A stretch of DNA of 37,467 nt, taken from NCBI GenBank assembly GCA_016212825.1, contig JACRDS010000008.1:1-37467 (forward strand), given 5' to 3'. This DNA comes from Elusimicrobiota bacterium (GTDB lineage: Bacteria; Elusimicrobiota; Elusimicrobia; UBA1565; UBA9628). The position numbers and the translations under genes are program-made. A model generated the notes under the pieces. It was not told the DNA's origin, searched no databases, and saw nothing but the letters and a program-made list of their open reading frames with translations. Positions 1-37,467 of the stretch are shown piece after piece (position 1 is the stretch's first letter; the number at the start of each line of letters is the position of its first letter).

Positions 1-101
1 GCGAGCATAAACAATGATAAAAAGACAGCCAGGAGGCGCAGTCGTCGCAGTCGCAAGAAGGTGTATTCCCGGTCCCGCGCCCTCGGCGTGCGCGTGGAAA
101 A

Positions 102-137
102 CGTTCTGAGTATAACAGGGGCGTATTACGGTGTCAA
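102..137 (-). promoter_or_regulatory. Strong sigma70-type promoter reading off the left edge
   Basis: On the minus strand a perfect -35 box TTGACA (137-132) is followed after 17 bases by TATACT (114-109), which puts the transcription start near 102. The promoter overlaps the last codons of the secreted protein gene that ends at 134. The ~100 bases downstream hold no convincing gene start; an ATG lies at 8-6. This could drive a protein gene with a leader or an RNA gene beyond the window. The 1-133 stretch holds nothing else I can support. Confidence 0.7.
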
Positions 138-829
138 GACAGGTGGCGCGGCGGAGGCCGCGCCGGCCGCCCAGTGAGCAGTTCCTTGAGGTCCGGCCAG
201 AATTCCTTGAAGATGCTTCCCACGAGGTCCATCCCCAGCTGTATCCCGAAATTGACCGCCGTGCCGCCGACGCTGCGGTCCTGCCGCGGATGGTAGAGGT
301 TGGATCCGGCCGCCATGACCGCGTTGCCCGCGAACTCCGAGGCGTTGAACTGGGCGGAGCCGTCGTCGCCGCGCGTCACGAAGATCCGGGTGGAGGCATA
401 GCCCAGGCGGCGCCGGAAGCCGCCCCGGCCCAGCCGGAAGAAGCGGGGGTCCTGGCGCAGGAGGATGGGGAAGACGCCCTCGGCGAGCATGTTGCTCATG
501 GTCTGGTCGGCCAGGGCGCCGAGGTAGCGCTTCCCGTAGCCTTCGGGGCCGCGCCCCCAGGAGGGATACTCGTTCTGGATATGCGAGATGCCGGCGAAGG
601 CTCCGGCGATGGGGAAGGCGTAGGGGTCGAAAGAGTCCTTCAGCGCGATATTGAGCTTGTCCCGGGCGGAGATGGTGGGGCGGCTGAGCTCCAGGTCCAC
701 GGTCTGGTAGTTCGGGATGAACCAGAAGACCCGGTCCTCCTTGGTGCCCATCACCTGCGTCCTCTCCTGGGCCCCCGCGGGGAGGCTCAGGATCAGGAGG
801 GCCGCGCCGGTCCCGAACCAGAGAGACAC
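134..829 (-). CDS. Secreted protein of unknown function
   Basis: 231-residue protein that starts with GTG and has a short signal peptide of about 20 residues ending in an Ala-Gly-Ala type cleavage site, so it is probably exported. The mature part contains motifs such as DPRFFRLG and a later YASTRIFVTRGDDG block, followed by a Gly/Ala-rich amphipathic region. From memory, similar secreted hypotheticals occur in Acidobacteria and other environmental Gram-negatives, but I know no function. A TTGACA box (855-850) lies upstream; its -10 partner is ambiguous because TATAGG and TAGGGT overlap the GTG. The C-terminus is Pro/Arg-rich. It is transcribed divergently from the nicotinamidase gene. Confidence 0.7.
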   Translation of the reverse strand: MSLWFGTGAALLILSLPAGAQERTQVMGTKEDRVFWFIPNYQTVDLELSRPTISARDKLNIALKDSFDPYAFPIAGAFAGISHIQNEYPSWGRGPEGYGKRYLGALADQTMSNMLAEGVFPILLRQDPRFFRLGRGGFRRRLGYASTRIFVTRGDDGSAQFNASEFAGNAVMAAGSNLYHPRQDRSVGGTAVNFGIQLGMDLVGSIFKEFWPDLKELLTGRPARPPPRHLS

Positions 830-917
830 CCTATATTTTGGCGTCGGCCTGTCAAAGCAAGGTCAAGGCTGTCCCCTGGCGGAGGCGCGGGGGCGTCGCA
901 AAAGGCGGTTTTGGAGC

Positions 918-936
918 TAGAATGGATTCAGAGGTG
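918..936 (+). promoter_or_regulatory. -10 box and Shine-Dalgarno of the pncA-pncB pair
   Basis: TAGAAT at 918-923 is a plausible -10 box, but no good -35 is visible. GAGGTG at 931-936 lies 5 bases before the ATG at 942 and is a normal ribosome binding site. This transcript therefore has a short leader, unlike the leaderless genes elsewhere in the window. Confidence 0.45.
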
Positions 937-941
937 CTCGC

Positions 942-1514
942 ATGACTGTCCGGTCTAGGGACGCCCTGCTGGTGGTGGACGTGCAGAGGGACTTCCTGCC
1001 CGGCGGCGCCCTGGCCGTGCCGCGCGGCGGCGAGGTCATCGCGCCCCTCAATGTCTGGCTCGACCTCTTCGCGCGCCGGGGCCTGCCCGTGTTCGCCACG
1101 CGCGACTGGCACCCGCCCCGGCACTGCTCTTTCCGCGCCCAGGGCGGGCCCTGGCCCGAGCACTGCGTGGCGGGCAGCCCGGGAGCGGCCTTCGCCGAAG
1201 CCCTGCGCCTGCCGCCCGGCACGGCGGTGGTCTCCAAGGCCGTGACCGAGGAGCACGACGCCTACTCCGGCTTCGACGGCACGGACCTGGAGGAGCGCCT
1301 CAGGCGCGCGGACGTCCGGCGCGTCCTCATCGGCGGGCTGGCCGCGGAGTACTGCGTGTCCGCTACGGCGCGGGACGCCCTGGCGCGGGGCTTCGAGGCG
1401 AGCGTGCTGGCCGAGGCCGTGCGCGCCCTCTCCGAGGCGGCCGGCCGCCGCGCCCTGGAGGAGCTCGCGGAGCGCGGCGCCGTGGTGCTGGGCCGGGAGG
1501 TGGCGGCGTCATGA
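942..1514 (+). CDS. pncA: Nicotinamidase
   Basis: 190-residue isochorismatase-fold hydrolase that converts nicotinamide to nicotinate plus ammonia in the NAD salvage pathway. The catalytic triad is visible: Asp13 (in VVDVQRDF), Lys99 (in VVSKAV) and Cys138 (in AAEYCVSA). The metal site is Asp55, His57 and His61 in RDWHPPRH. Length matches bacterial PncA. A Shine-Dalgarno site sits 5 bases before the start. The stop overlaps the start of the next gene in an ATGA junction, and that gene uses the nicotinate made here, so the two genes form a coupled salvage module. Confidence 0.93.
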   Translation: MTVRSRDALLVVDVQRDFLPGGALAVPRGGEVIAPLNVWLDLFARRGLPVFATRDWHPPRHCSFRAQGGPWPEHCVAGSPGAAFAEALRLPPGTAVVSKAVTEEHDAYSGFDGTDLEERLRRADVRRVLIGGLAAEYCVSATARDALARGFEASVLAEAVRALSEAAGRRALEELAERGAVVLGREVAAS

Positions 1515-2860
1515 CCAGCCGGGCCCTCCTGACCGACCTCTACCAGCTCACCATGCTGCAGGCCTACTGGCGCTCGGCCCTGACGCGGGAGGCGGTCTTC
1601 GAGCTTTCCGTGCGGGCCCTGCCGCGCCAGCGAAACTTCCTCATGGCCGCGGGGCTGGCCCAGGCCCTGGACTATCTGGCGGGCCTGCGCTTCTCCGAGG
1701 CGGACATCGCCTGGCTCTGGGAGACCGGCCTTTTCGGCAAGGAGTTCGTGGAGCATCTCGAGGGCCTGCGCTTCACGGGCGAGGTGCGGGCTCTGCCCGA
1801 GGGCGCGGTGTTCTTCTCCGGGGAGCCGGTCCTGCGCGTGACCGCTCCCCTGGAGCAGGCCCAACTCGTGGAGACGCGGTTGCTCAACATCATCGGCTTC
1901 CAGTCTTCGGTGGCCAGCAAGGCCGCGCGCTGCGTCCTGGCCGCCCGGGGCCGGGGCTTGGCGGAGTTCGGCCTGCGCCGCGCGCACGGAGGGGAGGCCG
2001 GGATCTGGGCCGCGCGCGCCAGCTGGTTGGCGGGCTTCACCGGCACCTCCGCGGCCGAGGCCTCCCGGCTCTACGGCATCCCGGTCCTGGGCACCATGTC
2101 GCATTCCTTCGTGCTGGCGCACCGGGAGGAGGGGGAGGCCTTCGCCGCCTTCGCCCGGGCCAACCCGGGCCGGGCGGCTTTCCTGCTGGACACCTATGAC
2201 GTGGCGGCGGCCACGGAGCGGGCCGTGGCCGCCGCCCTGGAACTGCGCGCGCGCGGCGGCCGGCTCGAGGCTGTGCGCCTCGACAGCGGCGACCTGGCGG
2301 GCCAGGCGCGCGCGGTGCGGCGCAGGCTCGACGCGGCCGGGCTCCGGGAGGTGAGGATCCTGGCCAGCGGCGACCTCGATGAGCGCTCCGTGCGCGACCT
2401 CGTGGCGGCGGGCGCGCCCATCGACGGCTTCGGCATCGGCACGCGCCTGTCCACCTGCGCGGACGCGCCGGTCCTCGACGCGGTCTACAAGCTGGAGGAG
2501 TATGCGGGCCAGCCGCGCCGCAAGCGCAGCGCGGGCAAGGCCACCTGGCCCGGCCGCAAGCAGGTCTGGCGCCGCTTCGAGGGCGGCCTCATGGCCGGCG
2601 ATGTGGTGGCTCTGGAGGGGGAGTCCGCCGAGGGCTTGCCCCTGCTCGAGCCCGTGATGCGCAAGGGGCGGCGTCTTTCCGGCCTGCCCGGCCTGGAGGA
2701 GTCTCGGGAACATGCCCGTCGCGCGCTGGAGTCCTTGCCGGATGCCCTGCGCGGCCTGGAGCCGGCGCGGCCCTATCCGGTGGAGATCTCCGCCGGGATA
2801 CGCGCGGCGGCTGCGCGTGCGGACGCGGAGCTGGAGCGGCTCCAGGCTGTGGTAAGATAG
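1511..2860 (+). CDS. pncB: Nicotinate phosphoribosyltransferase
   Basis: 449-residue enzyme that joins nicotinate to PRPP, giving nicotinate mononucleotide, in the Preiss-Handler route to NAD. The N-terminus TDLYQLTM is the family hallmark. His198 in GTMSHSFV is the expected phosphorylated histidine. RLDSGDLAGQAR followed by a SGDLDE block and a GIGTRLST motif form the phosphate-binding barrel elements. Length fits the family. The start overlaps the end of pncA (ATGA), so translation is probably coupled. Confidence 0.93.
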   Translation: MTSRALLTDLYQLTMLQAYWRSALTREAVFELSVRALPRQRNFLMAAGLAQALDYLAGLRFSEADIAWLWETGLFGKEFVEHLEGLRFTGEVRALPEGAVFFSGEPVLRVTAPLEQAQLVETRLLNIIGFQSSVASKAARCVLAARGRGLAEFGLRRAHGGEAGIWAARASWLAGFTGTSAAEASRLYGIPVLGTMSHSFVLAHREEGEAFAAFARANPGRAAFLLDTYDVAAATERAVAAALELRARGGRLEAVRLDSGDLAGQARAVRRRLDAAGLREVRILASGDLDERSVRDLVAAGAPIDGFGIGTRLSTCADAPVLDAVYKLEEYAGQPRRKRSAGKATWPGRKQVWRRFEGGLMAGDVVALEGESAEGLPLLEPVMRKGRRLSGLPGLEESREHARRALESLPDALRGLEPARPYPVEISAGIRAAAARADAELERLQAVVR

Positions 2861-2869
2861 TCCTCAGCT

Positions 2870-3343
2870 ATGAGCCGGGCCTTCATCAAGGAGGACGCGG
2901 GCGATCCGGACGAGCTCCCGGAGCGCCACCAGAGCGCGGCGCCGAACTACGTGACGCCGGAGGGGCTCGCCGCTTTGCGGCAGAGGGCCGCCGAGTTGCG
3001 CGGAAGGCTCAAGGCCCTGTCTTCGGAGAGCCGCGAGGCCAAGGAAGTGAAGCGCGACCTGCGCTACTTCGACGGCCGCCTGGCCAGCGCCATCCCGGTG
3101 GACCCGAAGGTCGCTCCCTTGGACGAGGTTCGCTTCGGCGCGCGGGTGGAGCTCCAGGCCGCGGACGGCAAGAAGCGGACCGTGACCATCGTGGGCCAGG
3201 ACGAGGCCGAGGGCGCGCCGGACAAGGCGGCTTGGGATTCGGCCCTGGCCTTGTCTCTCATGGGGACGAAGAAGGGCGAGCGTGCGGAGACGGAAGAGGC
3301 GGGGACCTTGACCGTCCTTTCCTTCACCTACCCGGGACGCTAG
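2870..3343 (+). CDS. GreA/GreB-family transcription factor
   Basis: 157-residue protein whose N-terminus (MSRAFIKED, DELPERHQS, NYVTPEGL) matches the GreB-like group of Gre factors. A short charged helical region (about residues 35-75) is followed by the FKBP-like C-terminal domain with FGARVELQ and TVTIVGQDEAE motifs. Gre factors act in the secondary channel of RNA polymerase and stimulate transcript cleavage after backtracking. The helical part is a little short for a full coiled coil, so it may act as a Gre-like regulator. TAAGAT and the overlapping GATAGT (2853-2861) lie 8-11 bases before the start. Its stop interlocks with the stop of the convergent gene: both use the CTAG at 3340-3343. 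Confidence 0.82.
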   Translation: MSRAFIKEDAGDPDELPERHQSAAPNYVTPEGLAALRQRAAELRGRLKALSSESREAKEVKRDLRYFDGRLASAIPVDPKVAPLDEVRFGARVELQAADGKKRTVTIVGQDEAEGAPDKAAWDSALALSLMGTKKGERAETEEAGTLTVLSFTYPGR

Positions 3344-3350
3344 GCCCGGG
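3331..3350. terminator. GC hairpin over two interlocked stop codons
   Basis: CCCGGG at 3331-3336 and CCCGGG at 3345-3350 can pair around an 8-base loop that contains the shared CTAG of two convergent genes. There is no U-run on either side, so termination would be weak or factor-dependent. Confidence 0.3.
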
Positions 3351-4269
3351 ACTTTGCGTAGCCGGCGGGGAGGAGGCCTTCCTTCTCGAGCTTCTCGGCG
3401 AGCCGGAGCAGATCGGCCTTCTGCTCGGACGTGAGCAAAGGCGAGGCGAGCAGAGCGTCCAACTGGGGCTTGGCGTCCGCGTGCCGCTCGCCCAAGGTAT
3501 GCAATGTGACGCGCAACCTCTGCGCGCCGCCGGGCCCGGGCGCGACGCCGAGGTCGAGCATCCAGGCGTCTGCGGAGACGCGCTTGACCGAGGCGTCCTG
3601 GAACGAGGCTCCGGCTGCCGAGGCCTTGCCCGCCTCCCAGTCGTAGCGCCAGCCGAGGTACTGGCTGTTGCGCGCGATCTCGACCTCCTGGGGGAGTTCC
3701 TTGATGACGAGGCTGAGCATGACGAGGTCGTCGGGGGAGATATTCGTGCCTTCCCGGAACTGCTCGGAGAACTGGGAGGAGCGCACCTGGTGTGCGAGGA
3801 CCTTGTCCATCTCGTCCCAGTCCGAGTCGATGTTCTGGAGTCCGGCGCCGACGTCGAGCCAGTCCTTGATGGTCAGGCCCTGGCGCAGCATGGACATGCC
3901 CAAAGAGAGCGTGAGGGGGTCGAATCCCGTGGCGCGCGAGATGGTGCCGAGAATCTGGGACTGCATGATCATGGCCGCGGCCATGGGGTTGTCCTCTCCG
4001 GGGGCCTCGGGCTCCACGGGCGCGGGGCCGGGAGCGGCGAGGGCCTGGACCATGGGGGCGGCCTGGAGCCCGACCTTCGGTGCGGGCGCGGCGAGGGTCG
4101 GGGCGGGGAGGATCGAGAGGAGGCCGGGCGTTCGCGGGCTGGAGAGGCCGGAGGTCAGGCGCGCGGGCGCGGTCACGCCGCTGTAGGGGGCGGCGAGTCT
4201 GGGGATGGCGCGGACCTGGGCCGAGGCCGCGGACGGCATGAGAGCGGCCAGGACGGCGAGTCTGAACAT
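3340..4269 (-). CDS. Secreted protein of unknown function, Ala/Pro-rich N-terminus
   Basis: 309 residues. A signal peptide (about residues 1-18, ending SAASA) is followed by roughly 75 residues rich in Ala, Pro, Leu and Gly that look like an unstructured linker. A predicted folded part begins near residue 95 (NPMAAAMIMQSQ) and ends with a Leu/Glu/Lys-rich helix. I recognise no family. The start is fixed by a perfect TATAAT box ending 6 bases before the ATG, so the mRNA is probably leaderless. Signal-plus-linker architecture is shared with the protein at 11526. The gene is divergent from the YcaQ-type gene. Confidence 0.75.
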   Translation of the reverse strand: MFRLAVLAALMPSAASAQVRAIPRLAAPYSGVTAPARLTSGLSSPRTPGLLSILPAPTLAAPAPKVGLQAAPMVQALAAPGPAPVEPEAPGEDNPMAAAMIMQSQILGTISRATGFDPLTLSLGMSMLRQGLTIKDWLDVGAGLQNIDSDWDEMDKVLAHQVRSSQFSEQFREGTNISPDDLVMLSLVIKELPQEVEIARNSQYLGWRYDWEAGKASAAGASFQDASVKRVSADAWMLDLGVAPGPGGAQRLRVTLHTLGERHADAKPQLDALLASPLLTSEQKADLLRLAEKLEKEGLLPAGYAKSRA

Positions 4270-4275
4270 GGAACG

Positions 4276-4281
4276 ATTATA
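4276..4281 (-). promoter_or_regulatory. Leaderless -10 box TATAAT
   Basis: Minus-strand TATAAT at 4281-4276, six bases (CGTTCC) before the ATG at 4269. No -35 match is visible. Transcription should start at or within a base of the start codon. Confidence 0.65.
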
Positions 4282-4348
4282 GCGAGGCTGCCGTCGCGGG
4301 CGTACGAGCCTTTGGGCCTAATCCCATCCCGGCAAATGACCCATTTGG

Positions 4349-4354
4349 TAGACT
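4349..4354 (+). promoter_or_regulatory. Leaderless -10 box TAGACT
   Basis: TGGTAGACT with the hexamer at 4349-4354, six bases before the GTG at 4361. No Shine-Dalgarno is present. Divergent from the TATAAT box at 4281-4276, so two leaderless promoters share about 80 bp. Confidence 0.6.
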
Positions 4355-4360
4355 GCTGAC

Positions 4361-5566
4361 GTGAGGCCTATCACGGTCGAGGCGGTACGCCGGCTGTTCC
4401 TGAAACGCCAGCATCTGGACCGGCCTCTGCAAGGCCCGCTCGACGCCCAGCGCCTGCGGTCCTTCGTGGAGGACGTAGGGGGCCTGCAGCTGGACTCCAT
4501 CAACGTGATCGAGCGGGCGCATTATCTTTCGGTCTGGAGCCGGTTCGGGGCCTACAAGAAAGAGGCGCTGGACGCCTTGGTCTACAAGGACCGGCTCCTC
4601 TACGAATACTGGGCGCATGCGGCCTGCCTGGTGCCGCGCGCTCACCTGCCGGCTTGGCGGCGGGCGATGCTGGACTATAAGATCAAGCACACGGGCTGGT
4701 CTTCGTGGCTGAAGAAGAACGACCGGGTGCTGCGCGAGGTGGAATCGGCGGTGGCGCGGCGGGGGCCCCTGACGGTGTCGGTGTTCAACGAGGGGCTCAG
4801 GCAGAAGAAGTCCTCGGGCTGGTGGGATTGGACTCCGGGAGACCACGCGCTCTACTATCTTTGGATGACGGGCAGGCTGGCGGTGCATTCTCGGCCGCAT
4901 TTCCACAAGTGCTATGACCTGTCGGAACGGGTGGCGGATCTTTCCGGGGTGGAGGCTCTGTCCGCGGAGGAGTTCCACAAATGGCATGTGCGCCAGAGCC
5001 TGCACGCGATGGGCGCGGCCACGGCCCAGGACCTGGGCGCCTACATGTCGTTCCCGCGCTTCTCCTTGAAGGACAGGCGCCGGGCTTTGCGGGGGATGCT
5101 GGACTCCGGCGAGGCGGCGGCTGTGTCTGTGAAGGGGCTTCCTGGAGAGCGGTTCGCGCTGCGGGAGGACCTTCCGGCGCTCTCCGAGCCTGGGCCGGCG
5201 CCGAGGGGGACGACCTTGCTGTGTCCGTTCGATTCGTTCATGTGGCACCGCAAGCGGGTCGCGGAGCTGTTCGGGTTCGACTATAAAATCGAGGTGTACA
5301 CGCCGGCGGCCAAGAGGCGCTTCGGCTACTATTGCCTGCCCATACTGCACGACGGGGAGCTGATCGGGCGGCTGGATGCGAAGAATTCGCGGCATGACAA
5401 GCGCCTGCTGGTGCCGGCCGTGCATCTCGAAGAGGGCTTCGCGCGGGCCAAGCGGGATGGAGCGCTGGCGGGGCTGGGCAAGGCGTTGAAGTCGCTGGCT
5501 GATTTCACGGGAGCCGCGGCGATCGAGGTCGGAAAAGTCCGGCCGGACGGATTCCATGTCCGCTGA
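4361..5566 (+). CDS. YcaQ-type winged-helix protein, putative DNA crosslink glycosylase
   Basis: 401 residues of the winged-helix family that includes YcaQ/AlkX (crosslink-repair glycosylase) and AlkZ. The N-terminal motif GLQLDSINVIERAH (Gln43-Leu-Asp-Ser46), the central FSTTD-like region replaced here by HFHKCYDL, and the C-terminal LLCPFDSFMWHRKR block match the family's typical order. The family unhooks DNA interstrand crosslinks by cleaving glycosidic bonds. The start is GTG, chosen because a TAGACT -10 box lies exactly 6 bases upstream. The last 11 bases overlap the next gene. Confidence 0.8.
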   Translation: MRPITVEAVRRLFLKRQHLDRPLQGPLDAQRLRSFVEDVGGLQLDSINVIERAHYLSVWSRFGAYKKEALDALVYKDRLLYEYWAHAACLVPRAHLPAWRRAMLDYKIKHTGWSSWLKKNDRVLREVESAVARRGPLTVSVFNEGLRQKKSSGWWDWTPGDHALYYLWMTGRLAVHSRPHFHKCYDLSERVADLSGVEALSAEEFHKWHVRQSLHAMGAATAQDLGAYMSFPRFSLKDRRRALRGMLDSGEAAAVSVKGLPGERFALREDLPALSEPGPAPRGTTLLCPFDSFMWHRKRVAELFGFDYKIEVYTPAAKRRFGYYCLPILHDGELIGRLDAKNSRHDKRLLVPAVHLEEGFARAKRDGALAGLGKALKSLADFTGAAAIEVGKVRPDGFHVR

Positions 5567-5936
5567 GGCCAAAGACGCGCTCCTGCGGGCCAAGCGGCTC
5601 GTCGCGGCGACTGGGAAGGACGCCAAAGGTTGGAAGAACCACCGCTGCGCGCAGGAGCTGCTTCAGGCGGCCTTGGACGAAGACCCCGGGAACACCGCCT
5701 TGTTGACCGCCCTGGGCGCCGTGCTCAGCGACCGCGGCTTCCATAAGAAGGCCGCCGAGGTGCTGGAAAAGGCCCGCAAGCTCGGCTCGCAGGATAGGAA
5801 TACTTACTACAATCTTGCCGTCGCCCTCATGAACCTGGAGCAGCACGACCGTGCCATGCGCTGGTTCAAGAAGGCCTCGGACTATCGCGTCGCGGACGGG
5901 ACGTGGGAGGCGTATTTCGACCCCCACGGCTATTGA
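5556..5936 (+). CDS. Small TPR protein
   Basis: 126-residue soluble protein with two to three tetratricopeptide repeats: ALDEDPGNTALLTALGAV, then AAEVLEKARKLG, then TYYNLAVALMNLEQHDRAM. No signal peptide. TPR folds bind partner proteins; the partner is unknown. The start lies inside the end of the upstream ycaQ-type gene (11-base overlap), so the two are probably translated from one mRNA. Confidence 0.72.
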   Translation: MSAEAKDALLRAKRLVAATGKDAKGWKNHRCAQELLQAALDEDPGNTALLTALGAVLSDRGFHKKAAEVLEKARKLGSQDRNTYYNLAVALMNLEQHDRAMRWFKKASDYRVADGTWEAYFDPHGY

Positions 5937-5954
5937 AAAGGACAAGGTGATGAG

Positions 5955-6479
5955 ATGAAGACGATCCTGGCGACTCTCCTGCTGGCCGCCGCCGGAGCCT
6001 CTGCCGGCCCGAAAGACCTCCCCTGCTCGTATCTCGGCAAGGACGGCGTCAAAGAACAGTCCGCCTGCCTCGAAGAGCAAGGCGCCGCACTCTCCGTCAA
6101 GAAGCAGCTCCTGGCGCGCCTCGCCTTCGACAGGGGCCTTGCCGCGGTCTGGAGCAAGGACACGGGCTGGATGTATATCGACAAAGCCGGCAAGGTCCTC
6201 ATCGCAGGCGTCGCGGCCATGGACAACGGCCCCGACGGCTTCCACGACGGCCTCGTCCGCTTCGAGCAGCAGGGCCGCTGCGGCTACGCCAACCGGCGCG
6301 GCAAGGCCGTCATCGCGCCCGCCTACGACGGCTGCCTCAATTTCATCAACGGCATCGCCCGCGCCTGCCTCAGGTGCAAGAACGTCTGCGCGGGCCAGGA
6401 CTGCGAGCACCGCACTCTCGCGGGCGGCGAATGGGTCTGCCTCGACACCACCGGCCGGCGCGTCGCCTGCATCCCATGA
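5955..6479 (+). CDS. Secreted WG-repeat protein
   Basis: 174 residues with a signal peptide (about residues 1-17, ending GASA). The mature part carries WG-type repeats: GWMYIDKAGKVLIAGV and then GRCGYANRRGKAVIAPAYD, which are short beta-hairpin units usually found in exported or surface proteins. Six to eight cysteines, several in pairs (RCKNVCAGQDCEH), suggest disulfides or metal binding. AAGG lies upstream of the ATG. It follows the TPR gene by 18 bases. The function is unknown. Confidence 0.72.
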   Translation: MKTILATLLLAAAGASAGPKDLPCSYLGKDGVKEQSACLEEQGAALSVKKQLLARLAFDRGLAAVWSKDTGWMYIDKAGKVLIAGVAAMDNGPDGFHDGLVRFEQQGRCGYANRRGKAVIAPAYDGCLNFINGIARACLRCKNVCAGQDCEHRTLAGGEWVCLDTTGRRVACIP

Positions 6480-6537
6480 CCAGCGCCCGGCCCGCTACAG
6501 CCTCGTCGAAATCACCAACCGGACTTGAAGACGGGGG

Positions 6538-7314
6538 CTACTTCGGCCTGCGGCGCGTGCCGCGGCTGGCCACCCGGTCGTAGATGCAGCCCGGGAGGTT
6601 CCTCACCACGTACTTCACCGCGGTCGAGAACGGGAAGGGGAAGTCCACCATCCTTCTGCCCGCCTTGATCCCCGCGATCATCTCGCGCACCGCGTCGCGC
6701 GGCTCCATCAGGAACGGCATGTCCTCGTCCTTCCACCTGGACGTCATCTCCGTGCGCACGAAGCCCGGGCAGACCGTCACCACCTGCACTCCCGTGCCCC
6801 GCAGGTCCACGCGCAGGGATTCCAGCAGGGCGATCGCCGCCGCTTTGCTCGAGCTGTAGGGCCCCGAGCGCGGCAGGCCGCGGAAGCCCGCGATGCTGGC
6901 CATGCCCACGATCGTCCCCGACTTCTCCTTGAGCATGCCCGGCAGCACCGCCTCGATCCAGTTCACCATGCCGAAGACATTGACCCCGTAGACGAAGCGG
7001 TAGTCGTCGGCCGCGAAGCCTTCCTTGGCGTCGCCCGACTTCGAGACCCCCGCGTTGAGCACCGCCCAATCCAGGCCCCCGAAGCGCTCCTGGATGTCCG
7101 CGTAGTGCGCCTTCACCACCGCCGGGTCCGCCACGTCGCCCGTCAGGGTCAGTACTCCGCCCGCGCCCACGTCCTTGGCCGCTTGGGCCAGCTCGGCCAG
7201 GCGCTCCACCCGCCGCCCCGTCAGGGCCAGCATGAAGCCTTCGTTGGCCAGCTGCAGGGCCAGCTCCCGGCCCAGGCCCGAGGTCGCGCCTGTGATCAGG
7301 ACCCGGTGGCTCAA
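6538..7314 (-). CDS. Short-chain dehydrogenase/reductase
   Basis: 258-residue NAD(P)-dependent oxidoreductase of the classical SDR family. The cofactor motif GATSGLG is at residues 9-15, NAG at 87-89, the catalytic Ser at about 140, and YSSSK with Tyr153 and Lys157. The C-terminal region has a basic, partly hydrophobic tail (VVRNLPGCIYDRVASR), as in membrane-associated SDRs acting on lipids or ketones. The substrate is unknown. I chose the TTG at 7314-7312 because it forms a TTGA overlap with the permease stop and leaves the Rossmann strand complete. Confidence 0.85.
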   Translation of the reverse strand: MSHRVLITGATSGLGRELALQLANEGFMLALTGRRVERLAELAQAAKDVGAGGVLTLTGDVADPAVVKAHYADIQERFGGLDWAVLNAGVSKSGDAKEGFAADDYRFVYGVNVFGMVNWIEAVLPGMLKEKSGTIVGMASIAGFRGLPRSGPYSSSKAAAIALLESLRVDLRGTGVQVVTVCPGFVRTEMTSRWKDEDMPFLMEPRDAVREMIAGIKAGRRMVDFPFPFSTAVKYVVRNLPGCIYDRVASRGTRRRPK

Positions 7315-8714
7315 GCGGACCTCTTGCGCAGGAAGTAGACCGGGATGCCCAGGAGCACGATGCCCAGTCCCGGCCAGGTGTAGGCCGGCTTGTAGATGAG
7401 CAGGTCCAGGCTGATGGCCGCGCAGGCCAGGATATAGAAGGCCGGCACCACCGGATAGCCCCAGGCCCGATACGGCCGCGGCGCGTCCGGCCGCTTTACG
7501 CGCAGGACGAATATGCCCGCCACGGTCATGCCGTAGAAGACCAAGGTCGCCACGACCACGTAGTCCAGCAGGTCCCCGTAGGCCCCGGAGAGGCAGAGCA
7601 GTCCCGCCCAGACGCCCTGCAGGACCAGGGCCGCTCCCGGCACCGCGTTCTTGTTCAAGGTCCCGATCCTCTCGAAGAACAGTCCGTGCTGGGACATGGC
7701 GTAGTAGACCCGAGCGCCGGAGAGGATCAGCCCGTTGTTGCAGCCGAAGGTCGAGACCATGATCAGCGCGGCCATGAGCAGGCCGCCTCCGTCGCCGAAG
7801 AGCGCGGAGAGCGCGGCGCTGGCCACCCGGTCGCGCGGCGCGGCCTGGATGGCGTCCATGGGCAGCACCGCCAGGTAGGTCACGTTGGCCAGGATGTAGA
7901 GCAAGGACACCAAGGCCGTGCCCATGGCCAAGGAGAGCGCGATGTCGCGCTCCGGCCGGCGCACCTCGCCGGCCGTGTAGGTGATGTTCTCCCAGGCCAC
8001 GGCCGAGAACAGCGAGCCCACCATGGCCACGCCCACGGCGGCCCAGATCTTGGCGCCCGCGAGAGGCTCCGTGGCCTCTCCATGCCGCCAGACGGCCTGC
8101 CAGGCGGACCGCCAGTTCTCGTTCCAGGCCGAGCCATGGTTCAGCGCGTAGAAGACCAGCAGGGCCAGCCCGACCAAGGAGGCGATCTTCGTCACCGTGA
8201 AGATGTTCTGCACGATCTTGCCCAGCTTGAGGCCCCGGAGATTGAGCCAGGTCAGGAAAGCGATGACCGCGATGGCCAGCAGCTGCGCCGCCGAGACGTG
8301 GAAGCGCCCGGCCGCGAAGAGGATGTGCTGCTCCGAGAACCATGGAAAGAGCACTCCCGTGTACTTGGCGAAAGCCACCGCCACGGCGGCGATGGTGCCG
8401 GTCTGGATGACCAAAAAGAGCGTCCAGCCGTAGAGGAAGCCCGCCAACGGGCCGTAGGCTTCGCGCAGGTACACGTACTGCCCGCCCGCCTTCGGGATCA
8501 TTCCCGCCAGCTCGCCGTAGCTCACGGCCGCGGTTACCGTGATGATCCCGGTGATGAGCCAGACCAGCAGCAGCCAGCCCGCGCCGCCCACGGTGCGCGC
8601 GATGTCGGCGCTGACGATGAAGATGCCCGAGCCGATCATGGAGCCGGCCACGATCATGGTCGAGTCGAAAAGGCCCAGTTCGCGCTTAAGTCCGGTCTCC
8701 GGAGCGTCGCTCAT
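7311..8714 (-). CDS. APC-family amino-acid permease
   Basis: 467-residue polytopic inner-membrane protein with about 12 transmembrane helices. The N-terminal motif STMIVAGSMIGSGIFIV is the helix-1 signature of amino acid-polyamine-organocation carriers, and PKAGGQYVYLREAYGPL is the helix-3 motif of the LAT/AdiC/GadC type. It would transport amino acids by antiport or proton symport; the substrate cannot be read from sequence. I prefer the ATG at 8714 over upstream starts because TAAGAT ends 7 bases before it. The downstream SDR gene is translationally coupled. Confidence 0.88.
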   Translation of the reverse strand: MSDAPETGLKRELGLFDSTMIVAGSMIGSGIFIVSADIARTVGGAGWLLLVWLITGIITVTAAVSYGELAGMIPKAGGQYVYLREAYGPLAGFLYGWTLFLVIQTGTIAAVAVAFAKYTGVLFPWFSEQHILFAAGRFHVSAAQLLAIAVIAFLTWLNLRGLKLGKIVQNIFTVTKIASLVGLALLVFYALNHGSAWNENWRSAWQAVWRHGEATEPLAGAKIWAAVGVAMVGSLFSAVAWENITYTAGEVRRPERDIALSLAMGTALVSLLYILANVTYLAVLPMDAIQAAPRDRVASAALSALFGDGGGLLMAALIMVSTFGCNNGLILSGARVYYAMSQHGLFFERIGTLNKNAVPGAALVLQGVWAGLLCLSGAYGDLLDYVVVATLVFYGMTVAGIFVLRVKRPDAPRPYRAWGYPVVPAFYILACAAISLDLLIYKPAYTWPGLGIVLLGIPVYFLRKRSA

Positions 8715-8721
8715 GGGGGGC

Positions 8722-8727
8722 ATCTTA
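8722..8727 (-). promoter_or_regulatory. Leaderless -10 box TAAGAT
   Basis: Minus-strand TAAGAT at 8727-8722, seven bases before the permease ATG at 8714. No ribosome binding site is present. Confidence 0.55.
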
Positions 8728-8771
8728 TCATAACCGGCTGGCTTCGTTCTCGAATGCCCCGCCCCGGATAC

Positions 8772-10318
<1,547 letters not shown>

Positions 10319-10329
10319 AAGGAGAATCT

Positions 10330-11295
10330 ATGGCGAAGAAGGACCTGCTGGGCGGCGCCCTCTGGGAGGCCTATTCCAAGAAGGTCGCGGCCCGCATGGA
10401 CAACCCCACCAACCGCGGCGAGCTCACGGCGGCCGACGCCAAGAAGCTCCACGGCAAGCTCGTGGTCGCCGACCACGGCGCCGAGTCCTGCGGGGACGCG
10501 GTGCGCCTCTACTGGGTGGTGGACCCCAAGACCCACGTCATCAAGGCCGCGCGCTTCAAGAGCTTCGGCTGCGGCACCGCCATCGCGTCGAGCGATATGA
10601 TGGCCGAGCTCTGCATGGGCAAGACCGTGGACGCGGCCTCCAGGATCACCAATATCGACGTAGAGCGCGCCCTGCGCGACAGCCCCGACGTCCCGGCCGT
10701 GCCGCCCCAGAAGATGCACTGCTCGGTCATGGCCTACGACGTGATAAAGAAAGCCGTGGCGCTCTACAAGGGCGTCGACATCCGCTCCTTGGAGACCGAG
10801 ACCATCGTCTGCGAATGCGGCCGGGTCAGCCTGGGCACCATCGTCGACGCCATCCGGCTCAACGACCTCAAGACCGTGGCGGACATCACCCACTACACCA
10901 AGGCCGGCGGCTTCTGCAAGTCCTGCATCGAGCCCGGCGGCCACGAGAAGCGCCAGCACTACCTGGTGGACATCCTGCGCGACACCCGCGCGGCCATGGA
11001 GAAGGAGAAGCTGCACCAGCAGATGGAGACCCAGGACTTCGGCTCCATGACGCTGGTGCGCAAGCTCAAGGCCGTGGAGCAGGTGTTCCGCGAGGACCTG
11101 CGCCCCATGCTCGCCGCTGACGGCGGCGACGTGGAGCTCGTGGATCTCAAGGAGGAGGGCGGCGTCTGGCAGGTCTTCATCGAATACAAGGGCGCCTGCG
11201 CCGGCTGCCCCAGCGCCGGGACCAACACCCTCTCCGCCATCGAGAGCCACCTCAAGCAGAAGCTCGGGGACAACATCAAGGTCGTGCCGTCTTGA
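10330..11295 (+). CDS. nifU: Fe-S cluster scaffold NifU, three-domain
   Basis: 321 residues with all three NifU parts. The IscU-like scaffold is at residues 1-140, with ligands Cys54, Cys81 and Cys131. A [2Fe-2S] BFD-like ferredoxin domain follows at about 155-205, with Cys161, Cys163, Cys196 and Cys199. The C-terminal Nfu domain is at about 240-321, with Cys290 and Cys293 in CAGCPS. The scaffold builds clusters with sulfur from the desulfurase encoded just upstream. AAAAGGAG lies in front of the ATG as a normal ribosome site. Complete NifU proteins serve general Fe-S assembly in many non-diazotrophs. Confidence 0.94.
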   Translation: MAKKDLLGGALWEAYSKKVAARMDNPTNRGELTAADAKKLHGKLVVADHGAESCGDAVRLYWVVDPKTHVIKAARFKSFGCGTAIASSDMMAELCMGKTVDAASRITNIDVERALRDSPDVPAVPPQKMHCSVMAYDVIKKAVALYKGVDIRSLETETIVCECGRVSLGTIVDAIRLNDLKTVADITHYTKAGGFCKSCIEPGGHEKRQHYLVDILRDTRAAMEKEKLHQQMETQDFGSMTLVRKLKAVEQVFREDLRPMLAADGGDVELVDLKEEGGVWQVFIEYKGACAGCPSAGTNTLSAIESHLKQKLGDNIKVVPS

Positions 11296-11302
11296 TGAGC
11301 GC

Positions 11303-11317
11303 CCGGCCATAGGCCGG
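11303..11317 (+). terminator. Possible hairpin terminator after nifU
   Basis: CCGGCC and GGCCGG pair around a 3-base loop eight bases after the nifU stop, followed by TTGCGTT, which is a poor U-tract. A second hairpin, GTTCCA/TGGAAC, lies at 11359-11377. Confidence 0.35.
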
Positions 11318-11406
11318 TTGCGTTGGGGATGGTCAGCCTTTGGACCTAGATGAAGAGGGTTCCAAAGCCCCTGGAACAAATCCCTCCCAACTGGTATCTC
11401 ATAGGC

Positions 11407-11460
11407 ATGAGGAGCTGAGGCTCGTTCTAGCGGATTCCGGGTCCGTTGCCCGCTCCTCAT
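11407..11460. repeat. Inverted repeat with 9-bp arms
   Basis: ATGAGGAGC at 11407-11415 and its exact complement GCTCCTCAT at 11452-11460 enclose 36 bases. It lies in the 230-base gap between nifU and the large secreted protein gene. The role is unknown; it could be a transcript-end structure or a short repeat element. Confidence 0.4.
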
Positions 11461-11513
11461 CGTTCGCAGGACGCTTCGGCCTCCAGCCCCTGGCGGCCGG
11501 GGCGTCCGCGCCT

Positions 11514-11519
11514 TATACT
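11514..11519 (+). promoter_or_regulatory. Leaderless -10 box TATACT
   Basis: TATACT at 11514-11519, six bases (AAAGAC) before the ATG at 11526. It fixes the start of the large secreted protein and argues against longer in-frame starts upstream. Confidence 0.65.
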
Positions 11520-11525
11520 AAAGAC

Positions 11526-13406
11526 ATGTCCCTGTTCGCCGCCGGCCTAATCCTCTCCGCGCGCCTCCTGGCGGCGGACGCGGTGCGCGTCCAGAGCGAG
11601 CTGCGCGAGACCGCCCTCGCGCCCGCGGTCCTGCCCGGACAGAGCCTGGGCAGCGCCGCGACGCTCTCCGGCGGCCTCGCCGCCCCAGCCCTGGGTGCGG
11701 CGGTCATCAGCCTCCCGGCCCCCCAGGTCAAGCCCGCGGAGAAGGCGGCCGTGGCCGCCGCGCTGCAGAAGAACGCCGTCCAGATCCAGACCATACTCGC
11801 TGACCCCGCCGCGGGCCCGGCCGGAGAAGAAAAGGCTTCCGGGATATCGGCCAAGGTCTTCGACAACGTGAAGCCCGCCCCGGCTGCGGAGGCCGGCCCG
11901 GCGGTCCTGGCCGAACCCGGCGAGAAGGTTCCCATCGCCCAGCTGGTCAAGGCCGCGGCGGACCGCCGCTTCGGCGGCGTGTCCATCCACCAGGAACAGG
12001 AGGGCAACCTCTCGGCTCGCGACCCGCGCGACTCCTCGGGCAGCGTCTTCGACTACTACCGCCCGGTCGAGATGCGGCCGGCGCTCGTGGCCGAGGTCCG
12101 GGCCGGCATGCACTGGACCGAGAAGGTCGGGTACCAGTTCCACCGCCTGACCCGCTTCTACCGCGCCAAGAGCCCCTTCAACGATTGGGACGACTTCCCG
12201 CTCGAATCCAAGCTCAAGTACGTCTCGCTTTTGGACGCAGCCGAGACCAGGGAGCGCGGGCGGGACTCGGTCTGGGACGGACCGCTCTTCAAGCTCCTGG
12301 AGCGCTCCCCGCGCGCCCCTCCTTATGTGTCCCGGCACCCGCACCTCGAGGAGCCGCGCCTCTTCCGCGGCCAGAACCCCTTCGCGCGCTACATGGAACC
12401 CGAGATCGTCACGGATCGCGAGCATCCCGCCGCCACCGCGCGCGAGGCCATCGGCCGCACCAAGGCCATCATCGCGGACACCGGCCACGCCGGCACCCAC
12501 TACCACGTCTTCCTGCGCGTCGAGCCCGAGGTGCTGCGGCAGCAGCTCCCGGCCCTGCAATCCATGCTTCAACTCCTTAATAACGTGCTCTTCGCCCAGG
12601 CCGCGGCCAAGTCCTACGACAACCTCTTCCACCCCTTCCTCCTTCCTTGGCACGAAGGCCGCTCCGGCCGTGTGGCGCGCCTCGTCTCCGAGGCCTCGCC
12701 CGAGCCCAGTCGGCCCGATCACCGTGACCCGGACAACGAGAAGTTCGCCTTCGTCGCCTTCCGCTATTGGGGTCTGGAGGACGGCCGCCTGGTGGTCTCC
12801 TTCGAACTGCGCGGGGCCAACATCCCCTGGAAGCACCACAGGCGCGCGGGCGGGGGGCAGTTCGACACGGACGTGCCCAAGCCGGAGCGCGACTACAGCG
12901 AGGTGGAGCGCTACCTGACCTTTTTGGTCCTCTACGCGGACCGCCTGGCGCGCGGGACCGCGCCGGCCCTCTCCGAGCCGTCCTTGCGCCTGGACCTGGC
13001 CGCGGCGGACCAGGCTTTGGCCGAGCGCGCCCGCAAGAAGGGGCTGCAGCCCGAGGACTATCTGGACCTGACCGCCTTCTCCAAGATGCTCTTCGCCGAC
13101 TCGGCCAACCAGCCCCAGGTTCGGGAGGACCGGGCGCGCATGGTGCACCCATCCTTGCTGCTGCCCTTCGCGGCCGCGGACGCCTTCGGCCCTGCGACGC
13201 GGGCGCATCTCGAGCGCCTGGCCGACACCTACCTAGAGCAGTCCGCCCGGCTCAAAGCCTTCAGCCGCGACGGCCGGCCCGTGGACGACGCCCTCCTACG
13301 CAACGTCAAGTACCTGTTCTGGGAGGACTACGGCGCCTGGGCGCGCAGCCTGCTGGGGAAAGACGAGGCGCGGTTCGAAGAGCTCTTCCGGTCCCTGGCC
13401 CGATAA
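11526..13406 (+). CDS. Large secreted protein of unknown function with HxH motif
   Basis: 626 residues. A signal peptide (about residues 1-19, ending LLAADA) is followed by an Ala/Pro/Val-rich linker to about residue 150. A large folded part follows. It contains HAGTHYHVFLRVE near residue 325, a helical LQSMLQLLNN segment, a LVVSFELRGANIPWKHHRR block and a long helical C-terminus. The order Gly-x-His-x-His-Val, then helix, then a beta strand with Glu-x-Arg loosely recalls amidoligases of the glutamine synthetase-like fold, but this is only a resemblance. The start rests on the TATACT box 6 bases upstream. It probably acts in the periplasm or outside the cell. Confidence 0.75.
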   Translation: MSLFAAGLILSARLLAADAVRVQSELRETALAPAVLPGQSLGSAATLSGGLAAPALGAAVISLPAPQVKPAEKAAVAAALQKNAVQIQTILADPAAGPAGEEKASGISAKVFDNVKPAPAAEAGPAVLAEPGEKVPIAQLVKAAADRRFGGVSIHQEQEGNLSARDPRDSSGSVFDYYRPVEMRPALVAEVRAGMHWTEKVGYQFHRLTRFYRAKSPFNDWDDFPLESKLKYVSLLDAAETRERGRDSVWDGPLFKLLERSPRAPPYVSRHPHLEEPRLFRGQNPFARYMEPEIVTDREHPAATAREAIGRTKAIIADTGHAGTHYHVFLRVEPEVLRQQLPALQSMLQLLNNVLFAQAAAKSYDNLFHPFLLPWHEGRSGRVARLVSEASPEPSRPDHRDPDNEKFAFVAFRYWGLEDGRLVVSFELRGANIPWKHHRRAGGGQFDTDVPKPERDYSEVERYLTFLVLYADRLARGTAPALSEPSLRLDLAAADQALAERARKKGLQPEDYLDLTAFSKMLFADSANQPQVREDRARMVHPSLLLPFAAADAFGPATRAHLERLADTYLEQSARLKAFSRDGRPVDDALLRNVKYLFWEDYGAWARSLLGKDEARFEELFRSLAR

Positions 13407-13407
13407 T

Positions 13408-13455
13408 AATTCGGGACACAATACTCATTTCCGGAAATAGGCATTGTCCCGAATT
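13408..13455. repeat. 48-bp REP-like inverted repeat
   Basis: Outer arms AATTCGGGACA (13408-13418) and TGTCCCGAATT (13445-13455) are exact complements. The inner part is a perfect palindrome, ATTTCCGGAAAT (13427-13438). It fills the gap between two convergent genes and overlaps the folD stop codon by two bases. Palindromes beginning with GGGACA are typical ends of elements mobilised by REP-associated Y1 transposases, but no transposase is present here. It could also end transcription in both directions. Confidence 0.65.
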
Positions 13456-14311
13456 AAAGGCGGCGCTTGGCCGCGTAGACCGTGTTGGCCAGGACCACGG
13501 CCGTGGTCACTGGCCCCACTCCGCCCGGCACCGGAGTGATGTAGGCGGCTCTCTCGGCCGCGACCGCGTACTCCACGTCGCCCACCCAGGCTCCCGCGCG
13601 GCGGTTCATTCCCGCGTCGAGGACCACGGCGCCGGGCTTTATCCAGGCGCCCTTGATGAAATCCGCCCGGCCCAGCGCCGCCACCAGGATGTCGGCGCGC
13701 CGCACGTGCCCGGCCAGGTCCGCGGTCTTGGAGTGGCACAGCGTCACTGTGGCGTCGAGGGCGCTGAGGTAGTGCGCCGCGGGGCGGCCCAGGATCTCGG
13801 AGCGGCCCACCACCACGGCTTCCTTGCCCGCCGCGTGGCTGCCGGTTTCGTCGAACAGGGCGATCACGGCCGCCACGGTGCAGGGGGGGAAGGCGCCGCA
13901 GCCCGCGATCTCGGCAGCGGTCTTGGCCAGGAAGAAGCGGCCGTAGCTCAGCGGATTGACCCCCTCCACGTCCTTCGCCGGCGGGATGGCGCCGAAAATA
14001 TCGGCCGCGTCCCAGGCTTTGGGAAGGGGCTGCTCCAGGATGATGCCGTCCACGGAGGGGTCCTCTCCCAGACGGCGCAGCAGGCTGGCGGGTCCATCGG
14101 AGCATGGATAAGCCTGCGCCGCGAGCCCGGTCTCGGCCGCCGCCTTGAGCTTGGCCTTCAGGTAGGCCCCCGCGGAGGCGTCTGCGGAACAGGTGACGAT
14201 GGCCAGCTTGGGCGGCGCGCCGCGGGCCTGGCGGACCGCCGCGATGCCGGGCCCCAGGGCCGACCGGATGGTCTGCGCCACGGCTTTCCCATCCAGGATC
14301 TTCGCGCTCAT
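13454..14311 (-). CDS. folD: Bifunctional methylenetetrahydrofolate dehydrogenase/cyclohydrolase
   Basis: 285 residues, the standard FolD length. The enzyme interconverts 5,10-methylene-, 5,10-methenyl- and 10-formyl-tetrahydrofolate in cytosolic one-carbon metabolism. Visible motifs are GAYLKAKLKAA, where the family has YxxxK with a catalytic Lys, GIILEQPLPK in place of the usual QLPLP, the cofactor-site signature VVGRSEILGRPAAHYL, and PVPGGVGPVTTAVVLANT near the C-terminus. Its start overlaps the stop of the upstream ApbA_C gene (ATGA), so the two are co-translated. The 3' end meets the inverted repeat at 13408-13455. Confidence 0.93.
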   Translation of the reverse strand: MSAKILDGKAVAQTIRSALGPGIAAVRQARGAPPKLAIVTCSADASAGAYLKAKLKAAAETGLAAQAYPCSDGPASLLRRLGEDPSVDGIILEQPLPKAWDAADIFGAIPPAKDVEGVNPLSYGRFFLAKTAAEIAGCGAFPPCTVAAVIALFDETGSHAAGKEAVVVGRSEILGRPAAHYLSALDATVTLCHSKTADLAGHVRRADILVAALGRADFIKGAWIKPGAVVLDAGMNRRAGAWVGDVEYAVAAERAAYITPVPGGVGPVTTAVVLANTVYAAKRRL

Positions 14312-14712
14312 CGCCGCCGCTCCAAGCGCTCGAGCACCGCGGCGATGAGCCGCAGTCCCGGCGCCGGGGTCCCGGAGCGCCGCGCCGCAGCCAGCAGCGG
14401 GCCGAGCACGGCGTCGGCGCCGGTCCGGCGGCGCGCGCGCAGGGCGCGCTGCCAGGGATGGCGGCGATCCGGGGATCTCCGGCACCGCTTTGCTGCGATG
14501 GCCGCCGGGTCTTCAGAGACCCGCAGGCCGGCGCCCCTGGCCGCGGCCGCGGCTTCTCCCGCGACCGAGCGCAGCAGCCGGCGCAGGGCGGGGTCGCGGA
14601 CGAGCTCGCCGTCAGGCACGACCGCGAGGGCGGAGAGGCCTCCCGCGGCCGCCTCCGCGCACAGGGCGGACCAGTCGGCTCTCTTATCAGAGGAAGCAGG
14701 GCGGCGGGGCAT
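14308..14712 (-). CDS. Stand-alone ketopantoate reductase C-terminal (ApbA_C) domain
   Basis: 134 residues. The pattern matches only the C-terminal helical domain of ketopantoate reductases (PanE/ApbA). It has the LCAEAAAGGLSALAVVPDGE helix pair, a DPALRRLLRSVAGEA helix, and a closing segment around GTPAPGLRLIAAVLERLE, where PanE has GxxTPxN and ends. The N-terminal Rossmann NADPH domain is absent, and several usual catalytic or substrate positions are degraded (an HPWQRAL block replaces the SSMxQDL region). It has its own promoter (TAGAGT, 7 bases before the ATG) and an intact frame, and is coupled to folD, so it looks like a real gene. Function unknown. Confidence 0.7.
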   Translation of the reverse strand: MPRRPASSDKRADWSALCAEAAAGGLSALAVVPDGELVRDPALRRLLRSVAGEAAAAARGAGLRVSEDPAAIAAKRCRRSPDRRHPWQRALRARRRTGADAVLGPLLAAARRSGTPAPGLRLIAAVLERLERRR

Positions 14713-14719
14713 GGCCCAG

Positions 14720-14749
14720 ACTCTACAAAAACAAGACCCCCGCCGCCAA
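14720..14749 (-). promoter_or_regulatory. Leaderless promoter inside a terminator hairpin
   Basis: Minus-strand TTGGCG (14749-14744), 18-base spacer, TAGAGT (14725-14720), then 7 bases to the ATG at 14712. The -35 sits in the apex of the terminator hairpin of the upstream gene, and the spacer contains its U-tract. Confidence 0.55.
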
Positions 14750-14763
14750 TGGCGACGGGGGTC
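14726..14763 (-). terminator. Intrinsic terminator of the small two-repeat protein gene
   Basis: On the minus strand, GACCCCCG pairs with CGGGGGTC and an inner GCC-rich stem, with one internal mismatch and a 3-base loop (14763-14735). TTGTTTTTG follows at 14734-14726. This is the clearest intrinsic terminator in the window. It lies 16 bases after the stop codon of the gene at 14780-15001. Confidence 0.8.
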
Positions 14764-14779
14764 GTTCGAAGGTCGACGC

Positions 14780-15001
14780 TTACGCGTTGACCATCTTGGA
14801 GCGGGCGACGTCGCCCGTCTTGTCCAGGAAATACAGATAGCCAGCTTCCTTCCTGATGCCGCACTTGTGGATCTTCTCGCGACCGCCGCCCTTCTTGCCG
14901 CCGCGCGCCATCTTGGTGCGGGAGATGTCGCCTTGTTTGTCGATGAAGTAAAGGAAACCCTTCTCCCGCTTGACGCCGGCCTTGGTCACTTTCTGTTGCA
15001 T
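14780..15001 (-). CDS. Small basic protein made of two tandem repeats
   Basis: 73 residues. Residues 4-31 and 43-70 are two copies of a 28-residue unit with 15 identical positions. The core of each is Gly-aromatic-LYF-hydrophobic-DK-x-GD-hydrophobic-x-R-x-KM. The linker is MARGGKKGGGRE, rich in Gly and Lys. Many positive charges suggest nucleic-acid or ribosome association, but that is inference; I know no named function. A strong Shine-Dalgarno (GGAGGAA) lies before the ATG. It has its own promoter and terminator, so it is a single-gene unit, possibly highly expressed. Confidence 0.8.
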   Translation of the reverse strand: MQQKVTKAGVKREKGFLYFIDKQGDISRTKMARGGKKGGGREKIHKCGIRKEAGYLYFLDKTGDVARSKMVNA

Positions 15002-15061
15002 TCTGCTATTCCTCCGTAGTCTTCTCGGCGGGATGACGACTCCGCATCCCTTTGTGGATAG

Positions 15062-15090
15062 AATCTACCACATCTCAGACGGAGATGCAA
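15062..15090 (-). promoter_or_regulatory. Promoter of the small two-repeat protein gene
   Basis: Minus-strand TTGCAT (15090-15085), 17-base spacer, TAGATT (15067-15062). The start site would be near 15055, giving a leader of about 54 bases that carries the GGAGGAA ribosome site. This contrasts with the leaderless neighbours. Confidence 0.65.
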
Positions 15091-15129
15091 GCGATTTCCG
15101 ACGGGAGACGGAGGATTCTTTTCGAGGCC

Positions 15130-15387
15130 CTATTTCCCGGGCTTGAACAGCGGGATCTGCTGCTCGGGCTGCGGCATGATGAGGCGCTCGCGCAGCCAGG
15201 CGTCGACGAGCGGCTTGGAGAAGCGGTACTGCCGGCCGATGCGCGAGGCGGGGATCTTCTTCACGCGGATGAGCCCGTAGATCTTGGAGCGTCCCATCCC
15301 CAGATATTGGGCGAGGGTCTTGATGTCCATGACCTCGGGGACTTCTCCAAGGAAGGGTTTCTTGGCCGATTTGCGCTTCTGTTTCAT
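15130..15387 (-). CDS. Excisionase-type helix-turn-helix DNA-binding protein
   Basis: 85 residues with a MerR/excisionase-like winged helix-turn-helix at about residues 18-66. The motif VMDIKTLAQYLGMGRSKIYG is the helix pair, and IPASRIGRQYRF is the wing; these are family hallmarks. The N-terminus is Lys-rich. Such proteins are either phage excisionases or, more often in chromosomes without phage, small transcription regulators. No integrase is near, so a regulator is more likely. The promoter has paired direct repeats near its start site that could be an autoregulatory operator. Confidence 0.82.
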   Translation of the reverse strand: MKQKRKSAKKPFLGEVPEVMDIKTLAQYLGMGRSKIYGLIRVKKIPASRIGRQYRFSKPLVDAWLRERLIMPQPEQQIPLFKPGK

Positions 15388-15405
15388 GGGCGGGAGTGCC
15401 GTTGG

Positions 15406-15463
15406 TTATCTTCGATTATCTTCCAACCATCCAAAATGTACGGAATCTGCCATCTTTTGTCAA
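15406..15463 (-). promoter_or_regulatory. Promoter of the HTH gene with a candidate operator
   Basis: Minus-strand TTGACA (15463-15458), 17-base spacer, TACATT (15440-15435); start near 15428. Two direct copies of TTATCTTC (15406-15413 and 15416-15423, plus-strand reading) lie exactly 10 bp apart just downstream of the start site. One helical turn of spacing suggests a dimer binding on one face. Confidence 0.6.
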
Positions 15464-15490
15464 GGAGGAGCTTCCCCGCCGGCCGGCGCC

Positions 15491-16447
15491 TCAGGGGACG
15501 CTCTCTTCGATGATCGCCCCGGCCGCCGTGGGCCGCGGGGCCAGGCAGGGGTTCTTGAGACGGAACACTTCCCGGAAGGCCGCGGCCTCGCTCCTGGAGT
15601 TGGCGCGGCTCTGGAACAGGACCACGCACTCGCGCGGGCAGCAGCCCTGCCTGGGGTCGTCCTCGCAGAGCCGGGCGCGCGACACGCAGGCGCTGTAGCT
15701 GTTGCCGTTGTCCGCGCAGGAGCGGATGCGTCCGATGCAGGCGCGGGGGTCGAAGACGGTCTCCTCCGGCGGGGCTTCCTCGCCGCCCGGGGAGTCCCCC
15801 ACGGGGATCTCCTCCACCACTGAGCCGACCGCGATCTCCGCGGCCCCGGTGGACTTCGCGGCCGCGGCCGGAGCGGGCTTCGGCTTGGGTGCCGCGGGGG
15901 TCTGGGGCGCCGCGGCCGGGGCCGGCTTCTTGGGCGCGTCCTTGGACGGCTTGACTTTCTCGCAGGCCTTCTTGAAGCCCATGTGGCAGGCGGTCTTGAA
16001 GTCCTCCCGGGCGAAGTCCGCGTCGTCCTGCAGCTCGTAAGCGCGGCCCCGGTCGTAGAAGGCCTCCGCGAAGTCGGGCTTGAGCGCCGTGGCCTTGTAG
16101 AAGTCGCTGATGGCCTCGGCGGCCTTGCCGTGCTCGAGTTGGAGCGCGCCGCGCCGATGGAAGAGCCGGGCGTCCTTGGTCTCGATCCTGATGGCTCCGG
16201 AGAGGTCGCGCAGGGCCGCCTCCCATTCGCCCTTCTTCTGATGGAGCGCGGCGCGCGCGGCCAGGGCCTGCGCCTTCTTGGGCTTGCTGTCCGTCTCCTT
16301 CCAGAGATAGAGAGCGTTGGACCAGGCCTGCAGGGCCGTCTCGTCGTCCTTGCGGGCCTCGGCTTTCTGCGCCTTGGCGAACCAGGAGGGGAAGGAGTCC
16401 GCGCGCGCCGGGGCTGCCAGGAGCCAGGCCAGGATGAAGAATGACAT
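15491..16447 (-). CDS. Secreted TPR protein
   Basis: 318 residues from the chosen ATG at 16447. Residues 1-17 are a signal peptide (SFFILAWLLAAPARA). Tetratricopeptide units follow from about residue 23 to 160 (for example AEAFYDRGRAYELQDDADFA). A Pro/Ala/Lys-rich linker (APAAAPQTPAAPKPKPA) leads to a Cys-rich tail with about eight cysteines that could form disulfides. It is probably a periplasmic or envelope scaffold. A TATGCT -10 box 7 bases upstream supports this start over the in-frame ATG four codons earlier. Divergent from rpsF. The partner is unknown. Confidence 0.78.
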   Translation of the reverse strand: MSFFILAWLLAAPARADSFPSWFAKAQKAEARKDDETALQAWSNALYLWKETDSKPKKAQALAARAALHQKKGEWEAALRDLSGAIRIETKDARLFHRRGALQLEHGKAAEAISDFYKATALKPDFAEAFYDRGRAYELQDDADFAREDFKTACHMGFKKACEKVKPSKDAPKKPAPAAAPQTPAAPKPKPAPAAAAKSTGAAEIAVGSVVEEIPVGDSPGGEEAPPEETVFDPRACIGRIRSCADNGNSYSACVSRARLCEDDPRQGCCPRECVVLFQSRANSRSEAAAFREVFRLKNPCLAPRPTAAGAIIEESVP

Positions 16448-16454
16448 CGCTCTC

Positions 16455-16484
16455 AGCATAACAGGACCGGGGCCTGCCCGTCAA
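16455..16484 (-). promoter_or_regulatory. Leaderless promoter of the secreted TPR gene
   Basis: Minus-strand TTGACG (16484-16479), 18-base spacer, TATGCT (16460-16455), then 7 bases to the ATG at 16447. Both boxes are good and there is no ribosome site. Confidence 0.7.
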
Positions 16485-16511
16485 CCCGTCCCAGGGGTTC
16501 CTAGAATATTC

Positions 16512-16540
16512 TTGTCAGGTCTTTATATATTTGTTATCGT
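16512..16540 (+). promoter_or_regulatory. Promoter of the rpsF cluster
   Basis: TTGTCA (16512-16517), 17-base spacer, TATCGT (16535-16540), then 9 bases to the rpsF ATG. The leader would be 0-3 bases, leaving no room for the S6:S18-binding RNA that controls rpsF operons elsewhere. Confidence 0.6.
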
Positions 16541-16549
16541 ATTTCAGAT

Positions 16550-16888
16550 ATGCGCATATACGAGACTGTTCTCATCATGAAGCCGGCCCTCTCCGATCCG
16601 GAGGTCGCCGAATGGGTCGAGAGAACCAAGCAGGTCATCGCCGGGGAGGGCGGAGAGGTCGTCAACCATGAGATTTGGGGCCGGCGCAAGCTGACCCATC
16701 TCATCGGCAAGGCGCGCGAAGGCGTCTACGCCTACCTGAAATACCGGGCCAGCCCCGCCCTGCTCAGGAAGCTCAGCCATAATTTCAGCGTCGCCGGGGA
16801 CGTCCTGCGCAACATGACCGTCGTGGCGCAGGACCGCAAGTACAAGGCCAAGGAGAAGAAGCCCAAGGCCCCGGCCCAGGTCTCCTAG
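16550..16888 (+). CDS. rpsF: Ribosomal protein S6
   Basis: 112-residue 30S subunit protein that binds 16S rRNA together with S18, encoded two genes downstream. The N-terminus MRIYETVLIMKP and the central block GRRKLTHLIGKAREGVYAYL (residues about 44-63) are the family signature. The C-terminus is a Lys-rich tail. It is the first gene of a long cluster and has a near-leaderless promoter. Confidence 0.95.
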   Translation: MRIYETVLIMKPALSDPEVAEWVERTKQVIAGEGGEVVNHEIWGRRKLTHLIGKAREGVYAYLKYRASPALLRKLSHNFSVAGDVLRNMTVVAQDRKYKAKEKKPKAPAQVS

Positions 16889-16892
16889 CGAC

Positions 16893-17336
16893 ATGTCCGC
16901 CGGAGTCCGACTCCCCGAGCAGAACCAGGTCATGTTGACCGGCCGCCTCACCCGCGACCCGGAGTTCATGTCCACACAGAGCGGCGTGGCCAAGTGCTGG
17001 TTCTCGCTCGCCGTGAACCGCCGCTACCGGGACAAGGTCTCCGGGGAGTGGAAGGACGACACGGCCTTCATCCCGGTCGTGGTCTGGCGCGAGGCCGCCC
17101 AGCGCTGCAAAGAGAAGCTCAAAAAGGGCGGCCCTGTCCACATCGAGGGGCGCCTGCGCAGCCGTAAGTTCGAGGACAAGGCCTCCGGCGCCCAGCGCAC
17201 CGTGGTGGAGGTCGAAGCCCGCCGCGTCCAATTCTTGGCCGCCGCGGAGTCCGGCGCGGAAGCGCCGGCCGCGGCCCATCCCGGCGAGGGTGAAGCCTCC
17301 GCCGGAGAAACAGAAATCGAGGAGGCTCCGTTCTAA
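16893..17336 (+). CDS. ssb: Single-stranded DNA-binding protein
   Basis: 147-residue SSB with an N-terminal OB fold (NQVMLTGRLTRDPEF, VVVWREAAQRCKEKLKKGG, HIEGRLRSR) covering about residues 7-110. A low-complexity acidic linker follows, and the tail ends EEAPF, close to the acidic-Phe tip that recruits replication and repair proteins. It coats ssDNA at forks, next to rpsF and upstream of dnaB. It starts 4 bases after the rpsF stop without a clear ribosome site, so it is probably coupled. Confidence 0.93.
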   Translation: MSAGVRLPEQNQVMLTGRLTRDPEFMSTQSGVAKCWFSLAVNRRYRDKVSGEWKDDTAFIPVVVWREAAQRCKEKLKKGGPVHIEGRLRSRKFEDKASGAQRTVVEVEARRVQFLAAAESGAEAPAAAHPGEGEASAGETEIEEAPF

Positions 17337-17678
17337 ATGATGTCCCATCCAGCACCAGAATCCGAGAAGACCCCCGCCGCCGCGGCCCCGGCCGCCGCTC
17401 CGTCCGAGGCGCCCCGCGCCGCCGCGCCCAGCCGCCGGCCCGACACGGGCCGCCGCCGCCCGCCGTTCCCCGTCCGCCGCAAGGTCTGCCGCTTCTGCGC
17501 CGACAAGGTCCGCGACATCGACTATAAACAGATCCAGGTCCTGAGGGCCTTCCTGACCGACACGGGCAAGATCCTGTCGAGCCGCATCACCGGGAACTGC
17601 GCCGGCCATCAGCGCAGCCTCAGCCGGGCCATCAAGCGGGCGCGCAACCTGGCGCTGCTGCCCTACGTCACGTACTGA
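17337..17678 (+). CDS. rpsR: Ribosomal protein S18 with Ala/Pro-rich extension
   Basis: 113 residues. The conserved S18 domain is in the C-terminal 65 residues ([34 protein letters not shown]). Cys51, Cys54, Cys88 and His91 form a zinc-binding set of the Zn-containing S18 type. The first ~45 residues are an extra Ala/Pro/Arg-rich extension, longer than usual. It pairs with S6 on the 30S platform. The ATG directly follows the ssb stop codon. Confidence 0.94.
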
Positions 17679-17702
17679 GCCGGGGATTTCACGAGAGAGG
17701 TC

Positions 17703-17714
17703 ATGCTGATATGA
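17703..17714 (+). other. Four-codon mini-ORF overlapping the rplI start
   Basis: ATG CTG ATA TGA at 17703-17714 follows a GAGAGAGG ribosome site, and its TGA overlaps the rplI ATG at 17711. Ribosomes could load on the mini-ORF and reinitiate on rplI. Alternatively, the GAGAGAGG serves rplI directly with long spacing. Confidence 0.3.
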
Positions 17715-18157
17715 AGGTCATCCTGCGTTCATCCGTCGAGAACCTCGGCCGCGCCGGCGACATCAAGGACGTCGCCGACGGCTACGGCCGCAACTTCCTG
17801 CTGCCCAAGCGCCTGGCCGTGGCCGCGACGCCCGCCGCGCTGAAGGAGTGGGAGAAGTGCAAGGACAAGCGCGCCAAGCTCGTGGCCGCGGAGGTCGAGA
17901 CGGCCAAGGGACTGGCGGGCAAGCTCGCCGGCGTCAAGCTCTCCTTCACCGTCCCGGCCAGCCCCGAGGGCAAGCTCTTCGGCTCCGTGGGCAAGTCCGA
18001 CATCCTCAAGAGCCTCAAGGCCAGCGGCTTCTCCGTTCCCAAGACCTCGGTCCGGCTGGATGACCCCATCAAGACGGTGGGCGAGCACGTCGTCGAGCTC
18101 CGCCTGCAGCCCGAGGTCTCCGCCAAGGTCACGGTCTCCGTCGTCGCGCGGGAGTAG
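17711..18157 (+). CDS. rplI: Ribosomal protein L9
   Basis: 148-residue 50S protein. The N-terminal domain has the family motif NLGRAGDIKDVADGYGRNFLL at residues about 11-31, a long connecting helix (KEWEKCKDKRAKLVAAEVE) and the C-terminal domain (FGSVGKSDI, VGEHVVELRLQPEVSAKVTV). It contributes to reading-frame maintenance. It lies in the usual rpsF-rpsR-rplI context with dnaB next. Confidence 0.95.
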   Translation: MKVILRSSVENLGRAGDIKDVADGYGRNFLLPKRLAVAATPAALKEWEKCKDKRAKLVAAEVETAKGLAGKLAGVKLSFTVPASPEGKLFGSVGKSDILKSLKASGFSVPKTSVRLDDPIKTVGEHVVELRLQPEVSAKVTVSVVARE

Positions 18158-18188
18158 CCCGCGGCCCCGGCCGCAGCACCGCCTCCCC

Positions 18189-19601
18189 ATGGCCAAAGAT
18201 CCCCTGCAGCTCCCGCCCCAGGCCCTGGAGGCCGAGATGGCCGTCCTGGGAGCGATGCTCATCGAGCCCGACGCCGTGGAGCGGGCACTCGACGTCCTCT
18301 CCGATAAGGACTTCTACCAGGAGTCCCACCGCGCCGTGTTCCGGGTCATAGCGGAGCTCGCCAACCGTTCCGCCGCGGTGGACTTGATCACGGTCAGCGA
18401 GGAACTGCGCAAGGCCAAGCGGCTCGACGAGCTCGGGGGCATGCACTTCCTGACCGAGCTCCAGAACCGGGTCGCCACCGCCGCGCACGTCGAGCACTAC
18501 GCCCGCATCGTCAAGGAGAAGTCCATCCTGCGCGAGCTCATCAAGGCTTCCACGAACATCGTGGCGGCCTGCTATAAAGAGGAAAAACCGGCGGCGGAGC
18601 TCCTCGACGAGGCCCAGGCCGACGTCATGCGCGTGGCCCAGAGCCAGTCCCTGCACGGGGTGGTGGAGGCCAAGGACCTGGCCCATGAGGTCCTCGACCA
18701 GATCGAGGCCGCGCACAAGGCCAAGCGCGCGGTCACGGGCGTGCCCTCGGGCTTGAAGCTCCTGGACCGCAAGACCGCCGGCTTCCAGAAGTCCGACCTC
18801 ATCCTCATCGCGGCCCGGCCCAGCCAGGGTAAGACCGCCCTGGCCCTCAACGTCGCCGCGCACGTGGTCCTGGAGGAGAAGAAATCGGTCCTGTTCTTCT
18901 CCCTGGAGATGTCCCGGCACGCCATCATGCAGAGGCTCATCGCCTCCGAGGGCCGGGTCAACCTCATGGACATCCGCACCGGGTTCTTCCAGCACCGGCA
19001 TTGGGCCCAGCTGACCACCGCCACCGCCCGGCTCTCCGAGGCCCCCCTGCACGTGGTGGACATGCCCAGCCTCTCGGTCCTCGGGGCCCGCTCCATCTCC
19101 CGGCAGCTCGCGGCCAAGCTCAAACGCGAGGGCAAGGAGCTCTCGCTCATCATCATCGACTACCTCCAGCTCATGCGCGGGGGGGCGCGCTCGGAGAACC
19201 GTCAGCAGGAGGTCTCGGAGATCTCGCGGGGCCTGAAGTTCCTGGCCCGGGACCTCAACCTCCCGGTCATCGCCCTGTCTCAGCTCTCGCGGCGCTCCGA
19301 GGAGAAGGGGCGCACCGACAACAAGCCCATGCTCTCGGACCTGCGCGAGAGCGGGGCCCTGGAGCAGGACGCGGACCTGGTCGCCTTCATCCACCGCGAA
19401 TCCTATTACAAGCGCAACGACCCGACCCTGGAGGGGAAGGCCCAGATCATCATCGCCAAGCAGCGTCAGGGTCCGGTCGGCGAGGTCGACGTGGCCTTCA
19501 ACATGAACATCACCCGTTTCGACAACGCCGCCCTCGAGGACGCTCCCCCCGGCACCGCCTCCGCCGAGGTCGAAGACACGCAGACCACCTTCTCCGATTG
19601 A
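18189..19601 (+). CDS. dnaB: Replicative DNA helicase
   Basis: 470 residues, the standard DnaB size. The N-terminal domain (LEAEMAVLGAMLIEPDAV) is at about 10-110, and the RecA-like motor domain from about 180. Walker A RPSQGKTA is at about 208-216, Walker B-like LIIIDYLQLM lies further on, then the SQLSRRSEEK motif and DLRESGALEQDADLV near the C-terminus. It is the ring helicase at the replication fork, loaded with primase. The start at 18189 is chosen because the residues upstream do not match the family. Confidence 0.95.
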   Translation: MAKDPLQLPPQALEAEMAVLGAMLIEPDAVERALDVLSDKDFYQESHRAVFRVIAELANRSAAVDLITVSEELRKAKRLDELGGMHFLTELQNRVATAAHVEHYARIVKEKSILRELIKASTNIVAACYKEEKPAAELLDEAQADVMRVAQSQSLHGVVEAKDLAHEVLDQIEAAHKAKRAVTGVPSGLKLLDRKTAGFQKSDLILIAARPSQGKTALALNVAAHVVLEEKKSVLFFSLEMSRHAIMQRLIASEGRVNLMDIRTGFFQHRHWAQLTTATARLSEAPLHVVDMPSLSVLGARSISRQLAAKLKREGKELSLIIIDYLQLMRGGARSENRQQEVSEISRGLKFLARDLNLPVIALSQLSRRSEEKGRTDNKPMLSDLRESGALEQDADLVAFIHRESYYKRNDPTLEGKAQIIIAKQRQGPVGEVDVAFNMNITRFDNAALEDAPPGTASAEVEDTQTTFSD

Positions 19602-19602
19602 G

Positions 19603-20775
19603 ATGACTAGCGCAAGCAGCGCTGTCCCTGGAGGCGCGGGCGTTCTCCCTGCGCCGGAAGGGGCCAGCGCGCGGCGGTTCTTCCGGCCGACCTGGGCGGA
19701 GGTCCACCTCGGCGCCCTCCAGGAGAACCTGCGCCGCTTCCGCCGCCGCCTGCCGCGCGCGACCAGGCTCCTGTTCGTGGTGAAAGGCGATGCCTACGGG
19801 CATGGCGCGGTCCAGTGCGCCCGCGCCGCCGAGAAGTGCCGGGGCGCGGACTGGCTCGGGGTCTCGTCCGTCGAGGAGGGCGTGGTCCTGCGCGAGGCGG
19901 GCGCGCGCCTGCCGGTCCTGGTCCTGGGCAGCCTCTATCCCTTCGAGAGCTTCCTGGCCGCCGTCGAGTTCGGGCTGACCCCGACCGTGGCGAGCCTGGA
20001 TTCCGCGCGCCGTCTGGCCGAGGTGGCGCGCCGCCTGCGCCGCAAGGTCTCCTGCCACCTCAAGATCGAGACCGGCATGGGGCGCATCGGCATGAGCCCC
20101 GCCGCCGCGGAGGCGGCCGCCGGCTATCTGCTCCAGACCGGCCGGGTGGACGTGGCCGGGGCCTACACCCATTTCTCCTGCGCGGAGACCGACCGCGCCT
20201 TCACCCTCGAGCAGCTGCGGCGCTTCAAACGGGCGCTGGCCGGCCTGGCCCGCATCGGCGTCTCGCCGCGCCTGCGCCACGCGGCCAACTCGGCAGCGGC
20301 CCTGCGCTATCCCGCCGCCCGCCTGGACCTGGTGCGCCCGGGACTCGCGATCTACGGCCTCGTCCCGGGCTTCCGGCCGGTCCTGAGCCTCAAGAGCAAG
20401 GTGGTCTTCCTCAAGACCGTGCCCCGGGGCGCCGCGATCGGCTACGGCGCCACCTTCCGGGCCAAGCGGCCCACGCGAGTGGCCACGGTCCCCATCGGCT
20501 ACGCCGACGGCTGGACCCGGCGCCTTTCCAACCGGTGCAGCGCCCTGCTGGGGGGCCGCCGCTGCCCGGTCATCGGCACCATCTCCATGGACATGCTCAT
20601 GCTCGACGCCACCGCGGTCCCGGGCGCCCGGGTCGGCGACGACGTCGTGCTCATCGGCCGTCAGGGCCGCGAGGAGATCACGGCCGCCGAGGCGGCGGCC
20701 GCCGCGGGCACCATCCCCTACGAGACCACCACCGCGCTGACCAGCCGGGTCCCCAGGACCTCCCGATGGGCTTGA
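19603..20775 (+). CDS. alr: Alanine racemase
   Basis: 390-residue PLP enzyme that makes D-alanine for peptidoglycan. The lysine of VVKGDAYGHG (Lys61) carries PLP; the second catalytic base is the Tyr of AIGYGATF (about residue 283). The barrel motif KIETGMGRIG and the dimer-site PIGYADGW are present. The N-terminus has about 28 extra residues of low complexity before the conserved TWAEVHLGAL. The ATG follows the dnaB stop by one base. It links cell-wall supply to the replication cluster. Confidence 0.93.
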   Translation: MTSASSAVPGGAGVLPAPEGASARRFFRPTWAEVHLGALQENLRRFRRRLPRATRLLFVVKGDAYGHGAVQCARAAEKCRGADWLGVSSVEEGVVLREAGARLPVLVLGSLYPFESFLAAVEFGLTPTVASLDSARRLAEVARRLRRKVSCHLKIETGMGRIGMSPAAAEAAAGYLLQTGRVDVAGAYTHFSCAETDRAFTLEQLRRFKRALAGLARIGVSPRLRHAANSAAALRYPAARLDLVRPGLAIYGLVPGFRPVLSLKSKVVFLKTVPRGAAIGYGATFRAKRPTRVATVPIGYADGWTRRLSNRCSALLGGRRCPVIGTISMDMLMLDATAVPGARVGDDVVLIGRQGREEITAAEAAAAAGTIPYETTTALTSRVPRTSRWA

Positions 20776-21578
20776 ACGAGTCCTGGCTCGAGACCGGCCC
20801 GGTGGGCGACTTCGGCCGCGAGGTCCTGGGCGCCGCCGAATCCGTCGGCCGCTTCGCCTTCCTGGTGCGCTCCACCTTCGCCTGGATGCTGCGCGCCCCC
20901 ATCGAGTGGCGCCAGGTCCTCATCCAGATGATGCGCATCGGCGTGGAATCCCTGCCCGTGACCACCATGACCACATTCTTCACGGGCATGGTGCTGGCCC
21001 TGCAGACCGGGGCCTCCTCCAAGCACTTCTTCAACGAGCCGCTCTTCGTCGGCACGGTGGTGAGCTTCGCCATGGTCATGGAACTCGCTCCTGTGATGAC
21101 CGCCTTGGTCGTGTCCGGCCGTGCGGGTGCCGCCATCGCCGCCGAGTTGGGCACCATGAAGGTCACCGAGCAGATCGACGCCCTCTACACACTGGGCACG
21201 GACCCCGTGCGCTACCTGGTCATCCCGCGGGTGATGGCCTTCATCCTGGTCCTGCCCGTCCTGACCATCATCGCGGACTTCAGCGGGACTTTCGGCGGCT
21301 GGGTCGTCGCTTATGTCAAGCTGGGGATCCCGACGAGCGTCTACACCGCGGACATCTTCGACAACATGGAGATCCGCCACTTTATGCACGGATTCCTGAA
21401 GACTTTCGTCTTCGCCGCCATCATCTCCTTCATATCCTGCTTCAAAGGCATCACCACCACCGGCGGAGCCGAGGGCGTGGGCAAGTCCACCACCGCGGCC
21501 GTGGTCCTGAGCATGGCCTCGGTCCTGATCATGGACTACTTCGTCACCGCCATCCTCTCCGCCCTGGGGATCACATGA
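20766..21578 (+). CDS. mlaE: MlaE-type ABC transporter permease
   Basis: 270-residue inner-membrane permease of the MlaE/TTG2B family with five to six hydrophobic helices. Family motifs are TTMTTFFTGMVLALQTG, VVSFAMVMELAPVMTALVV, RAGAAIAAELGTMKVTEQIDA and CFKGITTTGGAEGVG. With MlaF (ATPase) and MlaD (MCE substrate-binding), it moves phospholipids between inner and outer membranes. It overlaps the alr end by 10 bases. Its presence implies an outer membrane. Confidence 0.93.
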   Translation: MGLNESWLETGPVGDFGREVLGAAESVGRFAFLVRSTFAWMLRAPIEWRQVLIQMMRIGVESLPVTTMTTFFTGMVLALQTGASSKHFFNEPLFVGTVVSFAMVMELAPVMTALVVSGRAGAAIAAELGTMKVTEQIDALYTLGTDPVRYLVIPRVMAFILVLPVLTIIADFSGTFGGWVVAYVKLGIPTSVYTADIFDNMEIRHFMHGFLKTFVFAAIISFISCFKGITTTGGAEGVGKSTTAAVVLSMASVLIMDYFVTAILSALGIT

Positions 21579-22378
21579 TCGAAGCCCTCGGCGTCAGGAA
21601 GACCTACCCGGGCCGCCCGGTCCTGCGCGGCGTGGACCTCATGGTCCAGGAGGGGGAGACCCTGGCCATCATCGGGGGCTCGGGCTGCGGCAAGAGCACC
21701 TTCCTCAAGTGCGTCATCGGCCTGGTCCGTCCGGACTCGGGGTCCATCAAGGTCGACGGCACGGACATCACCAGGCTGACCCGCGAGTCCGAAATAGCCA
21801 TGTACCGGCGACGCTTCGGCTACCTCTTCCAGGAGGCGGCGCTCTTCGACTCCCTCTCGGTCTGGGAGAACGTGACCTTCGGCCTGCGCTACCTCACCAA
21901 CATCCCGGCCCACCGCTACCGCGCCATCGCCAGGGACAAGCTGGCCCTGGTGGGCCTCAAGGACGTCGAGGACCTGCGGCCCTCGGAGCTCTCCGGCGGC
22001 ATGAAGAAGCGCGTCGCGCTCGCTCGCGCGATCGCCGCCGAGCCCAGCTATATTTTGTATGATGAGCCCACGACGGGCTTGGACCCGATCATGTCGGACG
22101 TGATCAACGACCTGATCCTGGACCTGCAGAAGGCGCTCGGGACCACGGCCATCGTCGTGACGCACGACATGAAATCGGCCTACAAGGTCGCCAGCCGCAT
22201 CGCCATGATCCACGAGGGGCGAGTCCTGGCCGCGGCTCACCCCGAGATCATCAAGATCACCAACGACCCCTACATCCGGCAGTTCGTCGACGGCCTGAGC
22301 CAGGGCCCCATCAAGATGAAGCTCAAGGAGTTCGAGCCTGAGACCGCCGAGCCCGCCGGCAAGGGAGGCGGCCGGTGA
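21575..22378 (+). CDS. mlaF: MlaF-type ABC transporter ATPase
   Basis: 267-residue ATPase. Walker A GGSGCGKS is at residues 34-41, the Q-loop lies in YLFQEAALF, the ABC signature LSGGMKKR near 141, Walker B with ILYDEPTTGLDP near 160, and the switch His in VVTHDMKSA. It powers the adjacent permease. It overlaps mlaE by four bases (ATGA). The C-terminus (PIKMKLKEFEPE) resembles the MlaF tail that contacts MlaB or the permease in other species. No MlaB is visible here. Confidence 0.93.
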   Translation: MIEALGVRKTYPGRPVLRGVDLMVQEGETLAIIGGSGCGKSTFLKCVIGLVRPDSGSIKVDGTDITRLTRESEIAMYRRRFGYLFQEAALFDSLSVWENVTFGLRYLTNIPAHRYRAIARDKLALVGLKDVEDLRPSELSGGMKKRVALARAIAAEPSYILYDEPTTGLDPIMSDVINDLILDLQKALGTTAIVVTHDMKSAYKVASRIAMIHEGRVLAAAHPEIIKITNDPYIRQFVDGLSQGPIKMKLKEFEPETAEPAGKGGGR

Positions 22379-23739
22379 GCCTGGAGACCAAGGTCGGGGC
22401 TTTCGTCCTGGCGGGGCTGCTCCTGCTGGGCACGGCCATCTTCCTCCTCGGGGACTTCTCCCTCGAGCCGCGCTACACCATCAGCGTCACCTTCCACGAC
22501 GTGGGCAACCTCAGCAAGGACGCCCCGGTGAAGCTCTCCGGGGTGGAGGTCGGCAAGGTCCGCAGCCTCACCCTGGAGAACGGCCTGGCCAAGGTGGTCT
22601 GCCAGGTCCGCAAGGGCGTGGACATCTACAAGGGCGCCCAGTTCTCCGTGGCCTCCACGGGCATCATCGGCTCCAAGTTCCTGGCCATCGAGCAGGGCAG
22701 CCTCTCCCAGGGCCTCATCGAGGCGGGCGCCACCGTCTCGGGGGAGGACCCGGTCATGCTGGAGAAGGCCATGACCAAGGCCCTGGCCAGCCTGCAGGAC
22801 ATGCTCGGCGAGCTCAACGCCAAGGGGCCGCGGGGGTCGCTCACCGAGAACCTGCGCGAGACGGTGGCCAACGTGCGGGAGCTGACCGCCAACCTCAACG
22901 ACCTCATCGAGACCACCAAGCCGGGCCTGGAGAAGGCCATCGACCGGACCGACGCGATCACCTCCAAGCTTGACCAGCTCCTGGAGAAGAGCAACGCGAT
23001 GATGGCCGGCCTCTCCACGGACAAGGGCGCGGTGGGGGCGCTGCTGCACGACCCCAAGGTCAAGGAGGATGTCAAGGAGACCATCTCCTCGGTCAAGGAG
23101 GCCGCCTCCACGGCCAAGGACGTGTTCGGCCGCATCACCCAGTTCCGCACCTGGTGGAACCTGGACTGGCGCTACGAGCACATGATCCGGACCTCGCGCG
23201 CGGACGTGGGCCTCAAGATCTCGCCGCGGCCGGGCCGCTACTACTACGCCGGCGGCGCCAACCTGGGCAACATCAACGACGCCACGGCGCACGGGATCTC
23301 CTACGCCGAGCCCAACCGCGTCGACGCCCTGCTGGGCTTCGAAGGGCAGGTCTTCAGCAAGGGGCCCTATGTCGACCTCGGCGTGGGCGTGCTGCGCTCC
23401 GCGGGCGGGGCGCGCCTGACCGTCACCCCCTTCTACACCAAGCCCGCGGGCGACAAGATCCCCTTCGGCAACCGGTTCAGCGTCATGGCCCAGGGCTACG
23501 ACTTCGGCCGCCACCGTTCCTACAACGGGCGCCTCTTCACCAAGCCCCACTACGACTTCGGCCTTCTGGCGCGGATCACCAAGTGGCTGGGCGTCGGGGC
23601 ACGGGTGGAGGACGTCCAGGAATTGCCCCGCTACCAGACCTGGGCCAACATCCTGTTCGAGGACCAGGACGTGGCCTACCTCTTCGGCCTGGCCACCTTC
23701 GGCGCCGCGGGTACAAAGGGCCGCGCCAAGAGCAAGTGA
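22375..23739 (+). CDS. mlaD: MlaD/MCE-family protein with long C-terminal extension
   Basis: 454 residues, much longer than Proteobacterial MlaD (~180). One N-terminal membrane helix (residues 7-24) anchors the MCE domain at about 35-115 (SVTFHDVGNLSKDAPVKLSG). A helical, likely coiled region spans about 120-255 (for example SVKEAASTAKDVFGR). The last ~190 residues are rich in Gly, Tyr and alternating hydrophobics (RPGRYYYAGGANLG), suggesting beta-strands, perhaps a small outer-membrane barrel or an outer-membrane contact domain. It could span the periplasm as a lipid conduit; this is inferred. The start is GTG, overlapping the mlaF stop (GTGA). Confidence 0.87.
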   Translation: MSLETKVGAFVLAGLLLLGTAIFLLGDFSLEPRYTISVTFHDVGNLSKDAPVKLSGVEVGKVRSLTLENGLAKVVCQVRKGVDIYKGAQFSVASTGIIGSKFLAIEQGSLSQGLIEAGATVSGEDPVMLEKAMTKALASLQDMLGELNAKGPRGSLTENLRETVANVRELTANLNDLIETTKPGLEKAIDRTDAITSKLDQLLEKSNAMMAGLSTDKGAVGALLHDPKVKEDVKETISSVKEAASTAKDVFGRITQFRTWWNLDWRYEHMIRTSRADVGLKISPRPGRYYYAGGANLGNINDATAHGISYAEPNRVDALLGFEGQVFSKGPYVDLGVGVLRSAGGARLTVTPFYTKPAGDKIPFGNRFSVMAQGYDFGRHRSYNGRLFTKPHYDFGLLARITKWLGVGARVEDVQELPRYQTWANILFEDQDVAYLFGLATFGAAGTKGRAKSK

Positions 23740-25148
23740 TGGCCCGCCTCAAGTCCCTCTACCGCTGCCAGGAATGCGGCTACTCGGCGCCCAAGCCCAT
23801 GGGCCAGTGCCCGGACTGCTCGGCCTGGAATACCATGATCGAGGAGGTCGTGGAGGCCCGGCCCGCGGCGCTTTCGGGAGCGGCCCAGCGCCGCCTGACC
23901 GAGTTCTCCTCGCAGGTCGTCTCCCTCAAGGATGCCCCGGCCGACGCCGAGCAGCGCACCGGCACGGGCATCGGGGAGTTCGACCGGCTCCTGGGCGGAG
24001 GCGTGGTCCCGGGGCAGGTCAGCCTCCTGGCCGGACCTCCCGGCATCGGCAAGTCCACCCTCATGCTGCAGGTCGCCGGGAGCCTCGCGGCCTCCCGGCC
24101 CGGCGAACCCATCCTTTACGTCTCCGGCGAGGAGTCCCTGCGCCAGGTCTCGGCGCGGGCCAAGCGTCTGGGCGTGCAGAGCGAGTCCATCCATCTCCTG
24201 GCCGAGACGGACCTGGCCAAGATTCTCTCGGTCGTGTCCAAGGTCAAGCCCTGGCTCATCATCCTCGATTCCGTGCAGACCGTGTTCCACCCGGAGCTCT
24301 CCTCGAGCCCGGGCACCGTGGCCCAGGTGCGCGAGTGCGCGGCGGAACTGCTGCGCGCGGCCAAGTCCACGGACGCGGTGGTCTTCCTCCTCGGCCACGT
24401 CACCAAGGAGGGCTCCTTGGCCGGACCCAAGGTCCTGGAGCACATCGTGGACACCGTCCTCTACTTCGACACCGAGCGCCACGACCTTCTGCGCGTGCTG
24501 CGCGCCCAGAAGAACCGCTTCGGCCCCACCGACGAGATCGGACTCTTCGAGATGGGGGGCCAAGGGCTCCTCGAGGTGGGCGACGCTTCCCGCTTTTTCC
24601 TGGCGGACCGGGACGGCCGGCCGGCTCCCGGGCGGGTGCCCTCGGTCACTCTGGAGGGTTCGCGGCCCATGCTTGTGGAAGTGCAGGCTCTGGTCGTGCA
24701 CACCAAATACCCTTTGCCCCGCCGCATGGCCACGGGCCTGGACCTCAACCGAGTCCTCGTGCTCCTGGCGGCCATGGAGAAGCACCTGCGCCTGCGCCTG
24801 GAGGACCGCGACGTGTTCGTGAGCCTGGCCGGCGGCCTGCGCATCAAGGACCCGGCCGTGGACCTGGCCGCGTGCCTCGCGGTGCTGAGCTCGGCGCGGG
24901 AGGCCCCCATCCCGTCCGATTGGGTGATGCTCGGCGAGGTGGGGCTGCTGGGAGACGTGGGCCGGGTTCCTTATCTGGAGACCCGGCTGAAGGAGGCGGC
25001 CAAGGCCGGGTTCAAGCGGGCCCTGGTCCCGGCGCGCTGCATCAAAGAGCTCTCGCGCAAGCCTGGGCTCGAGCTTGTGGGCGTTTCGGACTTGGAGGCG
25101 GCCGCCGCGGCCGTCCTGTCGGGAAGCCGTCAGGCGTCAGAATCCTAG
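23739..25148 (+). CDS. radA: DNA repair protein RadA
   Basis: 469 residues of the RadA/Sms family. An N-terminal C4 zinc finger uses Cys10, Cys13, Cys24 and Cys27. The RecA-like ATPase core has Walker A GPPGIGKST near residues 99-107 and the RadA-specific KNRFG motif near 258. The C-terminal ~150 residues are the Lon-protease-like domain (RLRLEDRDVFVSLAGGLRI). It promotes branch migration and recombination repair. The ATG overlaps the mlaD stop by one base (TGATG), making it the last gene of the cluster. Confidence 0.95.
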   Translation: MARLKSLYRCQECGYSAPKPMGQCPDCSAWNTMIEEVVEARPAALSGAAQRRLTEFSSQVVSLKDAPADAEQRTGTGIGEFDRLLGGGVVPGQVSLLAGPPGIGKSTLMLQVAGSLAASRPGEPILYVSGEESLRQVSARAKRLGVQSESIHLLAETDLAKILSVVSKVKPWLIILDSVQTVFHPELSSSPGTVAQVRECAAELLRAAKSTDAVVFLLGHVTKEGSLAGPKVLEHIVDTVLYFDTERHDLLRVLRAQKNRFGPTDEIGLFEMGGQGLLEVGDASRFFLADRDGRPAPGRVPSVTLEGSRPMLVEVQALVVHTKYPLPRRMATGLDLNRVLVLLAAMEKHLRLRLEDRDVFVSLAGGLRIKDPAVDLAACLAVLSSAREAPIPSDWVMLGEVGLLGDVGRVPYLETRLKEAAKAGFKRALVPARCIKELSRKPGLELVGVSDLEAAAAAVLSGSRQASES

Positions 25149-25250
25149 CCGTCGTCGTGTCGTGCCGGACGTCCGGGGATAACTTTATATACCCATTCCT
25201 ACCCCGGATGGGCGGGCGGCGGGGCGGCGGCGGCAACGCAAGGAGTACTC

Positions 25251-26234
25251 ATGGGCATCTGGATATTCCGCATCCTCGTCATACTCGCCTGTCCGGTCCT
25301 CGTCTACTTCCAGGTCTCCCCGACCACGACCGGCCTGGTGGTGGGGACCGCCGTGGGCCTGGCCATCGTGATCCTGGAGTTCCTGGTCGCCGAGATCAGC
25401 CTCATGACCGTGATCTCCGGCATCCTGGGAGCCTCCTGCGGCATCATCGTGGCCAAGATCGTGGACTACACGGTGTTCCAGATGGGCAACGACAGGCTCT
25501 ACCACATCTGGGACCAGTATGCCGTGCTGCGCTACTTCGCCTTCGGGGCCCTGGGCATGATCATCGCCATCCGCAAGATGCCCGAGCTCGACGATCTGGA
25601 CAAGGACCTGCGCAAGCTGGGCAAGCGCCGTGGCGCGGATATGAAGGTCCTCGACACCAGCGCCATCATCGACGGGCGCGTGGTGGACGTTTGCGAGACG
25701 CGCTTCCTCTCCGGCTCGCTCATCGTCCCCCGCTTCGTCCTGGCCGAGCTGCATCACTTGGCGGACTCTCCGGACGCCCTCAAGCGCGCCCGCGGCCGCC
25801 GCGGCCTCGACATCCTGGCCCGCCTGCAGGAGAACCCGGAGATGCCGGTGCGCATACTCGACAAGGACGTCCCGGAGATCCCGGACGTGGACGGCAAGGT
25901 GGTGCGTCTGGCCAAGGACATGGGCGCCAAGGTGGTGACCACGGACTTCAACCTCAATAAGATCGCCTCCCTGGAGGGGGTGGTCTGCCTCAACGTCAAC
26001 GACCTGGGCACGGCGCTGAAGCCCGTGGTCCTGCCCGGCGAGTCCATGCCCATCTTCGTGATGAAGGAGGGCAAGGAACGTGACCAAGGCATCGGCTACC
26101 TCGACGACGGGACCATGGTCGTCGTGGAGGACGGCCGGCGCTTCATCGGCAAGCGTGTCGACGTCGCGGTGACCTCCATCCTGCAGAACCCCTCCGGCCG
26201 CATGGTCTTCGGCAAGGCCAAGGGCGAGAAGTAA
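25251..26234 (+). CDS. PIN/TRAM-domain membrane protein, YacL family
   Basis: 327 residues. About four N-terminal membrane helices occupy residues 1-115. A PIN nuclease domain follows at about 132-250, with acidic site residues starting at the Asp of LDTSAIIDGRVVDV (near 135) and later DKDVPEIP and TTDFNLNKIA. A C-terminal TRAM (OB) RNA-binding domain is at about 265-322. This is the domain order of YacL-type putative membrane RNases. AAGGAG lies before the ATG. It is commonly next to ispD, as here. Between radA and this gene (25149-25250) there is an AT-rich TTTATATA stretch but no complete promoter. Confidence 0.9.
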   Translation: MGIWIFRILVILACPVLVYFQVSPTTTGLVVGTAVGLAIVILEFLVAEISLMTVISGILGASCGIIVAKIVDYTVFQMGNDRLYHIWDQYAVLRYFAFGALGMIIAIRKMPELDDLDKDLRKLGKRRGADMKVLDTSAIIDGRVVDVCETRFLSGSLIVPRFVLAELHHLADSPDALKRARGRRGLDILARLQENPEMPVRILDKDVPEIPDVDGKVVRLAKDMGAKVVTTDFNLNKIASLEGVVCLNVNDLGTALKPVVLPGESMPIFVMKEGKERDQGIGYLDDGTMVVVEDGRRFIGKRVDVAVTSILQNPSGRMVFGKAKGEK

Positions 26235-26244
26235 GGGCCTCCCG

Positions 26245-27399
26245 GTGCGGGTCGAGGCGGTCATCGTCGCGGGCGGCTCCGGGTCGCGCATGGGCCGCCC
26301 CAAGCAGTTCCTGCCCCTGGCCGGCAAGACCGTGGTGGAATGGTCCCTGCAGGCCTTCCTGGCCGTGCCCGAGGTCGAGCGCGTCATCCTGGTGACGTCC
26401 GCCGAGAACATCCGCGAGCACGGCCAGCGCCTGGCCGGTCCGCGGGTGAAGCTCGTGGAGAGCGGCCCGACGCGCATGGCCTCCGTGCGCAACGGGTTCC
26501 AGTCGGTCTCGGAGGACGCGGAGGTCGTGGCCGTGCATGACGGCGCCCGCTCTCTGGTGACCCCGGAGATCATCCGGGCCGTGTTGGAAGAGGCCGCCGA
26601 CTCGGGCGCGGCCGTGCCCGCGGTGCAGGTCAAGGACACCTTGAAGAAGGTGACCAACAAACAGATGTGGATCTCGGACACCCCGGCGCGCAGCGCCTAC
26701 TGGGCCGCGCAGACCCCGCAGTGCTACCGCCGCGAGCTGCTGGAGGACGCCCTGAACCGCTTCCCCGACGCGCGTGCCGCCACCGACGAGAGCCAGCTGG
26801 TGGAGAAGTGCGGGCAGAAGGTGCGGGTGGTGCCGTCCAGCTACGAGAACTTCAAGATCACCACACCGGAGGACCTGGTCATGGCCGAAGCGCTGCTGGA
26901 AGCTCGACAGGGAGGCCGTCGCCGCATCGCCGTAGGCTTCGGCTTCGACATCCACCGGCTCGTGGAGGGCCGCGAGCTGTGGCTGGCCGGGGTGAAGCTC
27001 CCCGGGAAGAAGGGACTCCTGGGCCATTCCGACGCCGACGTGGTCCTGCACGCGGCGGCCGACGCGGTTCTGGGCGCTTTCGCAGGCGGGGAGATCGGTA
27101 TGCTGTTTCCTCCCGATGAGCCGAAGTGGAAGGACATGGCCAGCAAGGACATCGTGACCGAGGTCCTCAAGCGTCTTCAGGCGGCCGGCGGCAGCGTCTC
27201 CAACCTCGATGTGACCATCGTGGCCGAGGAGCCCAAGATGAAGCCCCATTACAAGGCCTTCCGCGCCTCCGTGGCCAGGGCCTTCGGGCTCGACGAGGAG
27301 AGGGTCAGCGTCAAGGCCAAGAGCCACGAAGGGCTGGGCGAGATCGGCAAGGGCGAGGCCATCGCCTGCCACGCCGTGGCCGCGCTGCTGCTCCCTTGA
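26245..27399 (+). CDS. ispDF: IspD-IspF fusion, MEP isoprenoid pathway
   Basis: 384 residues. Residues 1-225 are IspD (2-C-methyl-D-erythritol 4-phosphate cytidylyltransferase) with VAGGSGSRMGRPKQFLPL, VHDGARSLV and SQLVEKCG. Residues 228-384 are IspF (cyclodiphosphate synthase) with GFDIHRLVEGRELWL (metal ligands Asp234 and His236), GHSDADVVLHA and SVKAKSHEGLG. The fusion skips IspE, which encodes the middle step and is not in this window. Start GTG, 10 bases after the previous stop. The end overlaps the next gene in a TTGA junction. Confidence 0.94.
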   Translation: MRVEAVIVAGGSGSRMGRPKQFLPLAGKTVVEWSLQAFLAVPEVERVILVTSAENIREHGQRLAGPRVKLVESGPTRMASVRNGFQSVSEDAEVVAVHDGARSLVTPEIIRAVLEEAADSGAAVPAVQVKDTLKKVTNKQMWISDTPARSAYWAAQTPQCYRRELLEDALNRFPDARAATDESQLVEKCGQKVRVVPSSYENFKITTPEDLVMAEALLEARQGGRRRIAVGFGFDIHRLVEGRELWLAGVKLPGKKGLLGHSDADVVLHAAADAVLGAFAGGEIGMLFPPDEPKWKDMASKDIVTEVLKRLQAAGGSVSNLDVTIVAEEPKMKPHYKAFRASVARAFGLDEERVSVKAKSHEGLGEIGKGEAIACHAVAALLLP

Positions 27400-28943
27400 G
27401 CCGGCGTCTCTGGCTGGAGTGGCTGGGAGTCTTCCTGGCCTGCTGCGCCATGTGCGCGTTCTTCCAGTTCCAGTCGCCCTACCTTCCGGAGCCGGACGTC
27501 TATTTCCACATCAAGGCCGCGGCCCTGCTGCGCCAGCACGGGTTTTTCCGGGAGGGCTTCCCCTGGGCGCATCTCAGCATGTGGCGGGACGGCTACAGCG
27601 ATGGCAGTCCCCTCTATCATCTGTTGCTGATCCCCTTCACCTTCGGGGACCTGACCTCCGGCGCCAAGACGGCGGGAGTCCTCTTCTCCGGGCTCGCCTT
27701 CTCCAGCTTCTTCATGATCCTGACCCTCAACCGGGTGCCTCACCGGGTCTACTGGTTCTGGCTGCTCCTGGCGGGAGGGGGCTTCTTCTGGTGGCGCCTG
27801 CTGGATGTGCGGCCCCAGGTCCTGTCGGTCACGATCCTGATGTGGAGCTTGCACTTCCTCATCAACGGCCGGACCAGGGCTTTCGCCCTGCTCTGCTTCC
27901 TCTACCCCTTCGCCTACGTCGCCGCGTTCCTGCCCGTGGTCTTCGCCGCCATCCGGTGGGCCTATCTCAAGGCCGCGGAGGACCGCAGCGAGCATCGCAT
28001 ACTGCTCGCCGGCCTGGGGGCCTACGCCCTGGGCATGCTGCTGCATCCCTACTTCCCCAAGAACCTCCTGTTCTTCTACGTCCAGAACATCCTGGTGGTC
28101 TGGGCCGCGGTGAGCCAGAACATCGACCTCTCGCTGGGAGGGGAGATCTTCCCGCTGGACACGCGCCAGCTGCTTGCTGCCCACTTCCCGCTCCTCTTCC
28201 ATCTGGCCGGAACCCTCTTCGTGTTCATGCACCGCCGGCCGCCCCTCTCCCGGCGCACCTTGGTCCTGTTCCCGATCATGCTCCTCGTCGCGGGCATGGC
28301 CCTGATATCCAAGCGTTTCGTCGAATACGCCGTCCCGGTGGCGACCCTGTTCTGCGCCTTCGCGGGCAGCGACATCCTCGCCGGGTGGAGCGCGCCGGAC
28401 CCCTTCGCGAAGCCCCATCCTCGCGTCGCGCCCCTGGCCGTCGCTTGGCTGGCTTGCGTCGCGCTGGCGACCGGGTCGTGGGTGATGGTCGTGCGCGGCC
28501 AGTACGCCCGGCTGCGGCCGCCCGTCTTCGCGGGCCTGGCTCGCGAGCTGCGCGCCCGGGCGCCGGCCGGGGAGCTCATCTACACCTGCGACTGGGACGA
28601 GCCGCCGGAGCTGCTCTTCTTCAACGACCAGCACCGCTACCTGGTGATGATGGACCCCATGTTCATGTACTACCGGGACCCGAAGCTCTGGGGTGTCTGG
28701 GGGCGGGTCTCCAACGGGATCCTGAGCCCGGACGAGACCTACCGCGCCTTCCGGGAGCGCTTCGGGACCCGTTTCGGGGTCTGCGGCCGGAAGTTCGACG
28801 CCCTGCGCGCTCTGATCGGCGGCGACCGGCGCTACCGCATCCTCGCGGAGGACGAGGGGGGCTACGCCTTCGAGGTCCTTCCGGCCGCGGCTAAGGGACG
28901 GGGGCCGCGAGGAACCGCTTCGGGTCGACCGTCCTCCCGTTGA
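27396..28943 (+). CDS. Polytopic membrane protein, possibly glycosyltransferase-like
   Basis: 515 residues with about ten transmembrane helices and a soluble C-terminal part. The N-terminal loop LPEPDVYFHIKAAALL with an acidic Asp and a His resembles the first periplasmic loop of GT-C glycosyltransferases (dolichyl/undecaprenyl-phosphate sugar users), which keep an acidic motif there. The C-terminal region (LIYTCDWDEPPELLFF, RYLVMMDPMFMYY) also fits that class. No substrate can be named. The start is the TTG overlapping the ispDF stop. Its 3' end runs 53 bases into the convergent M23 gene. Confidence 0.68.
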   Translation: MSRRLWLEWLGVFLACCAMCAFFQFQSPYLPEPDVYFHIKAAALLRQHGFFREGFPWAHLSMWRDGYSDGSPLYHLLLIPFTFGDLTSGAKTAGVLFSGLAFSSFFMILTLNRVPHRVYWFWLLLAGGGFFWWRLLDVRPQVLSVTILMWSLHFLINGRTRAFALLCFLYPFAYVAAFLPVVFAAIRWAYLKAAEDRSEHRILLAGLGAYALGMLLHPYFPKNLLFFYVQNILVVWAAVSQNIDLSLGGEIFPLDTRQLLAAHFPLLFHLAGTLFVFMHRRPPLSRRTLVLFPIMLLVAGMALISKRFVEYAVPVATLFCAFAGSDILAGWSAPDPFAKPHPRVAPLAVAWLACVALATGSWVMVVRGQYARLRPPVFAGLARELRARAPAGELIYTCDWDEPPELLFFNDQHRYLVMMDPMFMYYRDPKLWGVWGRVSNGILSPDETYRAFRERFGTRFGVCGRKFDALRALIGGDRRYRILAEDEGGYAFEVLPAAAKGRGPRGTASGRPSSR

Positions 28944-29868
28944 ACCAGACCTCGTAGTGCACGTGGCTGCCCGTGGAGCGGCCCGTGCTGCCCATGGCCG
29001 CGATGACCTGGGCGCGCCCGACTTTCTCGCCTTCCTTCACCAGCAGGCGCGAGGCGTGGCCGTAGAGAGTGGCGTAGCCCAGGTCATGGCGCAGCAGGAC
29101 CAGGCGGCCGTAGCCTCCGCTCCAGCGCGCGCGCACGACCGTCCCCTCGGCCGTGGCGCGGATGGGGCTGCCCTTGCCCCCGGCGATGTCCACGCCGGGA
29201 TGGAACTCCCGGTCGCCGGACTCGTCGTCCCCGCGCAGCGGCGAGAGCCGGCGGCCGTAGCGGGAGGTCAGGCGCCCCGGAGCCGGCCAGCCGGCGGGCA
29301 TGGCCTTGAACAGGCGGCGGCGCCAGGCCAGGTGCGCGGCGATCTCCTGGCAGCTGGCGAGGCGCTCGCGGCTCATCCGTCCGATCTCCCGGATGTCCCG
29401 GCGCAGAGGGTCCGCGCCGGCCGCGGGAGAGGCCTGGAGATAGCTCTGCAGCAGGGAGCGGCGGTCGGCGGGGCCTCCGCCGCCCGACCCGGCGGGGCCG
29501 GCCGCGGCCAGTTGGGGCAGGGGCGCGCGGTCCGACCGGGGGAGGGGATGCGCAGCCGGCAGGGATTGGCGCAGTAGGACGCGGATCTCCTGGTCCGCCT
29601 CCCGGGCCGCCTCAAGCTCGGCGCGGGAGCGCGACATCTCGGCGCTGAGGGCCTCGAGCCGCGAGCGCAGGGAGAGGTTGTCGGCCTTGAGCATGCCGTA
29701 GCCGGCCAGGCGCAGGGCCAGGGCCAGGACCAGGAGGGACAGGGCGGTCCAGGCGGCCGCGGCCAGCACCAAGGAGCGCAGGCTCAGGCAGGCCTTCCAG
29801 GGGGAACTGCCCGCGGCCGAGGGGATGGCGAGCAAGGTGATGCGCTGGCGCCAGAGTCTGCGGCTCAC
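28891..29868 (-). CDS. M23-family metallopeptidase
   Basis: 325 residues. One N-terminal membrane helix (about residues 28-52) precedes a coiled region (SLRSRLEALSAEMSRSRAEL). The LytM/M23 domain occupies the last ~125 residues, with Zn ligands in HPGVDIAGG (near residues 221-225) and the catalytic HVH in GSHVHYEVW (near 302). All key residues are kept, so it is probably an active peptidoglycan endopeptidase in the periplasm. The start overlaps the stop of the eRF1-like gene (ATGA). The 3' end overlaps the convergent membrane protein gene. Confidence 0.88.
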   Translation of the reverse strand: MSRRLWRQRITLLAIPSAAGSSPWKACLSLRSLVLAAAAWTALSLLVLALALRLAGYGMLKADNLSLRSRLEALSAEMSRSRAELEAAREADQEIRVLLRQSLPAAHPLPRSDRAPLPQLAAAGPAGSGGGGPADRRSLLQSYLQASPAAGADPLRRDIREIGRMSRERLASCQEIAAHLAWRRRLFKAMPAGWPAPGRLTSRYGRRLSPLRGDDESGDREFHPGVDIAGGKGSPIRATAEGTVVRARWSGGYGRLVLLRHDLGYATLYGHASRLLVKEGEKVGRAQVIAAMGSTGRSTGSHVHYEVWFNGRTVDPKRFLAAPVP

Positions 29869-30992
29869 GGCTCCTCCGGGCCCGGCCTGGGGACCTCCCG
29901 GCGCGCGGTCTCGGGCAAGGACTGGTCCGCGGACGGGGCCGTCGGCTCCGCGGCCGCCTCGGAGAGCTCGGCGCCGATGTGCCCGAGATTGTCCAAAGGC
30001 GAGGGGAAGAGCAGGCGCACCACCTCGCAGTGGGCTTCGAAGGCGCGCTCGACCATCTCCTCCACGACGTTGAATACGGTCTCGGTCGTCCCGTGGCAGG
30101 CCGGGCAGCGCGGGAAGGAGACGGAGAGGTCGGCGCAGCGCGGGCAGAGGTGCCCCATCTTGGCGAAGCCGTCGCGCACCAGGAGCAGGCGCACCTGCCT
30201 CTGCCGCAGGGCCTGCAAGGTGCGCTCCAGCCCCAGGACCGCGGCCCTTCCGGAGCCGGCCAGGTCCAGGAGGCGGTGCGCCAGCACGCTCTCGCGCACC
30301 TTGCGGGCCTCGCTCTCGCAGGAGCTGATGCGCTCCAGGACCGCGGCCGCGGGGACGTCCGGGCCGAGGCTCTCATCCATGATGATGAGTTGCTGCAGCT
30401 CCGTGCGCAGGTGGGCGGCCAGGCGGTCGGTCTGCGCGGACGGGCCTCCCAGGACGATGCGGCTGAGACTCCGCGCGCGCGCCAGGCCGTCGACGGCCTC
30501 GGCCAGGGCGCGGCCCTGCGCCGCGCCCAGGCCGCGCAGTTCCAGGTCCAAGGCCTCGTGCTCCTTGACCTGGCCCATGAAGACCTCGAGGAAGCGGGTG
30601 CGGCTTTCGCCGGCGAGGACCACGCCGAAGCGCTGGTGTTGGTCCGCGACGGACAGCAGCGGCGCGAGGTAGGGCTTGTCCGCGATGCGCAGCACGGACT
30701 TGACCGTCTCCGGCAGGGGGCAGACCTGCCACAAGCCCAGACGCTTGCAGCTGAACACGGCCAGGCCCCGCCAGCCCTCGGGTTCGAAGCCCAGGCCCAC
30801 GAAGCTGTCGAGCCTCTTGAGGTCCTCCGAGACCTCGCTGAAGCGCGGGTCCTCAAGGGGGCACATGCGCAGGAGATTGGAGAAGGAGCGCACGTGCGTG
30901 CGGCGCTGGTCCACGGGCAGGTAGAGGCTGACGATGCCGGAGACCGGGGCCTGGAGCTTGATGAGATCGCTGAAGTCCGCTGAGGAGAGCAT
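29865..30992 (-). CDS. Bacterial eRF1-like (baeRF) protein
   Basis: 375 residues from the preferred ATG. The N-terminal part (VSGIVSLYLPVDQRR, LKRLDSFV), the middle part (GVVLAGESRTRFLEVFMG, ending near an IVLGGPS motif) and the C-terminal part with two CxxC pairs (LCPRC and RCPAC) match the three-domain layout of baeRF/Vms1-type proteins. Those relate to eukaryotic release factor 1 and may act on stalled ribosomes or tRNA; I see no GGQ motif. Longer starts (TTG at 31046, GTG codons) are possible. A minus-strand TATAAT lies about 109 bases upstream of this ATG. Confidence 0.65.
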   Translation of the reverse strand: MLSSADFSDLIKLQAPVSGIVSLYLPVDQRRTHVRSFSNLLRMCPLEDPRFSEVSEDLKRLDSFVGLGFEPEGWRGLAVFSCKRLGLWQVCPLPETVKSVLRIADKPYLAPLLSVADQHQRFGVVLAGESRTRFLEVFMGQVKEHEALDLELRGLGAAQGRALAEAVDGLARARSLSRIVLGGPSAQTDRLAAHLRTELQQLIIMDESLGPDVPAAAVLERISSCESEARKVRESVLAHRLLDLAGSGRAAVLGLERTLQALRQRQVRLLLVRDGFAKMGHLCPRCADLSVSFPRCPACHGTTETVFNVVEEMVERAFEAHCEVVRLLFPSPLDNLGHIGAELSEAAAEPTAPSADQSLPETARREVPRPGPEEP

Positions 30993-31100
30993 GGCGCGCA
31001 CCCGCTGGGGCACTAAAAGGATAAGGGCGATCACCCTGACATGCAACTGCGTTTCTGTCGGGCTGTGTCAGGAACCGTCAGTCAGGCACATGGCGGCGCT

Positions 31101-31106
31101 ATTATA
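31101..31106 (-). promoter_or_regulatory. -10 box TATAAT, probable promoter of the eRF1-like gene
   Basis: Minus-strand TATAAT at 31106-31101; the best -35 is a TGGACA about 19 bases upstream. The transcript would start near 31094 and carry a leader of about 100 bases with a seven-codon ORF starting at 31092. Confidence 0.45.
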
Positions 31107-31124
31107 GCTTTGTTATAGTCTGCG

Positions 31125-31220
31125 ATGTCCAGGCGACTCCCTCGGGGAATGGGGGAATGGTGTCAGGCTTTCACGAAGTTCATGCGTTTCCTCACTACCG
31201 TGAAGTTCGTGAAAGCCTGA
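31125..31220 (+). pseudogene. 31-codon ORF across the element, probable transposase start fused to its end
   Basis: ATG at 31125, five bases after TATAGT. It encodes 31 residues beginning MSRRLPRGMGEW and ending TVKFVKA with a TGA at 31218-31220. The second half is simply translation of the inverted repeat. It may be an accidental frame, or the remnant of a transposase N-terminus joined to the element end by deletion. Confidence 0.35.
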
Positions 31221-31246
31221 CACCGTATGGCACCATATGGTAGGGT
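31217..31246 (+). promoter_or_regulatory. Leaderless promoter of the M50-like protease
   Basis: CTGACA (31217-31222), 18-base spacer, TAGGGT (31241-31246), then 6 bases (CTGCCT) to the ATG at 31253. The -35 is the terminal sequence of the inverted repeat. The spacer is a tandem pair CACCGTATGG / CACCATATGG (31221-31240). Confidence 0.5.
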
Positions 31247-31252
31247 CTGCCT

Positions 31253-31939
31253 ATGCCCTGGAAGCGCCTGGCGGGACTGGCCGTGGTGTTGGCCGCTCTA
31301 TGGCTCCTTTGGAGGACTCCCGTTGTCTACCCCATCCGCATCCTGGTGACCTTCCTGCACGAGGGCAGCCACGGCTTGGCCGCCGTCCTGACGGGAGGGA
31401 GCATCGACCGGATCACGGTGGAAGCCGACGGCAGCGGGCTGTGCTTCACGCGGGGCGGCTGGCGCTGGGCCGTGCTGCCGGCTGGGTACCTGGGCTCCAT
31501 GTTCTGGGGCAGCGTCATCCTCATCCTCGCCTGCCGGACCCGCTTGGACAAGTACGTCGCTTCGGTCCTGGGCTGGGGGCTCATCGCCATCACCCTGCTC
31601 TATGTGCGCTCCTGGTTCGGATTCGGCAGCGGCCTGGCTCTAGGGCTCGTCCTGGCCTCGGCCGGTCGCTGGCTGCCCGAAGAGGTCAACGATTGGCTCC
31701 TGACCTGCATCGGTAGCGCCAGTTGCCTCTGCGCGATCTTCGACATCCGGGACCTGACCAGGGTGGCCGGCGAGACCGACGCGACCATGTTCTCCCGTGA
31801 GATCATCCCCCTGCCGCCCCTGGTCTGGACCGTGCTCTGGGGAGTCCTCGCCGTGGCCTGCCTGGCCGTCTCCCTGCGCATCGCCCTGGCGCCGGCCCGG
31901 GAGCGCCCGAGAGGGGCATTTGATAGAATGCCTGCATGA
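31253..31939 (+). CDS. M50B-like membrane metalloprotease
   Basis: 228-residue polytopic protein with about six helices. The zinc motif HEGSH (His36-Glu37-x-x-His40) lies in the second helix, and GGxxxxITVEADGSG follows, as in the M50B peptidases of the YwmC/stage IV-like class. It probably cleaves membrane proteins in the bilayer; the target is unknown. No PDZ domain is visible. The start is supported by a TAGGGT box 6 bases upstream. Its last four bases overlap the AsmA gene (ATGA). Confidence 0.75.
   Translation: MPWKRLAGLAVVLAALWLLWRTPVVYPIRILVTFLHEGSHGLAAVLTGGSIDRITVEADGSGLCFTRGGWRWAVLPAGYLGSMFWGSVILILACRTRLDKYVASVLGWGLIAITLLYVRSWFGFGSGLALGLVLASAGRWLPEEVNDWLLTCIGSASCLCAIFDIRDLTRVAGETDATMFSREIIPLPPLVWTVLWGVLAVACLAVSLRIALAPARERPRGAFDRMPA
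31924..31929 (+). promoter_or_regulatory. Leaderless -10 box TAGAAT inside the upstream gene
   Basis: TAGAAT at 31924-31929, six bases before the AsmA ATG at 31936, within the last codons of the protease gene. The AsmA gene could be read both by coupling and from its own leaderless transcript. Confidence 0.5.
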
Positions 31940-33555
31940 GCCATCCCATGCCCACCTTCTACAAGCTCCTTCTGGGCGCCGCCGTGGCGGCCGCGGCCGG
32001 CGCTGCGGCGCTGACCATCGCGCTCAAGGTCTGGCTGCCGCCGGAGAAGGTCCGCCAACTGATCGTGGAGCAGGCCGGCAAGACTCTGCACCGCGAGGTG
32101 CGGCTCAAGTCCGTGGACCTCGGGGCTATCAAGGGATTGGTGGTGGAGGGGCTGGAGGTCTCGGAGAAGCCGGATTTCAAGGCCGGGACCTTCGCGGGCG
32201 TGGAGACCTTCCGCTTCCGCATCCGCCTGCTGCCGCTGCTGCGCAAGAAGGTGGTCATCGACGAGATCACCGTGGCAGGTCCGAGCCTGGCCGTGGTCCA
32301 GCTCAAGCCCGGCGTCTTCAACTTCTCGGACTTGCTCGCGGCGGGCAAGGCGCCCGAGGACAAGCCCGCGGCCGCCTCGACCAGGATCTCTCTGCCCTTC
32401 ACCCTGCAGGCCTCGGAAGTCGTTCTTAAGGAAGGACGCATCACCTATCAGGACAAGGTCTCGGGAGCGCGGTGGCGCGTCGCAGAGCTCCAGGGCGTCA
32501 TCAAGGACCTGAGCCTGGCCAAGCCTTTCGGCGTGGCCGCGGGACTGCAGGCCGAGCAGGTCGCGCCGGGCAGCCTCAAGGCCAAGCTCGATTTCGACGG
32601 CCAGGTGGACCTTTCCTGGATGTCCGCCGGGAAGCTGTCGCTCGACATCAAGAAGCTCTCCGCGGACCTCTCCGGCCTCGCCCTGACGCTTGCCGGTCCG
32701 GTGCAGCTCGACGGCGACACGCTCAAGGCCCAGGATCTGAAGGGGAAGCTTGGCAGCGGCACGCTCTCCATCAAGGCCATGGTCCGGGACTTCAACAAGG
32801 CCCCGGACGCCCGGCTGGAGGCGTCGCTGAGCGAGCTCGACGCGGCCAAGCTCCTGGAGGTCAAGGATCTCGCCGCCGGACACCAGCCCGCGGCGGCGCG
32901 CAAGGGCGCGCCGTCCCCGAAGGCGAAGGCCGCGGCGACAGCCGTCCCCTCGCCGGAGGGGACCGCCCCACCCATGAAGACCAGCGGCACGGTCGCGGTG
33001 GGAAAGATCCTCTACCGCACCTTCAAAGCCGAGAAACTGGATATGGCCTGGGACCTCAAGGGCATCACCCCGGACCTGCGCGGACTCTCCGGTCTGGCCA
33101 AGCTCAGCGTGGGCGGCGGAACCTTCGAGTCCGAGGAGGGGGGCGGCGGGCGCTCCAAGCTCATGAAGGCCCTGCTCATCCCGCTGGCCGTGCTCAGGCA
33201 GATCGGGCAGTTGGGCTCCGCCCTGCGCGTGCTGCCGTCCTTCGACAAGCTCGCCTTCTCCGAGATCAAGGGCGACTACGTCTTCGCGCAAGGCCTCATG
33301 ACCATCAAGGATTTCCATATGAACAGCGCCGCGGCCAACGTGTCGGCCGGCGGGACCATCGACCTGCCCGCCCAGAAGCTCAATCTCCAGGTTTCCATCG
33401 CCCTGGCCGGCGTGGCCCCTATCGGAGTGGACGTGGGGGGGACCTTCGACGAGCCCAAGCCCAGCCTGCGCCTAGGCAAGGCTCTGGCCGCTCCGGTCCA
33501 GAAGCTCGCCCAGCCCGCCGTGGACCTCTTGAAGGGACTGTTCAAGAAGAAATAG
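31936..33555 (+). CDS. AsmA-family protein
   Basis: 539 residues. One N-terminal membrane helix (about residues 11-29) anchors a long periplasmic part that is rich in beta-repeats (LDVKKLSADLSGLAL-type segments) and typical of AsmA-like proteins: EVRLKSVDLGAIKGLVVEGLEV near the start and an INLPAQKLNLQV-like segment near the end. Such proteins, related to bacterial lipid-transport bridges (VPS13-like), help outer-membrane assembly or lipid movement. A Pro/Ala linker lies near residues 315-345. An Mla system lies in the same window, which suggests shared envelope lipid work, but this is inference. Confidence 0.82.
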   Translation: MSHPMPTFYKLLLGAAVAAAAGAAALTIALKVWLPPEKVRQLIVEQAGKTLHREVRLKSVDLGAIKGLVVEGLEVSEKPDFKAGTFAGVETFRFRIRLLPLLRKKVVIDEITVAGPSLAVVQLKPGVFNFSDLLAAGKAPEDKPAAASTRISLPFTLQASEVVLKEGRITYQDKVSGARWRVAELQGVIKDLSLAKPFGVAAGLQAEQVAPGSLKAKLDFDGQVDLSWMSAGKLSLDIKKLSADLSGLALTLAGPVQLDGDTLKAQDLKGKLGSGTLSIKAMVRDFNKAPDARLEASLSELDAAKLLEVKDLAAGHQPAAARKGAPSPKAKAAATAVPSPEGTAPPMKTSGTVAVGKILYRTFKAEKLDMAWDLKGITPDLRGLSGLAKLSVGGGTFESEEGGGGRSKLMKALLIPLAVLRQIGQLGSALRVLPSFDKLAFSEIKGDYVFAQGLMTIKDFHMNSAAANVSAGGTIDLPAQKLNLQVSIALAGVAPIGVDVGGTFDEPKPSLRLGKALAAPVQKLAQPAVDLLKGLFKKK

Positions 33556-33570
33556 ACGGAGGGGAGCCAG

Positions 33571-34290
33571 ATGAAGATCGGATACCGGTTCGGCCTCAAG
33601 GACGGGCAGGAATGCCGCTTCGACCTCAGCCTCGATCCCAGAACCCTCAGCCTCGTCCCGCCCGCGGGCGAGCCTCCGGAGTGGGCCCGCCTGGGCAACA
33701 AGCAGTGCCCGAACTGCCCGCTCTCGGTCGAGCGCCACCCCTATTGCCCGGTGGCCCGCAACCTCGGCCCGGTCATCGCGGAGTTCGCGCGCCGCATCTC
33801 CTTCGAGGAGGCGGACATCTCGATACTGACCGAGAGCAGGGAGTACCGCCGCCGCGCGCCCCTGCAGAACGGCATCAGCAGCCTCATCGGCCTGATGATG
33901 GTCACCAGCGGCTGTCCGCACCTGGACAAGCTCCGGCCCATGGTCTACACGCACCTGCCCTTCTCCACCACCGAGGAGACCACCTATCGCGCCATCTCCA
34001 TGTACCTGTTGGCCCAGTACCTGCGCCGCCAGCGCGGCCTGGAGCCGGACTGGGACCTCTCGGGGCTGGTGCGCAGCTACGAAGCGATCAGTGTCGTGAA
34101 CAAGCACTTCGTCGAGAGGCTCAAGACCATCAAGCTGGAGGACGCCTCCCTCAACGCCGTCGTGAAGCTCGACTGCTTCGCCGCCATGACCGCCACCCTC
34201 ATCGCGGCCCAGTCCTTGGTGGGGGTGGAGAGCCTCTTCGCGTCCTATCTGGGGCAGCCCCAGGCGGGGGCCGGTCAGAGCAAGGCGTAG
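33571..34290 (+). CDS. Unknown protein with conserved-looking cysteine cluster
   Basis: 239 residues, no signal peptide and no membrane helix. Cys46 and Cys49 in QCPNCPL, Cys59 in YCPVA and Cys115 in SGCPH are each followed by Pro or in Cys-Pro pairs, like a ligand set for a metal or Fe-S cluster. Other blocks are ISILTESREYRRRAPLQNG and HLPFSTTEETTYRAIS. I recall a family of unknown function (DUF6901-like) with this pattern, but I am not certain. A strong ribosome site (GGAGGGGAG) lies before the ATG, 15 bases after the AsmA stop. The 3' end overlaps rodA by 16 bases. Confidence 0.72.
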   Translation: MKIGYRFGLKDGQECRFDLSLDPRTLSLVPPAGEPPEWARLGNKQCPNCPLSVERHPYCPVARNLGPVIAEFARRISFEEADISILTESREYRRRAPLQNGISSLIGLMMVTSGCPHLDKLRPMVYTHLPFSTTEETTYRAISMYLLAQYLRRQRGLEPDWDLSGLVRSYEAISVVNKHFVERLKTIKLEDASLNAVVKLDCFAAMTATLIAAQSLVGVESLFASYLGQPQAGAGQSKA

Positions 34291-35618
34291 CGCCGGGCGT
34301 AGATGTTGGCCACGATGCCCAGCGAGCACAGGGTCACGGCCAGGCTCGACCCGCCGTAGGAGACCAGCGGCAGCGGGATGCCGGCCACCGGGATGACGCC
34401 CAGGCACATCCCCATATTGAGGGCCAGGGCGAAGGTATACATGGAGACGAACCCGCAGCAGACCAAGTAGCCGTAGCTGTCCCGGGCCGCCCGGCCGGCC
34501 ACGACGATGCGCCAGAGCATCGCCAGGTAGAGCAGCAGGATGGTCATGGTCCCCAGGAAGCCCATCTCCTCGCCCACCACCGAATAGATGAAGTCGGTGT
34601 GACGCTCGGGCAGGAAGCCCAGTTGGGACTGGGTCCCCGAAAAGAGTCCCTTGCCCCAAAGCCCCCCGGAGCCGATGGCGATCTGTGACTGATGCACGTG
34701 GTAGGCAGCGCCCTGGATGTCCTCCTGGGGGGCGACGTAGGCCACGAAGCGGTTGCGCTGGTAGCCCTTGAGCTTGGCGTTGAGCGCGATGCCCGAGAGC
34801 AGCCCCGCGCTGAAGATGAGGGGGATCATAACGAAGGTGACGCCCCTCATCTGCAGGCGCATCATGGCGGCCAGGCGCCAGGCCAGCAGGCCCAGGACGG
34901 CGGAGGCCGCCATGATCGCGGCCGCGTGCCAGCCCAGGCGCGTGGCGCGCATGACGACCTCGGGCCAGGAGCCGGGGAGGGGGGCGGCGTAGTGGACCTG
35001 GCACCAGGTGATGAGCAGGGGGAAGCCTATGGCCACGGCTGCGTAGCCCGTGATGGCGCAAAGGTGGCGCAGGCTGGCCCCGGCGCAGAAGAGCATGCCC
35101 AGCAATATGGGGAAGAAGGAGAGGAAGGTCGCGAAATCGCCCTGCTTGATGATGAGCCCCAGGAAGGGGGCGATGATGGCGAAGCTGTAGAGCACGGTCT
35201 CCAGCTCCGCGGCGCGGCGCAGGCGCCGGGTCAGGAACGCGGCCAGCACCAGGATCGTGGCCGTGCGGGCCAGCTCTGAGGGCTGGAACGAGAAGATTCC
35301 CAGGTCGAGCCAGGCTCGGTGCCCCTTGTGGATAGAACCGAAGAACAGGACGCAGACCAGGAGGGCCAGGGCCAGGGCGTAGACGGCCTTGGCTTGTTCC
35401 TGGAAGACCTGGTAGTTGAAGTTCATGGTGAAGAGGAACATGGCCGTGCCCATGGCCAGGGCCAGGAGGTGCCTCTGGATGACCTGTCCGTAGTGGTGCA
35501 GGGGGCTGGCCGCCGAGAACACGGCCAGGCTGCCCACCAGGACCAGCCCGAAGACGGTCGCGATGAGGCCCCAGTCGAAGCGGCTCTTGCCGCCGCTCTC
35601 CGCGCGCAGTGCCATCAT
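34275..35618 (-). CDS. rodA: Rod-shape SEDS glycosyltransferase RodA
   Basis: 447 residues with about ten to twelve membrane helices. The block GHRAWLDLGIFSFQPSELARTA and the C-terminal AGIPLPLVSYGGSSL are SEDS signatures (RodA/FtsW). The sequence WLDLG with FSFQPSE fits RodA better than FtsW. It polymerises peptidoglycan from lipid II with a class B PBP, making the cell rod-shaped. The start at 35618 is supported by TAAGAT 6 bases upstream; a second ATG follows at once. No PBP or MreBCD is in the window. Confidence 0.92.
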   Translation of the reverse strand: MMALRAESGGKSRFDWGLIATVFGLVLVGSLAVFSAASPLHHYGQVIQRHLLALAMGTAMFLFTMNFNYQVFQEQAKAVYALALALLVCVLFFGSIHKGHRAWLDLGIFSFQPSELARTATILVLAAFLTRRLRRAAELETVLYSFAIIAPFLGLIIKQGDFATFLSFFPILLGMLFCAGASLRHLCAITGYAAVAIGFPLLITWCQVHYAAPLPGSWPEVVMRATRLGWHAAAIMAASAVLGLLAWRLAAMMRLQMRGVTFVMIPLIFSAGLLSGIALNAKLKGYQRNRFVAYVAPQEDIQGAAYHVHQSQIAIGSGGLWGKGLFSGTQSQLGFLPERHTDFIYSVVGEEMGFLGTMTILLLYLAMLWRIVVAGRAARDSYGYLVCCGFVSMYTFALALNMGMCLGVIPVAGIPLPLVSYGGSSLAVTLCSLGIVANIYARRYALL

Positions 35619-35624
35619 TGAGCC

Positions 35625-35630
35625 ATCTTA
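35625..35630 (-). promoter_or_regulatory. Leaderless -10 box TAAGAT
   Basis: Minus-strand TGGTAAGAT with the hexamer at 35630-35625, six bases (GGCTCA) before the rodA ATG. No ribosome site. Confidence 0.6.
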
Positions 35631-35664
35631 CCAAACCTGGGGTCGCCTTTGAGCCCGGAGCCGC

Positions 35665-35744
35665 TTTGACCCAGGTTTGACTTCCCACCGCTATCATTAT
35701 TCGCTAGAATGGCTCCCGCCACCGGGCCGGAGCCCGGAAGGAGG
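35665..35744 (+). promoter_or_regulatory. Upstream region of bacterioferritin
   Basis: Two direct TTTGAC words (35665-35670 and 35676-35681) lie 11 bp apart. TATCATTAT follows, then TAGAAT at 35706-35711, which is a candidate -10. A GGAGG ribosome site lies 8 bases before the ATG at 35750. This transcript has a leader. I see no clear Fur box. Confidence 0.4.
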
Positions 35745-35749
35745 ACTCT

Positions 35750-36220
35750 ATGAAGGGTGACGCGAAACTCATCGACACGCTCAATTCTCTCTTGGCCGAC
35801 GAGCTGACGGCCATCAGCCAGTACATGGTCCATGCCGAGATGTGCGAGAACTGGGGCTACGACAAGCTCCACGGCCATTTCCGCAAGCGCTCCATCGACG
35901 AGATGAAGCACGCGGAGAAGCTCATCGCCCGCATCCTCTTCCTGGAGGGGCGCCCCATCGTCAGCGAGCTGCGCAAGATGCTCATCGGCGCCGACGTGCC
36001 CAAGATGTTCGCCGGCGACCACACCCTGGAGCTGGGCGCCGTCAAGGCCTACAACGCGGCCATCGCCCAGGCCGTGGCGGTCAAGGACAACGCCACCCGC
36101 GAGCTGCTCGAGAGCGTCCTCAAGGACGAGGACGGCCACATCGACGGCATCGAGGAGCGCCAGGACCAGATTTCCCAGATGGGCATCGGGATCTTCCTGG
36201 GCGAGCAGACCGAAGAGTAA
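35750..36220 (+). CDS. bfr: Bacterioferritin
   Basis: 156-residue haem-containing ferritin that stores iron as a 24-mer. The ferroxidase ligands are all at standard positions: Glu18, Glu51, His54, Glu94, Glu127 and His130. Met52 in IDEMKHAEK is the haem ligand, so it should bind haem at the dimer interface. N-terminus MKGDAKLIDTLN is canonical. It has a good Shine-Dalgarno. It is convergent with the TPR-pseudopilin gene, with an inverted repeat in between. No bacterioferritin-associated ferredoxin gene is visible. Confidence 0.96.
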   Translation: MKGDAKLIDTLNSLLADELTAISQYMVHAEMCENWGYDKLHGHFRKRSIDEMKHAEKLIARILFLEGRPIVSELRKMLIGADVPKMFAGDHTLELGAVKAYNAAIAQAVAVKDNATRELLESVLKDEDGHIDGIEERQDQISQMGIGIFLGEQTEE

Positions 36221-36229
36221 GCCGCGAAT

Positions 36230-36274
36230 TAGGGGGACACCTTACTCAATTCAATTAAGTAAGGTGTCCCCCTA
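36230..36274. repeat. 45-bp inverted repeat with perfect 17-bp arms
   Basis: TAGGGGGACACCTTACT (36230-36246) and its exact complement (36258-36274) enclose an 11-base A/T-rich loop. It lies between the convergent bfr and TPR-pseudopilin genes, three bases from the stop codon of the latter. TATTTT follows on the bfr side, so it could also end bfr transcription. The GGGGACAC core resembles the other two palindromes in the window. Confidence 0.75.
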
Positions 36275-36276
36275 TT

Positions 36277-37467
36277 TTACCAGTCCGCAAACCGTCCTTT
36301 CGGCCCCTGGTGCGTGCAGTCGATGAACACGGTCCCGCTGGCCCGGTCGTAGCCCCAGCCGCCGCTGTCCTTGAGCCGGCGGGGCGGCTTCCCGCCCGGG
36401 GCCTGCCCCGGGTAGGCGGTCTCCGAGGGCGGGTCCGGATGCTCGGCCAGGAGGGGGCGGGGCAGTGCTGCGATGTAGCCCGACTCCTCCAGCTGCCGGA
36501 GGGTCTGCGGGGAGCGGCCTTCGTTCTCCGAGGCGTAGACGGTCAGTGCGAACCTGAGTAAAGCCAAAGCGCCCCGCGGGTCGCTCGGCGCGGGCCGCGC
36601 TCTCGCCAGCCGGAGTCGGGTACCGGAGTCCGCGGTCTCGGCTTCCACGGGCCCCAGGCGGCCCCTGATCTCGGAGCGCTCGCGCGCGGTCTTGGCCATG
36701 TCCGTGTAGCGCCGCACGCCGGCTTGGTTCCCGGACTCCCGATAGCGGGCCGCGGCCGCCTCGAAGCGTTGGATGGCGTCCTCATAGCGCCCTTTGGCCA
36801 GGGCGACCTCGCCCATGGTCTGCTCCGCCACCGCGAGGTCGCCGCCCAGGAGTACATGGAGCGCGTACTTCTCCTTGGCCAGGCGCTCGGCCTCGTCGAG
36901 CTCTCCGCGGTGGATGAGCATCTGGACCAGCCAGACCAAGGTGCTCGTATAGCCCCATTGCGCGGAGCGGCGCTGGTCCTCGGGGAGTGCTGCGATGGCC
37001 TGCCGGTAGAGTCGGGCCGAGGCGAGCAAGTCCTCGTAAGCCTCGTCAGAACGCCCCAGGCGGTAAGCGAAGTAGTAATGGTGCAGATAGGCGTGAGCCA
37101 GCCCCTCACCGGGGCCCGCCGCCTTGTGGGCCGCGATGGCCTCCCGGGCGCAGCTCTCGCCTTCCTCGATGCGGTCGGCCATCCAATGGCTCTGCACCGC
37201 GCCGGTCAAGGCCTCGGCGCGCTGCCGGGTCGTCAGCCCAGGCGGCAGCCGAGTGCAGGGAGAACGCTGAGGTGCGGCCGTCTCCGCCGGCGGCGGGCCC
37301 GGCAGGATGTCGAAGTCCTTGAAGCCGCTGGAGAAGCCGGTCGACCCCCAGTTGCAGTACACTCCCACGCGGTACTGGCCGGGCCCGCGGCCCGCGGGCA
37401 CGCGCACGCGCAGGCGCTTCTCCGTCCACTCCAGCACCTCGGCTTCGTGGGTGCCGCCCAGATTGAA
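36277..37467 (-). CDS. TPR protein with pseudopilin-like C-terminal domain, partial
   Basis: The frame is open to the right edge, so the start is missing; at least 396 residues are visible. The first part (EVLEWTEKRLRVRVPAGRG...VGVYC) looks like an IPT/TIG-type beta domain. Next are about six TPR-like helical pairs (for example AHAYLHHYYFAYRLGRSDEA and GRYEDAIQRFEAAAARY). The last ~100 residues read like the globular domain of type II secretion/type IV pseudopilins: LRFALTVYASENEGRSPQTL, GYIAALPRPLLAEHP, SGGWGYDRASGTVFIDC. The N-terminal pilin helix and prepilin cleavage site are absent here. Confidence 0.7.
   Translation of the reverse strand, partial: FNLGGTHEAEVLEWTEKRLRVRVPAGRGPGQYRVGVYCNWGSTGFSSGFKDFDILPGPPPAETAAPQRSPCTRLPPGLTTRQRAEALTGAVQSHWMADRIEEGESCAREAIAAHKAAGPGEGLAHAYLHHYYFAYRLGRSDEAYEDLLASARLYRQAIAALPEDQRRSAQWGYTSTLVWLVQMLIHRGELDEAERLAKEKYALHVLLGGDLAVAEQTMGEVALAKGRYEDAIQRFEAAAARYRESGNQAGVRRYTDMAKTARERSEIRGRLGPVEAETADSGTRLRLARARPAPSDPRGALALLRFALTVYASENEGRSPQTLRQLEESGYIAALPRPLLAEHPDPPSETAYPGQAPGGKPPRRLKDSGGWGYDRASGTVFIDCTHQGPKGRFADW

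Follow-up and report, generated by a model that had tools for sequence, protein, structure and literature searches.

Fixed −10 boxes before start codons point to leaderless expression in the class Elusimicrobia

Ten boxed starts in one Elusimicrobiota window

The window analysed here, a stretch of 37,467 nucleotides with a GC content of 68%, forms contig 10 of genome G000, which totals 3.56 Mb in 186 contigs and has an estimated completeness of 86%. The nearest named relatives of its nifS gene are found in the Elusimicrobia MAGs nzgw215 (84%) and UBA9639 (79%), which bears out the phylum suggested in the original prediction. The original prediction had listed ten starts with a TANNNT hexamer 6 or 7 nt upstream and an rpsF gene with a gap of 9; all ten boxes are present at exactly those gaps, as is TATCGT before rpsF. 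The putative −10 boxes, with the gap between box and start codon in nt, are as follows:

4276..4281, minus strand: TATAAT, gap 6, start 4269; TATAAT at gap 7 in the G002 orthologue (L261)
4349..4354, plus strand: TAGACT, gap 6, GTG start 4361 of an AlkZ-like glycosylase (Pfam)
8722..8727, minus strand: TAAGAT, gap 7, start 8714 of an amino acid permease; gap 7 also in G002, G004 and G005
9145..9150, plus strand: TAGAAT, gap 7, start 9158 of a NifS-like cysteine desulfurase
11514..11519, plus strand: TATACT, gap 6, start 11526; TATACT at gap 6 in G002
14720..14725, minus strand: TAGAGT, gap 7, start 14712 of an ApbA_C-only protein; gap 7 in G002, G004, G005 and L088
16455..16460, minus strand: TATGCT, gap 7, start 16447 of a TPR protein
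16535..16540, plus strand: TATCGT, gap 9, start 16550 of the rpsF-like gene
31241..31246, plus strand: TAGGGT, gap 6, start 31253 of an M50B-like peptidase
31924..31929, plus strand: TAGAAT, gap 6, start 31936 of an AsmA-like protein, lying in the 3′ end of the gene upstream
35625..35630, minus strand: TAAGAT, FtsW/RodA family, gap 6 to the first ATG (35618) and gap 9 to the second

The Shine-Dalgarno consensus used was AAGGAGGTGAT, and its longest matching word was sought within a 14-nt stretch (−17 to −4). The ten starts were said to be devoid of such sites, and indeed yielded words of 0 to 4 nt only, with 4 nt at 8714, 9158 and 31936. The accompanying claim that genes inside operons have overlaps or ribosome sites instead does not hold throughout, since one of the ten, 31936, overlaps the stop codon of the gene before it (31253-31939). 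The box of this start is kept at gap 6 in G001, G002, G004 and G006, three of which have no M50B neighbour within the 1.5 kb examined, which argues that it is a real promoter despite the overlap.

Among same-genus or near orthologues of the ten genes, read by eye, 20 of 30 comparisons show the box retained with a gap of 6 or 7. Partial hits that do not reach the start were excluded from this tally, as were nifS hits at or below 46% identity; these distant nifS homologues are mostly without the box. The individual starts contribute 1/1 (4269), 1/2 (4361), 3/3 (8714), 3/6 (9158), 1/1 (11526), 4/4 (14712), 3/3 (16447), 0/1 (31253), 4/4 (31936) and 0/5 (35618). At 4361 the TAGACT box, its gap of 6 and the GTG codon are all retained in G002, and the box is absent in G003 (58% identity), while at 8714 box and gap persist although the preceding sequence has almost wholly changed between orthologues. 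The gap before nifS (9158) is 7 in G002, G004 and G005, 10 in G006, 9 in G016 and 17 in G022, and that before the TPR gene (16447) is 7 in G004, 4 and 7 in G002 and 6 in L088. No gap 6/7 box precedes the sole orthologue of 31253 that was seen (G002), and the orthologues of ftsW begin at the second Met, with the box at gap 8 in G001 and gap 9 in G002, G004 and G005 and no box in G006. The rpsF gap is likewise 9 in G002, G004 and G008 and 10 in L088, and in the window TTGTCA (16512-16517) lies 17 bp upstream of the rpsF box. Over 194 start-equivalent orthologue pairs, conservation amounted to 16/46 at gap 6/7 against 0/34 at control offsets, the former figure deriving from 8 pairs, six of them nifS.

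Two further features of the window were recorded. The 134-aa protein encoded at 14308-14712 (minus strand) consists of the ketopantoate reductase C-terminal domain (ApbA_C) alone and is conserved in relatives, and at 14720-14765 on the same strand a G+C-rich hairpin and T-run lead straight into the −10 box of its start, a layout also present in G002, G004, G005 and L088 that suggests the fusion of a terminator with a leaderless promoter. A terminator search upstream of the boxed starts of the gene set described below returned 0/59 at the thresholds used, the 14712 gene being absent from that set. An in-frame upstream ATG (16459) falls inside the 16447 box, forming a trap for start callers that favour the longest ORF.

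Frequency and anatomy of the box in the sampled genome

Fifty-eight stretches of the genome were sampled, totalling 764,611 bases including the window (approximately 21% of the genome), of which 4,978 were N. Genes were called on these stretches with our own caller, which relies on codon usage alone and takes no account of any upstream signal, giving 630 genes, 607 of them with a start. This caller missed the small gene 14308-14712 and placed the starts of 8714 and 31936 elsewhere (8723 and 31948), and the counts are therefore not tuned to the finding. A start was considered unit-leading where the neighbouring gene was divergent or at least 50 nt separated it from the previous gene, and the TANNNT frequency at offsets −60 to −21 of these starts gave the expected box rate (3.1% per start).

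The alignment by distance from the start that the original prediction had proposed yields the TANNNT peak at −12/−13. Boxes 6 or 7 nt upstream mark 59 of 269 unit-leading starts where approximately 8 are expected (binomial P ~1e-32), with 42 at offset −12 and 17 at −13, the mean between −60 and −18 being 4.2 per offset, and the share among divergent starts is 45/144. Operon-internal starts are boxed in only 7 of 256 cases, so that the signal is confined to unit-leading starts, 31936 being the exception. Control offsets gave 11/269 (−22/−23) and 13/269 (−32/−33), and internal ATGs approximately 0.3%; when any in-frame start within ten codons was allowed, 70/269 were boxed, and control offsets gave 14 to 18. 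Leaderless expression as a main mode, as had been put forward, is too strong a description, since the boxes cover approximately a fifth of the starts that lead a unit and, overall, 66 of approximately 600 called starts. Smaller excesses at −14/−15 (20) and −16/−17 (19) accompany the peak at unit-leading starts, and some leaders are thus probably a few bases long. A separate excess at −17 (gap 11; 15/269 against approximately 4 per offset) perhaps reflects 5-nt leaders.

When the 59 boxes were aligned, T was found at −23 in 49%, G at −2 in 64% and T at −3 in 53%, and positions 4 and 5 were A-rich. An extended −10 TG accompanies 21/59 boxed starts against 11/410 intragenic TANNNT (P 2e-13), and a TTG lies 22-24 nt before the box in 11/59 against 5/410 (P 1e-7). 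With a −10 extended by TG and, at 17-bp spacing, a weak TTG as −35, the boxed sites look like sigma70 promoters. A gap of 6 puts the start codon, ATG in 52 and GTG in seven of the boxed cases, where sigma70 transcription should begin, and a pyrimidine just before the first transcribed base is expected at a transcription start. Such a pyrimidine precedes 38/42 gap-6 starts against 125/210 unboxed starts in this genome, a significant difference, and 31/43 against 211/342 in its relatives, which is not significant.

Shine-Dalgarno words of at least 5 nt occur at 1/59 boxed, 43/210 unboxed unit-leading and 87/249 unboxed internal starts, over an interior background of 6.9%; words of at least 4 nt occur at 16/59 boxed starts. 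The contigs of this genome gave no 16S match; all 31 loci examined, including that of the same-genus G002, have an intact 16S 3′ end carrying CCTCC. Because this 16S end is intact and the unboxed starts use Shine-Dalgarno sites, the Shine-Dalgarno mode and the predicted translation of leaderless mRNAs would coexist.

In the same stretches the palindrome GGNCCWWWGGNCC has 11 copies, 11 intergenic and 0 coding, the corresponding numbers for the control GGNCCSSSGGNCC being 4 and 25. It lies at the following sites:

L006, 5160 and 5205
L009, 2327 and 3170
L066, 13018
L074, 7306
L077, 10526
L081, 10084 and 18680
L010
L059

In L077 a distance of 38 nt separates the copy from a divergent pair of boxed starts, and the palindrome is probably the operator of some regulator.

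Distribution over the class and the phylum

From each of thirteen relatives 40 to 100 kb were sampled, with gene calling started from the codon model of the first genome. Pooled, they gave boxes at 67/409 unit-leading starts (approximately 10.5 expected) and at 6/374 internal starts. Sampled stretches of the same-genus G006 yielded 1/36 (0.8 expected), and the whole-genome count of this member at gap 6 is 64 against 27 and 29 at control gaps. Low-GC Elusimicrobiota stretches (L255, L256, L259, L131, L137), in sets of 6 to 23 genes, gave 3/19 (2.0 expected), 0/7, 0/6 and 0/5.

A gene-free count of TANAAT followed by 6 nt and ATG was also made; it covered 149 whole genomes from the phylum, with class and family labels taken as supplied with the genomes and with gaps 17 and 18 as controls, gap 18 matching the codon phase of gap 6 and gap 17 being out of phase with it. 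The genome containing the window has 110 gap-6 sites against 10 at each control. Gap 6 exceeds both controls more than 1.5-fold in 48/71 genomes of the class Elusimicrobia and in 0/78 from the other classes of the phylum (over gap 17, 50/71 against 0/78; over gap 18, 61/71 against 3/78). Gap 7 separates less well, at 43/71 against 11/78 over gap 18 and 27/71 against 0/78 over gap 17. The ten class genomes that do not exceed gap 18 by this factor include both f7 genomes and three f5 genera. The gap 6/gap 17 ratio alone is not unique to Elusimicrobia, since it is also above 1.5 in 8 of 15 hand-picked genomes of other phyla, at 1 to 9 sites per Mb against 31 in the genome of the window.

A link to high GC content had been considered; family f4, whose sole sampled member (G061, 39-41% GC) is itself weak (1.20 and 1.64), shows a pooled gap 6/gap 18 excess of 2.0, and the trait is therefore not tied to high GC. 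On balance we favour the view that leaderless expression is ancient in the class as a whole, was kept from approximately 40% to 70% GC, was lost in a few genera and is absent in the other classes of the phylum.

Two genomes gave separate observations. The genome of L128 (G185, proteobacterium MAG SKS1.bin116) has 27 gap-6 sites and 0 at gap 17, and is likely a leaderless-rich genome outside Elusimicrobia. In G049, thirteen among the gap-18 matches listed are one repeat, TAAAATGTAGC followed by an A run and CGATG, on many contigs; this repeat is dispersed and also inflates the control count of that genome.

Probable leaderless transcripts and their significance

These data very probably mean that the boxes are −10 elements fixed with respect to the start codon, giving mRNAs with either no leader or one of a few bases. 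An ordinary sigma70-type −10 element would be so placed that transcription begins at the first base of the start codon, or nearly so, and the resulting mRNAs would lack a Shine-Dalgarno site. Translation would presumably follow the known leaderless route, in which a ribosome bearing initiator tRNA directly recognises the 5′-terminal start codon. The conserved gaps of 8 to 10 at ftsW and rpsF suggest that some leaders may be of 1-4 nt. The proposal of widespread leaderless mRNAs, with their predicted 5′ ends, thus stands as regards the fixed −10 boxes and their spread over the class, and becomes doubtful for 35618 and 31253 as strictly leaderless starts.

That the boxes are real promoters followed by ordinary leaders, the true start codons lying further downstream, is improbable. 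Starts were called by coding score alone, some differ from those first proposed (8723, 31948) and the ftsW orthologues do start at the second Met, as this explanation would have it; yet in-frame start codons at codons 2-41 downstream of boxed starts have a Shine-Dalgarno word in 1/103 cases (399/6099 for interior codons), and therefore offer no better start. Moreover, orthologue alignments that begin at residue 1 fix the starts of nifS and rpsF, and from one species to another the box stays at its distance from the called start. We consider it very improbable that the AT-rich box acts in translation (for instance as an S1 or open-structure element) and is no promoter: S1 binding could, according to the available portion of PMC5397173, explain an upstream AT or U bias of genes devoid of Shine-Dalgarno sites, but not readily the fixed spacing, the TANNNT form, the TG and TTG at promoter spacing, or the near absence of the box at operon-internal starts. 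Chance or a start-calling artefact of a high-GC genome, conceivable in that starts are predicted and the stretches contain N bases, can practically be dismissed given the P value above, the agreement of the gene-free counts, and the near-expected results of the same caller on loci of other phyla (3/161 with 1.3 expected; 8/220 with 8.7 expected).

The leaderless reading has precedents, and the mechanism is already known from Actinobacteria and Deinococcus-Thermus. In the accessible text of Zheng et al. 2011 (PMC3160421), TA-like signals mark leaderless genes, making up approximately 19% of all genes in Actinobacteria and 39% in Deinococcus-Thermus; those shares are of all genes, the comparable raw figure here being 66 of approximately 600 called starts. 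As in the genes described there, TANNNT approximately 12 bp before the start is read as a −10 element, in the TAnnnT form of high-GC genomes and, in some genomes, with TG. Within the same accessible text Elusimicrobia are not among the named groups, and 'Other Bacteria' (8/20) are not broken down. The original prediction had pointed to the signature in Deinococcus, and the available part of PMC12340547 does describe TANNNT 6-7 bp before the ORF in Deinococcus-Thermus, with promoter activity established experimentally, whereas ours is deduced from sequence. According to that part, the signature there covers nearly one-third of genes and occurs in all analysed species of the phylum, and here in one class of the phylum only; the commonest hexamer there is TACACT, while the boxes of the present genome prefer A at positions 4 and 5. 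Mycobacterium tuberculosis also has many leaderless genes with a TANNNT −10, as far as the accessible text of PMC3898074 goes, established by 5′-end sequencing as opposed to the DNA alone in the current study. A literature search combining Elusimicrobi/Elusimicrobium with leaderless, Shine-Dalgarno or transcription start site, most subscription papers lying outside it, found no report of this mode in the phylum, in agreement with the original prediction, nor does the accessible part of PMC10783764 report leaderless Elusimicrobia genes.

What appears to be new is the probable presence of this mechanism across the class Elusimicrobia, and its class-bound distribution is the most interesting part. 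Gene finders that expect a Shine-Dalgarno site will misplace starts here, as with 16459 for 16447. A class-wide case is added to the few bacterial groups with leaderless genes, the sister classes being without sign of it in the same counts and, if the trait is indeed old and class-wide, the phylum would be a natural comparison for the gain or loss of leaderless expression.
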